47,830 bases of DNA, from the NCBI GenBank assembly GCA_028712375.1, contig JAQTQG010000009.1, positions 1-47,830 of the forward strand. Direction: 5' to 3'. Below the pieces are notes generated by a model. That model saw only the letters and a list, made by a program, of their open reading frames with translations, had not been told where the DNA came from and ran no database searches. The stretch is from Candidatus Omnitrophota bacterium. Lineage in GTDB: Bacteria > Omnitrophota > Gorgyraeia > Gygaellales > Profunditerraquicolaceae. Shown here piece by piece: positions 1-47,830 of this stretch (position 1 is the stretch's first letter; every line of letters begins with the position of its first letter). The position numbers were made by a program, and so were the translations under genes.

Positions 1-3000
1 ATGAACCCGGGTGCGATGGTCTGTACTTTTACCCAGCAGACAGGCACCGGTAAAGAACAGGCAAAACTGATAGAGAGATACAGCTTAAAACCTAATTCTG
101 CTACGGCAAGATTAAAGGATGAGGAGGGGTTATCGCAATATCTTTTTGCCAGTGATTTTGACGGTACCTTGCGCGTATACCCGGGGACTGTTCCCAGTAT
201 GCTGCAGGATAGGATCGCCGAATTCCTGGATAAGGGTGGTAGGTTTGCGATAATTACCGGACAGGTTCCTTCCGAACTCTATGAAAAACATTTAGCAAAG
301 ACAAAGATAATCGAACATGTAAAGTATGATGGGCAATTGTATATTTTAGGTGAGATCGGCGGCCTTGTCGGTTATTGTGATCAAGAAGGAAGGTTGGTTA
401 TGGATGAAGCTAATTCATATAAACTCTCCGCAGAGTTAAGGCTGCGAATAAGAGGATTAATTGATAGAAGGTTATTGGAATTAGATATTTTGCAATATGT
501 AGGAACCGAAAAAAATTCCAAGATAAGGATCCTGGAAAATAAATATTCCGCCATTACCGTTATGATCAGGGATAGCGAGCTCAGGGGCTATGCCGAAGAT
601 ATTGCTTTATATTTATCACAAAACCTGAAATCGGATGGGTTGTATGTGGCTAATTCCGGGAATTCATTTATAGATATAAGTTTAACCAGTAAGGGTGCGG
701 CATTGAAGGGTTTTGCACGCCGGTTTGATATTAGTCTGGGTAACGTTTTAATTGCCGGTGACAGCGGTAATGATATAGAGATGCTTAATTTGGTTAATGA
801 AGGAGCGCAAGGTGTTTTTGTGGGTCATGATTTAGCTGTTTTGCCTGTGGATTTAGAGAGTAAATTGGCTAAAGTTGCCAGCCCTGAGGAACTAGCGGAA
901 GCATTATGGCGCCATTATAAGTTAACAAATTCCTTAGCTTTCTGTGGCGCGCTTACTCCGGAAGAAGAAGATGTCAATAAGCGTATGCAAGAAGCAACCA
1001 ATTTGAGATCCGTGGATTGTGCGCTGGTTTTCGATATCGGCCGAACGCTTGTTTCCAAGAAAGAAGAGCTCTACAAAAATTTTGAAATAAGCACAATTAG
1101 GGATGTATTTATAGAACTTATTGAAAAAGGATTTAAAGTTGTTATTAATTCTGGAGAGAATTTCGCGGATGCTTATAAGAGAATAATTCAGTATGTTCCT
1201 CAAGATTTAAGAAGAGAGATTATCGTGTATATCAATGATGGAGCCAGGAAGATAAGGTTCCTTAATAATGCCGAACGCGGAGATGATGCGGTTGAGTATC
1301 TGCGGGCCTATCAAACAGTAATCCTGGAAGAAGATGTAAAATATATTGCAGGCGTGCTGCTTGAAGAAATAATCCGCTTGTACCGGGAAAAAATAGAAGA
1401 AGCCAGAGTGCTCGACCCGCAATTTGATAGTAAACATCAGGATGATTTTCTTAATGCGAATAATGAGCTTAGGGATCCTGAAATAGAGTATCAGGGGAGG
1501 GCTTTTTCAGGTGACGATACAAAAATAGCTATTAAGCATGTCTCATCCCCCCGGGCAGCAAGAAATGCAGGAGAGATAGTCAGGGATATCCGGGCAGAAA
1601 TTATGGCAGAAGTTAATGCTGACCTGGCACGGCGGGGGCTTTCTGCTGATACCGATTTGAGCAGAGGGACCATCATTATAAAAAGACAGGGCATTACTAA
1701 AGCTACGGCCATAAAAGATTTGATTGAAAATGAAGGTGTGCCGGCCAGCAGTATTATTTTCTTTGGCGATGAGTTTGAAGAGGGATTGAATCCTAACGGA
1801 GATAATTCCATATTGGGCATTCCGGAAGTTACCGCCATAGCAGTAAATAGGAGCCAGGATAAAGTGGCTAAAGGCGCTTTAAAGGCCGGCGCAGGTGTTG
1901 AAGCAACCGAACGTATTATCCGGCTTATACTATCCAGCTATGCCCAGTTTGGGCAAAATGGAACAACAGCTATGATTATAGAAAGGGTTGTAAGCGAGCT
2001 TAGGCCAAATTTTATTTTAACGGATGAGAAAACGCTTTCTTTGAACGATGCTGACGGCCGCGATTATCCGGCTTGTATCCTGGAAGCAGCGCAAGCAGAT
2101 GATTTAGACACAAACAAAATTAATAACTATTATCTTCCTGTGCCGGAAGAAGCCCAAAAGAAAGCAGAAGAAGATTATGGCAGGCTTTTTGTTTCTCCTA
2201 CCTTTATGGTAAGTGATTTGCTGGAAGGCCGTTTACCGGAAACGGTTAACCGGAAATTACGCAGACGGATCAAAAGTTCTAATTTTAAAGATTTACTTGC
2301 ATGCGTAATGGATCAAATCTCTCTAGGGCCGGGAAAATCATTAGCGCAGGATGCCGGGATTGTTTTTATAAATACTGTTTTAGCTCGTTCTTGCGTGGCA
2401 GCAGTTAACCTGCGGCAGGCCGTTTCTTTGCTTTATCCGGAAAACACCATTTTTCTTCACACGTATTATTTCGACCTGTCCAGATTTAAACAAGTGGTAA
2501 TTCTATATCATGAATTAAAGAGCCATATTGTAGATAATCAGGTTGAAGAACGCCTGGCCAATGCGGATACCCAAAGTTTTGCTTTAAAATTCGACCGGGT
2601 TTCAATGGAAAAAGAAGAAAAGCTGAGAAAAGAAGTTCTTACAAAATTCCGGGAAGTAGTCCAGGTTAAAGCAATATTGCCAAAGATCGGTTCTCCTCAG
2701 GAAATGAGCCGCTATATTAGGCGGGAAATTATTCCTTATTTACAGCAACGCTGGGATCATGACATCGCGGGTGAGACTTTTGTTTGGAGTCCAGCCCCGG
2801 GTTTTCGGTATAAAACGCAATTTCCTTCAATTTTGCAGTTGATTAATGATGAGGAGATGGAGATAGATATGCGGGCTAATGGCGCTTCCTGGAATGTGTC
2901 GAATGTTTCCATGGTTAATGCCCCGGCATTGTTAGGCACGATCTTTAATGAGATATTGCGTCAGAGCAATCTTTCGAGTAAGAAAGAATTATCTAATCTA

Positions 3001-5781
3001 TATGAAAGGTGTGTAGTAAAAGATGGGGTAATGGGTTTTGTAAAATATGCTAAAGACCTTGCGCGGGCTATCGGGATGTGGAATATGCCTTTTAAAGGAT
3101 TAAGTGAACCGATTCAGAAAGGATTAGTTTTATATCAGGCGGAAGAAATATTAATAATCCTGGCGGATTGGTTTACCGAGCATTATGGATATGATTTCGG
3201 TATGCTGATTTTGGCTTTAGAAAGAGGGATGTCCTCTAAAGAAGGAGAATTTTATTCTGCGGTCTGGAATGAACTAGGCCAATTGCCTCCTACGCTTAAA
3301 GATAGAAAAATAATTCAGGATAATTCTGCGGGAAATTTTGATAACTCCGGGCAAGATCCCAAAACCTACCCTGCCCGTCTCAAAGATTCCGTAGCTGAGC
3401 CAACTATAGAGCAGTTAAATAACCTTAAACTATATTTCGGAAACAATAAATTTATTTTTGTGGATAAAACTATAACTGGTAATGTCGCCGATACCGAAAC
3501 TACCCCCGGTCAAATATCAATATTAAAAGGGCTAGCTTCCCGCGCTCCGCCTTATGGTTTAAATGATTCTTTGTCCTCTTCCTTCCAAATCCTCATTAAC
3601 GACATTATCCGCCACGAAGCAATTGAATTAGAAACCAAATCCCATAAGCTCGCTTGTCAAGCCAGTTATGATTACTTTAAGTCGCATCAGGACGAATTAA
3701 TCCAATTATTAGAAGCAGCTAAACAAACTGGATTAATATTCCTGGAAGCTTATTCTCAGGAGTTAGTTGCGATTAAGTCGGCGGGCAGGCAGCTAGATTA
3801 TGTTTCTGAATTATCCGGATATATTATGAAGTGCGGTTCTTTGGCTTTAGTCCTTGTTAAAGGTGGTATGGACGCGGGTACATATTCCCGGTTGTCGATT
3901 TATTTGAACCGGGGATTCAAGGTCAATACTATCAGCCAAACGGATGAACTTTCTTTCAGGGAAATTTTAGAGCATTGGGGAGATACGGGTATTTCTAAAT
4001 CGCTTGAAAAAATATCTCAGGATCCTCTTTTTTGCGATGATATTGCCGCGGTCAGAGAAATGGTGGCTTCCCGTGATGGGGAAGCGTTCAGCGCCTGGTT
4101 TGAGAAAGCCAAAAGTATTAATCCGGGCAGTTTTGATATAAGGCTGCTGGGCATGGCTAATGATTATCTTCAGGGCGGTGCGCGGCTGATTGTTTTGGAG
4201 CAGGTAGCTTCTCTTAGGAATTTAATATCCATGTATGACCCGGAAGGCCGCGGCCGGAATATACTTAAAGTTATTTTCAGCAAAAATTATGTCAAGATGC
4301 TTACGGCAGAAGCTGTTGATGAGGAAGTGTATGCTTTACTCGAAAAACAGAATTTCCAGGATATTGTTAAGGGAATAATCGGCGCTACGAATATTTACGA
4401 GGCTCATCCCAGAAGTATCCGGCAGGTGCTTTCGACATTTTTGCTTAAGGATGAAGCAGTGATTAATGCTGCTTATCGTAATGGTTTTGATGTTAATGCG
4501 GAAGCCGATAGAAAATGGATTGGGCTTATTTGTAACGGTATTCATGTTCCTTCAAGCGATGAACTGATCCGGGAAATTAATTTGTTTAATCAGGCAGAGC
4601 ATGAAAAACTGCAGCAGGTATTGCTGCCGTATAGGTTATTACCTTGGTCAAATATTTCTTCCTGGAATATCGAGAACAAGCTGTTTGTAGGCAAGGAAAT
4701 TTCCGCCGGCGCCGCTAAAGAGATAGAAAGATTTAAGCTGCTATTGTCTTGCGGGGTAAATTCACGCCTGGATACGGAATCTCTAGAGCACGTTGAGACC
4801 ATAGAAGATTTAATCAGCAACTTGCGGATGGATGAAGATTGGCCGGGAGTTTGCTATGAAGCCTCTTTTAATATATCCAGGATATTAAGAGAAAATGGTT
4901 TTTGTGGGAATTTTGTTACGCGCTGGTGTAATAAAAGGCACGGGTTCGAAAATTACATAATAGTCTCTCTTGCCGGCCGTAAATTTATTATTTCTCTTAC
5001 CCAGGGGGCTTACCTGCTGGACGGGAGAAAGAATCTTGGTATTGTAATGATACCTTTAGAGGTGGTTGAGCAGAATAAGGATATTTTCCCCTGGTTAAGC
5101 AGTTGGCCGGTCAGGTATAGTTATCAATTCGAAAGCGATGGCCGGATTAGCGCATATGTTCTAAAAGATGAAAAATTTTCTACCTATCGGGAGGAAAAAG
5201 GGGTTGATGTTAAAAATATTCTTAGAGAGGGCCCTAATTTTAATAAAGAAACAAGAATAACCATCGAATATAGTTCCGGGGAAGTTGTACAGATGCTGGA
5301 AAAGCCAACCGGTATAGAGATGATTGAGGATACCTCCGAGGATGCGCAAAAAGGCCCGGGTAATTTATCTTTCAGCCAGCCGGATTACTCTACCCTTAAA
5401 GCTCCTACTACAGATGATTTAATGCAGAGGTTTAATTGTGATTTTGGTTATATTGAGAAAGTTATTAAAGGGGCGGAAGAAACCCAGCTGCCTGCAGGTT
5501 TGATCGAGGCGTTGGAAAATAAGGGGTTTGAAAATTTAGTGCGCATGTTGCGCGCTAAGAGAGCGCCTTATATCAGATTGTTTGTGGTAAAGACTCCCGC
5601 GCTTGCCGGGCTCTTTGGTATTCCCCGCTATAAACATGCCGTATTAACCAGGGATACTATTCCTGCATACACTATTCCTGACAAGCAAGGTAACCTTTGT
5701 GTTTACATCACTCGCGATTTTTACGAGTCATTGTTGTCGGATTTCGGGTTATTCGGGTTTGTTCTGGATCATGAACTTTAA
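1..5781 (+). CDS. N-terminal portion of a giant multidomain protein (HAD-like phosphatase, PMM-like HAD, HE-motif modules, transglutaminase-like Cys-His module)
   Basis: 1926-codon ORF. SDFDGTL and IAGDSGND HAD motifs, YHELKSH, GVCYEAS...RHGF. Ends at an in-frame TAA after ...GFVLDHEL, but the same frame stays open to 27912. Base 1 is an ATG, but the upstream context is not visible. Confidence 0.85.
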   Translation: MNPGAMVCTFTQQTGTGKEQAKLIERYSLKPNSATARLKDEEGLSQYLFASDFDGTLRVYPGTVPSMLQDRIAEFLDKGGRFAIITGQVPSELYEKHLAKTKIIEHVKYDGQLYILGEIGGLVGYCDQEGRLVMDEANSYKLSAELRLRIRGLIDRRLLELDILQYVGTEKNSKIRILENKYSAITVMIRDSELRGYAEDIALYLSQNLKSDGLYVANSGNSFIDISLTSKGAALKGFARRFDISLGNVLIAGDSGNDIEMLNLVNEGAQGVFVGHDLAVLPVDLESKLAKVASPEELAEALWRHYKLTNSLAFCGALTPEEEDVNKRMQEATNLRSVDCALVFDIGRTLVSKKEELYKNFEISTIRDVFIELIEKGFKVVINSGENFADAYKRIIQYVPQDLRREIIVYINDGARKIRFLNNAERGDDAVEYLRAYQTVILEEDVKYIAGVLLEEIIRLYREKIEEARVLDPQFDSKHQDDFLNANNELRDPEIEYQGRAFSGDDTKIAIKHVSSPRAARNAGEIVRDIRAEIMAEVNADLARRGLSADTDLSRGTIIIKRQGITKATAIKDLIENEGVPASSIIFFGDEFEEGLNPNGDNSILGIPEVTAIAVNRSQDKVAKGALKAGAGVEATERIIRLILSSYAQFGQNGTTAMIIERVVSELRPNFILTDEKTLSLNDADGRDYPACILEAAQADDLDTNKINNYYLPVPEEAQKKAEEDYGRLFVSPTFMVSDLLEGRLPETVNRKLRRRIKSSNFKDLLACVMDQISLGPGKSLAQDAGIVFINTVLARSCVAAVNLRQAVSLLYPENTIFLHTYYFDLSRFKQVVILYHELKSHIVDNQVEERLANADTQSFALKFDRVSMEKEEKLRKEVLTKFREVVQVKAILPKIGSPQEMSRYIRREIIPYLQQRWDHDIAGETFVWSPAPGFRYKTQFPSILQLINDEEMEIDMRANGASWNVSNVSMVNAPALLGTIFNEILRQSNLSSKKELSNLYERCVVKDGVMGFVKYAKDLARAIGMWNMPFKGLSEPIQKGLVLYQAEEILIILADWFTEHYGYDFGMLILALERGMSSKEGEFYSAVWNELGQLPPTLKDRKIIQDNSAGNFDNSGQDPKTYPARLKDSVAEPTIEQLNNLKLYFGNNKFIFVDKTITGNVADTETTPGQISILKGLASRAPPYGLNDSLSSSFQILINDIIRHEAIELETKSHKLACQASYDYFKSHQDELIQLLEAAKQTGLIFLEAYSQELVAIKSAGRQLDYVSELSGYIMKCGSLALVLVKGGMDAGTYSRLSIYLNRGFKVNTISQTDELSFREILEHWGDTGISKSLEKISQDPLFCDDIAAVREMVASRDGEAFSAWFEKAKSINPGSFDIRLLGMANDYLQGGARLIVLEQVASLRNLISMYDPEGRGRNILKVIFSKNYVKMLTAEAVDEEVYALLEKQNFQDIVKGIIGATNIYEAHPRSIRQVLSTFLLKDEAVINAAYRNGFDVNAEADRKWIGLICNGIHVPSSDELIREINLFNQAEHEKLQQVLLPYRLLPWSNISSWNIENKLFVGKEISAGAAKEIERFKLLLSCGVNSRLDTESLEHVETIEDLISNLRMDEDWPGVCYEASFNISRILRENGFCGNFVTRWCNKRHGFENYIIVSLAGRKFIISLTQGAYLLDGRKNLGIVMIPLEVVEQNKDIFPWLSSWPVRYSYQFESDGRISAYVLKDEKFSTYREEKGVDVKNILREGPNFNKETRITIEYSSGEVVQMLEKPTGIEMIEDTSEDAQKGPGNLSFSQPDYSTLKAPTTDDLMQRFNCDFGYIEKVIKGAEETQLPAGLIEALENKGFENLVRMLRAKRAPYIRLFVVKTPALAGLFGIPRYKHAVLTRDTIPAYTIPDKQGNLCVYITRDFYESLLSDFGLFGFVLDHEL
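145..870 (+). other. HAD-superfamily phosphatase-like domain 1 (Cof/SPP type, motifs intact)
   Basis: SDFDGTL (DxDGT) and LIAGDSGNDIEML motif IV; SKGAALKGF. Confidence 0.8.
1021..1950 (+). other. HAD-like domain 2, phosphomannomutase-like, motif I degenerate
   Basis: LVFDIGRTL in place of DxDGTL; ITKATAIKDLI and IIFFGDEFEEGLNPNGDNSI resemble the PMM-type C-terminal motif. Confidence 0.65.
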
Positions 5782-5928
5782 GAAAAAGGGACTATTCCTC
5801 ACCGTTCGCATAAACAGACTTGGGAAGACAGGGGCTGGCTTGATTTTTTTGTTGATGAAAAAACCGGATTAAATAAATTTGTTAAATTATATATTGACCG
5901 GTTAGTCTTAGAAGGCGATATCGAAGGC

Positions 5929-8900
5929 TTGGATAAATTTAAGCCTTCTGCTCATGAAAAGCGGGAATTGGTTTATAAATATGTGAAATCCAGAAAGAAA
6001 GAAGTGCTGTCTAAAGCCAAGGTATTTTTGACCGTGAAAGGGAATAATGAGGCAATTGACAGGTGCAGGGTTGATTCGGCAGTAGAAGCTAACGGTATTA
6101 ACCTGGAAGTCCGCGCCGGAAAATTCGGTAATGATGAACTGTATGTTTATATAAGCAATCCCCGGTACGTCAAAGGTAAGGAGTGTGTAATTTTCTTCGA
6201 CCAGATTAATGACAGCCGTGAAGTTATAAAATTACTGTTTACCCTGGAATTGCTGGAAGAATGCCACGCGCGTAATATTGTTTGTGTTTTGCCCAAGGAT
6301 GTTAACGGGTGGATAATAGAAGTGTTAAAGCAATTCGCTAATTTAGAATTGGTTACTAAGGCCGATCTTAGCAAGCATGCTTTTAGTTTAATGCAGGTGA
6401 AGAAGGAAATCTGGAAAGATTATAAAATTCCTCCGAAACCTGCTAAAGAAAGTTTTGATGGGGTTCTTTTTATGCCGAATACGGAAATTTTTAAGCAGGC
6501 GGGGATAGTAAATGCTCAGTCTATCGGACTTGATGAAAGCGGCAATGTAATTTTACCGCAGGGACTTGAAAAAAATGGCCATTATCTTTTAGTATGCGCT
6601 ACCGATTCAGCTAACTGGCTGGTAAGATTGTTCAAAGTTTTATTTACGCTTAAAAAATCAGGGATATCCCCGGTATTGTTTTTCACTTATTTTAGTTATA
6701 TGCGCCAACATAAAGCATATAGGGTGAGAAAACACGGAACATTTGCTTTGAGCGCCAACAGCGCCCGCGCTGTTCTTATGGGGTTAAGTGTATTTTCAAG
6801 GCAGATTCGTACATTGAATATCCATTTTTCCAAAGAAATCGGCACGGTAAAGGTCAAAGAACTGTTCCCCGGTTTGGCTAAATCAATCGAAATCTATAAC
6901 TTGAATATTTTTACTGATCTTGCCGGGTATTTCAAGGATAAAAAACGTTTGGTTAACCCGGTTGTGATTGGAGCAGATAAGGGGGCAGCGATATTTTCAG
7001 AGGATGCCGCTAAAAATAACGCTATAGAATACGGCGGGCATATGGATAAAAAAAGAGATCCTTCTAAGCCTGTCCGTTTCCAGGTAACCATGATTATGCC
7101 GCAGATAGATGTGCATAATAAAGATGTGATTTTACTGGATGATATTATCTCTTCCGGGGAAACAATAATCAATGCTGCATTATTATTATTATCGCGCGGC
7201 GCACGCAGGATATTTATTGGATCTGTGTATGGAGAGTTTACTGAAGGCGTCAATATATTTAAAGATAGGGATATGTTGCGTTCAGCGATGAAACAGCTTA
7301 AACTTTCCGGGCAGCTAACCGAAGAACAAGTTAAGGATCTTGAAAAACGAGGAGCTCTTATTGAAGAAGTAGTCTCTACCGATATTATACCTAATCCCTT
7401 TGCTAAGATTAAAGTGGGCGCAATGTTTAATAGGTATAAATTTAATTTAATCAATTTACGTAAATTTATAGCCTATCTATTAGATAATTTTCCTGCCGGG
7501 GTAGATGTGAAACTTTGGCAAAAAAAATTGGCGATGGCCGAAGATTTGTATGCGGCTTTAGGCTTAAAATCTGATGCAGCTCTTGGCGGGTTTAACCGGA
7601 TAACAGAGGAAATCAGCTATTATGGCCGTATTCGTGGTCCCAACGGTGATATCAGTAATGAAAAAATAAAAGGTATCTTCGATAAATTCTTTCCCGCAAA
7701 ATACAGCCAAGCCGAAGTCAGAGATTTAGTCCAAACCATCAAGACCCACGAACAAACCCATAAAGTTAATCCCCAGGAAACAGATGAAAATAAAGTATTT
7801 TTAATTCAAGCAAAAAAAGAAAATCAACGTATACATGCTTTATTGATGCAGGTTTGGCAGCATATTAAGGAATTTGTGAATGCGCAGTTAATTATTACCG
7901 GCCCTGTTCCCGCGTTTGCCGGCCTGCCAAATGGTTTCATTGGCCTGCAAGAAACAAAAACAAGCAATGTATTGTTTATGAGGGTCAATAATAACAACAG
8001 GCGTGTTCCTGCTGTCAATCCGGTAGAGCCAATTCGTAAAACAAAAATAGAAATTAAGGCAGATCCTTTACCGGGTCAAATTAAGCGGGAAAAACATCAG
8101 GAAGATGAAGTAATAATTTCCGCTGACACGCTAGCTGCCAAGCAATGCGGGTTTGTTTCGTATAATAAACACGGAGAATCCGTATATGTAGGCAACCCGG
8201 GTGGATTGTCGCAAAGGCAGCGTGTGGAAATAGCAGAAAGAGAAATATTTACAGTGGTTATTGAAGACTGGGATAAGAAAGAGCAGGATGCCGCAAAAGA
8301 GGTTGACCGTTTATTCTTTAAGTGGGGAATCAGCTATTATCCGGATAATTCTGTAGACAGCTACCCGGTATTATATAATGTTGCGGATAATTGCCAGGTA
8401 GTTTTGCATATGTTCGATAAATTCCTTTCTTGGTCTAACGGGGAATACCTTACAGTATTTTTAAGGGGCGGCTTTTACGGATATTGTATTAAAGATATAT
8501 TCGGGTTGTTGATTACTTTTGCCGTTCTTAAAAGAAATATACCCGTACATATTGTTTTAGTCGAGGAAACCTTAAAGCCTTATATCAACATGCTTCAGGA
8601 AAGAAAGCAATGCCTGGATTTTCTGGATAAATTTCCGGTTAATTCCGTGGTTTTTATCAATGGCGAGCCTGAAAAATGCAATCATCAGCATGCCGGCTAC
8701 AAATTTTCCGTAGCAACCTCAATTTATTCTACTTTGGAAGATTTCGCACAGGCAGGCCGTAAAGCGATTGAAGAATTTGTCCCGGGGTGCCTGGAGAAAG
8801 ATGGTTATAGAAGTATAAGAGTTGCTTTGGCAGGGCAATTAACACAAGCGCAGAATACCTTTATTGAGAATTTGAATGATCTGGAGCTGGGGAGAATTAT

Positions 8901-11900
8901 TTCTGAGGCAATAGATACGACTAATCCTTTAGGGGCGGAAGCGGTGATTAATACGATTAAACATTTCGTTCCTAAAGGTGCGCCGGCTACCTTGTTGCGT
9001 TACATGGCTGCCCACCGAATTTATAAGGATAACCCTAAAAAATCAAAAGAAATGGCCGGCCAAAGGGGAGGGAATGATTCCTTAAGGACGATACAAAGGG
9101 AATTAAGCGTATTGCAGGCAGCGGGTTTAGTGGAAGGCAACGGCCGATCCGGATACTTTTTGTTGGAATGGTTAAAACATATTGATATAGAGGTAATGAT
9201 CCAAGAAAATCCCGTGCTGGATTCACCGGGCGCCGGCAAAGACGATGCGTATTGGATTAAAGAAAGAATTTTAAATAGTAAATTATCGGATAACTCCTGG
9301 ATGAAACTTTTGTACCGCAGATATGGTGAATATGACGGGATAAGAAAAGTACTGATTAAATTTCTGGAGCGCAACCATGCATTTAAAATACAGGCTTTTT
9401 CCGAAATTGACCGTTTATCAAATGAAGAAGTATTGGAAAAGGCTGATCGGTATGTGAATAATTGGCTGTTGGAGCAGCAGGACCAATTTGTTAGCGGCGG
9501 CAATGATTATTATCATTCTATAGAATCTTTGAGCCTCAGGGAGATATTGCTATATCCTACAACCGGGATACTGGATTTATCCCAGCTTTTATTTACTGAT
9601 CCGGTGATTAATTTTCCGTACGGTTTCCCTGCTTTTATCATCGAAAAAATCGGCCAAGAATGCATTTCTAGCAGATTGGCTTCTCTTTATTTAATAATTA
9701 AGGCGGTTTCCATATTGTCTAATGACCCAAGCTTGATGTCGATGCAAGAGCAGGATGTGGATAATTTATTTAATTATCTTAAAGACCGGGCTGATCATTT
9801 TGGGTTTGAAAGAGTGCCGGAAAATATTTTATCTCTTGCGGATATCTTTATAACTTTTGATTTGGCGCGGCAGCAAAGCAGTTTAAAGAATTTGTTTATG
9901 CTTATGAGCAGGCTGCAGAAAGAAGATGCAGGCTGGGAAAAAGTTTTGTTTACGCCGAATTCCGAAGATAATCTTCCGGAAGTGTCGGATGCAACAAAAG
10001 CATATTTTCGTTTTGAAACATCCAAAAATAGATATCCCGCTACTATCCCCGCCTCTGATGCGCCTGACCGGGCGGCTACCCAAGAGGAGATGGGGGTGGT
10101 TGTAACTGCTTTCGGCGGTAAGGATGCCTTAATTGCCCAAGGAGTAACTTTAGATGATACTAATACTATAATCAGCCCTACTTTATCTTCTCCTGCAGAA
10201 GTAAACAACGGTATTCTTTACATTAACCCTAATACCTTAAGAGGCCCTCCGGAACAGCTTAAAGTCATTTTCCAAGGCCATGAGTTAGCTCGCCTGCAAG
10301 GCAAGGTAGTCATTAACTACTCAAATCTTCTCTGCGTAAAAGACATTCCCAAGGATCAATTAGACGGTCAAACCGTGTTCCTAAGCGTAGATTTAAATGT
10401 CGGTAAAACATCTAAAAAGCTGAAATCCGAAAAGCTTACCCGCGTTAAGGCAGTTGTTCAAGATATAAAATACCTAATAAAAAATAAGGCCAGAAAAATT
10501 ATTCTTGTTTCCCATAATGGAGACTGCGCAGACTACTATAAAGGATTAAATCCTGATGAAATAACCGATGGTATGGTTGATCCGGATTACAGTCTGCAAC
10601 CGGTGGCCGAGATTCTCACCGCTATATTGAAAGAGAACTCATTTGAGGAAGAAGTTATTTTTCTCCCCGGCTGTGTAGGGAAAAATATAAAGGATGCGAT
10701 TAAAGAAGCCGAGCGCGGTGTCTTTCTTCTGGAAAATCCACGCTTTTTTGCCGCTGAAACAGCAAAAGATAAGGCTCAGGTAGAGGTATTTGCCAGAGAG
10801 CTGCAGGATGCAATACAGGCAGATATCTATGTTCAAGCAGCAGCAGGGGCACTGCATCGCGGGAGTCAGGCCTCAAGAGGCCCGGTTACTTCATTTATCA
10901 AAGGGCCTAAAGTAGTCGGACTACTGGTAGAAAAAGAACTTCGAGGCCTTTATAATCTGGCAACCGATCCAGCTAAGCCTGTTATTGCTATTATGCAGGG
11001 CGCTAAGCTGGAAGGGAAACTGGAGGTAATCAAGAGTTTAATCACAAATCAGATTACAGACAAGGTAGCAGTTTTAGGTAAGATGGCTATACCTTTTATT
11101 AAGAATGAGCCGATTGCCGAGGAGATAAGGGGATTAGCTCAGAAATATAATGTTGAACTTATTCTGCCTTCTAGAATAATCGCCGCAAGGCTTCCTGAGG
11201 ATACTACAGTAGAGTTATTTATTGATTCCTTGAAGAAAGATCCTAAAAAGACCGTTGAGGCTGGCAGTTTTTCTGTCAATTCCGTTCCCGATGGGTGGTT
11301 AATTTTGGATGTTGATCCTGATGATGCCGCAGATTTAATGCTTTCAGCCTTAAAAGGGGTAAATACTATAATCATAAACGGTACCGCAGGGCTCAATGAG
11401 AACGAGCAGTTCGCCAGAGGTACCAATAAAGTCATGGATGTAGTCGCCCGATATAAGAGAGAGTATCAACAGGCGGTGCTTATTGGTTTAGGGGGGGATG
11501 GTGTATCTGCGGCTAAAACTATGTTAGGGGAAGAGGAAGCTGAGAGATTATTTGAGTTACTTTCGACGATGGGAGGTTCGGCGCTTGATTATCTGACAGG
11601 CAAGGAACTCTCCGCGCTTAATTATATACAGACCGCAGCGAAAACTCTTATATGCGCAGAACAAGAGAATGGCGACAATAATCCTGCTGACCGCTCAGCC
11701 AATGATTACCATTTTAAAACCGTTGAAAATGCCATTACTAGATTCGGTGGCATACATGAGATTTTAAAGAATGAGGTTAAGGATATATATCGGTTTCCTG
11801 TGATACTTATGGGTATCGATACAGCAGCGCAGAGTTTGGACCTTACTCCGAGCGAGGTCGCTAACTTATTGCCTGCCCGCTCCGTGCGTTTTGCTTTAGC

Positions 11901-14900
11901 TCCTTCCGGATGGAAGATTGGCGCCTGCATCGGCATCGTACATACGGACGGGAAAGAAGAGCCGGTGATTATTTTTCCTCAAGACGTAAACCGCAGGATA
12001 ATTGCACATGAGATCCGCGCCGCTTTGATTCCGGAATTGACGCATCAAGAAAATATGTTGATCGAGAATGATTCTCCTTATTATTTGAGGCGTTCATGGG
12101 AGCTGCAGCGCCGTATAAAAAGGGCGGTAAGAAATGATTTTGGCAGGATACTGGATTGGCAGAACGGGCCGGAGGTTCATGGAAACTTCTTTGCCTCCAT
12201 GCCGGCTGCCGGATGGGTTCCGCAAGGGAAAGAGGTTTATCTTGATACATTTCATGCTATTTCTGCTCAATCTCAGTTTGATGCTCCTGTTAAGTTTGAT
12301 GCTGCCAAGCCGGTGGAATGGGCTTTTAAGTATATGGGTGAAGATTTAAAAGCGATAATGGAGTATCTTAAAGTTTTAGGCAAGATCCTCGGCCTTCCCG
12401 GCAGGCAATTCGATGCTTTACGGTTTCCCTTAGCGTATCACCGGGATGGCCAGATGTATTGGGCGCAAGGGTTGACTGAAAGAAGCGTGAGGAAAGCCAT
12501 TGAAGCATTATCTTACCGTAATAAACTGCACTTTAGTGCCGACACTATCATTTCGCATATCAGGCTGCATGAATCAATGCCTACGGAAGAAGGGGCTATA
12601 AATTCCCAGGCCCAGGAATTCGGGAAGAACTATTTATTTATCGGCTGCCTAAAAGAATTAATCAACTTCGATAACCTGAAGGTAGGAAATAGGAGGAGGG
12701 GGTACGTCGACAGATGGTATTTAGAGCGTATGCTTAAAAGGGGCAGGTCAAATCCGGATGAACTAAAGGAGGAGTTTTTTGACCATTTAAGAGCTTACCC
12801 TGAACTTAAGAAATACCTCAGCCGTGAATCGGCAGCTGCGCTTGATGATGCTTCGAAGTTTCTGAATACCCCGCTTGGTGCATTGACGAAGGAGCTTCTG
12901 GATAAAAAAGAGATAATTATTAAAGGGGAAGGCGTAGAGGATTTTATATTCAAGTTGTCAAAGATCAAGGATGAAGGGATAGATTGTTTCGAAATAGAAG
13001 TTTACACAGACAATGACGGTTCGCGCCTCAGGGTAGGTTTTATTGATTTCAGGCTGGGGATCATTTCGGCTGGTATAAAATATGGCTTTAAGGCTTCCGG
13101 GAACTCCGGGCACGACAGGGCGATAGAAGTCAGTGCTGTTTACGGAGACAGGGGGATAGGAAAAGCCCTGATCTCTTTGGCGCTGGCCCTGGCAAAGATT
13201 AAGGGAAAGAAGAAGTTCATGGCGTATAGCTGCAGTAACGCGGAGGCATTCTATACCGCCGTGGGGTTCAGGCGTAAAGGCCAAGATTCAGATTTTGAAT
13301 TTGATCTTTCAGAGCAGATTATTCCTGCGGTAAAAATCAAGCTTGGCAATCTGGTTTCTTTGGAGAAAAGGCTCTCGGAAATGGATTTCAAACTGGCGAT
13401 ATTCGGGCTGGATAATTCATTGGCTAGGACTAATCAGAACGTTTCCGAAGAGATGCTCTCTCGGATCAGGACTCTTTTAAGGTTAGGGGTAAAAGTGGCG
13501 GTGGTCGACGGTATCAGTCTGGCTGAGCTTAGAAAGAGGATCGGAGCGGAGGAAGAAGAGGATTTTTCTGACAACCTTCTTCTGGCTGACTTCGCGAGTT
13601 CCAAGACAAGCTTAAAGCAGCTCGTTATAAGGAACGCGGCCATTTCCGATGATATGAGAAAGAAGATAATCCGGGCGGTCAGCAAAGCTGCTTCTGAGCT
13701 TGACCGCAAAGAGGAGGAAAACTTCCTTATTGAGCATAGTGATCATTGTGTCACTTTGCGCCTGATCGAACATGGTTTCTGTTTTAATCATAGAGCTGCG
13801 GCAGAGCTTACAGGAGAGGTTAGATATCAATTAAAGCTATCCGGTTTATCGGATGTGGATGCCTTTCAAACTACCTCTGGCATATATATCACGCCTAATT
13901 CTAAAGCGGAATTATTATCTGCGATTATAAGCGGTATGGGGGTGAAGAAGCACGAAACCTTTATCTTCGCCGACCAGATCTTTACTGTTGGAGAAAATCC
14001 TTCTTTGCTTGAGGCGATCCCTGAAGTGGCCTTCGCTAACTTCGGAGAGTACGGGCTTTATTCCGGCTCCGAGAATGTTTTCGATATCTATGGAGGGGTT
14101 GAAAGAATAGGGTTGATCTTGGATCAATTAATCGAATACAAAAAGCAGGCAAATGTATCTTCCTGCGGTTACACGGAAGAAGAGCTATCCGATGCAGGGG
14201 ATATGGCCATAAAGCTCCTGGCCGGAGAAAAAATAGAGGTGATTTCAGAAGGCAATACCAAATTTATCTTTGAGTTATCGGAGGTAAGCCGGAAGATCAG
14301 TGAGCATTTTGAAATAATCTGTTTTGAAAATGGAGTAAAGGAAGCCGGATATATCAATTTCAGGATCGGGGTAACGGAGAGTTGGATTAAATACAGGGTG
14401 GATGCTAACGGTAATGCCAAAGATATATACGCCATTAAAACGCAGCCCGAATATGAAGATATGGGGATAGGCAAAGCGCTGATGTTGTTGGCAATGGCCA
14501 TAGCTAAGATCAAGGGGAGTGTCAAGTTCAGGGTTTATAATTCCGCTCCGGATGCGCTAGGGTTTTATCAAGCGCTTGGATTTAAAAGCACCGGCTCAGG
14601 GAATGATTTTGAGCTTTCTCTTACCGGAATACATTTGCAGCCGTTTAGGCTTAAGATGTCGAAGCTGGATCATCTTAAAGAGAAGTTCGCAGAGAAGAAA
14701 CTGAAGGCACTTGTTTTCGGGTTAAATGATGTTTTAACCGGGGCAGGAAAACATATTTCCTGGGATATGGGAAGCAGGATAGATTATTTTCTGCGCCAGG
14801 GGATCAAGGTTATTATCGCCAGCGGTTTTGACCTGGGAGAGATGCTGGATAATGTGGGCGTAAACAGAAGAGGCAGTTTACCGGATAATCTTATTCTGAT

Positions 14901-17900
14901 AGGTTCGATGGGGCAGGAGATAAGCCCGGCAGCATTTAACTTGCAGGCAGAATTGATCTCCGAAGAGACAAGAGAGAAGATAAACAGAATTATCGATATG
15001 TATGCTTACAGGATAGATCCTAAAAGTTATGATGATTTCAAAATCATAAATAAGCCGTTTTATGTTGCTTTGCGTTTCTGTAAGCAGCAAGATAAGTATA
15101 TTGAGCCGGGATGGTCCAGAGGGTTAAGATTTATGGAATTATTCAGGTCTGCCTTGCTTGAAGAAGGGGTCTCCGGTATAAATGTCGTGCGCAGTACCGC
15201 TGGGATTTATTTCACGCCGAACTCAAAAGGGAAGGCGGTATCGGATGTCCTGAATAAATTAGGGATAGCGCAAGAGGAGTGTATTGTTTTTGCCGACCAG
15301 CTTCTTAGGGATGGAGACGAGCGGAGTTTGTTGGATAGTTTACCGCAGGCGAGCTTTATCAATCTGGGAGAGCTTAATGTGCGTGCAAAGAGTGTTTTTG
15401 ATATGCACGGCGGGGTGGAGCAGGCAGAAGCCGCATTGGATATCCTTATCAATAATATAGAGGGCATCCGGGCCTTAGAAGCAAGGAGTATCGACAGCGT
15501 TAATAAGGGTGATTTGTGCCCCGCGCGGAGTGAAAAAGAATTTTTCATTGATGCGCGCATGGAAGAAAAAGTAAAAAAAGCCCTGGTTGATATCGGCAGG
15601 ATCAGAGAGAAGGATTTCTCTGCCAAAAGATTGAGTAAGAAAGTCTGGTCGCTGCTTTATTATAAAGGTGTGTCCGGGAACCTGGTCCGTCGTTTGGCTT
15701 ATAACGCGGTAATAGAGATGTCGCAGGCGGTTGCCGCCGGTAAAAAAGAACGCGGTAAGGTTCTGGGGCTGGCAGGCCAGATATCCGGGATTTATGAAAT
15801 AGTAATAAAAAGAGGGACTACCCTGGAAATGGCAAGTTTGGGGAGCCTGGAAAAATCTAACGCGCTTATCTATAATTTTTGCGGAATGGTGGTTAAGGAG
15901 TTTGATGCCGTCAGCACTAACGCAGTATTCGAATTCAAGTTCCACCTAAGCCTGCATAAACTTTATCAGCAGGTAATAGGTATCTATGCCAGCAAATTGT
16001 CACATCTGGAAGTATTAAATGACTATCCGGAATTCAGCGGTATCCGGAACTTGGTTTATTTCGGGGAAGCTGATTCTGGTTACGTGATTGAGGCGATAAA
16101 CACTTTTATCGCGCAGTGTATCAGTGAGCATAAGGATATTCCGCAAATACTTCCGCCTACGGAGAAGGGTGTATCGGTAAAGTTCACCCTCCCGCAGATA
16201 AAAGAATTTCTTTGCTGTGCTTCTACATTAGCCTTGACGCGTAAAGAAGAGGGAGGTATGACTTCCCGGCCGGCGATCTTTGAAGATAGCCATATCTTGC
16301 GCCGTGTTTTCGCAGAGAGCATCATAGACAAGAAAATAGAACAACTTAAGGGTGAGAAATTCGATATTATTATTGCGGTCAGCAACGCTCCGGAAGAGCA
16401 GCTCAAAAGGATGAAAGAAATACTCTCTGAAAAACTTCCGGTTTATTCGGCGGATGTTTCTCTATTTGCGGATCAGATACATTCTCCCAATCCGCAGGTA
16501 TTCAAGTTCTTTAAAAGATATTCGCAAGGCCTGTGGATATTGGAAGGCTATTTGGCAAAATCCGGTAAATTCACCGGGCCTCCGGAAGAAATCCGCGTTG
16601 CTTATTTTAATAAGATTTCTAAAGAGATAGCCTTTAATATCACCAGCGAAGAAGCGGCAGATATATTGAAAAATAACGGTTTCGAAGACGTGGAAACAGA
16701 AGAACTGTGGAATTTTATCTGCAGGCATGAAGAACTGCATAAAGAAAATCCTTCCCGCCGTTGCTATACGGTATTAGAGATGCAGTGGATCGAGTTGGAA
16801 TCCCAGGTTTTTGCCCGCGAGATCTTAATGCAGATGCGCCCATTCATAAATAAAATATCCTCTTATTTCTTCAGGTCGTTAAAGAGCGAGTTCAGGGGTA
16901 AATACCCTTATCTTTGCAAAGAAGCAAGTTTCATATTGGCAAGATTGATCAGCCGGGCATTTAAATTGTCCATCGGAGGTAATGCTCCGGATCGCATAGA
17001 GATGGTCTCCGGGGTTATAATCAAGGAAGGATTGATTGCTTCCGGCCTCCATCGCTGGCTGGTTATTTATAAAGATGACAAGAGAGCCCTGCTTATAGAT
17101 CCTGTTTTCAGCCGTTTCAATGAGGAGTTTATAGATACAATTCTTTTAGGTTACCATGAAGAATTATCCGGAAAATATTCTTTTGTAGAGTGGGAAGATT
17201 TTAAATACCAGCGGGAATCTTATTTATGGGTTTCTGTTTTGGGCATATTGGGGTTTGATGAAGAGGAGACCAGTAATACGATAAGGGAAGTCCGGGCCGG
17301 AAGGATAATTGACCTGGAACTCAAGGGTAATATCGAGAAATTGGAAGGGATCATATCCGGATTGGCCAGGCTTGCGGAAAAGGAAGACGTAAAAAACACG
17401 CAAAATCCTGCTTGCGGGAAATTCATGGTAGTTATAACCCGGGAGGATATTAGGGCCTTTGAGATGGCGCGAGAAAACCTCGACAGCGTTGTTAAGAGGT
17501 TGCCGCAGACCCGTACCGCGGCCCTTTTTGGGCATAGCGCGGTCCATTGTAAAGACTTGGTTGAGAAGTTTGACAGGGTGATTTTAGCGGTCCCGGGCCA
17601 GAAGGGGTCGGATTTGATCCTCGGGCTCATACCTCCGGAACACCGTTTTAAGGTAGAGATACGCAAAGTGGACGGTTCCGGTATGATGGGGTTGTTTCGC
17701 CAGAGAAAAGCGGAGGTCTGTAAGTATTCTTACCCTGTCGATAATTGCGTCGCGTTATCGAAAGACCTGCAATCGCGCGAGCCCGCAGGGATAGAAAGTT
17801 TCTTCAAAGGAACGGTGGACCTGGTTGTCGCGGAAGAGTTTTGTTCGCGCCTGCTCTATTTCATGCTTTACAGCCTGGAAACCGAGATACTCTTTGAAGA

Positions 17901-20900
17901 CGGTTTCCCTCCGGTGGTGGCCGCGGCAGAGGGCTTGGGGGATAAATTACAAATAGCCTTCATTAAAAACCTGGCTTACATATTGGATCCCGAGGGGTTG
18001 ATATATTACGCGGAAAATTCATACTCTCCATTTTCCGAGAAATTGATCAGAGAAACCGGTTTAAAAGAAGTAAGAGGAGTGCTCGCGCACCGTAAATGGT
18101 TGGATTCCTCTGATGAAGTAACCGCGCATTTATTGAAATATAAACGGTCTCTTATATCTAAAGGCAGCGATGGCTCTATATTGTGGGGGCGGGGTAATTC
18201 TTTATTTACGGAAGAGACAAACGGAGTATTGGAATTTCCGTTCTCTAAAAAATCTAATATCAAACTTGAAAAAAATCCTGAACAGCCGGAAAAAAGAATA
18301 GCAAAATTCATGAAGAAAACGATGGTCTGCGAACTTTTCCCGTGGAAATATTCAACAATGGAACTTACCTTCCAGGCGGCTATAAAGAAATTACCTGTAA
18401 ATATGAGGGGCAAGTTAGAGGGGCTTTGGGAAGATGATCCGGGTATTTTTGAAGTATATAAAAATATGGCGGAGCTGGGGAGTGTTTCCGGCGGTAATAT
18501 AAAACTGGATATACGCAACTTTATATCCGTGATGCTTCTGGCCCTGACTATCCGCCACGAAGTAGATCATTTGCTCAATCCCGGAGATCAAGAGGAAGAT
18601 GTTGGTATAAGGGATGCGTTATATCTGTTGGATTTTGGAGAAGACGTTCTAGGCAGGCTGCGGCGGACCTTTCCGCCGTATTTCAACAGGGACGGCTTTG
18701 ATACCGACGGGTATGGAGCGAATCTGGTAAATTCCGTATTAAAGGTAAAGAAGTTTTTAAGGACGCGGCTTGAGAGCGAGGAAGAACGGTTGTGTTTAGC
18801 GGATAAATTATTCAGGGTATTAAGAATAACTCCGGATCTTGGAATCCAGGAATGTTATGAGGCAGTTGAGAATACTATTTCTAAAAATGAGAAGTTTACG
18901 CAGCTAATGCGGCTGATGACTGCGGGTATTGAGGAAATAAGCTGTGATCTTGGCGAAGATATCAAACGGCGGGTTAGGGAATTGGAGTATCCCGAAAAGA
19001 CAGCGGAAGATTTTGCCGCGATGGCGGAAAGCTGGAAAGACAGCCGCGGCTGCAGCGTTATTTTTGAATGGAAGGACGCGCTTTCTATGGCAAAAGAGCA
19101 GTATAGAAGGGGCAAAATCCCCGTGTCGGTTCTTGCCGGAATAGAGCAGCGCCTGGTCAATAAAGTTGGCTTAAGGATACTGCAGGAAATGGATGGTGAA
19201 GGAGAGTCGGATGATCTGGACGAGATAATGCGGACCCGGGCGCCAAGCTGCCTGGGGTACTCAGAATTATTTTATGTTCTGGGCAATGCGCTGGGCCTGG
19301 TAGTTAAAGGGGTAGAGCCTTTGGAGCTGCGCGGATCTATCGAGGGGCATTCATTCTGCATGGCTTATTTGTCTGACACAAGGGCAGTGCTTGTGGATCT
19401 GGCTTATCGCGAGTTTATAAGCAGGCCTTTCGAATTCGAACAGAAATTCAGGGCAGCGGGAAAATATTGGGAGTTTAAAGGACGGGATCCTTTCATGAAG
19501 TTTTACCGGAAGATTCTTATTCTTGACGGGAAAGGGCTGGTGGCAATTTTATATGGCAACAGAGGATTGAGGCTTTGTTATCCGTCTCGATATGAAGAGG
19601 CGCTTCATTATATCAATAAAGCCATAGAGTACGCGCCGGATAGCCCTGCTCTCCATCGCAAGCTCGGTCATGTTTATCATGAAATGTTTTTGGGTGAGGA
19701 GAATGTCAGGAGTCTTGTCCTGGTTGATAAATCGCTCAACGCTCTTGATAAAGCCATAGAAATGGATTCGGAATCCGCGCTTGCCCACAGGAACCGCGCG
19801 GTTGTCTCCGTGGACGCCCAAAAGCCGGTTGAAGCAGTCGCTGAATTTATCTGGGCCGCCTTGCTTCATCCTCAATGGGCAGGTGGCATATGCCGCTTCT
19901 TGTGGCATCTTTTGAGATTAAAGGAGTGTTCATTCAGCGATATCTTGCGGGGGATCCCATATTATTTTCAGCAAAGGCTCGCCCGGAGAGTAAAAAGAAA
20001 ACTTAATACCAAAGCGCAATTGCCGGAGCCTCCTAAAGGGACGGTTTCCGGGAGCGACGGGATGGTTTTTAGGCAGTGGAGTAAGAACCCTCAGCTTTTG
20101 GCCGAAGGAGTATTCGGAAAGCTGGCGCCCCTGGGATACGCGATATCATCTTTTGAGATTGAAGAAATAAATTCTAAATTAAACCTGATAAGGAGGAAGC
20201 TCCTGGCAGAAGGATTTTTCCGGGAAGAGGATTTCGATATTGTTATGGAACTGATGGATTATGCTTATAAAACCGCTACCTTCCGCCTGGGCAAACAAAA
20301 GAAATACCACATTACGATTGACCGCCGCTGCTTCGAAAACCAAGACCTCCTTTATCTGGTAATAAAACACGAGCTTACCGATATAAAATTAAATGCGCTT
20401 ATCCCCGGGATTGACCCCGCCATAAGGGAGCTCTTTACCTTGCTCACTGTTAATGTTGACGGGATGATGAAATTAAGGAATGAACATCCCCGTAAAGCAG
20501 CGGAACTGCTTAAATATTTACGCAAGGTAGCTAATCTCCGGATAGGGCTGTTCCCGCGCTATGAAACAATATTGAATAACCCCGCGCTTAATGACTCAGC
20601 GGATTTTATTAAAGAGATATGCCGGTTGCTGACAAAGGAAACTGTTTATTTTTCGAATATGCGCCTTTTGGCAGAAAAGCAGCACATGTCCGAAGTTTTA
20701 TTAGAAAAGCTTCCGTTCCGTTTCAATCTTTTGAAGCTTAGATTGCGGGAAATTAATGAAAGGCTTTTTGAATCCAGCAGAATTATCGGGGACGAAAAAC
20801 TAGAGGTTTTAACCAGCTATCATGGGAAAGTCCCCGTTGCAATTAAAGCATTCATGCCTTATGCCGGGGATATTCAATATAAAATAGATGGCGATAATGT

Positions 20901-23900
20901 ATTTTTGAAAGTAAAATTCCGGGATGAAAGCGGCCAGGTAAGATTCGCTCATATTTATCTTGGGCAAAACGACAATATCGATTTAACTTTAGGCAAGGGC
21001 GGGAAGATATTTTCTCAAACTTATGAAAATTGGCAGAAGGAAAATCCCGGGATCTTCCGCTATAAATACGATGACATGGAAAAAGAAAAAAGAGTGGCTT
21101 GGTCTAATTTTAAGAGGCTTCCGCTTACGCAAATGATCAAAAGAATTAATCAATATAACCTTGATCATGGTAGCAGGGATATACAGGACCAGCTAAAAGA
21201 TCTATTTTTACAATTATTTACAGCCTTAAATCTGGAATGCACATTAAGCAGTAAAACATGGTTATCATTAGAAAGATTAATAGGCAGAAATAAGGGGCCA
21301 GGTGCATATTATGTGATCAAGCATCAGTTTATTAATGATTACCTTAGCAAAATATTCCCCAGGACTTTGTTGGGGGAAATAAATGTTACTCTCGAGCCGA
21401 TTAGGGATCTTTCTATTTGGCCGGTCACTGAGAACCCTGATATGAAGTCTGCGTTGTTGAGTTGGTTGAGTAATAACAAGGTACGCGGTGCCCCGATTTA
21501 TTACCGGGAATCCGAGAAAATCTCCATCTCCAGGCTTCTTTATTTATTATCCGCCTCAATTCCGCAACAGCAATCTTTATTCTCCGGTGGGCCTTTTCTT
21601 TATTCTCTTCCTGTTCCCTGCGGTTTTCAGAAACAGTCGGAGAGTAAGTTCGGCAGGAATAAAACTTTAACCAGTATAGAGATAGAAAATTTAAATATCC
21701 AATATCCCGAAACTTTTTTTGAAGATTACTATCAGGTTTTGCAGCAGCTTTTAAATTCTTTAGAAAAACTTTTAGGGAGAGCTCCGCCGGAATTATCCTC
21801 CTGGAAATTGATCATCTCCACGGATTTTACTTTTACTCTTGGCAATGTCGCTGCCTGCGATATTGAAAAGCACATAGTCTATCTCCATCCTTATTTCTTT
21901 AATATCTCTCAGGAAGACCTTGCTAAAGAAGGGCTCACAACAGAACAACTGCAGTTAAAAATTTTATACCATGAGTTGGTAAGCCATATTACCAAAAGGC
22001 TAAAGGACCCTTTGGCGATGATCGATACGGAGTATTTTTCAAGAAGGTTGTCCGGGCTCTGCGGGAGCAAGGCCGGCTTATGGGAAGATATCAAACATCG
22101 TGTTATGGGCTTAGAATATTCTGAAAAAATTGCTAAGGATTTTGTCAATATGATAAAGAAGTGGAAATATAAGGGTGTTCGCAACGCGCTTCTTAACTGG
22201 GAAATGAAGCTTCTTAAGGCACAGAAAGAGTGGAAGGACGGCTTACTTCCTTTGGCAGGATTAGTGGAAATAGAGAGTTCGGTAGTGAAATTCATCAGCA
22301 GAAAAATATTAGAAGAGATAGATTCCGAAGACGGGTATTTTGAATTAGATGAGATAATCTTTAATAAGAAAGCCAACTGCCTGGGTTATTCCCAGGCCTT
22401 TTATCTTCTAGCCAACTCTTTGGGCCTTATGGCTGAAGTTGTCTCTGTTTTGAATGTGCGTAATAATCCGGTTAAACACGTTTTTTGTTTAGTTTTATTA
22501 TCCGATTATAAAGTAATGGCAGTTGATTTGGCCTCGCAGATGGTTGACGGCCCTTTTGAGTTTAGCCAGAGGTTTAAATCTTGCGGAAATTGTTTTGAGG
22601 CAAAAGATACCGCAGATATCACTGCGGCTTATGAAAGGATTCAATTAAACGCGAGAAAAGGCTTGATAGCTGCTATATACAATAATAGAGCCGGGGATAA
22701 ACGGATATCAGGAAGTAATGAAGAAGTACTTGCGCTATATAACAAGGCAATAGCCTATTATCCGCAATACGCTTTGGCATATAGAAATCGTGCGAGAATT
22801 TATGCTTATTGCGGGCGCTATGAAGAAGCGGATAAGGATATTGATTCCGCTATAGAATTAGGTATTAAAGATGCGCTTCAATATTACGAATGGGGAATCG
22901 ATAGCCGGCTTGATGAGGAAGCGAGCTTTTATTTTAGTGCTGCGATCAAAGCAGGGTATAGAGATGCAATAATATATTACAGGCGCGGGCTCGCTTATAA
23001 CAATTTGGAAAAATATCAGGAAGCAGTAAGCGATTTTATTGAAGCAGCAAAGTTTAATGAAGCGGCGGAGCTTAAACCGGGGCTTGCGAATATATATTAC
23101 TGCCTGGGGGTTGCTTACGACGGTGGCTTGGAATTCAGCAAGGCCTTAGATAGTTTTAGCCGTGTGATTGAGATAAATTCCGATTTTTCCAAGGCGTATC
23201 ACAAACGCGCAAAAGTTTATTTGAAATTGAATAAACCGGAATTAGCGCGTAAGGATTTTGAAGCAGCCGTGAAATTAGACAGCTGGTTAAGAGAAGACGT
23301 GGAGGATGTTTATGAAGAGCGCGGATGGCCGTTTGAAGTATCTGCTGCTTCTCAAAAAGGCCTTGAACAGAGATCCGGCGAAGATTTTGCCTTAGAGACA
23401 TTTATCCTCAAAAACCTTCAAAAAGATAATCCTGCCGCTATTTGTGCAGAAAATCCGGCTACGCGGGATCCTGGAAATTATTCTTCTGATTGTGTAAAAG
23501 AATCTCATCCTCTTCTGCCTATTATCCAGTTTCTTGCCTGGGTTGTCAGCGGCATTGTGGGCTTGTTTACGCGTAATCAGAAACCGGCAAAAATATTCTC
23601 GGAGGTATTTAAATATTCATACTCTATTGCTCTGAAGCATCTTTTGGAAACAGCCCGCCCGGTATTTAGGTTGGCATATTCGTATTCGTACTCTGTTACC
23701 GCCGCCCGGATGTTTAGAATATTTCCTCCAGCCTCCAGATTTATATATCCGATTCTTGCTTTATTTATTCCCGTTGCCAGGGGGTTTAGGGGTGGCTGTA
23801 TACAATGGCTTGTTTCTGCGAAAATCCGTAATGCCGTCTATCAAGAATATGGATATTCATCCGAAAGAATCGCAAACATAGAAGGATCTGTTAAAGTTCA

Positions 23901-26900
23901 TGAGCAGGCCAGATCTGAATTAGCTGGTTTGTGGGCGCAGTATCGATACTATAAAAGTAACTGCCTCCTCCGGTATTTAAGTAAACATGGAGGAAAGGGC
24001 CTGGTGGATAAACTTACCCGGGAGTTAAGCCCGCTTGATATAAAAATATTTCCGGGTATTAAGGCGCCTGCTTACAGGGTTTCCAGGGTAAATGAAATTC
24101 TAGATGTAAAAGCAGAGAGGATTTTTTTAAACGAGGCTGCCATTAAGAAAAATATCGATGGCCGTATCTATAATATTTACCATGTAAGCAGGCGGGGCAC
24201 CGTTGCTTTAACGAGCATCAACGATAAAAATGCCTGGGTGGCGGGGAATAGCGGTAAAGAAGGCAGAAAGCTAAAAAGATTTTTTGATTATTTTTTGCAC
24301 ATTGCTCTGCCATTAGGCGTCCTCGGAGGCAGTGTTTATGTTTTAACCCTTCCTTTTGTATCCGGCTTAAGCGCCTTGGCTTCTGTCGCGGTTATTTCAG
24401 CGTTGAGTTTAGCAGGGGTAGCCGGATTATTTTATTTTGTAGAAAATGTTAGGCGGCTTTTTGAGCATAAACCGGCGAAGTTTTTCTTTGGGGCCTGGAA
24501 TCAGATTAAGAAGTTAAACGTTGAAAAAAGATCTGTTTTAATAAGGGCAGCCGATGTTTCCTATATGCAGCAGGAAAAGAAAATCCGCCCGAGTTTAGGC
24601 GCTACGGTTATTAAGATTTTCAGTTTAAGAGGATTGGCGCTTTTAGTTTCCGGAGCTTTAGTGGCTTTTATTGTTACCGGTACGATTAATTGGTGGATTC
24701 TGGCCGGGGCAATAGCGGCTGTTTTTGTCCCGTATTTGATTGCTATATTTTATATTTTTTTCTGTTTTGATATAGACCGCTATAAATTCCGCAATGAATT
24801 TATCAGGGAACATCTAAACGGTATAAAAGTAAAGGATGGTTTTGTTCAAGAACTCAAGCAGCTTAGTCCGGGATATGATTTTTCAAAACCTTTCAAAAAT
24901 AATCTATGGAATAATTTTACTTTAAGGTTTCCGGTTTCTGCAGGGGTTATTGCTTTTATCCTGGGTAAATTACCGGTAATCTTTTTTGGGTATTTGGCGG
25001 GTGCGGCGATAGTTCCTTTCTTGGGGATGGAAGCTGCAAATTTTTCCTTATCGGATTTGCTGCAGTTATTATCCGGAGCGTTAAAGTGGGAGTGGGCGGA
25101 TAACCTTTTTCAGCAGTTAATTAGCGTAATCAATAATTCCGGCTTGATGATTAATGTGGGCGAAGCGGTTAAGTTGAGTATGGTAGTTTTGGGTTTTGGG
25201 GCATTGTCCTTGTTCCATCGAGTCAGGTCATTTCCTAAAACTGTGATTCATAATTTTTTACACTTTTTGCCTAATTTGCTGCATATCTGGATTATTGCTG
25301 CTATAATTGGAGGAGGTAGTTTCGGCAGTTTGTTTTTATATAAAGCGCAAGTAATAACCAAAGTTAATTTTCCGCAAGCAATCCATCAATTTATCGGTGG
25401 CAAGGAAAATGTGGCAGTTTGGAACAGAGCAAATTTACTTTATCAGCAGGTTCGTGTTAATCCGGAAGCGGCTTTGCAGAATATTGTGCCTGCGAGCGAC
25501 CTTGAACTTTTATTAAAAGAGATCGAAGAAAAGGAGAAAATTAAGGGTTTAGCGCCGGCGGACTTAGAGTTGAAGCGGTTCTGTATTTATAAGTTGGGGC
25601 AGGGATATGGTAGCGTTAACTCCGGAGAGATTCTGAAATCGGCTTTAAGCGATCCGGATAATGATCTCCGGGCCATTGCCACAATTTCTTTAATTACTCG
25701 TTATTATTCAAGCGATGCAATTGCTACTTTAAATAATTTTAAGTTTACCCAAGGAGGCCCGGTTCAGCAGGCGGCAATTCTTAGTTTGAAAAAACTATAT
25801 TTTCATCAGGAAGTGAAAGATTTTCTTTTAAAGATTTTGCATGATGGTGGGCTTCCGGAAAATCAGCTGGTAGCGATGGGGGCTTTAAGTGAAAAAGTAA
25901 GCTCACCGGAGATAAGGACGTCTTTTGTTGATGTGTTGAAATCTACGCCGGATGCACTAGTAAAACAAGCGGCTATATTGTCTCTTGCCCCGCAGGCAGA
26001 TTACGAAATAATGAAAATAATAAGACCGTTTTTAGCTGATTTGGATTTAGGGGTTCGGCAGGCAACGATAGTATCTTTGGGGCTAAGGTTGAATGATTTT
26101 CCGGAGAATTTTATTCTGCTTAAGCCTCAACTAACCAGTTCGAATGTGCAAATTCGCGCAACTGCCGTTTCAGCTTTAGGCCCCAGCCTAGATAAATTCC
26201 CGGAATTAAAACAGCCGTTTTTAGATATTGCTAAGGATGCGTCATTGCCTGTTGAAATGCGCCAAAATGCTTTATTTTCTGTATCAGTATTTGATGAGCC
26301 GCAGGTAAAAAATTTATTGGTTGATAATTTGGATAGTATGGATTGGCAAATGCGGCAGGTAGCTGCGTTTGGCCTGGGTAATTTTAAGGGTGCAGAAATT
26401 CCTGACTTACTTAAGCCTTTAACTAAAGATTCTAATTGGCAGGTCAGGCAGTCTGCCGCAGCTTCTTTGGGTAATTTTGACCAAGCGCAGGTCATTGATT
26501 ATCTTAAGCCGCTTTTGGATGATGATCATTGGGAAGTGCGCCTGGCAGCAGTGGATTCATTCGGTAACTTTGACGATCCGCAAGTTGTGGATTTATTGAC
26601 GCCGGTAGTTAATGATTCTGTTTGGCAGATTCGTCAGTCTGCGGTAACGTCTTTAGGAAATTTTGATACACCAGAAGCGATAAAGGCCATTACTCCAAGT
26701 TTAAGTGATAGTATTTCTGATGTTAGGTGTGCTGGTATTCTTCCTTTAGCTGCAAGCCTTGAGAAGTTTCCTGAATTAAAACAACCATTGATGGACAGGT
26801 ATCAAGATAGCTTTGAGGATGAATGGGTACGTTCTATAGCGATGACGTCTCTTCAGAATGCTGGGTATACTAAGGAACTATATTTAGACAATATTCAACC

Positions 26901-27912
26901 ATTAGAAAAAAGCGTAGTTATTTTTGTTCCCGGAATGGATGATGATTTAGGATCTGATCTTTCATCGAGTAGGGATCCAGGTTGGTCAACAAAACTTCAA
27001 TTAAGACTAGATTTTAATAAAGTTGAATCAGTTGGAGCAGCTAAAATATTTGAATTTAATTGGCCAGGCAACATTACAAATTATTCTCAGGCAGAAAGTA
27101 GTCTTGTTGATTATTTACAACAGAGTTATGTTTATGCCAAACAATGGGGTGCGGATTCAATAACTCTTCCTCTTCATAGTGCAGGTAATTCATTAAGCTA
27201 CAAGGCGATAGATTTGTTAACAGAGTGGCTGGAAAGAGATAAAATAAGAATGAAAATTAATATAGTAGGTATGGGTTCACCTGCGTCTAGAACCGCGGAG
27301 AGATTTTACGAAATAACAACAAGTACTAGTGGTCAGTTTAAAAACTTTTGGTCAATTTTTGATCCTGTTTCTTGGTTTACTGCTTTTAGCCCAAGTTCAC
27401 AAATGATTTGGGGTAATCACGGAAGTTATTTTTCAGACTTAGATGTTAGACAAGCCGCCCTTTCGATGGCTACAGGGATAAATATTCCTATTAGCTATTC
27501 CCGTTTTTCCGTAGGATCTTTCACTGATCCTTATTTTTCTGGGACTTTTAACATAAAACAGACAACGATATATTTCTCCCCTCAACTAAAAACTACTAAA
27601 ATAAACATTGTAACTAATTATGGAACAATGTCCCAAGCTTCTTTAGTTTTAGATTATAACTCATCATTAAATTTTCAATCACCAGATTTTAGTACATGGA
27701 ATGGTAGTTACTGCCAGCCTCTTCCGAGAACTTATACATTTCCAAGCAGTAATTTTTCGAGTTATCAGCAGATTATTCCGCCGAGTGTAACCGTTCCATC
27801 TTTTAGATATACACCCCCGGTGATTAATTATAACCCGCCAACTATTAATTATACTCCACCGGTTGTTAATGTGCCACAAAGTAATAGTTCAGGATTTAGT
27901 AATTGGCCTTAA
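5929..27912 (+). CDS. Giant multidomain protein, probably the continuation of the 1..5781 frame (open from 5782)
   Basis: 7327-codon ORF called from a TTG with no convincing SD. The frame is open from 5782 and encodes coherent protein (EKGTIPHRSHKQTWEDRGWLDFFVDEKTG...). The first in-frame ATG is only at 6391. Confidence 0.9.
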   Translation: MDKFKPSAHEKRELVYKYVKSRKKEVLSKAKVFLTVKGNNEAIDRCRVDSAVEANGINLEVRAGKFGNDELYVYISNPRYVKGKECVIFFDQINDSREVIKLLFTLELLEECHARNIVCVLPKDVNGWIIEVLKQFANLELVTKADLSKHAFSLMQVKKEIWKDYKIPPKPAKESFDGVLFMPNTEIFKQAGIVNAQSIGLDESGNVILPQGLEKNGHYLLVCATDSANWLVRLFKVLFTLKKSGISPVLFFTYFSYMRQHKAYRVRKHGTFALSANSARAVLMGLSVFSRQIRTLNIHFSKEIGTVKVKELFPGLAKSIEIYNLNIFTDLAGYFKDKKRLVNPVVIGADKGAAIFSEDAAKNNAIEYGGHMDKKRDPSKPVRFQVTMIMPQIDVHNKDVILLDDIISSGETIINAALLLLSRGARRIFIGSVYGEFTEGVNIFKDRDMLRSAMKQLKLSGQLTEEQVKDLEKRGALIEEVVSTDIIPNPFAKIKVGAMFNRYKFNLINLRKFIAYLLDNFPAGVDVKLWQKKLAMAEDLYAALGLKSDAALGGFNRITEEISYYGRIRGPNGDISNEKIKGIFDKFFPAKYSQAEVRDLVQTIKTHEQTHKVNPQETDENKVFLIQAKKENQRIHALLMQVWQHIKEFVNAQLIITGPVPAFAGLPNGFIGLQETKTSNVLFMRVNNNNRRVPAVNPVEPIRKTKIEIKADPLPGQIKREKHQEDEVIISADTLAAKQCGFVSYNKHGESVYVGNPGGLSQRQRVEIAEREIFTVVIEDWDKKEQDAAKEVDRLFFKWGISYYPDNSVDSYPVLYNVADNCQVVLHMFDKFLSWSNGEYLTVFLRGGFYGYCIKDIFGLLITFAVLKRNIPVHIVLVEETLKPYINMLQERKQCLDFLDKFPVNSVVFINGEPEKCNHQHAGYKFSVATSIYSTLEDFAQAGRKAIEEFVPGCLEKDGYRSIRVALAGQLTQAQNTFIENLNDLELGRIISEAIDTTNPLGAEAVINTIKHFVPKGAPATLLRYMAAHRIYKDNPKKSKEMAGQRGGNDSLRTIQRELSVLQAAGLVEGNGRSGYFLLEWLKHIDIEVMIQENPVLDSPGAGKDDAYWIKERILNSKLSDNSWMKLLYRRYGEYDGIRKVLIKFLERNHAFKIQAFSEIDRLSNEEVLEKADRYVNNWLLEQQDQFVSGGNDYYHSIESLSLREILLYPTTGILDLSQLLFTDPVINFPYGFPAFIIEKIGQECISSRLASLYLIIKAVSILSNDPSLMSMQEQDVDNLFNYLKDRADHFGFERVPENILSLADIFITFDLARQQSSLKNLFMLMSRLQKEDAGWEKVLFTPNSEDNLPEVSDATKAYFRFETSKNRYPATIPASDAPDRAATQEEMGVVVTAFGGKDALIAQGVTLDDTNTIISPTLSSPAEVNNGILYINPNTLRGPPEQLKVIFQGHELARLQGKVVINYSNLLCVKDIPKDQLDGQTVFLSVDLNVGKTSKKLKSEKLTRVKAVVQDIKYLIKNKARKIILVSHNGDCADYYKGLNPDEITDGMVDPDYSLQPVAEILTAILKENSFEEEVIFLPGCVGKNIKDAIKEAERGVFLLENPRFFAAETAKDKAQVEVFARELQDAIQADIYVQAAAGALHRGSQASRGPVTSFIKGPKVVGLLVEKELRGLYNLATDPAKPVIAIMQGAKLEGKLEVIKSLITNQITDKVAVLGKMAIPFIKNEPIAEEIRGLAQKYNVELILPSRIIAARLPEDTTVELFIDSLKKDPKKTVEAGSFSVNSVPDGWLILDVDPDDAADLMLSALKGVNTIIINGTAGLNENEQFARGTNKVMDVVARYKREYQQAVLIGLGGDGVSAAKTMLGEEEAERLFELLSTMGGSALDYLTGKELSALNYIQTAAKTLICAEQENGDNNPADRSANDYHFKTVENAITRFGGIHEILKNEVKDIYRFPVILMGIDTAAQSLDLTPSEVANLLPARSVRFALAPSGWKIGACIGIVHTDGKEEPVIIFPQDVNRRIIAHEIRAALIPELTHQENMLIENDSPYYLRRSWELQRRIKRAVRNDFGRILDWQNGPEVHGNFFASMPAAGWVPQGKEVYLDTFHAISAQSQFDAPVKFDAAKPVEWAFKYMGEDLKAIMEYLKVLGKILGLPGRQFDALRFPLAYHRDGQMYWAQGLTERSVRKAIEALSYRNKLHFSADTIISHIRLHESMPTEEGAINSQAQEFGKNYLFIGCLKELINFDNLKVGNRRRGYVDRWYLERMLKRGRSNPDELKEEFFDHLRAYPELKKYLSRESAAALDDASKFLNTPLGALTKELLDKKEIIIKGEGVEDFIFKLSKIKDEGIDCFEIEVYTDNDGSRLRVGFIDFRLGIISAGIKYGFKASGNSGHDRAIEVSAVYGDRGIGKALISLALALAKIKGKKKFMAYSCSNAEAFYTAVGFRRKGQDSDFEFDLSEQIIPAVKIKLGNLVSLEKRLSEMDFKLAIFGLDNSLARTNQNVSEEMLSRIRTLLRLGVKVAVVDGISLAELRKRIGAEEEEDFSDNLLLADFASSKTSLKQLVIRNAAISDDMRKKIIRAVSKAASELDRKEEENFLIEHSDHCVTLRLIEHGFCFNHRAAAELTGEVRYQLKLSGLSDVDAFQTTSGIYITPNSKAELLSAIISGMGVKKHETFIFADQIFTVGENPSLLEAIPEVAFANFGEYGLYSGSENVFDIYGGVERIGLILDQLIEYKKQANVSSCGYTEEELSDAGDMAIKLLAGEKIEVISEGNTKFIFELSEVSRKISEHFEIICFENGVKEAGYINFRIGVTESWIKYRVDANGNAKDIYAIKTQPEYEDMGIGKALMLLAMAIAKIKGSVKFRVYNSAPDALGFYQALGFKSTGSGNDFELSLTGIHLQPFRLKMSKLDHLKEKFAEKKLKALVFGLNDVLTGAGKHISWDMGSRIDYFLRQGIKVIIASGFDLGEMLDNVGVNRRGSLPDNLILIGSMGQEISPAAFNLQAELISEETREKINRIIDMYAYRIDPKSYDDFKIINKPFYVALRFCKQQDKYIEPGWSRGLRFMELFRSALLEEGVSGINVVRSTAGIYFTPNSKGKAVSDVLNKLGIAQEECIVFADQLLRDGDERSLLDSLPQASFINLGELNVRAKSVFDMHGGVEQAEAALDILINNIEGIRALEARSIDSVNKGDLCPARSEKEFFIDARMEEKVKKALVDIGRIREKDFSAKRLSKKVWSLLYYKGVSGNLVRRLAYNAVIEMSQAVAAGKKERGKVLGLAGQISGIYEIVIKRGTTLEMASLGSLEKSNALIYNFCGMVVKEFDAVSTNAVFEFKFHLSLHKLYQQVIGIYASKLSHLEVLNDYPEFSGIRNLVYFGEADSGYVIEAINTFIAQCISEHKDIPQILPPTEKGVSVKFTLPQIKEFLCCASTLALTRKEEGGMTSRPAIFEDSHILRRVFAESIIDKKIEQLKGEKFDIIIAVSNAPEEQLKRMKEILSEKLPVYSADVSLFADQIHSPNPQVFKFFKRYSQGLWILEGYLAKSGKFTGPPEEIRVAYFNKISKEIAFNITSEEAADILKNNGFEDVETEELWNFICRHEELHKENPSRRCYTVLEMQWIELESQVFAREILMQMRPFINKISSYFFRSLKSEFRGKYPYLCKEASFILARLISRAFKLSIGGNAPDRIEMVSGVIIKEGLIASGLHRWLVIYKDDKRALLIDPVFSRFNEEFIDTILLGYHEELSGKYSFVEWEDFKYQRESYLWVSVLGILGFDEEETSNTIREVRAGRIIDLELKGNIEKLEGIISGLARLAEKEDVKNTQNPACGKFMVVITREDIRAFEMARENLDSVVKRLPQTRTAALFGHSAVHCKDLVEKFDRVILAVPGQKGSDLILGLIPPEHRFKVEIRKVDGSGMMGLFRQRKAEVCKYSYPVDNCVALSKDLQSREPAGIESFFKGTVDLVVAEEFCSRLLYFMLYSLETEILFEDGFPPVVAAAEGLGDKLQIAFIKNLAYILDPEGLIYYAENSYSPFSEKLIRETGLKEVRGVLAHRKWLDSSDEVTAHLLKYKRSLISKGSDGSILWGRGNSLFTEETNGVLEFPFSKKSNIKLEKNPEQPEKRIAKFMKKTMVCELFPWKYSTMELTFQAAIKKLPVNMRGKLEGLWEDDPGIFEVYKNMAELGSVSGGNIKLDIRNFISVMLLALTIRHEVDHLLNPGDQEEDVGIRDALYLLDFGEDVLGRLRRTFPPYFNRDGFDTDGYGANLVNSVLKVKKFLRTRLESEEERLCLADKLFRVLRITPDLGIQECYEAVENTISKNEKFTQLMRLMTAGIEEISCDLGEDIKRRVRELEYPEKTAEDFAAMAESWKDSRGCSVIFEWKDALSMAKEQYRRGKIPVSVLAGIEQRLVNKVGLRILQEMDGEGESDDLDEIMRTRAPSCLGYSELFYVLGNALGLVVKGVEPLELRGSIEGHSFCMAYLSDTRAVLVDLAYREFISRPFEFEQKFRAAGKYWEFKGRDPFMKFYRKILILDGKGLVAILYGNRGLRLCYPSRYEEALHYINKAIEYAPDSPALHRKLGHVYHEMFLGEENVRSLVLVDKSLNALDKAIEMDSESALAHRNRAVVSVDAQKPVEAVAEFIWAALLHPQWAGGICRFLWHLLRLKECSFSDILRGIPYYFQQRLARRVKRKLNTKAQLPEPPKGTVSGSDGMVFRQWSKNPQLLAEGVFGKLAPLGYAISSFEIEEINSKLNLIRRKLLAEGFFREEDFDIVMELMDYAYKTATFRLGKQKKYHITIDRRCFENQDLLYLVIKHELTDIKLNALIPGIDPAIRELFTLLTVNVDGMMKLRNEHPRKAAELLKYLRKVANLRIGLFPRYETILNNPALNDSADFIKEICRLLTKETVYFSNMRLLAEKQHMSEVLLEKLPFRFNLLKLRLREINERLFESSRIIGDEKLEVLTSYHGKVPVAIKAFMPYAGDIQYKIDGDNVFLKVKFRDESGQVRFAHIYLGQNDNIDLTLGKGGKIFSQTYENWQKENPGIFRYKYDDMEKEKRVAWSNFKRLPLTQMIKRINQYNLDHGSRDIQDQLKDLFLQLFTALNLECTLSSKTWLSLERLIGRNKGPGAYYVIKHQFINDYLSKIFPRTLLGEINVTLEPIRDLSIWPVTENPDMKSALLSWLSNNKVRGAPIYYRESEKISISRLLYLLSASIPQQQSLFSGGPFLYSLPVPCGFQKQSESKFGRNKTLTSIEIENLNIQYPETFFEDYYQVLQQLLNSLEKLLGRAPPELSSWKLIISTDFTFTLGNVAACDIEKHIVYLHPYFFNISQEDLAKEGLTTEQLQLKILYHELVSHITKRLKDPLAMIDTEYFSRRLSGLCGSKAGLWEDIKHRVMGLEYSEKIAKDFVNMIKKWKYKGVRNALLNWEMKLLKAQKEWKDGLLPLAGLVEIESSVVKFISRKILEEIDSEDGYFELDEIIFNKKANCLGYSQAFYLLANSLGLMAEVVSVLNVRNNPVKHVFCLVLLSDYKVMAVDLASQMVDGPFEFSQRFKSCGNCFEAKDTADITAAYERIQLNARKGLIAAIYNNRAGDKRISGSNEEVLALYNKAIAYYPQYALAYRNRARIYAYCGRYEEADKDIDSAIELGIKDALQYYEWGIDSRLDEEASFYFSAAIKAGYRDAIIYYRRGLAYNNLEKYQEAVSDFIEAAKFNEAAELKPGLANIYYCLGVAYDGGLEFSKALDSFSRVIEINSDFSKAYHKRAKVYLKLNKPELARKDFEAAVKLDSWLREDVEDVYEERGWPFEVSAASQKGLEQRSGEDFALETFILKNLQKDNPAAICAENPATRDPGNYSSDCVKESHPLLPIIQFLAWVVSGIVGLFTRNQKPAKIFSEVFKYSYSIALKHLLETARPVFRLAYSYSYSVTAARMFRIFPPASRFIYPILALFIPVARGFRGGCIQWLVSAKIRNAVYQEYGYSSERIANIEGSVKVHEQARSELAGLWAQYRYYKSNCLLRYLSKHGGKGLVDKLTRELSPLDIKIFPGIKAPAYRVSRVNEILDVKAERIFLNEAAIKKNIDGRIYNIYHVSRRGTVALTSINDKNAWVAGNSGKEGRKLKRFFDYFLHIALPLGVLGGSVYVLTLPFVSGLSALASVAVISALSLAGVAGLFYFVENVRRLFEHKPAKFFFGAWNQIKKLNVEKRSVLIRAADVSYMQQEKKIRPSLGATVIKIFSLRGLALLVSGALVAFIVTGTINWWILAGAIAAVFVPYLIAIFYIFFCFDIDRYKFRNEFIREHLNGIKVKDGFVQELKQLSPGYDFSKPFKNNLWNNFTLRFPVSAGVIAFILGKLPVIFFGYLAGAAIVPFLGMEAANFSLSDLLQLLSGALKWEWADNLFQQLISVINNSGLMINVGEAVKLSMVVLGFGALSLFHRVRSFPKTVIHNFLHFLPNLLHIWIIAAIIGGGSFGSLFLYKAQVITKVNFPQAIHQFIGGKENVAVWNRANLLYQQVRVNPEAALQNIVPASDLELLLKEIEEKEKIKGLAPADLELKRFCIYKLGQGYGSVNSGEILKSALSDPDNDLRAIATISLITRYYSSDAIATLNNFKFTQGGPVQQAAILSLKKLYFHQEVKDFLLKILHDGGLPENQLVAMGALSEKVSSPEIRTSFVDVLKSTPDALVKQAAILSLAPQADYEIMKIIRPFLADLDLGVRQATIVSLGLRLNDFPENFILLKPQLTSSNVQIRATAVSALGPSLDKFPELKQPFLDIAKDASLPVEMRQNALFSVSVFDEPQVKNLLVDNLDSMDWQMRQVAAFGLGNFKGAEIPDLLKPLTKDSNWQVRQSAAASLGNFDQAQVIDYLKPLLDDDHWEVRLAAVDSFGNFDDPQVVDLLTPVVNDSVWQIRQSAVTSLGNFDTPEAIKAITPSLSDSISDVRCAGILPLAASLEKFPELKQPLMDRYQDSFEDEWVRSIAMTSLQNAGYTKELYLDNIQPLEKSVVIFVPGMDDDLGSDLSSSRDPGWSTKLQLRLDFNKVESVGAAKIFEFNWPGNITNYSQAESSLVDYLQQSYVYAKQWGADSITLPLHSAGNSLSYKAIDLLTEWLERDKIRMKINIVGMGSPASRTAERFYEITTSTSGQFKNFWSIFDPVSWFTAFSPSSQMIWGNHGSYFSDLDVRQAALSMATGINIPISYSRFSVGSFTDPYFSGTFNIKQTTIYFSPQLKTTKINIVTNYGTMSQASLVLDYNSSLNFQSPDFSTWNGSYCQPLPRTYTFPSSNFSSYQQIIPPSVTVPSFRYTPPVINYNPPTINYTPPVVNVPQSNSSGFSNWP
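6100..7425 (+). other. Ribose-phosphate pyrophosphokinase-like (PRTase fold) domain
   Basis: KFGNDELYVYIS...; TYFSYMRQHKAYR (compare PYFGYARQDR); PRTase loop VILLDDIISSGETI at 7126-7170. Confidence 0.75.
10320..11640 (+). other. Phosphoglycerate kinase-like domain, several catalytic motifs altered
   Basis: VFLSVDLNV, ILVSHNGD, VFLLENPRF, YVQAAAGALHRGSQAS, MQGAKLEGKLEVI, IINGTAGLNENEQFARGT, IGLGGDGVSAAK, GGSALDYLTGKEL follow the PGK motif order. Confidence 0.85.
12901..13310 (+). other. GNAT N-acetyltransferase-like domain, copy 1
   Basis: YGDRGIGKALISLALALAKIKG...AEAFYTAVGFRRKG (compare GxGIGxxL...AxxFYxxxGF). Confidence 0.75.
13384..14140 (+). other. Degenerate HAD-like domain 3
   Basis: LAIFGLDNSLART at motif I; YITPNSKAELLSAII; TFIFADQIFTVGENPSLLEAIP at motif IV. 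Confidence 0.6.
14215..14630 (+). other. GNAT N-acetyltransferase-like domain, copy 2
   Basis: YEDMGIGKALMLLAMAIAKIKG...ALGFYQALGFKSTG; paralogous to copy 1. Confidence 0.75.
14695..15450 (+). other. Degenerate HAD-like domain 4
   Basis: LKALVFGLNDVLTG; YFTPNSKGKAVSDVL; CIVFADQLLRDGDERSLLDSLP, paralogous to domain 3. Confidence 0.6.
18940..19850 (+). other. Transglutaminase/SirB1-like Cys-His module plus TPR, copy 1
   Basis: APSCLGYSELFYVLGNALGL...EGHSFCMAYLSDTRAVLVDLA followed by YEEALHYINKAIEYAPDSPALHRKLG and LDKAIEMDSESALAHRNRA. Confidence 0.65.
22080..23300 (+). other. Transglutaminase/SirB1-like Cys-His module plus TPR, copy 2
   Basis: ANCLGYSQAFYLLANSLGL...VKHVFCLVLLSDYKVMAVDLA followed by TPRs (YEEADKDIDSAIELG, FSKALDSFSRVIEINSDFSKAYHKRAKVYLKLNKPELARKDFEAAVKLD). 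Confidence 0.7.
23500..25345 (+). other. Multi-helix transmembrane region of the giant protein
   Basis: Long hydrophobic segments: IIQFLAWVVSGIVGLF, ALPLGVLGGSVYVLTLPFVSGLSALASVAVISALSLAGVAGLFYFV, LALLVSGALVAFIVTG, WWILAGAIAAVFVPYLIAIFYIFFCF, IFFGYLAGAAIVPFLG, LLHIWIIAAIIGGGSFGSLFLY. Confidence 0.85.
25620..26880 (+). repeat. HEAT-like repeat array (31-aa units in its best-ordered part)
   Basis: Repeated units such as SNWQVRQSAAASLGNFDQAQVIDYLKPLLDD / DHWEVRLAAVDSFGNFDDPQVVDLLTPVVND / SVWQIRQSAVTSLGNFDTPEAIKAITPSLSD. Confidence 0.9.
26905..27520 (+). other. Alpha/beta-hydrolase (lipase-like) domain
   Basis: VVIFVPGMDDD start strand; nucleophile-elbow-like PLHSAGNS (Ser codon 27178); later FDPVSW and GNHGSYF as candidate Asp/His. 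Confidence 0.55.
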
Positions 27913-27924
27913 AAAGGAGATACA

Positions 27925-29253
27925 ATGAATTATTTAAGAACAAGTAAAATAAAAATATTTATAGGTTTAGTCACCTTGTTTATATTATTTAATATTTATA
28001 AATTCTTTCAGGTTCGTTTATTGAATTTGGATTTGCCTAAAGGTCAGATTGTATTTTCTTCGGGTATAGACGGGGATAGTGAGATATATATTATGAATAT
28101 TAATGGCACAAGCTTAAAGCAATTAACTAATAATTCCGCAACTAACTTTGATACTGCTATGGATGATGAGCCTTCTTTTTCTTCAGATGGGAGAAAAGTT
28201 GTTTTTGTTTCCAGCCGTCAAGGTAAAAATAAAGAATTTATTTATAATCATCAAGGTAAAATTATTGGTACTGGAAGTTCAAAAACAGGAACTTCAGATA
28301 TATATATTATGGATTTAGATGGCAATAATCAAATTCCTCTGACTTATAAAGAGTTAAATTTGTATCCTTTTTTCTCTCCTGATGGCAGAAATATTGTTTT
28401 TGAGGCAAGAGGTAATTCAGAATGGCAAACAAAAATGATCGATGTTAATGGGAGTAATCAGGGAATATTAGATGCCAGGTCAGGACATTATAAGTTTTCT
28501 TCTGATGGTAAAAAGATATACGATACATTTCAATGCGACCTTTCGGTAATGAATGAAGATGGAAGTAACCGAATAAGATTAACAAATTTTTTGACATTTG
28601 AAGAAACTATGAGAGACCCCAAGAAACGCCGAACGAATATTCCTAATTTTGCTTTTTCTCGTAATGGCAAAAAAATATGTTTTATTTTAAAAGAAGATAG
28701 AGGTAAATCAATTGGGGAATTTTATAATATAATAAGATTTTATATTATGAATATTGATGGCTCTAATTTAGAACAAATATATACGATAGATTGTTCGCAT
28801 CTAAATGAACTATATGTTTCTGGCTATAACGAAAAAGCGATGTTTTGTAATATCAAGCAATTGCAGTATTTCCCAGATGATCGGGCAGTTATTTTTATTG
28901 CAGATTTTACTTATAAAAAAGGAATTTACCTTTTAGATTTACAATCTGAGAATGTAAAAGAGCTAACTTATAAAAATCAGGCTTGGAGAGATATTCTCGG
29001 TTTTACTTTTACACCAGATGGAAAAAAAATAGTTTTTATCACAGACACATATCCTAAAAATTATGTAATACATGCACTGTTTCTCCATAGTATTAGGGCC
29101 TATGTCAATTATTTTCTTTTTAGAAAATCAACTCCTTTTTATGATAATAAATATCTTTGTATTATGGATATAGATGGGAAGAATTACCGGAGGATTGCTA
29201 AGCTACCCGAAGGCACTGAGCTTGGTCGTGATTTTATCCATTGGGAGCAGTGA
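27925..29253 (+). CDS. TolB/PD40-type beta-propeller protein with N-terminal membrane anchor
   Basis: Repeats DSEIYIMNINGTSLKQLTNN, EPSFSSDGRKVVFVSSR, DIYIMDLDGNNQIPLT, FTPDGKKIVFITD. SD AAAGGAG upstream; starts 13 nt after the giant ORF stop. Confidence 0.85.
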   Translation: MNYLRTSKIKIFIGLVTLFILFNIYKFFQVRLLNLDLPKGQIVFSSGIDGDSEIYIMNINGTSLKQLTNNSATNFDTAMDDEPSFSSDGRKVVFVSSRQGKNKEFIYNHQGKIIGTGSSKTGTSDIYIMDLDGNNQIPLTYKELNLYPFFSPDGRNIVFEARGNSEWQTKMIDVNGSNQGILDARSGHYKFSSDGKKIYDTFQCDLSVMNEDGSNRIRLTNFLTFEETMRDPKKRRTNIPNFAFSRNGKKICFILKEDRGKSIGEFYNIIRFYIMNIDGSNLEQIYTIDCSHLNELYVSGYNEKAMFCNIKQLQYFPDDRAVIFIADFTYKKGIYLLDLQSENVKELTYKNQAWRDILGFTFTPDGKKIVFITDTYPKNYVIHALFLHSIRAYVNYFLFRKSTPFYDNKYLCIMDIDGKNYRRIAKLPEGTELGRDFIHWEQ

Positions 29254-29661
29254 GTATTGAAAATCCCCAGACCATTTCTAAATAGCTCTTTGTAAAACAT
29301 TGAGTTTTAATAAAACCGGTACAACTTATAATTAAGAAGGAGTTAGGTCCTTTACTTAGCTACGAAAACTAATTTATTAGGCTGGCGCAATAATAGGCAG
29401 GTGGGGACACTTCTAGCAGAAACTATTGCAGTAGTAGTATTAAGATAGAAACGGTCTAGAGAGAAATAATAAAATGTTTAAAAAAGATTAATAATTTACT
29501 TTTTTCATAGATAATTATTATAAATGAACATATTGTAAATTATTCATTTAGAACATGTTACGATAAAATAATTTTTAAGCGCAAGAATATTTTTCTCTTG
29601 ATTTATTTAAAAAATGGGAGATAATAAATGCGTAAGTTAACTTGTTTCATTGGCTTAGGGC

Positions 29662-29684
29662 AAGCCTGCCTATCGGCAGACAGG
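29662..29684. repeat. Small imperfect palindrome (REP-like)
   Basis: aagCCTGCCtatcGGCAGacaggaagg; short inverted arms. Confidence 0.3.
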
Positions 29685-29691
29685 AAGGCGA

Positions 29692-30051
29692 ATGATGGAT
29701 GAGCGCAGGATTAAGCCCAGATGGCAGATTAATCAAGGTGCGCAGTTAGCTTTTGAGAATGGGGTGCGTGCTATTCCTTGTGTTGTAGAGGATATCAGCC
29801 ATGGAGGCATGCGGATCTCTTTAAAAAGAAATTTATTTGATGATGTTTTTTCTAATTTTAAATTAACCCTTGCGGAAGATTTTCAGTTAAACCTTGGAGC
29901 GCAGGTAGTTTGGCGCCAGGAAGTATTTGAAAGAAATGTTTACGGCCTTTCATTTAGCCAAATCGATGAATCGGCCAAAAACGAATTAGATCAGTATATA
30001 AATAATAATTTTCACGGTTTGGTAGTTAAACATTGGTGGGAAGGGTCTTAA
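29692..30051 (+). CDS. PilZ-domain protein (single domain)
   Basis: DERRIKPRW (RxxxR-like) and VEDISHGGMRISL (DxSxxG). Confidence 0.8.
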   Translation: MMDERRIKPRWQINQGAQLAFENGVRAIPCVVEDISHGGMRISLKRNLFDDVFSNFKLTLAEDFQLNLGAQVVWRQEVFERNVYGLSFSQIDESAKNELDQYINNNFHGLVVKHWWEGS

Positions 30052-30056
30052 GAAAG

Positions 30057-30794
30057 ATGCGTGAACGCAGAAAATTGACGAGATGGCAAATAAGTAAGCG
30101 CGTTCCCATTAAATTGGAACAGGCAAACCCGCAGGGGGTTATTCGCTCGCTGCTTACTAAAACTACGAAAGAATTATTCTGCCAGATTAAAGATATTAAT
30201 TGTACCGGGGCACAGATTACTTTAAATACAAAATTACCCCAGGATGTTACTTTCAGGGTTAGTTTGAAGCTTGCTGAAGATTGCACTGTTATGGCGAATG
30301 TTTGGATTGCCTGGCATAAAAAGATTGACGGCAGTAATCATTATGGTTTTTATTTCAGCCAGATATCGGACGCAGACAGGGATAAGATTAATAAATTCAT
30401 TAACAATTTCTATCCTAATGATGATCCAAGAGATATACTTCGGCTGGGGATAGTTGATGCTGAAGGAGGCAGAGGAGGTGAAGAGATGAATGATCACCGG
30501 ATATTCGAAAGATTTAAGAAAGAGTTTTCTGCCCGCTTTATCGGTTTAGACGGAAAAGAAGTGGTGGCGCAGACTTTTGACGTGAGCGCCAAAGGTTTAG
30601 GATTAACCACCGATCAGGAGTTGGAATCGCAGGCTAATTTGGAAATTTGGCTGGATGTTCCCAATAGTACTGACCCGCTGTATACCCGAGGGCAGGTTGT
30701 TTGGAGCAGGTTAGCAGGTAAGGGTAATTTCCACTCAGGTATTGAATTGGAGAGGGCAGACCTGATGGGTATTTCCAGGCTGCTGCGTGCCTGA
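30057..30794 (+). CDS. Tandem PilZ-domain protein (first domain degenerate)
   Basis: RERRKLTRW...IKDINCTGAQITL and HRIFERFKKEF...FDVSAKGLGL. ORF track starts at TTG 30033; ATG at 30057 is in frame and more plausible. Confidence 0.75.
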   Translation: MRERRKLTRWQISKRVPIKLEQANPQGVIRSLLTKTTKELFCQIKDINCTGAQITLNTKLPQDVTFRVSLKLAEDCTVMANVWIAWHKKIDGSNHYGFYFSQISDADRDKINKFINNFYPNDDPRDILRLGIVDAEGGRGGEEMNDHRIFERFKKEFSARFIGLDGKEVVAQTFDVSAKGLGLTTDQELESQANLEIWLDVPNSTDPLYTRGQVVWSRLAGKGNFHSGIELERADLMGISRLLRA

Positions 30795-30866
30795 TTTAGC
30801 CTTAAAAATCGCCAGCTCCGTTGTTCTCTTGGCAGGCAATAAAAAACTTGACCTGCCGGCTAAAAT

Positions 30867-30883
30867 ATGTTAAGTTTTAACAT
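30867..30883. promoter_or_regulatory. Operator-like perfect inverted repeat upstream of the sugar ABC locus
   Basis: ATGTTAA-GTT-TTAACAT; overlaps a weak -10 paired with TTGACC at 30848-30853. Confidence 0.4.
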
Positions 30884-30947
30884 TACGTCTTTTTATAGTC
30901 TATTCCCTGTGGATAATATCCCCCACGACAAACGGAAGGAGTATAGG

Positions 30948-32246
30948 ATGTGGTTTAAGAACGTGCTCGTAGGAGTTTTTGTATTATTTTCGGCTTTAGG
31001 TTGTTCCGAAACAAAAGTAGATTCAAAGCCCACCATTAGTATCTGGCATTGGATGACCGACCGCGATCCAGCTTTTCAGGAATTAGCAAAAAAATATGAA
31101 ACTTTGACCGGAGTAAAAATAAATTTTGAACTTTATGCTCCTTCGGATGCCTATTCGCAGAAGATTCGTGCGGCAGCGCAGGGAACAAATCTTCCGGATG
31201 TTTTCGGTATCCTGGGTGAGAAAAGAGACTTTGCTTCTTTTATCCGTGCCGGGCATATTCTGGACCTTACCTCTTATATGGAGGCCAATAACAATAGTTG
31301 GAAAAGCAGCTTCTTTCCTAAAGCGCTGGCCGTAAATGAATTTGCTCCCAAAAATAGCTACGGAATAAATCCCGGTATTTTCGGCGTGCCCATTGATATT
31401 ATGACCATTCAAATGGTTTATAATAAGAAACTTTTTACACAGTTAGGGTTAAATCCTAATCGGCCTCCTAAGACCCTTCAGGAATTTTTAGATATAGGCG
31501 CTAAAATTCAGGCTGCCGGGATGCAGGGGCTGGTTTCCGGATGGGGCGAGGTTTGGATGATTGATTGTATGGCGAATAATTATGCTTTTAACCTGATGGG
31601 TAAAGATAAGGTTCTGGCCACGATTAAAGGCGAAGTGCCTTACACTGATCCGGATTGGATTAAAGTGTTTACGATTTTCAAACAGATGAAAGATTCCGGC
31701 GTGCTGGCGCAAGGCCTGGTGACCATGATTAATAAATCTGCCGAACAGCTTTTTGCTAATGAGAAAGCAGTATTCGCTTTTAATGGTTCATGGTGTGTAA
31801 ATGTATATAAAGGAATGAATCCCGGTTTAGAATACGCGGCAATGCTTCCCCCGGAAGCATCAGATAAATACCCGATGGCGATCTGGGGAGGGGCAGGGTC
31901 TTCTTTTATGGTGAACGCCCGCTCTAAAAATAAAGAAGAAGCAGTGAAATTTTTAACTTGGCTGACTGATCAGGATCAACAGGTATATTTGGCCGCGGCA
32001 ACCAATAATCTGCCGGCCAATAAAAACAGTTTATCGAAGATCCCGGAAATACTTGCCCAGTTTGCCCGCGGCATGGATTATGCTACGCATCCGAATGTCT
32101 GGGGTGTTTCGGAGTTCTCTTTGGTCATTGAAGCTTTTGACCGGGGGATCCAGTCAATTATTATCGGAGAAAAAACTCCCGAGCAGGTAGCTGATGAGGT
32201 GCAAAAGATTAAGGAACGCGAATTAGCTAAGAAAAGAGCACAATGA
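30948..32246 (+). CDS. ABC transporter sugar-binding lipoprotein (family 1 extracellular solute-binding)
   Basis: Signal peptide with lipobox FSALGC; ISIWHWMTDRDPAFQELAKKYE; SD GGAAGGAG before ATG 30948 (ORF track start 30867). Confidence 0.9.
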   Translation: MWFKNVLVGVFVLFSALGCSETKVDSKPTISIWHWMTDRDPAFQELAKKYETLTGVKINFELYAPSDAYSQKIRAAAQGTNLPDVFGILGEKRDFASFIRAGHILDLTSYMEANNNSWKSSFFPKALAVNEFAPKNSYGINPGIFGVPIDIMTIQMVYNKKLFTQLGLNPNRPPKTLQEFLDIGAKIQAAGMQGLVSGWGEVWMIDCMANNYAFNLMGKDKVLATIKGEVPYTDPDWIKVFTIFKQMKDSGVLAQGLVTMINKSAEQLFANEKAVFAFNGSWCVNVYKGMNPGLEYAAMLPPEASDKYPMAIWGGAGSSFMVNARSKNKEEAVKFLTWLTDQDQQVYLAAATNNLPANKNSLSKIPEILAQFARGMDYATHPNVWGVSEFSLVIEAFDRGIQSIIIGEKTPEQVADEVQKIKERELAKKRAQ

Positions 32247-33121
32247 AATTAAGGAATTCATTAGAAAACTACGTTTTTGTCCTCCCGGCAGTAACCATCT
32301 TTGCTATATTTTATGTCATTCCTTTTATTTGGGTTTTTCAGTTGGGGCTTTTTGAATGGGATGGCATTTCTTTTACCAAAATATTTGTAGGATTAGGTAA
32401 TTTTAAAGAAATATTTTTTCAGGATGTTAACTGGTGGCATGCGATGTGGAATGCCGGTTATATTACCTTGATCGCGCTTACTTTTCAGAACATCTTGGCT
32501 TTTATGCTGGCCTGGGCATGCGACCGTGAAATAAGGATGAAGAATTTTTACCGGGTAATCTTTTTTATCCCTCCGGTTTTGTCGGAAGTCGTCGTAGGGA
32601 TGGCCTGGCGTTTTATTATTAATGATATTGATGGAGCAAATATTATTAACCGTATGTTAATCGGGATGGGGCTGCCGCAATTGGCGCATAATTGGCTGTC
32701 GGATCCGAACACTGCTTTGACTACTGTAGCGATTGTGCACTGTTGGAAAGGGTTCGGCTGGGGGTTTTTGATTTTTCTGGCAGGCTTGCAGACTATCCCG
32801 CGTGAACTTTACGAAGCGGCGCGCGTTGACGGGGCCAGCGCCTGGCAGTCGTTTAAAAAAATAACCCTGCCTTTAATGGTCCCGGTGATGGTTTTAGTGG
32901 CTATTCTTACCGTGTTGGGCACCATGCAGGTATTTGTATTGATTGTCAGTTTGGTGGGCGGAGAATTTGCCGGGCATACGTCGGTGCCGGTTTTAAGAAT
33001 TTTAGCTTCCATGCGCGGTTCGTCGCGTTTTGGTTATGCTTGCGCGCAGGGGATTACCTTTGGGATGGTGCTGATTATTATATCTTTTATCCAGTATCGT
33101 TTTTCCAAGAAAGGCCAGTAA
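32243..33121 (+). CDS. ABC sugar permease (MalF/UgpA-like)
   Basis: EAA loop ELYEAARVDGASAWQSFKKITLPLM; hydrophobic; ATGA overlap with the upstream CDS. Confidence 0.92.
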   Translation: MKLRNSLENYVFVLPAVTIFAIFYVIPFIWVFQLGLFEWDGISFTKIFVGLGNFKEIFFQDVNWWHAMWNAGYITLIALTFQNILAFMLAWACDREIRMKNFYRVIFFIPPVLSEVVVGMAWRFIINDIDGANIINRMLIGMGLPQLAHNWLSDPNTALTTVAIVHCWKGFGWGFLIFLAGLQTIPRELYEAARVDGASAWQSFKKITLPLMVPVMVLVAILTVLGTMQVFVLIVSLVGGEFAGHTSVPVLRILASMRGSSRFGYACAQGITFGMVLIIISFIQYRFSKKGQ

Positions 33122-33125
33122 TTTT

Positions 33126-33974
33126 ATGAAACATGCTATTTATTATAAGAGTAAAGAAGTTGTTGCGAATACACTGATCCATATTTTCCTGATTAGCGTG
33201 GCAATTACCTGTTTGTATCCGCTGCTTTGGATGATCTCTTCCAGTTTAAAAACCCAGGAGATGATCTTTAAAGATATTTCTTTAATTCCGCATCAGTTCC
33301 GCCTGGAGAATTATGTTTTAGCCTGGAGAGAGGGAGGGTTTGGCCGTAACTTTTTTAACAGCATTATTTATACTGTCTCGGTAGTTTTCGGTATCGTGAT
33401 TATTTCTTCGATGGCTGCGTATGCTTTCAGCCGCCTGCGTTTTGCAGGAAGCAAATTTTTATTTATTATATTTATGGCGGCGATGATGATTCCTATCCCG
33501 GGAAGTTTTGTCGCTCTCTATGTTCTATTGAATAAACTGCATTTAAGGAATACGCCTATTGGCTATATCCTGTGTATGATTAATGTCGGGTTATCTACCA
33601 GTATATTTCTGCTGAAGACATTTTTTGATAAGATGCCCAAAGAATTGGAGGATGCTGCGCGCATTGACGGTTGTTCCAAGATTGGTATTTGGTGGCATGT
33701 TGCTTTGCCCCTGGCTAAGCCGGTATTGGCAGTGGTAATTGTTTTTAATGCCTTGGCGGTGTGGAATGAATATATCCTGGCCTTGATTATTTTTGATAAC
33801 CGTTCGTATATGCCGCTGCAGGTGGCTTTGCAGTCTTTTCAGGGCGAGTTTGTTACCAATTATCCGTTGTTAATGGCCGGTTTGACGATTACGGCTTTAC
33901 CGATTATTTTAGTGTATTTACTGATGCAGAAATATATTATTAAGGGTGTTACGCAGGGAGCGGTAGTAGGTTAA
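33126..33974 (+). CDS. ABC sugar permease (MalG/UgpE-like)
   Basis: EAA loop ELEDAARIDGCSKIGIWWHVALPLAKPVL; hydrophobic. Confidence 0.92.
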   Translation: MKHAIYYKSKEVVANTLIHIFLISVAITCLYPLLWMISSSLKTQEMIFKDISLIPHQFRLENYVLAWREGGFGRNFFNSIIYTVSVVFGIVIISSMAAYAFSRLRFAGSKFLFIIFMAAMMIPIPGSFVALYVLLNKLHLRNTPIGYILCMINVGLSTSIFLLKTFFDKMPKELEDAARIDGCSKIGIWWHVALPLAKPVLAVVIVFNALAVWNEYILALIIFDNRSYMPLQVALQSFQGEFVTNYPLLMAGLTITALPIILVYLLMQKYIIKGVTQGAVVG

Positions 33975-33975
33975 G

Positions 33976-36276
33976 ATGAAACTTAAATTTGTAAAATTAT
34001 TTTTTATGTTGGCAGTGATTTTCCAGTGCAGCAGCCTTCCGGCTGAGGAGCCGGCCGCGGTTGCCGTCAAGCCTTCTAGCGGTGACCTGACGACCAAATC
34101 CTGGATTGCCCACGGGAAGAAAGATATCGAAGCAACCAATAAATATACCCAGGAATGCATTGATCTATATAAGGAACAGGCAGCAAAGGAGCAGGCCAGC
34201 CTGGCCGCTTTACCTAAAAACAGAAAAGAAATTGAAGCCGTGCAGGCTTTAAATGATGTGGCAACCTGTTATTTTATTCAGGCGGAAAGCTTGATGCGCC
34301 AGCAGAAAAATGATGAGGCTAAAAAGGTTTTTAAAGTAATCATCGATAAATATTCTTTCGGCCAGGCCTGGGATCCGCGCGGGTGGTTCTGGTCGTTAAA
34401 GCTGGCTGCCGAACAAAGCATTAAAAAGATTGAAACCGGTTCCATTGAAGTTGAAACTAAGAAGAAAGTCAGCCAGTTGCCGACCAAGCTGGTTTTGTTT
34501 GACCCGGGCAAAGAAGAATTTGTGGATTATGGAAAATACGGCAAATTTGAAAATATCGGAACCAAAGATTATAAATATGTGATTACTGACCAGGAAGGCC
34601 TGATGGCGGCGGTCGGAGAAGGGGTTTATCCTAATAACGGCTCTGTCCGCAAAGACCCGATTTTTAAACAGGTGATTAAAGACAAGCGCCTGGAAGGTGA
34701 TGCCTGGGATTTTCTTTATTCTCCGGATCTGGAGGCAGCGTTTGTGAAATGGACAACTTCTAGTGAACCGCAAGGGGTAAAATTATTCTGCACCGGTTTG
34801 ATTCTGGAGAGAGCCGGTTTAATTCCCCAGGCGATTAAATGTTATTATTCTATCCTAGTGCATTTCCCGGGCAGCTACGGCTGGACTTATTGGCATACGC
34901 CCTGGTATGTCGGGCAGGCTGCGATCGCTAAAATAAATTTTCTGCTTCGGCGCAATCCACAGTTAGGTTATAAACTTGAGGGGGCGAAAGTAGATATTAT
35001 TAATGGTTTTGATAATGAGATTGTTAATGATACCGCGGTGGTTAATCCCGGTAAATTTGTAAAAGTTGACCTTAATCAGGAAGCAGCTAAAATTAAACCT
35101 TCCGCTGAATCTTTGGGCGTTAAAAAAGAAGTCGGCCGGGGCAAGGTGCGTTTAGTGCAGTATGCAAACGATGATTGGCAGATGCTGGTCGATGGTAATC
35201 CGTATATTATTAAAGGAATAACTTATGCTCCGACTAAAATCGGCCAATCGCCGGATGACGGAACCCAGGGCAATTGGATGGAAGAAGATTTCAATAAAAA
35301 CGGTAAAATTGACGGCCCGTATGATGCTTTTGTAGATAAGAATAAAAATAATCTTCAGGATGCGGATGAGCTGGCTATCGGTGATTTTAAATTGCTGCAG
35401 GATATGGGGGTCAATACCATCCGCCTGTATCACCATCCTTTAAAGGTAAACAAAGAATTAATGCGCGATATGTATAATACTTATGGCATACGCGTAATTA
35501 TGGGTGATTTTTTGGGTAAATATGCGATTGGTTCGGGGGCTGCCTGGAATCCCGGCACGGATTATAATAATGAGGAACATAAAAAGAACATGATTGCTTC
35601 GGTGACCAAAATGGTCAATGAGTTTAAGGATGAGCCGTATATTTTATTCTGGCTTTTGGGCAATGAAAATGTTTACGGATATGCCTGTAATGCTAATGAA
35701 CAGCCGGAAGCTTATTTTAAATTTGCCAATGAAGTAGCTAAGATTATCAAATCTATCGATCCGCAGCATCCGGTAGCGATTTGCAGCGGAGATATTTTGT
35801 TCCTAGATAAGTTCGGCAAAAATGCCCCGGATATTGATATCTTCGGCACGAATGCTTATCGCGGCGACTATGGGTTTGGCGCTTTCTGGAGGCAGGTTAA
35901 AGATCAATCAGGCAAGCCGGCTTTTATTACTGAATTTGGCTGCCCCTCTTATGCCGAAGGCAAAAGCGCTGATGAATCTGAAGAGTTGCAGGCGCAATAT
36001 CATTTAGGTTCTTGGGAGGATATGGAGAATAATATGGCTTTTAACGGTGCCGCCGGTAATTGCTTGGGGGGAGTGGTTTTTGAATGGCTTGATGAATGGT
36101 GGAAGGCTTATGAGCCGGCAATCCATGATACTAAAGGATTATGGAGCGGGCCGTTCCCTGATGGATATATGCATGAAGAATGGCTGGGGGTTGCCGGCCA
36201 AGGGGATGGCAAAGAAAGCCCGTTCCTGCGTCAGCTACGTAAAGCTTATTATATGTATCAAAAAAAGTGGCAATGA
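33976..36276 (+). CDS. Secreted clan-A-type glycoside hydrolase (GH2/GH72-like TIM barrel) with helical N-terminal domain
   Basis: Signal peptide; YIIKGITYAPTKIG, LLQDMGVNTIRLYHH, WLLGNEN (acid/base), AFITEFGCPSY (nucleophile), VFEWLDEWWK. Confidence 0.8.
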   Translation: MKLKFVKLFFMLAVIFQCSSLPAEEPAAVAVKPSSGDLTTKSWIAHGKKDIEATNKYTQECIDLYKEQAAKEQASLAALPKNRKEIEAVQALNDVATCYFIQAESLMRQQKNDEAKKVFKVIIDKYSFGQAWDPRGWFWSLKLAAEQSIKKIETGSIEVETKKKVSQLPTKLVLFDPGKEEFVDYGKYGKFENIGTKDYKYVITDQEGLMAAVGEGVYPNNGSVRKDPIFKQVIKDKRLEGDAWDFLYSPDLEAAFVKWTTSSEPQGVKLFCTGLILERAGLIPQAIKCYYSILVHFPGSYGWTYWHTPWYVGQAAIAKINFLLRRNPQLGYKLEGAKVDIINGFDNEIVNDTAVVNPGKFVKVDLNQEAAKIKPSAESLGVKKEVGRGKVRLVQYANDDWQMLVDGNPYIIKGITYAPTKIGQSPDDGTQGNWMEEDFNKNGKIDGPYDAFVDKNKNNLQDADELAIGDFKLLQDMGVNTIRLYHHPLKVNKELMRDMYNTYGIRVIMGDFLGKYAIGSGAAWNPGTDYNNEEHKKNMIASVTKMVNEFKDEPYILFWLLGNENVYGYACNANEQPEAYFKFANEVAKIIKSIDPQHPVAICSGDILFLDKFGKNAPDIDIFGTNAYRGDYGFGAFWRQVKDQSGKPAFITEFGCPSYAEGKSADESEELQAQYHLGSWEDMENNMAFNGAAGNCLGGVVFEWLDEWWKAYEPAIHDTKGLWSGPFPDGYMHEEWLGVAGQGDGKESPFLRQLRKAYYMYQKKWQ

Positions 36277-36348
36277 AATTAAGCTTATCGCTTAAATTCG
36301 TTCAGGGTTTAATCTAGTAAGCAACAGAAATAAAAAGGGGAGGTGGGT

Positions 36349-37497
36349 ATGAAAAAGTTATTAGTGGTGTTGTTGGCCTTAACTCTTATGGCTCCGGTTG
36401 TGGCCGTGGCTGAAGATAAGGCTGCGGGCCCTAAGGAATTTGTGGTTTACTTGGATAAAAATGCCAAAGATAATCATTACATTCCTTCCGGCTGGATGGG
36501 TGATTATGGTGATATTAAAATGAACGATCAATCTGCGGACAGCCCGCATACTGGCACAACCAGTATTCAGTTCATTTACAGCGGCAAGCAATCACAAACT
36601 CAAGGTTGGGCAGGTGTTTACTGGCAGAATCCGGCAAACAACTGGGGAAATAAAAAGGGCGGGTTTGATTTAACAGGGATGACCAAACTTACCTTTTGGG
36701 CACGTGGTGCTAAAGGTGGAGAGGTGATTCAAAAAGTCATGGTTGGCGGTATCAAAGGTACTTATCCCGATTCCTTGATGGTTGAGATGGGGCCGATTGA
36801 GTTAACCGATACCTGGAAGCAGTATACAGTTAATTTAGTGGGCAAGGATCTAACTTATGTAAATGGTGCATTTGGCTGGACGGCAACCGCGGACCTGAAT
36901 CCTAATGGCGCGACATTTTATATTGATGATATCAAGTTTGAATCTGATGCATCATTAAAACCGGAAGGTAAAAAACAACAGGCGATGCCGTTTTATATTT
37001 ATGCGGATCGTTCTTCCGTAGTCAACCACTTCATTCCTTCCGGATGGATGGGTGATTATGGCGACATCAAGTTTGATGGATCTTCCAAGGAAGACGCGTA
37101 TTTAGGGGATACCTGCGTTAAGGTAGTATACAGCGGAAAAGCCACGCAAGGCGCCCGCTGGGCAGGAATCTTTTGGCAGAATCCGGCGAATAACTGGGGC
37201 AGCGTAGATTCCGGATTTGATCTTTCTTTAGCTTCTAAGCTTACTTTTTGGGCGCGCGGCGCAGTAGGCGGTGAGCGCATCGAAGAGTTTAAAGTAGGCG
37301 GCATTATGGGAGAGTTCTCGGATTCAGATAGCGCAACTATCGGCCCTGTGCTCTTGACTAAAGAGTGGACTCAGTATACTATTGATTTAAAAGGCAAAGA
37401 TATGTCATATATTATCGGTGGTTTTGCCTGGAGCGCGAATGTGGATAATAACCCGGAAGGCGCAACATTCTATCTGGATGAGATTAAGTTTGAGTGA
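36349..37497 (+). CDS. Secreted protein made of two tandem glycan-binding-like beta-sandwich repeats
   Basis: Signal peptide MKKLLVVLLALTLMAPVVAVA. Two copies of HYIPSGWMGDYGDIK...WQNPANNWG...LTFWARGAxGGE...GATFYIDDIKFE. Confidence 0.85.
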   Translation: MKKLLVVLLALTLMAPVVAVAEDKAAGPKEFVVYLDKNAKDNHYIPSGWMGDYGDIKMNDQSADSPHTGTTSIQFIYSGKQSQTQGWAGVYWQNPANNWGNKKGGFDLTGMTKLTFWARGAKGGEVIQKVMVGGIKGTYPDSLMVEMGPIELTDTWKQYTVNLVGKDLTYVNGAFGWTATADLNPNGATFYIDDIKFESDASLKPEGKKQQAMPFYIYADRSSVVNHFIPSGWMGDYGDIKFDGSSKEDAYLGDTCVKVVYSGKATQGARWAGIFWQNPANNWGSVDSGFDLSLASKLTFWARGAVGGERIEEFKVGGIMGEFSDSDSATIGPVLLTKEWTQYTIDLKGKDMSYIIGGFAWSANVDNNPEGATFYLDEIKFE

Positions 37498-38764
37498 TTC
37501 AAAAAAGACGGTGATTAATATTGCAGGCTACAGGCGTTTTTTGCTTGTAGCCTGCAGTGTTTTGTTGGTATTTATTTTGTCCGCCTGCCAGAATTCTCGC
37601 GGCGTTTATATTCAAAAGTTAAAGAATCAGCATTACCGCCTGATGGTGGGCGGCCGGCCTTATATTGTAAAAGGTGTTTGTTACAATCCTATCCCGATAG
37701 GTTCAAATCACGAATACGACTGGTGGAGTGATCCCCATAAGCCCTGGATTGCAGATGGTAAGTTGATGAAAGAAATGGGGGTTAATACTATTCGTCTTTA
37801 CCAGGCGCATGAGAATTCCAAAGAAGTAAAACAGGTAATCAATGATCTATATAAATTATACGGAATCCGCACGCTTTTAGGTGATTGGCTGGGATTCTGG
37901 GAATATCCCTGTCCTTTTTATGGCGATAAAAAGTTTCAGGAAAAAGTTATGCAGCAGGTAACCGAGATGGTCAGTCTTTATAAAGATGAGCCCGGGGTTT
38001 TGGGTTGGATTCTGGGCAATGAAAATAATTATTCCTGCCTGGGGCATGTTAACCCCTGGAGCAGCCCGGAGGTAGATAGCGAGCCGGATCCGCAGAAACA
38101 GAAATTGATGCGGGCAAAGATTTACTATTCTTTTGTAAATGAAATTTCCAAACAAGTCCATAAAATAGACCCGCATCACCCGGTAGGCTTAGGCAACGGG
38201 GAGTTGGTCGGGTTGGATTCCGCGAATAAATTTTGCCAGGATGTTGATTTTGTCGCCTGCATTATTTATCGCGGAAAAACTTTTGGTAATCTTTTTAAGT
38301 CTTTAAGAATGACTTTTGATAAACCGCTATTGATGGCGGAGTTTGGCGCGGACTGTTATGATGCTTATTTAAAAAAGGAAGACCAGAATATACAGGCTTT
38401 CTTTTTGCAGTCGCAGTGGGCGCAGATTTATGAAAATTTGGCCAATAATAAATCCGGCGCGGGAAATTGTATCGGCGGAACGGTTTTTGAGTGGACCGAT
38501 GAATGGTGGAAGCATAATTCTGATGATCCGCAAGGCTGGAAGATCCAGGATACTGAAAGCAGCTGGTCTAACGGCAGTTATTATTCCGATATTCGGGCTG
38601 AAGGCAATAAAAATATGAATGAAGAATGGTTCGGTATTATTGCTTTAGGCGCGGAGTTAGAAAATGGTATTAATAAACGAATACCGCGTAAAGCTTATTA
38701 TGTGATTAGGGAATTTTGGAAGAATCCGGTAATTAAAAAAACGCCAGTTAAAAAACCACGCTAG
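37490..38764 (+). CDS. Lipoprotein glycoside hydrolase, paralogous to the catalytic domain of 33976..36276
   Basis: Lipobox FILSAC; YIVKGVCYNPIPIG, LMKEMGVNTIRLYQ, WILGNEN, LMAEFGAD, VFEWTDEWWK. Start uncertain (TTG 37490 or GTG 37511). Confidence 0.8.
   Translation: MSDSKKTVINIAGYRRFLLVACSVLLVFILSACQNSRGVYIQKLKNQHYRLMVGGRPYIVKGVCYNPIPIGSNHEYDWWSDPHKPWIADGKLMKEMGVNTIRLYQAHENSKEVKQVINDLYKLYGIRTLLGDWLGFWEYPCPFYGDKKFQEKVMQQVTEMVSLYKDEPGVLGWILGNENNYSCLGHVNPWSSPEVDSEPDPQKQKLMRAKIYYSFVNEISKQVHKIDPHHPVGLGNGELVGLDSANKFCQDVDFVACIIYRGKTFGNLFKSLRMTFDKPLLMAEFGADCYDAYLKKEDQNIQAFFLQSQWAQIYENLANNKSGAGNCIGGTVFEWTDEWWKHNSDDPQGWKIQDTESSWSNGSYYSDIRAEGNKNMNEEWFGIIALGAELENGINKRIPRKAYYVIREFWKNPVIKKTPVKKPR
37522..37556 (+). 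promoter_or_regulatory. Strong hairpin at the CBM-like/GH gene junction
   Basis: TGCAGGCTACAGGC-gtttttt-GCTTGTAGCCTGCA, 14-bp stem with one G:T. Confidence 0.7.
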
Positions 38765-38795
38765 CCGGTTGATAGATATTTTTATAGGAGGGAGT

Positions 38796-40406
38796 ATGGC
38801 ACCTTTATTAAGACACGCAGCAGTATTCTTAGGAATAGTTTTAGCGGTACCTGTAATTCTTTTTGCCCAGCCTCTGGAGCAGAAAGCGGGTTCCTGTTGT
38901 CCTAATATTGAAGAGGCCAAAATAAAGTATCTGGCGGATAACCAGTATAATGAATTTATTGATTTTCTGAACAATTTTAAAGATAAGGATAAGGCTGCCC
39001 AGCTTTGCCTGGATTATTATAAAGCCGACACGCGTTATGCGCAGCTTAAATACCTGGAGGACAAACAGTCTTGGGATGATTATTTTGCTAATGGCAATAC
39101 TTATCGCGATCAGTTGTTAGAAAACGCTCAGAAGGTTATCAGCCAGGCGGATAGCGCTAATTGCCTGAAGGTTAAAAGCAGGCTTTTGGTTTGGCAATTT
39201 CATCATGGCCAGCAGGATGCTTTTACCCAGCAGGCCCTGGATGACCTGGTGGCGGATGTGCAGGTTTATGCAAAAGGAGCTGCCCAGTTAGATTTAATCA
39301 AGGAAGTGGCGGATAATCTTTTAGCTTATGAAGAAAAATCCAAAGCCCGTGAAGTTTATAAGCTTTATGTTAACGGATTGGTTACCAAAAATATGGCCCC
39401 GGAGCAATTGAAAAATGCCGCCGCCGGATTTTATAAACAAGGCAATGTAGAATTGGCGCAGAGTGTTTATGATATTTATATTGAGGAGATTTCTAAAGTA
39501 TTTGCTGCTGATAAATTGACCGGGGAGCTGTTTGAAATCGCCAGCCTTTTTGTGTATAAGCCGCAAGGCGATGGTTTGGCTTCCGATAGCCAAAGCCATA
39601 AGCCTGTGGGTTTATATGATATGGCTTATGCGGAAAAAATTTATGCCAGGATAGAGTCGTTAGGGCAGCAGGATGCATTTAATCAGGATACAATCTATCT
39701 GCGCGCCTTGAATTTAGAAAAAAATAAAGATTATAAAGATGCGCAGAAATTCTATATTCAGCTAACCCAGGCTTATCCGGACACTAAGTATTTTGACGAA
39801 GCTACTTATAAAATAGCGATGATTAACGCTTATGCTTTAGCGGATATAACTGAAGCCAGAAAATATTTTGAGTTGCTCAGCGCTAAAACTGTATTAAGCC
39901 CGCAGGTAATTTCCAGCTTTTATCAGCTGGGCCTTTTAGCGCAGTGGCAGGGGGATTTAGTGAAAGCCAGCGGCTACTATGATTTATTGTTAAAGAATGC
40001 CCAGGATAAGTATGTTTTGACTGTAGCGGCGGCCCGGGAAAGGATGAAGGAGATTCAGGAAAATAAGCCGCTTAGTTATAATTTAAAAACCTTTCTCGAT
40101 TTGTCTTTAAATAAAGATTCCGCATTAGCAGAAATGAATAAGGCGGAGTTAAGGGCTTCCAGTTATATATTGGCAAAGAACCAAAGCAATACAGTTTCTT
40201 CCGTTGTAAATATGCCGCAGAGCGGATGTAATCAGGTTGAGTTGCAGTACCTCTGGAGCGGTGATTTAGGAGGTGTTATTCCCGGGGTGACAGAAGGCAG
40301 TTTCCAGGGCGCTTATTCTGATAGCGGGACTAAAGAAATAAATATCGTTATAATTTCACCCGCAGGCACTGTAGACCGCTCATTTGCCATGGTGGATGTC
40401 TATTAG
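38796..40406 (+). CDS. Exported TPR-like protein
   Basis: Signal peptide; repeat-like EKNKDYKDAQKFYIQLTQAYPDTKYFDEATYKIAMINAYAL and FYQLGLLAQWQGDLVKASGYYDLLLKNA; SD AGGAGGG before ATG 38796. Confidence 0.7.
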   Translation: MAPLLRHAAVFLGIVLAVPVILFAQPLEQKAGSCCPNIEEAKIKYLADNQYNEFIDFLNNFKDKDKAAQLCLDYYKADTRYAQLKYLEDKQSWDDYFANGNTYRDQLLENAQKVISQADSANCLKVKSRLLVWQFHHGQQDAFTQQALDDLVADVQVYAKGAAQLDLIKEVADNLLAYEEKSKAREVYKLYVNGLVTKNMAPEQLKNAAAGFYKQGNVELAQSVYDIYIEEISKVFAADKLTGELFEIASLFVYKPQGDGLASDSQSHKPVGLYDMAYAEKIYARIESLGQQDAFNQDTIYLRALNLEKNKDYKDAQKFYIQLTQAYPDTKYFDEATYKIAMINAYALADITEARKYFELLSAKTVLSPQVISSFYQLGLLAQWQGDLVKASGYYDLLLKNAQDKYVLTVAAARERMKEIQENKPLSYNLKTFLDLSLNKDSALAEMNKAELRASSYILAKNQSNTVSSVVNMPQSGCNQVELQYLWSGDLGGVIPGVTEGSFQGAYSDSGTKEINIVIISPAGTVDRSFAMVDVY

Positions 40407-40463
40407 TTTATACCAAGCACGCCCGGAAAAATTCTTCTTATTCCGTATAGTATAAAGAAATTA

Positions 40464-40485
40464 AATGGCGCTTTTCTGCGCCATT
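40464..40485. terminator. Hairpin in intergenic region (possible terminator, no clear U-tract)
   Basis: AATGGCGC-ttttct-GCGCCATT perfect 8-bp stem. Confidence 0.45.
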
Positions 40486-40523
40486 ACCGTAATCCATAAA
40501 ATACCCGATTCTCTTGAAAATAC

Positions 40524-40552
40524 TTGACTTAAGAGGCCATTAGTAGTATAAA
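40524..40552 (+). promoter_or_regulatory. Sigma70-type promoter for the ROK regulator gene
   Basis: TTGACT - 17 nt - TATAAA. Confidence 0.6.
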
Positions 40553-40630
40553 TAAGATAAATATAAAATCAAAATTTCTATTTTTTAAAGCAAAAGTTTA
40601 TTAATTTTTACTTAAGAAAGTAATTATATA

Positions 40631-41863
40631 ATGCGTGTCTTGGATTTACAAAAAGAAGAATTTACGGAAAAAGAAAAACGTAATATCGAGATATTGAGCA
40701 TATTAAGAAGGCAGGGCCCGATTAGCCGTTCTGATATTTCGCAGGAGATGGGGATTAATGTAGTGAGTATCTCCAACTATATCGACGATTTTATTAAATA
40801 TAACCTGGTTTATGAGAAAGAGCTGGATGTTTCTGAAGGCGGCCGCCGGCCGGTATTATTAGATTTAAATCCGCGCGCCGGGTATGCCATCGGCGTAGGG
40901 TTAAACCTGATGAATATGGTCGGGTTACTGATAGATTTAAAAGGCAATATTATTACCAAGACGCAAATTGTCCGCCCCCAGGCATCGGTTAAAGAAGTTT
41001 CCGAATGCCTCTTGGAAATCGTCCGTGAAATATTAAGGCGCTCCAAGGGGTATGTAGAAAACATTAAGGGTATCGGCGTGGGTATTGCCGGGTTGATCAA
41101 TAAAAAAGACGGCTCAATTCATTGGCCTCAGAAAATGGATCATTATTATACTTATGCTTCAGTAGACCTTCCCCTGAGGGGGTTAATGGAAAGAGAATTT
41201 AATCTGCCTACGCTTATTGAAAATGATTCTACCAGTGCTTGCTTTGGGGAACATTGGTTTGACCTAAAAGAAAATTATAAGAATGTTCTGTATATGTTTT
41301 CCGGGTCCGGTTGCGGTATGATTATTAATGGAGAACTTTACCGCGGCGCGCAAGGTTATGCCGGTGAAACTTCCGTGTATAATTATAAAGAGCAGGATCT
41401 TTTTAATTGCGAAAGCGGAAAACCCTGTTTTGTTAAACGTTGGGACCTGGATTTGGGAATTGTTCAGGATGTAAAAGAAGTATTGTTAAAAGAAAAACAA
41501 AAAGCAGAAGAGTTTTTTCGTATTAGTTCAAGCAATATCGAAAGCTTGGGCTTAAAAGATATTTTTCACGCCGCGCGTTTAAAAAATCCGCTGGCTTTGG
41601 AAGTTTTGGAAAAAGCGGCTAAAAGACTAGGGATTAAAATTGCTTATTTAGTTAATCTGCTTAATCCGCAGGTAGTGGTGATCGGCGGAGGGTTTGAAGA
41701 TGCCGGAGAAGAATTCTTAAACACGGTTAAGTCTACAATTGTTGATTGGGCTTTTCGTGAATCGACCGGGAATCTAAAAATAGTTTATTCGCAATTAAGA
41801 GAAAATGCCGTAGCCATGGGCGCGGCCAGCTTAGTCCTAGAGAAAGTGTTCGCCCAATTATAA
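40631..41863 (+). CDS. ROK-family transcriptional regulator
   Basis: N-terminal winged HTH (GPISRSDISQEMGINVVSISNYIDDFI), GIGVGIAGLI, IENDSTSACFGEHW, NLLNPQVVVIGGGF. Confidence 0.88.
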   Translation: MRVLDLQKEEFTEKEKRNIEILSILRRQGPISRSDISQEMGINVVSISNYIDDFIKYNLVYEKELDVSEGGRRPVLLDLNPRAGYAIGVGLNLMNMVGLLIDLKGNIITKTQIVRPQASVKEVSECLLEIVREILRRSKGYVENIKGIGVGIAGLINKKDGSIHWPQKMDHYYTYASVDLPLRGLMEREFNLPTLIENDSTSACFGEHWFDLKENYKNVLYMFSGSGCGMIINGELYRGAQGYAGETSVYNYKEQDLFNCESGKPCFVKRWDLDLGIVQDVKEVLLKEKQKAEEFFRISSSNIESLGLKDIFHAARLKNPLALEVLEKAAKRLGIKIAYLVNLLNPQVVVIGGGFEDAGEEFLNTVKSTIVDWAFRESTGNLKIVYSQLRENAVAMGAASLVLEKVFAQL

Positions 41864-41912
41864 GCCGTAAGGCAATGGTTTTTTGTTAATTAAAACCATA
41901 ACAGGGGGGATT

Positions 41913-43082
41913 ATGGAACAGAAAATTAAATTTATTATTATCGGCTTGGCGGGTTTTTGTTTGCTGTTTGTTTTTCTTTTTATACAGGCATCCAGCCAGC
42001 AGCAAAAGCTGCTTAGAGAAAGCAACGATTTAAAAACTGAAAATACTGCTTTGATGGGCAAAGCCAGCAAACTGGAGAATGATTTAAAAGAAACTCAAAG
42101 CAGAATAAACTCTCTGAAAGCCGAGAAAGATAGAGGGGTGGAAGAGCTTAATGATCTGCAGAAAAGATTTGAGTCAGTAAGCCGGACCAGGGATGAGTTG
42201 ATTGAGAAGTTGAAGCAGCAGAGTCAGGCTCAGGCCTCTGCCCCTGCCCCTGCGCCGGTACAGCAGGAGGTATCTGTCCCGCAGAATACCGATGCTTATT
42301 GGGGGACAGTGCTTAAGTCTAAAGCGGATTTAGAAATACAATTATCCAGTATCCGGACAGAGCTAAAGAATTTACAAATCAGTAATGAGTCCTTGCAAAG
42401 AGAAAAAAATGTCCTGGCAATTGATATCAACAGTTTGCGTAATGAGAGAAAAGATCTGCTCAGGCAGCTTGATTATAATCAGAAACTTCTGGATAGTATG
42501 TCCCAGGAGGTTGTGCGGGAAAGAAATGATAAGGTGGCAATTCAGGACAACCTTAAAGATATCCGTGTTGAGAACGGTATGCTTAGCCGGCAGCTAAAAA
42601 GTTTAGTCAGCCGCAAGGAATCTTTGGATAAAAAAGTCCAGAGCCTTCAGGAAGATAAGTCGACGATAGAAAAACGGCTCAACGAGATGGAGGCAATGCT
42701 TACTGATAAAATTACTAAGATTGATGCGCTTAAAAATGAGCTGGAGGCAGTAAAAAACAGTAAAGCCTCAGATGCGGGTAAAGAGTCTAAGGGGTCTGTG
42801 GAATTACCGGCAATTGTGGTGCGTTCAGCTTCCTCTTCGGATAAGGGGTCAGTGCAAATACAGGAATATCCGGGCAAGATTCTGGCTGTAAATTTAGATA
42901 GTAACTTTGTAGTCATAGATTTAGGTTCTACTTCCGGGGTGAAAGTGGGCAATACTTTTAATGTTTACCGTGATGCTAAGTCCATCGGTACGATCGCCGT
43001 AATTCAAACCAGGGCCGGTATTTCTGCTTGCGATATAAAGAGGATGAATACTCCGTTAAAAATCGGAGATGGCGTTAAGTGA
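41913..43082 (+). CDS. Membrane-anchored coiled-coil protein with small C-terminal beta domain
   Basis: One TM (FIIIGLAGFCLLFVFLFI), long heptad-like segment, C-terminal VVIDLGSTSGVKVGNTFNVYRDAKSIGTIAVIQ. ATG 41913 preceded by AGGGGGG. Confidence 0.75.
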   Translation: MEQKIKFIIIGLAGFCLLFVFLFIQASSQQQKLLRESNDLKTENTALMGKASKLENDLKETQSRINSLKAEKDRGVEELNDLQKRFESVSRTRDELIEKLKQQSQAQASAPAPAPVQQEVSVPQNTDAYWGTVLKSKADLEIQLSSIRTELKNLQISNESLQREKNVLAIDINSLRNERKDLLRQLDYNQKLLDSMSQEVVRERNDKVAIQDNLKDIRVENGMLSRQLKSLVSRKESLDKKVQSLQEDKSTIEKRLNEMEAMLTDKITKIDALKNELEAVKNSKASDAGKESKGSVELPAIVVRSASSSDKGSVQIQEYPGKILAVNLDSNFVVIDLGSTSGVKVGNTFNVYRDAKSIGTIAVIQTRAGISACDIKRMNTPLKIGDGVK

Positions 43083-43218
43083 GCACCTTATAGGTTTTAT
43101 CCAGCGAAATACTTGCGAGCGTCAGCGAGCAAGTATGAGCACCTTGGGAGTTGATTTAGCGTACCTTGTTTATTGTGCGAAATATTTGGCGAGCGTCAGC
43201 GAGCAAGTATGAGCACCC
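43078..43218. repeat. Two tandem hairpin-containing repeat units plus a truncated copy
   Basis: gcgaaatacttGCGAGCGTCAGCGAGCaagtatgagcacc (43104) and gcgaaatatttgGCGAGCGTCAGCGAGCaagtatgagcacc (43177), period 73; partial aagtgagcacc at 43078. Confidence 0.85.
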
Positions 43219-43270
43219 CGCAAAAGTTTTTAGTAATTCTACAAGATAATTAGTGTTAAGTTAAAATATA

Positions 43271-44287
43271 ATGACTCGTTCGAAAAAGACTCCTTCCAAG
43301 AATATCTCCATAGTTGATGTTGCCAAAGTCAGCGGCGTATCTATTACTACAGTTTCCCGGGTAATTAATAAAATTGGCACAGTCAAGGAATCTAACCGGG
43401 CCAAAGTAGCCAAGGCGGTTAAAGATTTGAAGTTCCAGCCGTCTATCTTTGCCCAGCGCCTGGCTACCGGCAGAAGCAATGTTGTGGCTTTGGTTATCCC
43501 GCGCTATGAAGGCGTATTTTATTCATTCTATGCTTTGGAACTTATCCGCGGCGTAGGCACTATGTGCGAGGTTCTAAAACTAGATTTGCTTTTACATCTT
43601 ACCGATGCGCGTACTCCATTGTCTTTACGCGGAGTAGGGGGAGTGATATTCTCGGATATTATCGGTAATCGCGCGCAACTAGAGGATGCTTTAGCTAAAG
43701 GCATACCCAGCGTGGTAATTAATTATTATGTGGAAGACCTGGATGTTTCTTGCATCGCCGTGGATAATGCCGGCGGGGCGGAGAATGCCGTTAATTACCT
43801 GATTGAATTAGGGCATAAAAAGATTGCGCATATCACCGGTGATATAAAAACTCAGTCGGCGGCCAAGCGCCTGGAGGGTTATAAACGGGCATTGGAGAAA
43901 AACGGTATTGCGATTAGGCAGGATTACATTTTTGAAACGGATTATTCCCGGGGGGCAGCCAGAAGCGCGGCAGAAAAATTGATTAAAGCGGCTGATCCGG
44001 TTACTGCTGTTTTTGTGGCTTCTGATGCGATGGCTTTGGAGGTAATGGCGGTAGCCCGTGAACGGGGAAAGAATATCCCGGATGATTTATCAATTGTTGG
44101 TTTTGATGATAATCCTTCGGGGCTCTATGGCCCGGTAGGATTAACTACCGTGCGCCAGCCGTTAATCCGTATGGCCGAAGAAAGCGTTAAAGAATTAAAC
44201 CGTTTGATTGGATTAAACAAAAAATCGGTAAAAAAGATTCTGCTTCCTGCAGAATTAGTTATCCGGGAATCCTGCAAGCCCCGGTAG
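43271..44287 (+). CDS. LacI-family transcriptional regulator
   Basis: ISIVDVAKVSGVSITTVSRVINKIGTVKESNRAKVAKAVKDL; GFDDNPSGLYGPVGLTTVRQP. Confidence 0.95.
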   Translation: MTRSKKTPSKNISIVDVAKVSGVSITTVSRVINKIGTVKESNRAKVAKAVKDLKFQPSIFAQRLATGRSNVVALVIPRYEGVFYSFYALELIRGVGTMCEVLKLDLLLHLTDARTPLSLRGVGGVIFSDIIGNRAQLEDALAKGIPSVVINYYVEDLDVSCIAVDNAGGAENAVNYLIELGHKKIAHITGDIKTQSAAKRLEGYKRALEKNGIAIRQDYIFETDYSRGAARSAAEKLIKAADPVTAVFVASDAMALEVMAVARERGKNIPDDLSIVGFDDNPSGLYGPVGLTTVRQPLIRMAEESVKELNRLIGLNKKSVKKILLPAELVIRESCKPR

Positions 44288-44457
44288 GCGTGTTCTTAAT
44301 GTATATTATTAATAGGGCATTTGATGAGGCAAGCCTTTTTCCGGCGGATAAAACATAAGGCAATGGTTTGTTTTACCCTGGCCAAAGCCACAAGCTCTTT
44401 CTACAACCTATTGTATATTGTTGCAGATGTTTACCCCATATCTTGTAAAATTTTTTG

Positions 44458-44486
44458 TTGACAACTGTTGGCTGTTTTGTTATAGT
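44458..44486 (+). promoter_or_regulatory. Near-consensus sigma70-type promoter upstream of nrdJ
   Basis: TTGACA - 17 nt - TATAGT. Confidence 0.7.
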
Positions 44487-44532
44487 GCTTAAGTAATTTG
44501 TTACTAATCCCCCATATTATTCGAGGTGAAAA

Positions 44533-46824
44533 ATGGAACTAAAGTTAACTCCCAATGCCATCAAAGTCCTGGAACGCAGGTATCTGCGTAAGGATCAGGA
44601 AGGCAGGCTCATTGAAACTCCGGAACAAATGTTTACCCGGGTAGCTAGTGCTATTGCTATTGCTGATAAAGAGTATGGAGTAAATGAGCAAGGGATTAAA
44701 GCCCTGCAGGATGCATTTTTTAAGATGATGATTAATTTGGAATTCTTGCCGAATTCTCCTTGTTTAATGAATGCGGGAAAAGAGCTCGGGCAGCTTTCGG
44801 CTTGTTTTACTCTTCCGATTGAAGATTCCATGGAATCAATTTTTGAAACCTTAAAGATTACCAGCCTGATTCATAAATCCGGCGGCGGGACAGGATTCAA
44901 TTTTTCCCGCCTGCGCCCGAAAAATGCCGTAGTTAAAACTACCGGCGGCGTAGCTTCGGGGCCGATTTCTTTTATGCGTGTTTATGATGCGGCAACCGAG
45001 GCAGTTAAACAGGGCGGGACCCGGCGCGGGGCCAATATGGGGATCCTGCGGGTGGACCATCCGGATATCATGGAGTTTATTACTTGCAAAGAAAACAACA
45101 ATCACATTACTAATTTTAATATTTCCGTCGCAATTACTGATGAGTTTATGCGCCGGCTGGCCAAGGGTGAAGACTATGATTTAATTGACCCGCATACGCA
45201 TAAGCCCGTGCAAAAAATTAACAGTAAAGAAGTATTCAACTTAATTGTAAAACAGGCGCATAAAAACGGTGAACCGGGGATTATTTTTATCGACCGGATC
45301 AACCAATATAATCCTACTCCTGAATTGGGGATGATTGAAAGCACCAATCCTTGCGGCGAGCAGCCGTTATTGCCTTATGAAAGCTGCGATTTAGGTTCGA
45401 TAAACCTGGATCAGATGTGTAAAAAAACAGGATCCAGCTGCCAGATTGATTGGGAGAGGTTAAGGGAAGTAACCAGTTTAGCGGTGCACTTTTTAGATAA
45501 TTTAATTGATGTAAATAAATTTCCTCTTCCGGAGATTGAGAAAGCAACTAAAGCTACCCGTAAGATAGGTTTAGGCGTTATGGGATGGGCAAGCCTTTTG
45601 ATCCGCTTGAATATTCCTTATAACAGCGAAGAGGCAGTGGCTTTAGCAGAAAAAGTAATGTCTTTTATTTTGGATGAAGCCAACAGAAAATCCCTGGAAT
45701 TAGGCAAGACCAAAGGCGTATTTCCTGCTTTTAAGGGAAGTATTTATGATAGAAAAGACGGTTTAACCAGAATGCGTAATGCTACGTTAACCACCATTGC
45801 TCCTACGGGAACTATTAGCATCATTGCCGGGCCTTGTTCTTCCGGGATTGAACCTTTGTTTGCGTTATCATACCATCGCAGCGTAATGGACAATGATAAA
45901 TTGGTGGAAGTGGAGCCTCTTTTTGAACAGGTTGCCCGTCAGCGTGGATTTTACAGCAGCCAGCTGATGGAAAAGATCGCTCAGAACGCCTCGATCAAAG
46001 ATATTAAAGAAATTCCCGAGGATGTGCGCCGGGTTTTTGTGACTTCGCATGATATTGCTCCCGAGTGGCATGTGCGTATGCAGGCGGCTTTCCAGAAATA
46101 CGTGCATAATGCTACCAGTAAGACAATTAATTTCCCTCATGAAGCAACCATTGAAGAAGTACGCAAGTCTTATGTCCTGGCTTTTGATTCCAACTGCAAA
46201 GGCATCACCATCTATCGCGACAGAAGCCGTGAAGAGCAGGTATTAAATGTGGGCAAGCCCAAAGAAAAGCAGGAAGTAAGGAGTATCCATGAAGTTAAGA
46301 AAGAGATTGCTCCGCGTCCGCGCCCGGAAGTAATTATCGGGACCACGACCAAAGTGTCCACCGGCTGCGGTAATCTTTATGTAACGATAAATATTGATGA
46401 AGACGGTAAGCCTTTTGAGTTATTTACTCAGATGGGTAAAGCCGGAGGATGCGCCGCCAGTCAGCTGGAGGCAACCGGCCGTTTAGTTTCCCTGGCCTTC
46501 CGCGCAAATATTGAAGTAAAATCGATTATTGAACAGTTGCGTAATATCCGCTGTCCTTCTCCTTCCTGGGAAAAGGGCCAAAGGATATTTTCCTGTGCGG
46601 ATGCGATTGCCCGCGTGATCGAACGCCGCTTGGTAAATGTGCAGCCGGTGGCAATCGCGGATTCCGTAACTATTCCCATGAAACATTCGCATGATGATCA
46701 ACTGCAGCCTGTAGATTTAGATGAACAGGTTAATATTGTCGGAATGTGCCCGGATTGCGGAGGCGCTTTGCGCCATGAAGAAGGCTGTGTTAAATGTCAT
46801 GGTTGCGGTTATTCTAAGTGTTAA
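44533..46824 (+). CDS. nrdJ: Adenosylcobalamin-dependent (class II) ribonucleoside-diphosphate reductase
   Basis: SGGGTGFNFSRLRPK, STNPCGEQPLLPYESCDLGSINL, NATLTTIAPTGTISIIAG; C-terminal TSCPD-type region and CPDCGG...CHGCGYSKC zinc motif. Confidence 0.95.
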   Translation: MELKLTPNAIKVLERRYLRKDQEGRLIETPEQMFTRVASAIAIADKEYGVNEQGIKALQDAFFKMMINLEFLPNSPCLMNAGKELGQLSACFTLPIEDSMESIFETLKITSLIHKSGGGTGFNFSRLRPKNAVVKTTGGVASGPISFMRVYDAATEAVKQGGTRRGANMGILRVDHPDIMEFITCKENNNHITNFNISVAITDEFMRRLAKGEDYDLIDPHTHKPVQKINSKEVFNLIVKQAHKNGEPGIIFIDRINQYNPTPELGMIESTNPCGEQPLLPYESCDLGSINLDQMCKKTGSSCQIDWERLREVTSLAVHFLDNLIDVNKFPLPEIEKATKATRKIGLGVMGWASLLIRLNIPYNSEEAVALAEKVMSFILDEANRKSLELGKTKGVFPAFKGSIYDRKDGLTRMRNATLTTIAPTGTISIIAGPCSSGIEPLFALSYHRSVMDNDKLVEVEPLFEQVARQRGFYSSQLMEKIAQNASIKDIKEIPEDVRRVFVTSHDIAPEWHVRMQAAFQKYVHNATSKTINFPHEATIEEVRKSYVLAFDSNCKGITIYRDRSREEQVLNVGKPKEKQEVRSIHEVKKEIAPRPRPEVIIGTTTKVSTGCGNLYVTINIDEDGKPFELFTQMGKAGGCAASQLEATGRLVSLAFRANIEVKSIIEQLRNIRCPSPSWEKGQRIFSCADAIARVIERRLVNVQPVAIADSVTIPMKHSHDDQLQPVDLDEQVNIVGMCPDCGGALRHEEGCVKCHGCGYSKC

Positions 46825-46831
46825 TCCTTAA

Positions 46832-46871
46832 GTTAGAGGCAGCGGTTATTTAAGCAGCCGTTGCCTCTAAC
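46832..46871 (+). terminator. Strong hairpin after nrdJ
   Basis: GTTAGAGGCAGCGG ... CCGTTGCCTCTAAC, 14-bp stem with one G:T wobble, 12-nt loop; T-rich sequence follows. Confidence 0.7.
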
Positions 46872-46893
46872 ATTCTAATTTTCCCTAAAGAAA

Positions 46894-47830
46894 ATGAATA
46901 ATTATGATGTAATTGTTGTCGGTGCCGGGCATGCTGGTATCGAAGCCAGCCTGGCGTGCGCCCGGATGGGGGCAAAAACCCTCATGCTCACTTTAGATAT
47001 TGATTCTATCGGCAGGATGAGTTGTAATCCGGCTATCGGCGGGGTAGGCAAGGGGCAGTTGGTAAAAGATCTGGATGCTCTAGGCGGAGCGATGGGTATT
47101 GCCGCGGATAGCTGTGCTATACAATTCCGCGTCCTCAATTCTTCCCGGGGAGAGGCAGTGCAGTCGTCGCGGGCGCAGATTGATATGCGCAAATATAACC
47201 GGTATATGTGCAGGTTGCTTAAGCGTCAGGAGAACTTGACGGTCAAGGAGGCAGAGGCGCTTAAGTTGATAGCCAGCGATGGAAAGATTTCCGGAGTAAT
47301 TACGGATAAAGGATCAATTTCTGCTAAATGCGTGATTATTTGCCCGGGAACTTTTTTAAACGGCTTAATTCATGTAGGCCTGGAGCATTCTAGCGGCGGA
47401 AGGATTAATGAACGCGCCAGTATCGGCCTGGCGGATAATTTAAAAGAACTGGGATTTAATCTGTTGTGTTTTAAGACCGGCACCTGCCCGCGCCTGGATA
47501 AAAATACCATTAGTTACCAGGGCCTTATAAAACAAGATGGTGATTTAATCCCAAAGCCGTTTTCCTTCTCGACAAAAAATGTAAAACGTAAACAAGTCCC
47601 CTGTTATATAACTTATACCAATAAAACAACGCATGAAATTATTCGGAATAACTTAAGCCGTTCTCCGCTTTATTCAGGGAAGATCAAGGCTACCGGAGTC
47701 CGGTATTGCCCGTCTATTGAAGATAAAATTGTTAAGTTTGCCGATAAACAACGGCACCAGGTTTTTCTGGAACCGGAAGGTTTAGGGGTGGTGGATGTTT
47801 ATCCTAACGGTGTTTCAACCAGCTTGCCCA
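46894..47830 (+). CDS. mnmG: tRNA uridine 5-carboxymethylaminomethyl modification enzyme MnmG (partial, runs off window)
   Basis: MNNYDVIVVGAGHAGIEASLACARMG...SCNPAIGGVGKGQLVKDLDALGG...RVLNSSRGEAVQSSRAQ. Absent from the ORF track, presumably because it is open at the window end. Confidence 0.95.
   Translation, partial: MNNYDVIVVGAGHAGIEASLACARMGAKTLMLTLDIDSIGRMSCNPAIGGVGKGQLVKDLDALGGAMGIAADSCAIQFRVLNSSRGEAVQSSRAQIDMRKYNRYMCRLLKRQENLTVKEAEALKLIASDGKISGVITDKGSISAKCVIICPGTFLNGLIHVGLEHSSGGRINERASIGLADNLKELGFNLLCFKTGTCPRLDKNTISYQGLIKQDGDLIPKPFSFSTKNVKRKQVPCYITYTNKTTHEIIRNNLSRSPLYSGKIKATGVRYCPSIEDKIVKFADKQRHQVFLEPEGLGVVDVYPNGVSTSLP

Follow-up and report, generated by a model that had tools for sequence, protein, structure and literature searches.

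Giant open reading frames with enzyme-derived modules in Omnitrophota and a candidate envelope-anchored member

Surface glycolytic enzymes and giant proteins described so far

The GAPDH, enolase, PGK and TIM that moonlight on cell surfaces lack signal peptides and are the very proteins that do the housekeeping work of the cell. The proteins described here share with them the location of glycolytic enzymes outside the cytoplasm, as predicted below, but correspond to additional, dedicated copies that are joined covalently and carry signal peptides, in genomes that also have a canonical operon. Neighbouring glycolytic genes are also known to be fused in the bifunctional PGK/TPI protein (NCBIfam NF010569), which is cytosolic and about 650 aa long, whereas the frames analysed here span thousands of residues with unrelated modules, and the one in our window lacks TIM. 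They are huge bacterial multidomain proteins like NRPS/PKS megaenzymes and giant surface proteins (PMC11573180), but contain central-metabolism enzymes and no carrier or synthase domains.

The giant proteins of Omnitrophota have so far been a riddle, with few domains recognised. Seymour et al. (2023; PMC10066038) described giant ORFs with few annotated domains, related mostly to adhesion, among them a 39,678-aa protein of V. archaeovorus, and adhesion, carbohydrate binding and predation are also cited in PMC12057145 and PMC11573180. In the literature searched, no mention was found of glycolytic or gluconeogenic modules in these giants or of their export, a preprint on giant genes cited there being outside its scope. 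The giant analysed here resembles those of PMC10066038 in phylum, size class, multiple TM segments, poorly conserved sequence and a proposed role in the envelope or in predation, but differs in its metabolic-enzyme modules with kept active sites, in the Sec signals of its relatives and in its conserved locus.

The giant frame, its modules and its conserved locus

The stretch of DNA analysed (the window, 47,830 bp) is the complete contig C15 of a metagenome-assembled genome (G000; 1.65 Mb, 63 contigs, about 95% complete). It begins inside the giant gene, whose 5' end is therefore missing.

1..27912, + strand: giant frame of at least 9,303 codons, truncated on its 5' side where the contig begins and interrupted by a single in-frame TAA, with coding periodicity in every segment
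5779..5781, + strand: TAA within a domain (nonsense mutation, sequence error or readthrough); homology in G030:C75 is continuous across it, and no start codon or SD follows within 147 nt

Frame +1 has no stop codon between nt 1 and 5778 and, after the TAA at 5779-5781, stays open for 7,376 further codons to 27909, so that even with the part before the TAA excluded the ORF exceeds 20 kb (22,131 nt, 5782 to 27912). A gene boundary at 5779 was ruled out by the absence of a start codon for 147 nt and by the sequence of G030:C75, which aligns unbroken through the TAA (36% over 695 columns, E 5e-130; LDHEL*EKG vs LDHEFYEKG); real boundaries in G008, G020 and G021 consist of an SD plus ATG. As the surrounding domain is continuous in this relative, the TAA probably represents a nonsense mutation or a sequence error. 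The single frame from 1 to 27912 proposed in the first-pass annotation therefore holds in that the same frame is used throughout, with the reservations that the TAA interrupts it and that the beginning of the gene lies beyond the contig. The minus strand of G086 has in-frame stops facing that genome's giant, which were disregarded as belonging to shadow frames.

The in-frame TAA at 5779, the contig edge at nt 1 and the MAG source could point to an assembly chimera, as the first-pass annotation had considered, or to a pseudogene. Both are extremely improbable, as giants are found at the same locus in many independent assemblies, reaching 42,913 aa in a 2-contig genome, coding periodicity extends throughout, and the C-terminal part is under purifying selection (dN/dS about 0.27). 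Assignment to Omnitrophota agrees with the four relatives of the hydrolase end, all titled Candidatus Omnitrophota.

Modules were called by Pfam and NCBIfam profile searches, which recovered the HAD, PRPS-like, PGK, GNAT, TPR and HEAT modules reported previously (HAD-IIB 2e-18, PRPS 1e-27, PGK 4e-64, two GNATs, HEAT 1e-60). Those derived from metabolic enzymes are the following.

142..804, + strand: HAD-IIB (Cof-type) phosphatase module (PF08282 1.9e-18, TIGR00099 2.5e-20), with the DFDGT, TGQ, K and GDSGND motifs present
6103..7245, + strand: PRPP-synthetase-like module (TIGR01251 1.3e-27), with RQ, the catalytic His, D-x-G, DK-x-R and DDIISSG partly kept
10357..11604, + strand: phosphoglycerate-kinase (PGK) module (PF00162 4.4e-64), extra to the canonical PGK at G000:C19
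12877..14136, + strand: GNAT plus decayed HAD unit, copy 1 (GNAT profile; internal duplication, 1e-33; HAD nucleophile Asp changed to Gly)
14197..15453, + strand: GNAT plus decayed HAD unit, copy 2 (GNAT profile; internal duplication)

Read directly from the sequence, the four HAD motifs are complete in the first HAD only. The PRPS-like module lies below the TIGR01251 cut-off (96.5 vs 113 bits), and thus below the level of a ribose-phosphate diphosphokinase. The PGK fold scored 217 bits (cut-off 27), and 13 of its 15 catalytic and substrate residues are kept, the two lost being arginines on the 3-phosphoglycerate side (R to S, R to D). As the canonical PGK of this genome is present at C19, in one operon with the canonical GAPDH and TIM, the embedded PGK is an extra copy; for both PGK and PRPS, a module in a large ORF was found beside a canonical copy. 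The modules of the window are mixed, with the first HAD intact by motif, PGK at 13/15, PRPS partly kept, and the GNATs and two later HADs decayed. Searches of the window for TIM, GAPDH, enolase, PEP synthase, FBPase and aldolase gave no significant match, the best being a TIM fragment at 5 bits.

Peptidase-like modules are placed among these, followed by TPR and HEAT repeats.

4849..5070, + strand: putative Cys-His (transglutaminase/papain-like) module 1, VCYEAS ... RHGFENY (motif scan)
7747..7761, + strand: HExxH motif, HEQTH (motif scan)
10024..10302, + strand: HE-motif module ahead of PGK; a second giant, in G047, has a copy with 49% identity
16726..17130, + strand: HExxH (HEELH) followed by a Cys-His-Asp module (motif scan)
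18229..18873, + strand: HE-zincin-like module, RHExDHxLNP invariant in relatives
18925..19683, + strand: Cys-His-Asp (transglutaminase-like) plus TPR unit, copy 1 (internal duplication; conserved triad)
21583..22038, + strand: HE module, YHELxSH invariant in relatives
22054..22809, + strand: Cys-His-Asp (transglutaminase-like) plus TPR unit, copy 2 (PF01841 0.0023; internal duplication; conserved triad)
22708..23280, + strand: TPR array (PF00515 9e-17)
25771..26751, + strand: HEAT-repeat domain (PF13646 1.1e-60)

Judged from sequence, both the two GNAT-HAD units and the two Cys-His-Asp/TPR units arose by internal duplication. The proposal of peptidase-like modules gained support from the number of HExxH motifs in the giant (3, against 0.145 expected from shuffles) and from the invariance of two HE motifs in relatives; a third zincin ligand was seen in none. 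The Cys-His-Asp triad is conserved in both transglutaminase-like copies, with a Pfam score below the cut-off. Since HE and Cys-His-Asp modules stand between enzyme modules, and since relatives have the same locus split into several signal-peptide-bearing genes, it could be envisaged that the giant is processed into separate proteins by its own zincin-like and Cys-His modules. Such a polyprotein is nevertheless very unlikely: no cleavage sites were identified in the giant, catalysis by these modules is putative and the structure model of the HE plus Cys-His unit is poor (pLDDT 38).

Downstream of the giant, the window contains a conserved set of genes.

27925..29253, + strand: PD40 beta-propeller protein with an N-terminal membrane anchor (PF07676 2.7e-21), the conserved partner directly downstream of the giant (synteny)
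30867..33974, + strand: sugar ABC importer, made up of a binding protein and two permeases; its position immediately downstream of giants is conserved
33976..38764, + strand: exported glycosidase-like proteins (GH2/GH72-like) and partner; u384 and GH72 pass a simple signal test

The importer/glycosidase-like locus is 79-93% identical to the window in G007 and G020 and 51-78% in G040, and the PD40 gene follows the giant directly in the window and in G006, G009, G017 and G021; no giant was found at the corresponding locus of G014 and G057. In G007, G020 and G021, signal-peptide-bearing strings with PGK lie directly upstream of the same importer operon as the giant of the window, and in G021 the genes in this position encode FBPase plus an aldolase-like domain, PEP synthase, and TIM plus PGK. 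The homologous locus of the 2-contig genome G040 (C2, upstream of 342879; L109, L110) holds an open frame of 42,913 aa. The GH2/GH72-like proteins of the window, at 33976-36276 and 37418-38764, are mutual paralogues (about 32% identical in cross matches). A giant in G024:C13 (L100), whose C-terminus is of the family found in the window's giant, contains repeated HTH-like matches (YdaS, Cro, HTH_23) and a VWA domain.

Enzyme strings across Omnitrophota

At least 17 of the 145 Omnitrophota genomes have a PGK embedded in an ORF, the lengths of these ORFs being 1,315-24,209 aa. This is a lower bound, given the fragmentation of MAGs, and string counts vary with the extent of the contigs. A canonical PGK copy accompanies the embedded one in most of the string-bearing genomes. 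The PGK-bearing ORFs also carry GAPDH, TIM and enolase in varied combinations, and the orders detected include GAPDH-PGK-TIM (G112), GAPDH-GAPDH-PGK-enolase-aldolase (G163), TIM-enolase-PGK (G133), GAPDH-TIM-PGK-iPGM (G008) and TIM-GAPDH-PGK (G020); modules of PEP synthase, aldolase and FBPase were found in other string ORFs. Pyruvate kinase was not among the embedded modules, and ribosomal protein S11, used as a control, was present only as a normal gene, being embedded in 0 of 25 genomes. Fresh capture of each genome's own PGK found no support, as only 2 label changes are needed to part the embedded from the canonical PGKs, in a tree limited by long branches. PGK is single in every giant, and GAPDH is repeated in 5 of 8 strings. 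GAPDH is a tetramer, and its repetition may serve subunit pairing within one chain.

Several of these frames have further peculiarities. An 18,421-aa frame in G048:C33 (L024-L026) carries CoaBC, CoaD and CoaE together with GH77, FBPase, histidine kinase and methyltransferase domains. The enolase of a minus-strand 1,988-aa ORF with a signal peptide at its start (G112:C9:17000-24000, L142) is circularly permuted, profile positions 135-396 preceding 1-136. In the 94% complete genome G091, the sole PGK match (C43, near 136000-137100; L040) covers an N-terminal half only; it is joined to a frame of 24,209 aa and sits directly after a canonical GAPDH gene. Two consecutive string genes of G008:C121 (L029) look like duplicates, with identical signal peptides at their starts and mature N-termini that hardly differ.

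The first-pass annotation had suggested that decayed enzyme folds were used as binding modules. Over 23 embedded PGKs, 84% of cells were kept at the 15 catalytic and substrate positions, compared to 61% for the other columns invariant in canonical PGKs, and the 84% was reached by 0 of 5,000 random sets of 15 invariant columns, although active-site columns may evolve more slowly for reasons common to all PGKs. Cys149 and His176 were kept in 9 of 12 GAPDH modules (one of the nine, from G091, being a standalone canonical gene), with the losses in extra tandem copies, and His95 and Glu165 were kept in 13 of the 14 TIM modules scored. Every covered active-site residue was kept in all the enolase modules examined, as were the catalytic His and Cys motifs of an exported PEP synthase. 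Decay has gone further in the genus of the window, where the TIMs of G020 and G021 have lost His95 and the PGK of G021 keeps 7 of 15 residues. The earlier suggestion is thus only partly right: it suits the GNATs and two later HADs of the window, but across the phylum the embedded modules preferentially keep their active-site residues.

These data bear on whether the enzyme folds only lend structure to a surface adhesin or coat, or bind ligands for it. The loss of key residues in the later HADs and GNATs of the window, the dead extra tandem copies of GAPDH and TIM, the gradient along which modules decay and the view of Omnitrophota giants as adhesins (PMC10066038) would fit such a role. The better retention of active-site columns than of other invariant columns, the complete active sites of the enolase modules and the intact motifs of the exported PEP synthase do not, making it a possible but rather doubtful explanation.

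Regarding location, a Sec-type signal peptide was found in 20 of the 23 enzyme-string ORFs whose N-terminus lies inside the fetched sequence, compared to 0 of 45 canonical enzymes scored with the same rule, which was a simple one and not SignalP. Examples are TIM-GAPDH-PGK of G020, GAPDH-GAPDH-PGK-enolase of G163 and GAPDH-PGK-TIM of G112. The three exceptions were G074, G169 and G091, the N-terminus of the latter being a canonical-type PGK. The PGK-bearing ORF of G169:C57 (L043; 1825-12873, minus strand) starts with a LAGLIDADG-like sequence (HYLAGFTDGEGSF) instead of a signal peptide. The export signals of these related strings suggest that parts of central metabolism may be sent outside the cytoplasm.

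Location and putative function of the giant

Near the C-terminal third of the giant, 8 TM-like segments precede the HEAT domain, in agreement with the membrane domain proposed earlier.

23512..25311, + strand: membrane region, with a TM-like segment at aa 7838-7856 and seven at aa 8101-8437 (hydropathy, positive-inside rule)
26878..27750, + strand: alpha/beta-hydrolase-like end, with a putative triad of Ser aa 9060, Asp 9121 and His 9140, invariant in alignment A1

With the segment at aa 7838-7856 included, both cargo and hydrolase are predicted to lie outside, and without it the cargo would be inside, the call of this single first segment being decisive in a topology derived from simple hydropathy and the positive-inside rule. 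The lipase-like nature of the end found partial support. Ser, Asp and His are invariant in A1; in alignment A2 only Ser and His are, L113 having an insert at the Asp. A model of this end (pLDDT 60) had alpha/beta hydrolases as its best PDB matches, though weak ones (E 2e-3, TM about 0.3), and its profile had no match in the PDB.

The gene start lies off the contig, so the signal peptide of the giant itself cannot be seen, and its export is proposed from the signal peptides of related strings. On these grounds an envelope location, also put forward in the first-pass annotation, is the likelier one. A metabolic scaffold anchored under the membrane, on its cytosolic side, would place the modules beside the sugar ABC importer encoded nearby, where their substrates and cofactors are found, and would agree with the positive-inside rule if the first TM segment is ignored. 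It is unlikely, since 20 of 23 related strings carry signal peptides, and three of these strings occupy the locus of the window's giant.

We consider it about an even chance (probability roughly 0.5) that the giant of the window is a member of the Omnitrophota enzyme strings, exported by Sec and anchored in the envelope, which acts outside the cytoplasm with its neighbours on host or prey material. After Sec export, the multi-TM region would keep the string in the cell envelope, with the enzyme-derived and peptidase-like modules, the HEAT domain and the alpha/beta-hydrolase end facing outwards. Together with the PD40 beta-propeller, the exported glycosidase-like proteins and the sugar ABC importer, it would act on material of host or prey cells, which the peptidase-like and hydrolase modules could open or digest, while the metabolic modules would bind or convert phosphorylated metabolites from those cells. 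Action on a host or prey is proposed because the neighbours are exported, because the giant has hydrolase and peptidase-like modules, and because the phylum has been described as symbiotic or predatory (PMC10066038); export of the window protein, its topology, its substrates and this context are all inferred.

Against export count the partly decayed modules in the genus of the window, the absence of an ATP/ADP translocase from this genome and its class-mates, and an N-terminus off the contig. Moreover, phosphorylated substrates and NAD/ATP are not expected outside the cell unless prey lyses. Harvest of ATP from an exported glycolysis through an ATP/ADP translocase was not supported for the lineage, as the translocase is absent and pyruvate kinase is not embedded.

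A more far-reaching version of the export reading can be put forward only tentatively: that Omnitrophota export a working lower glycolysis/gluconeogenesis (PEP synthase, enolase, PGM, PGK, GAPDH, TIM, aldolase and FBPase) as covalent strings, probably acting on prey or host metabolites, with the giant of the window as an anchored member. If gluconeogenic strings with live active sites are indeed exported, the role of the giants would become testable by expression and assay of single modules, and extracytoplasmic central metabolism would add a new trait to a predatory or symbiotic way of life.
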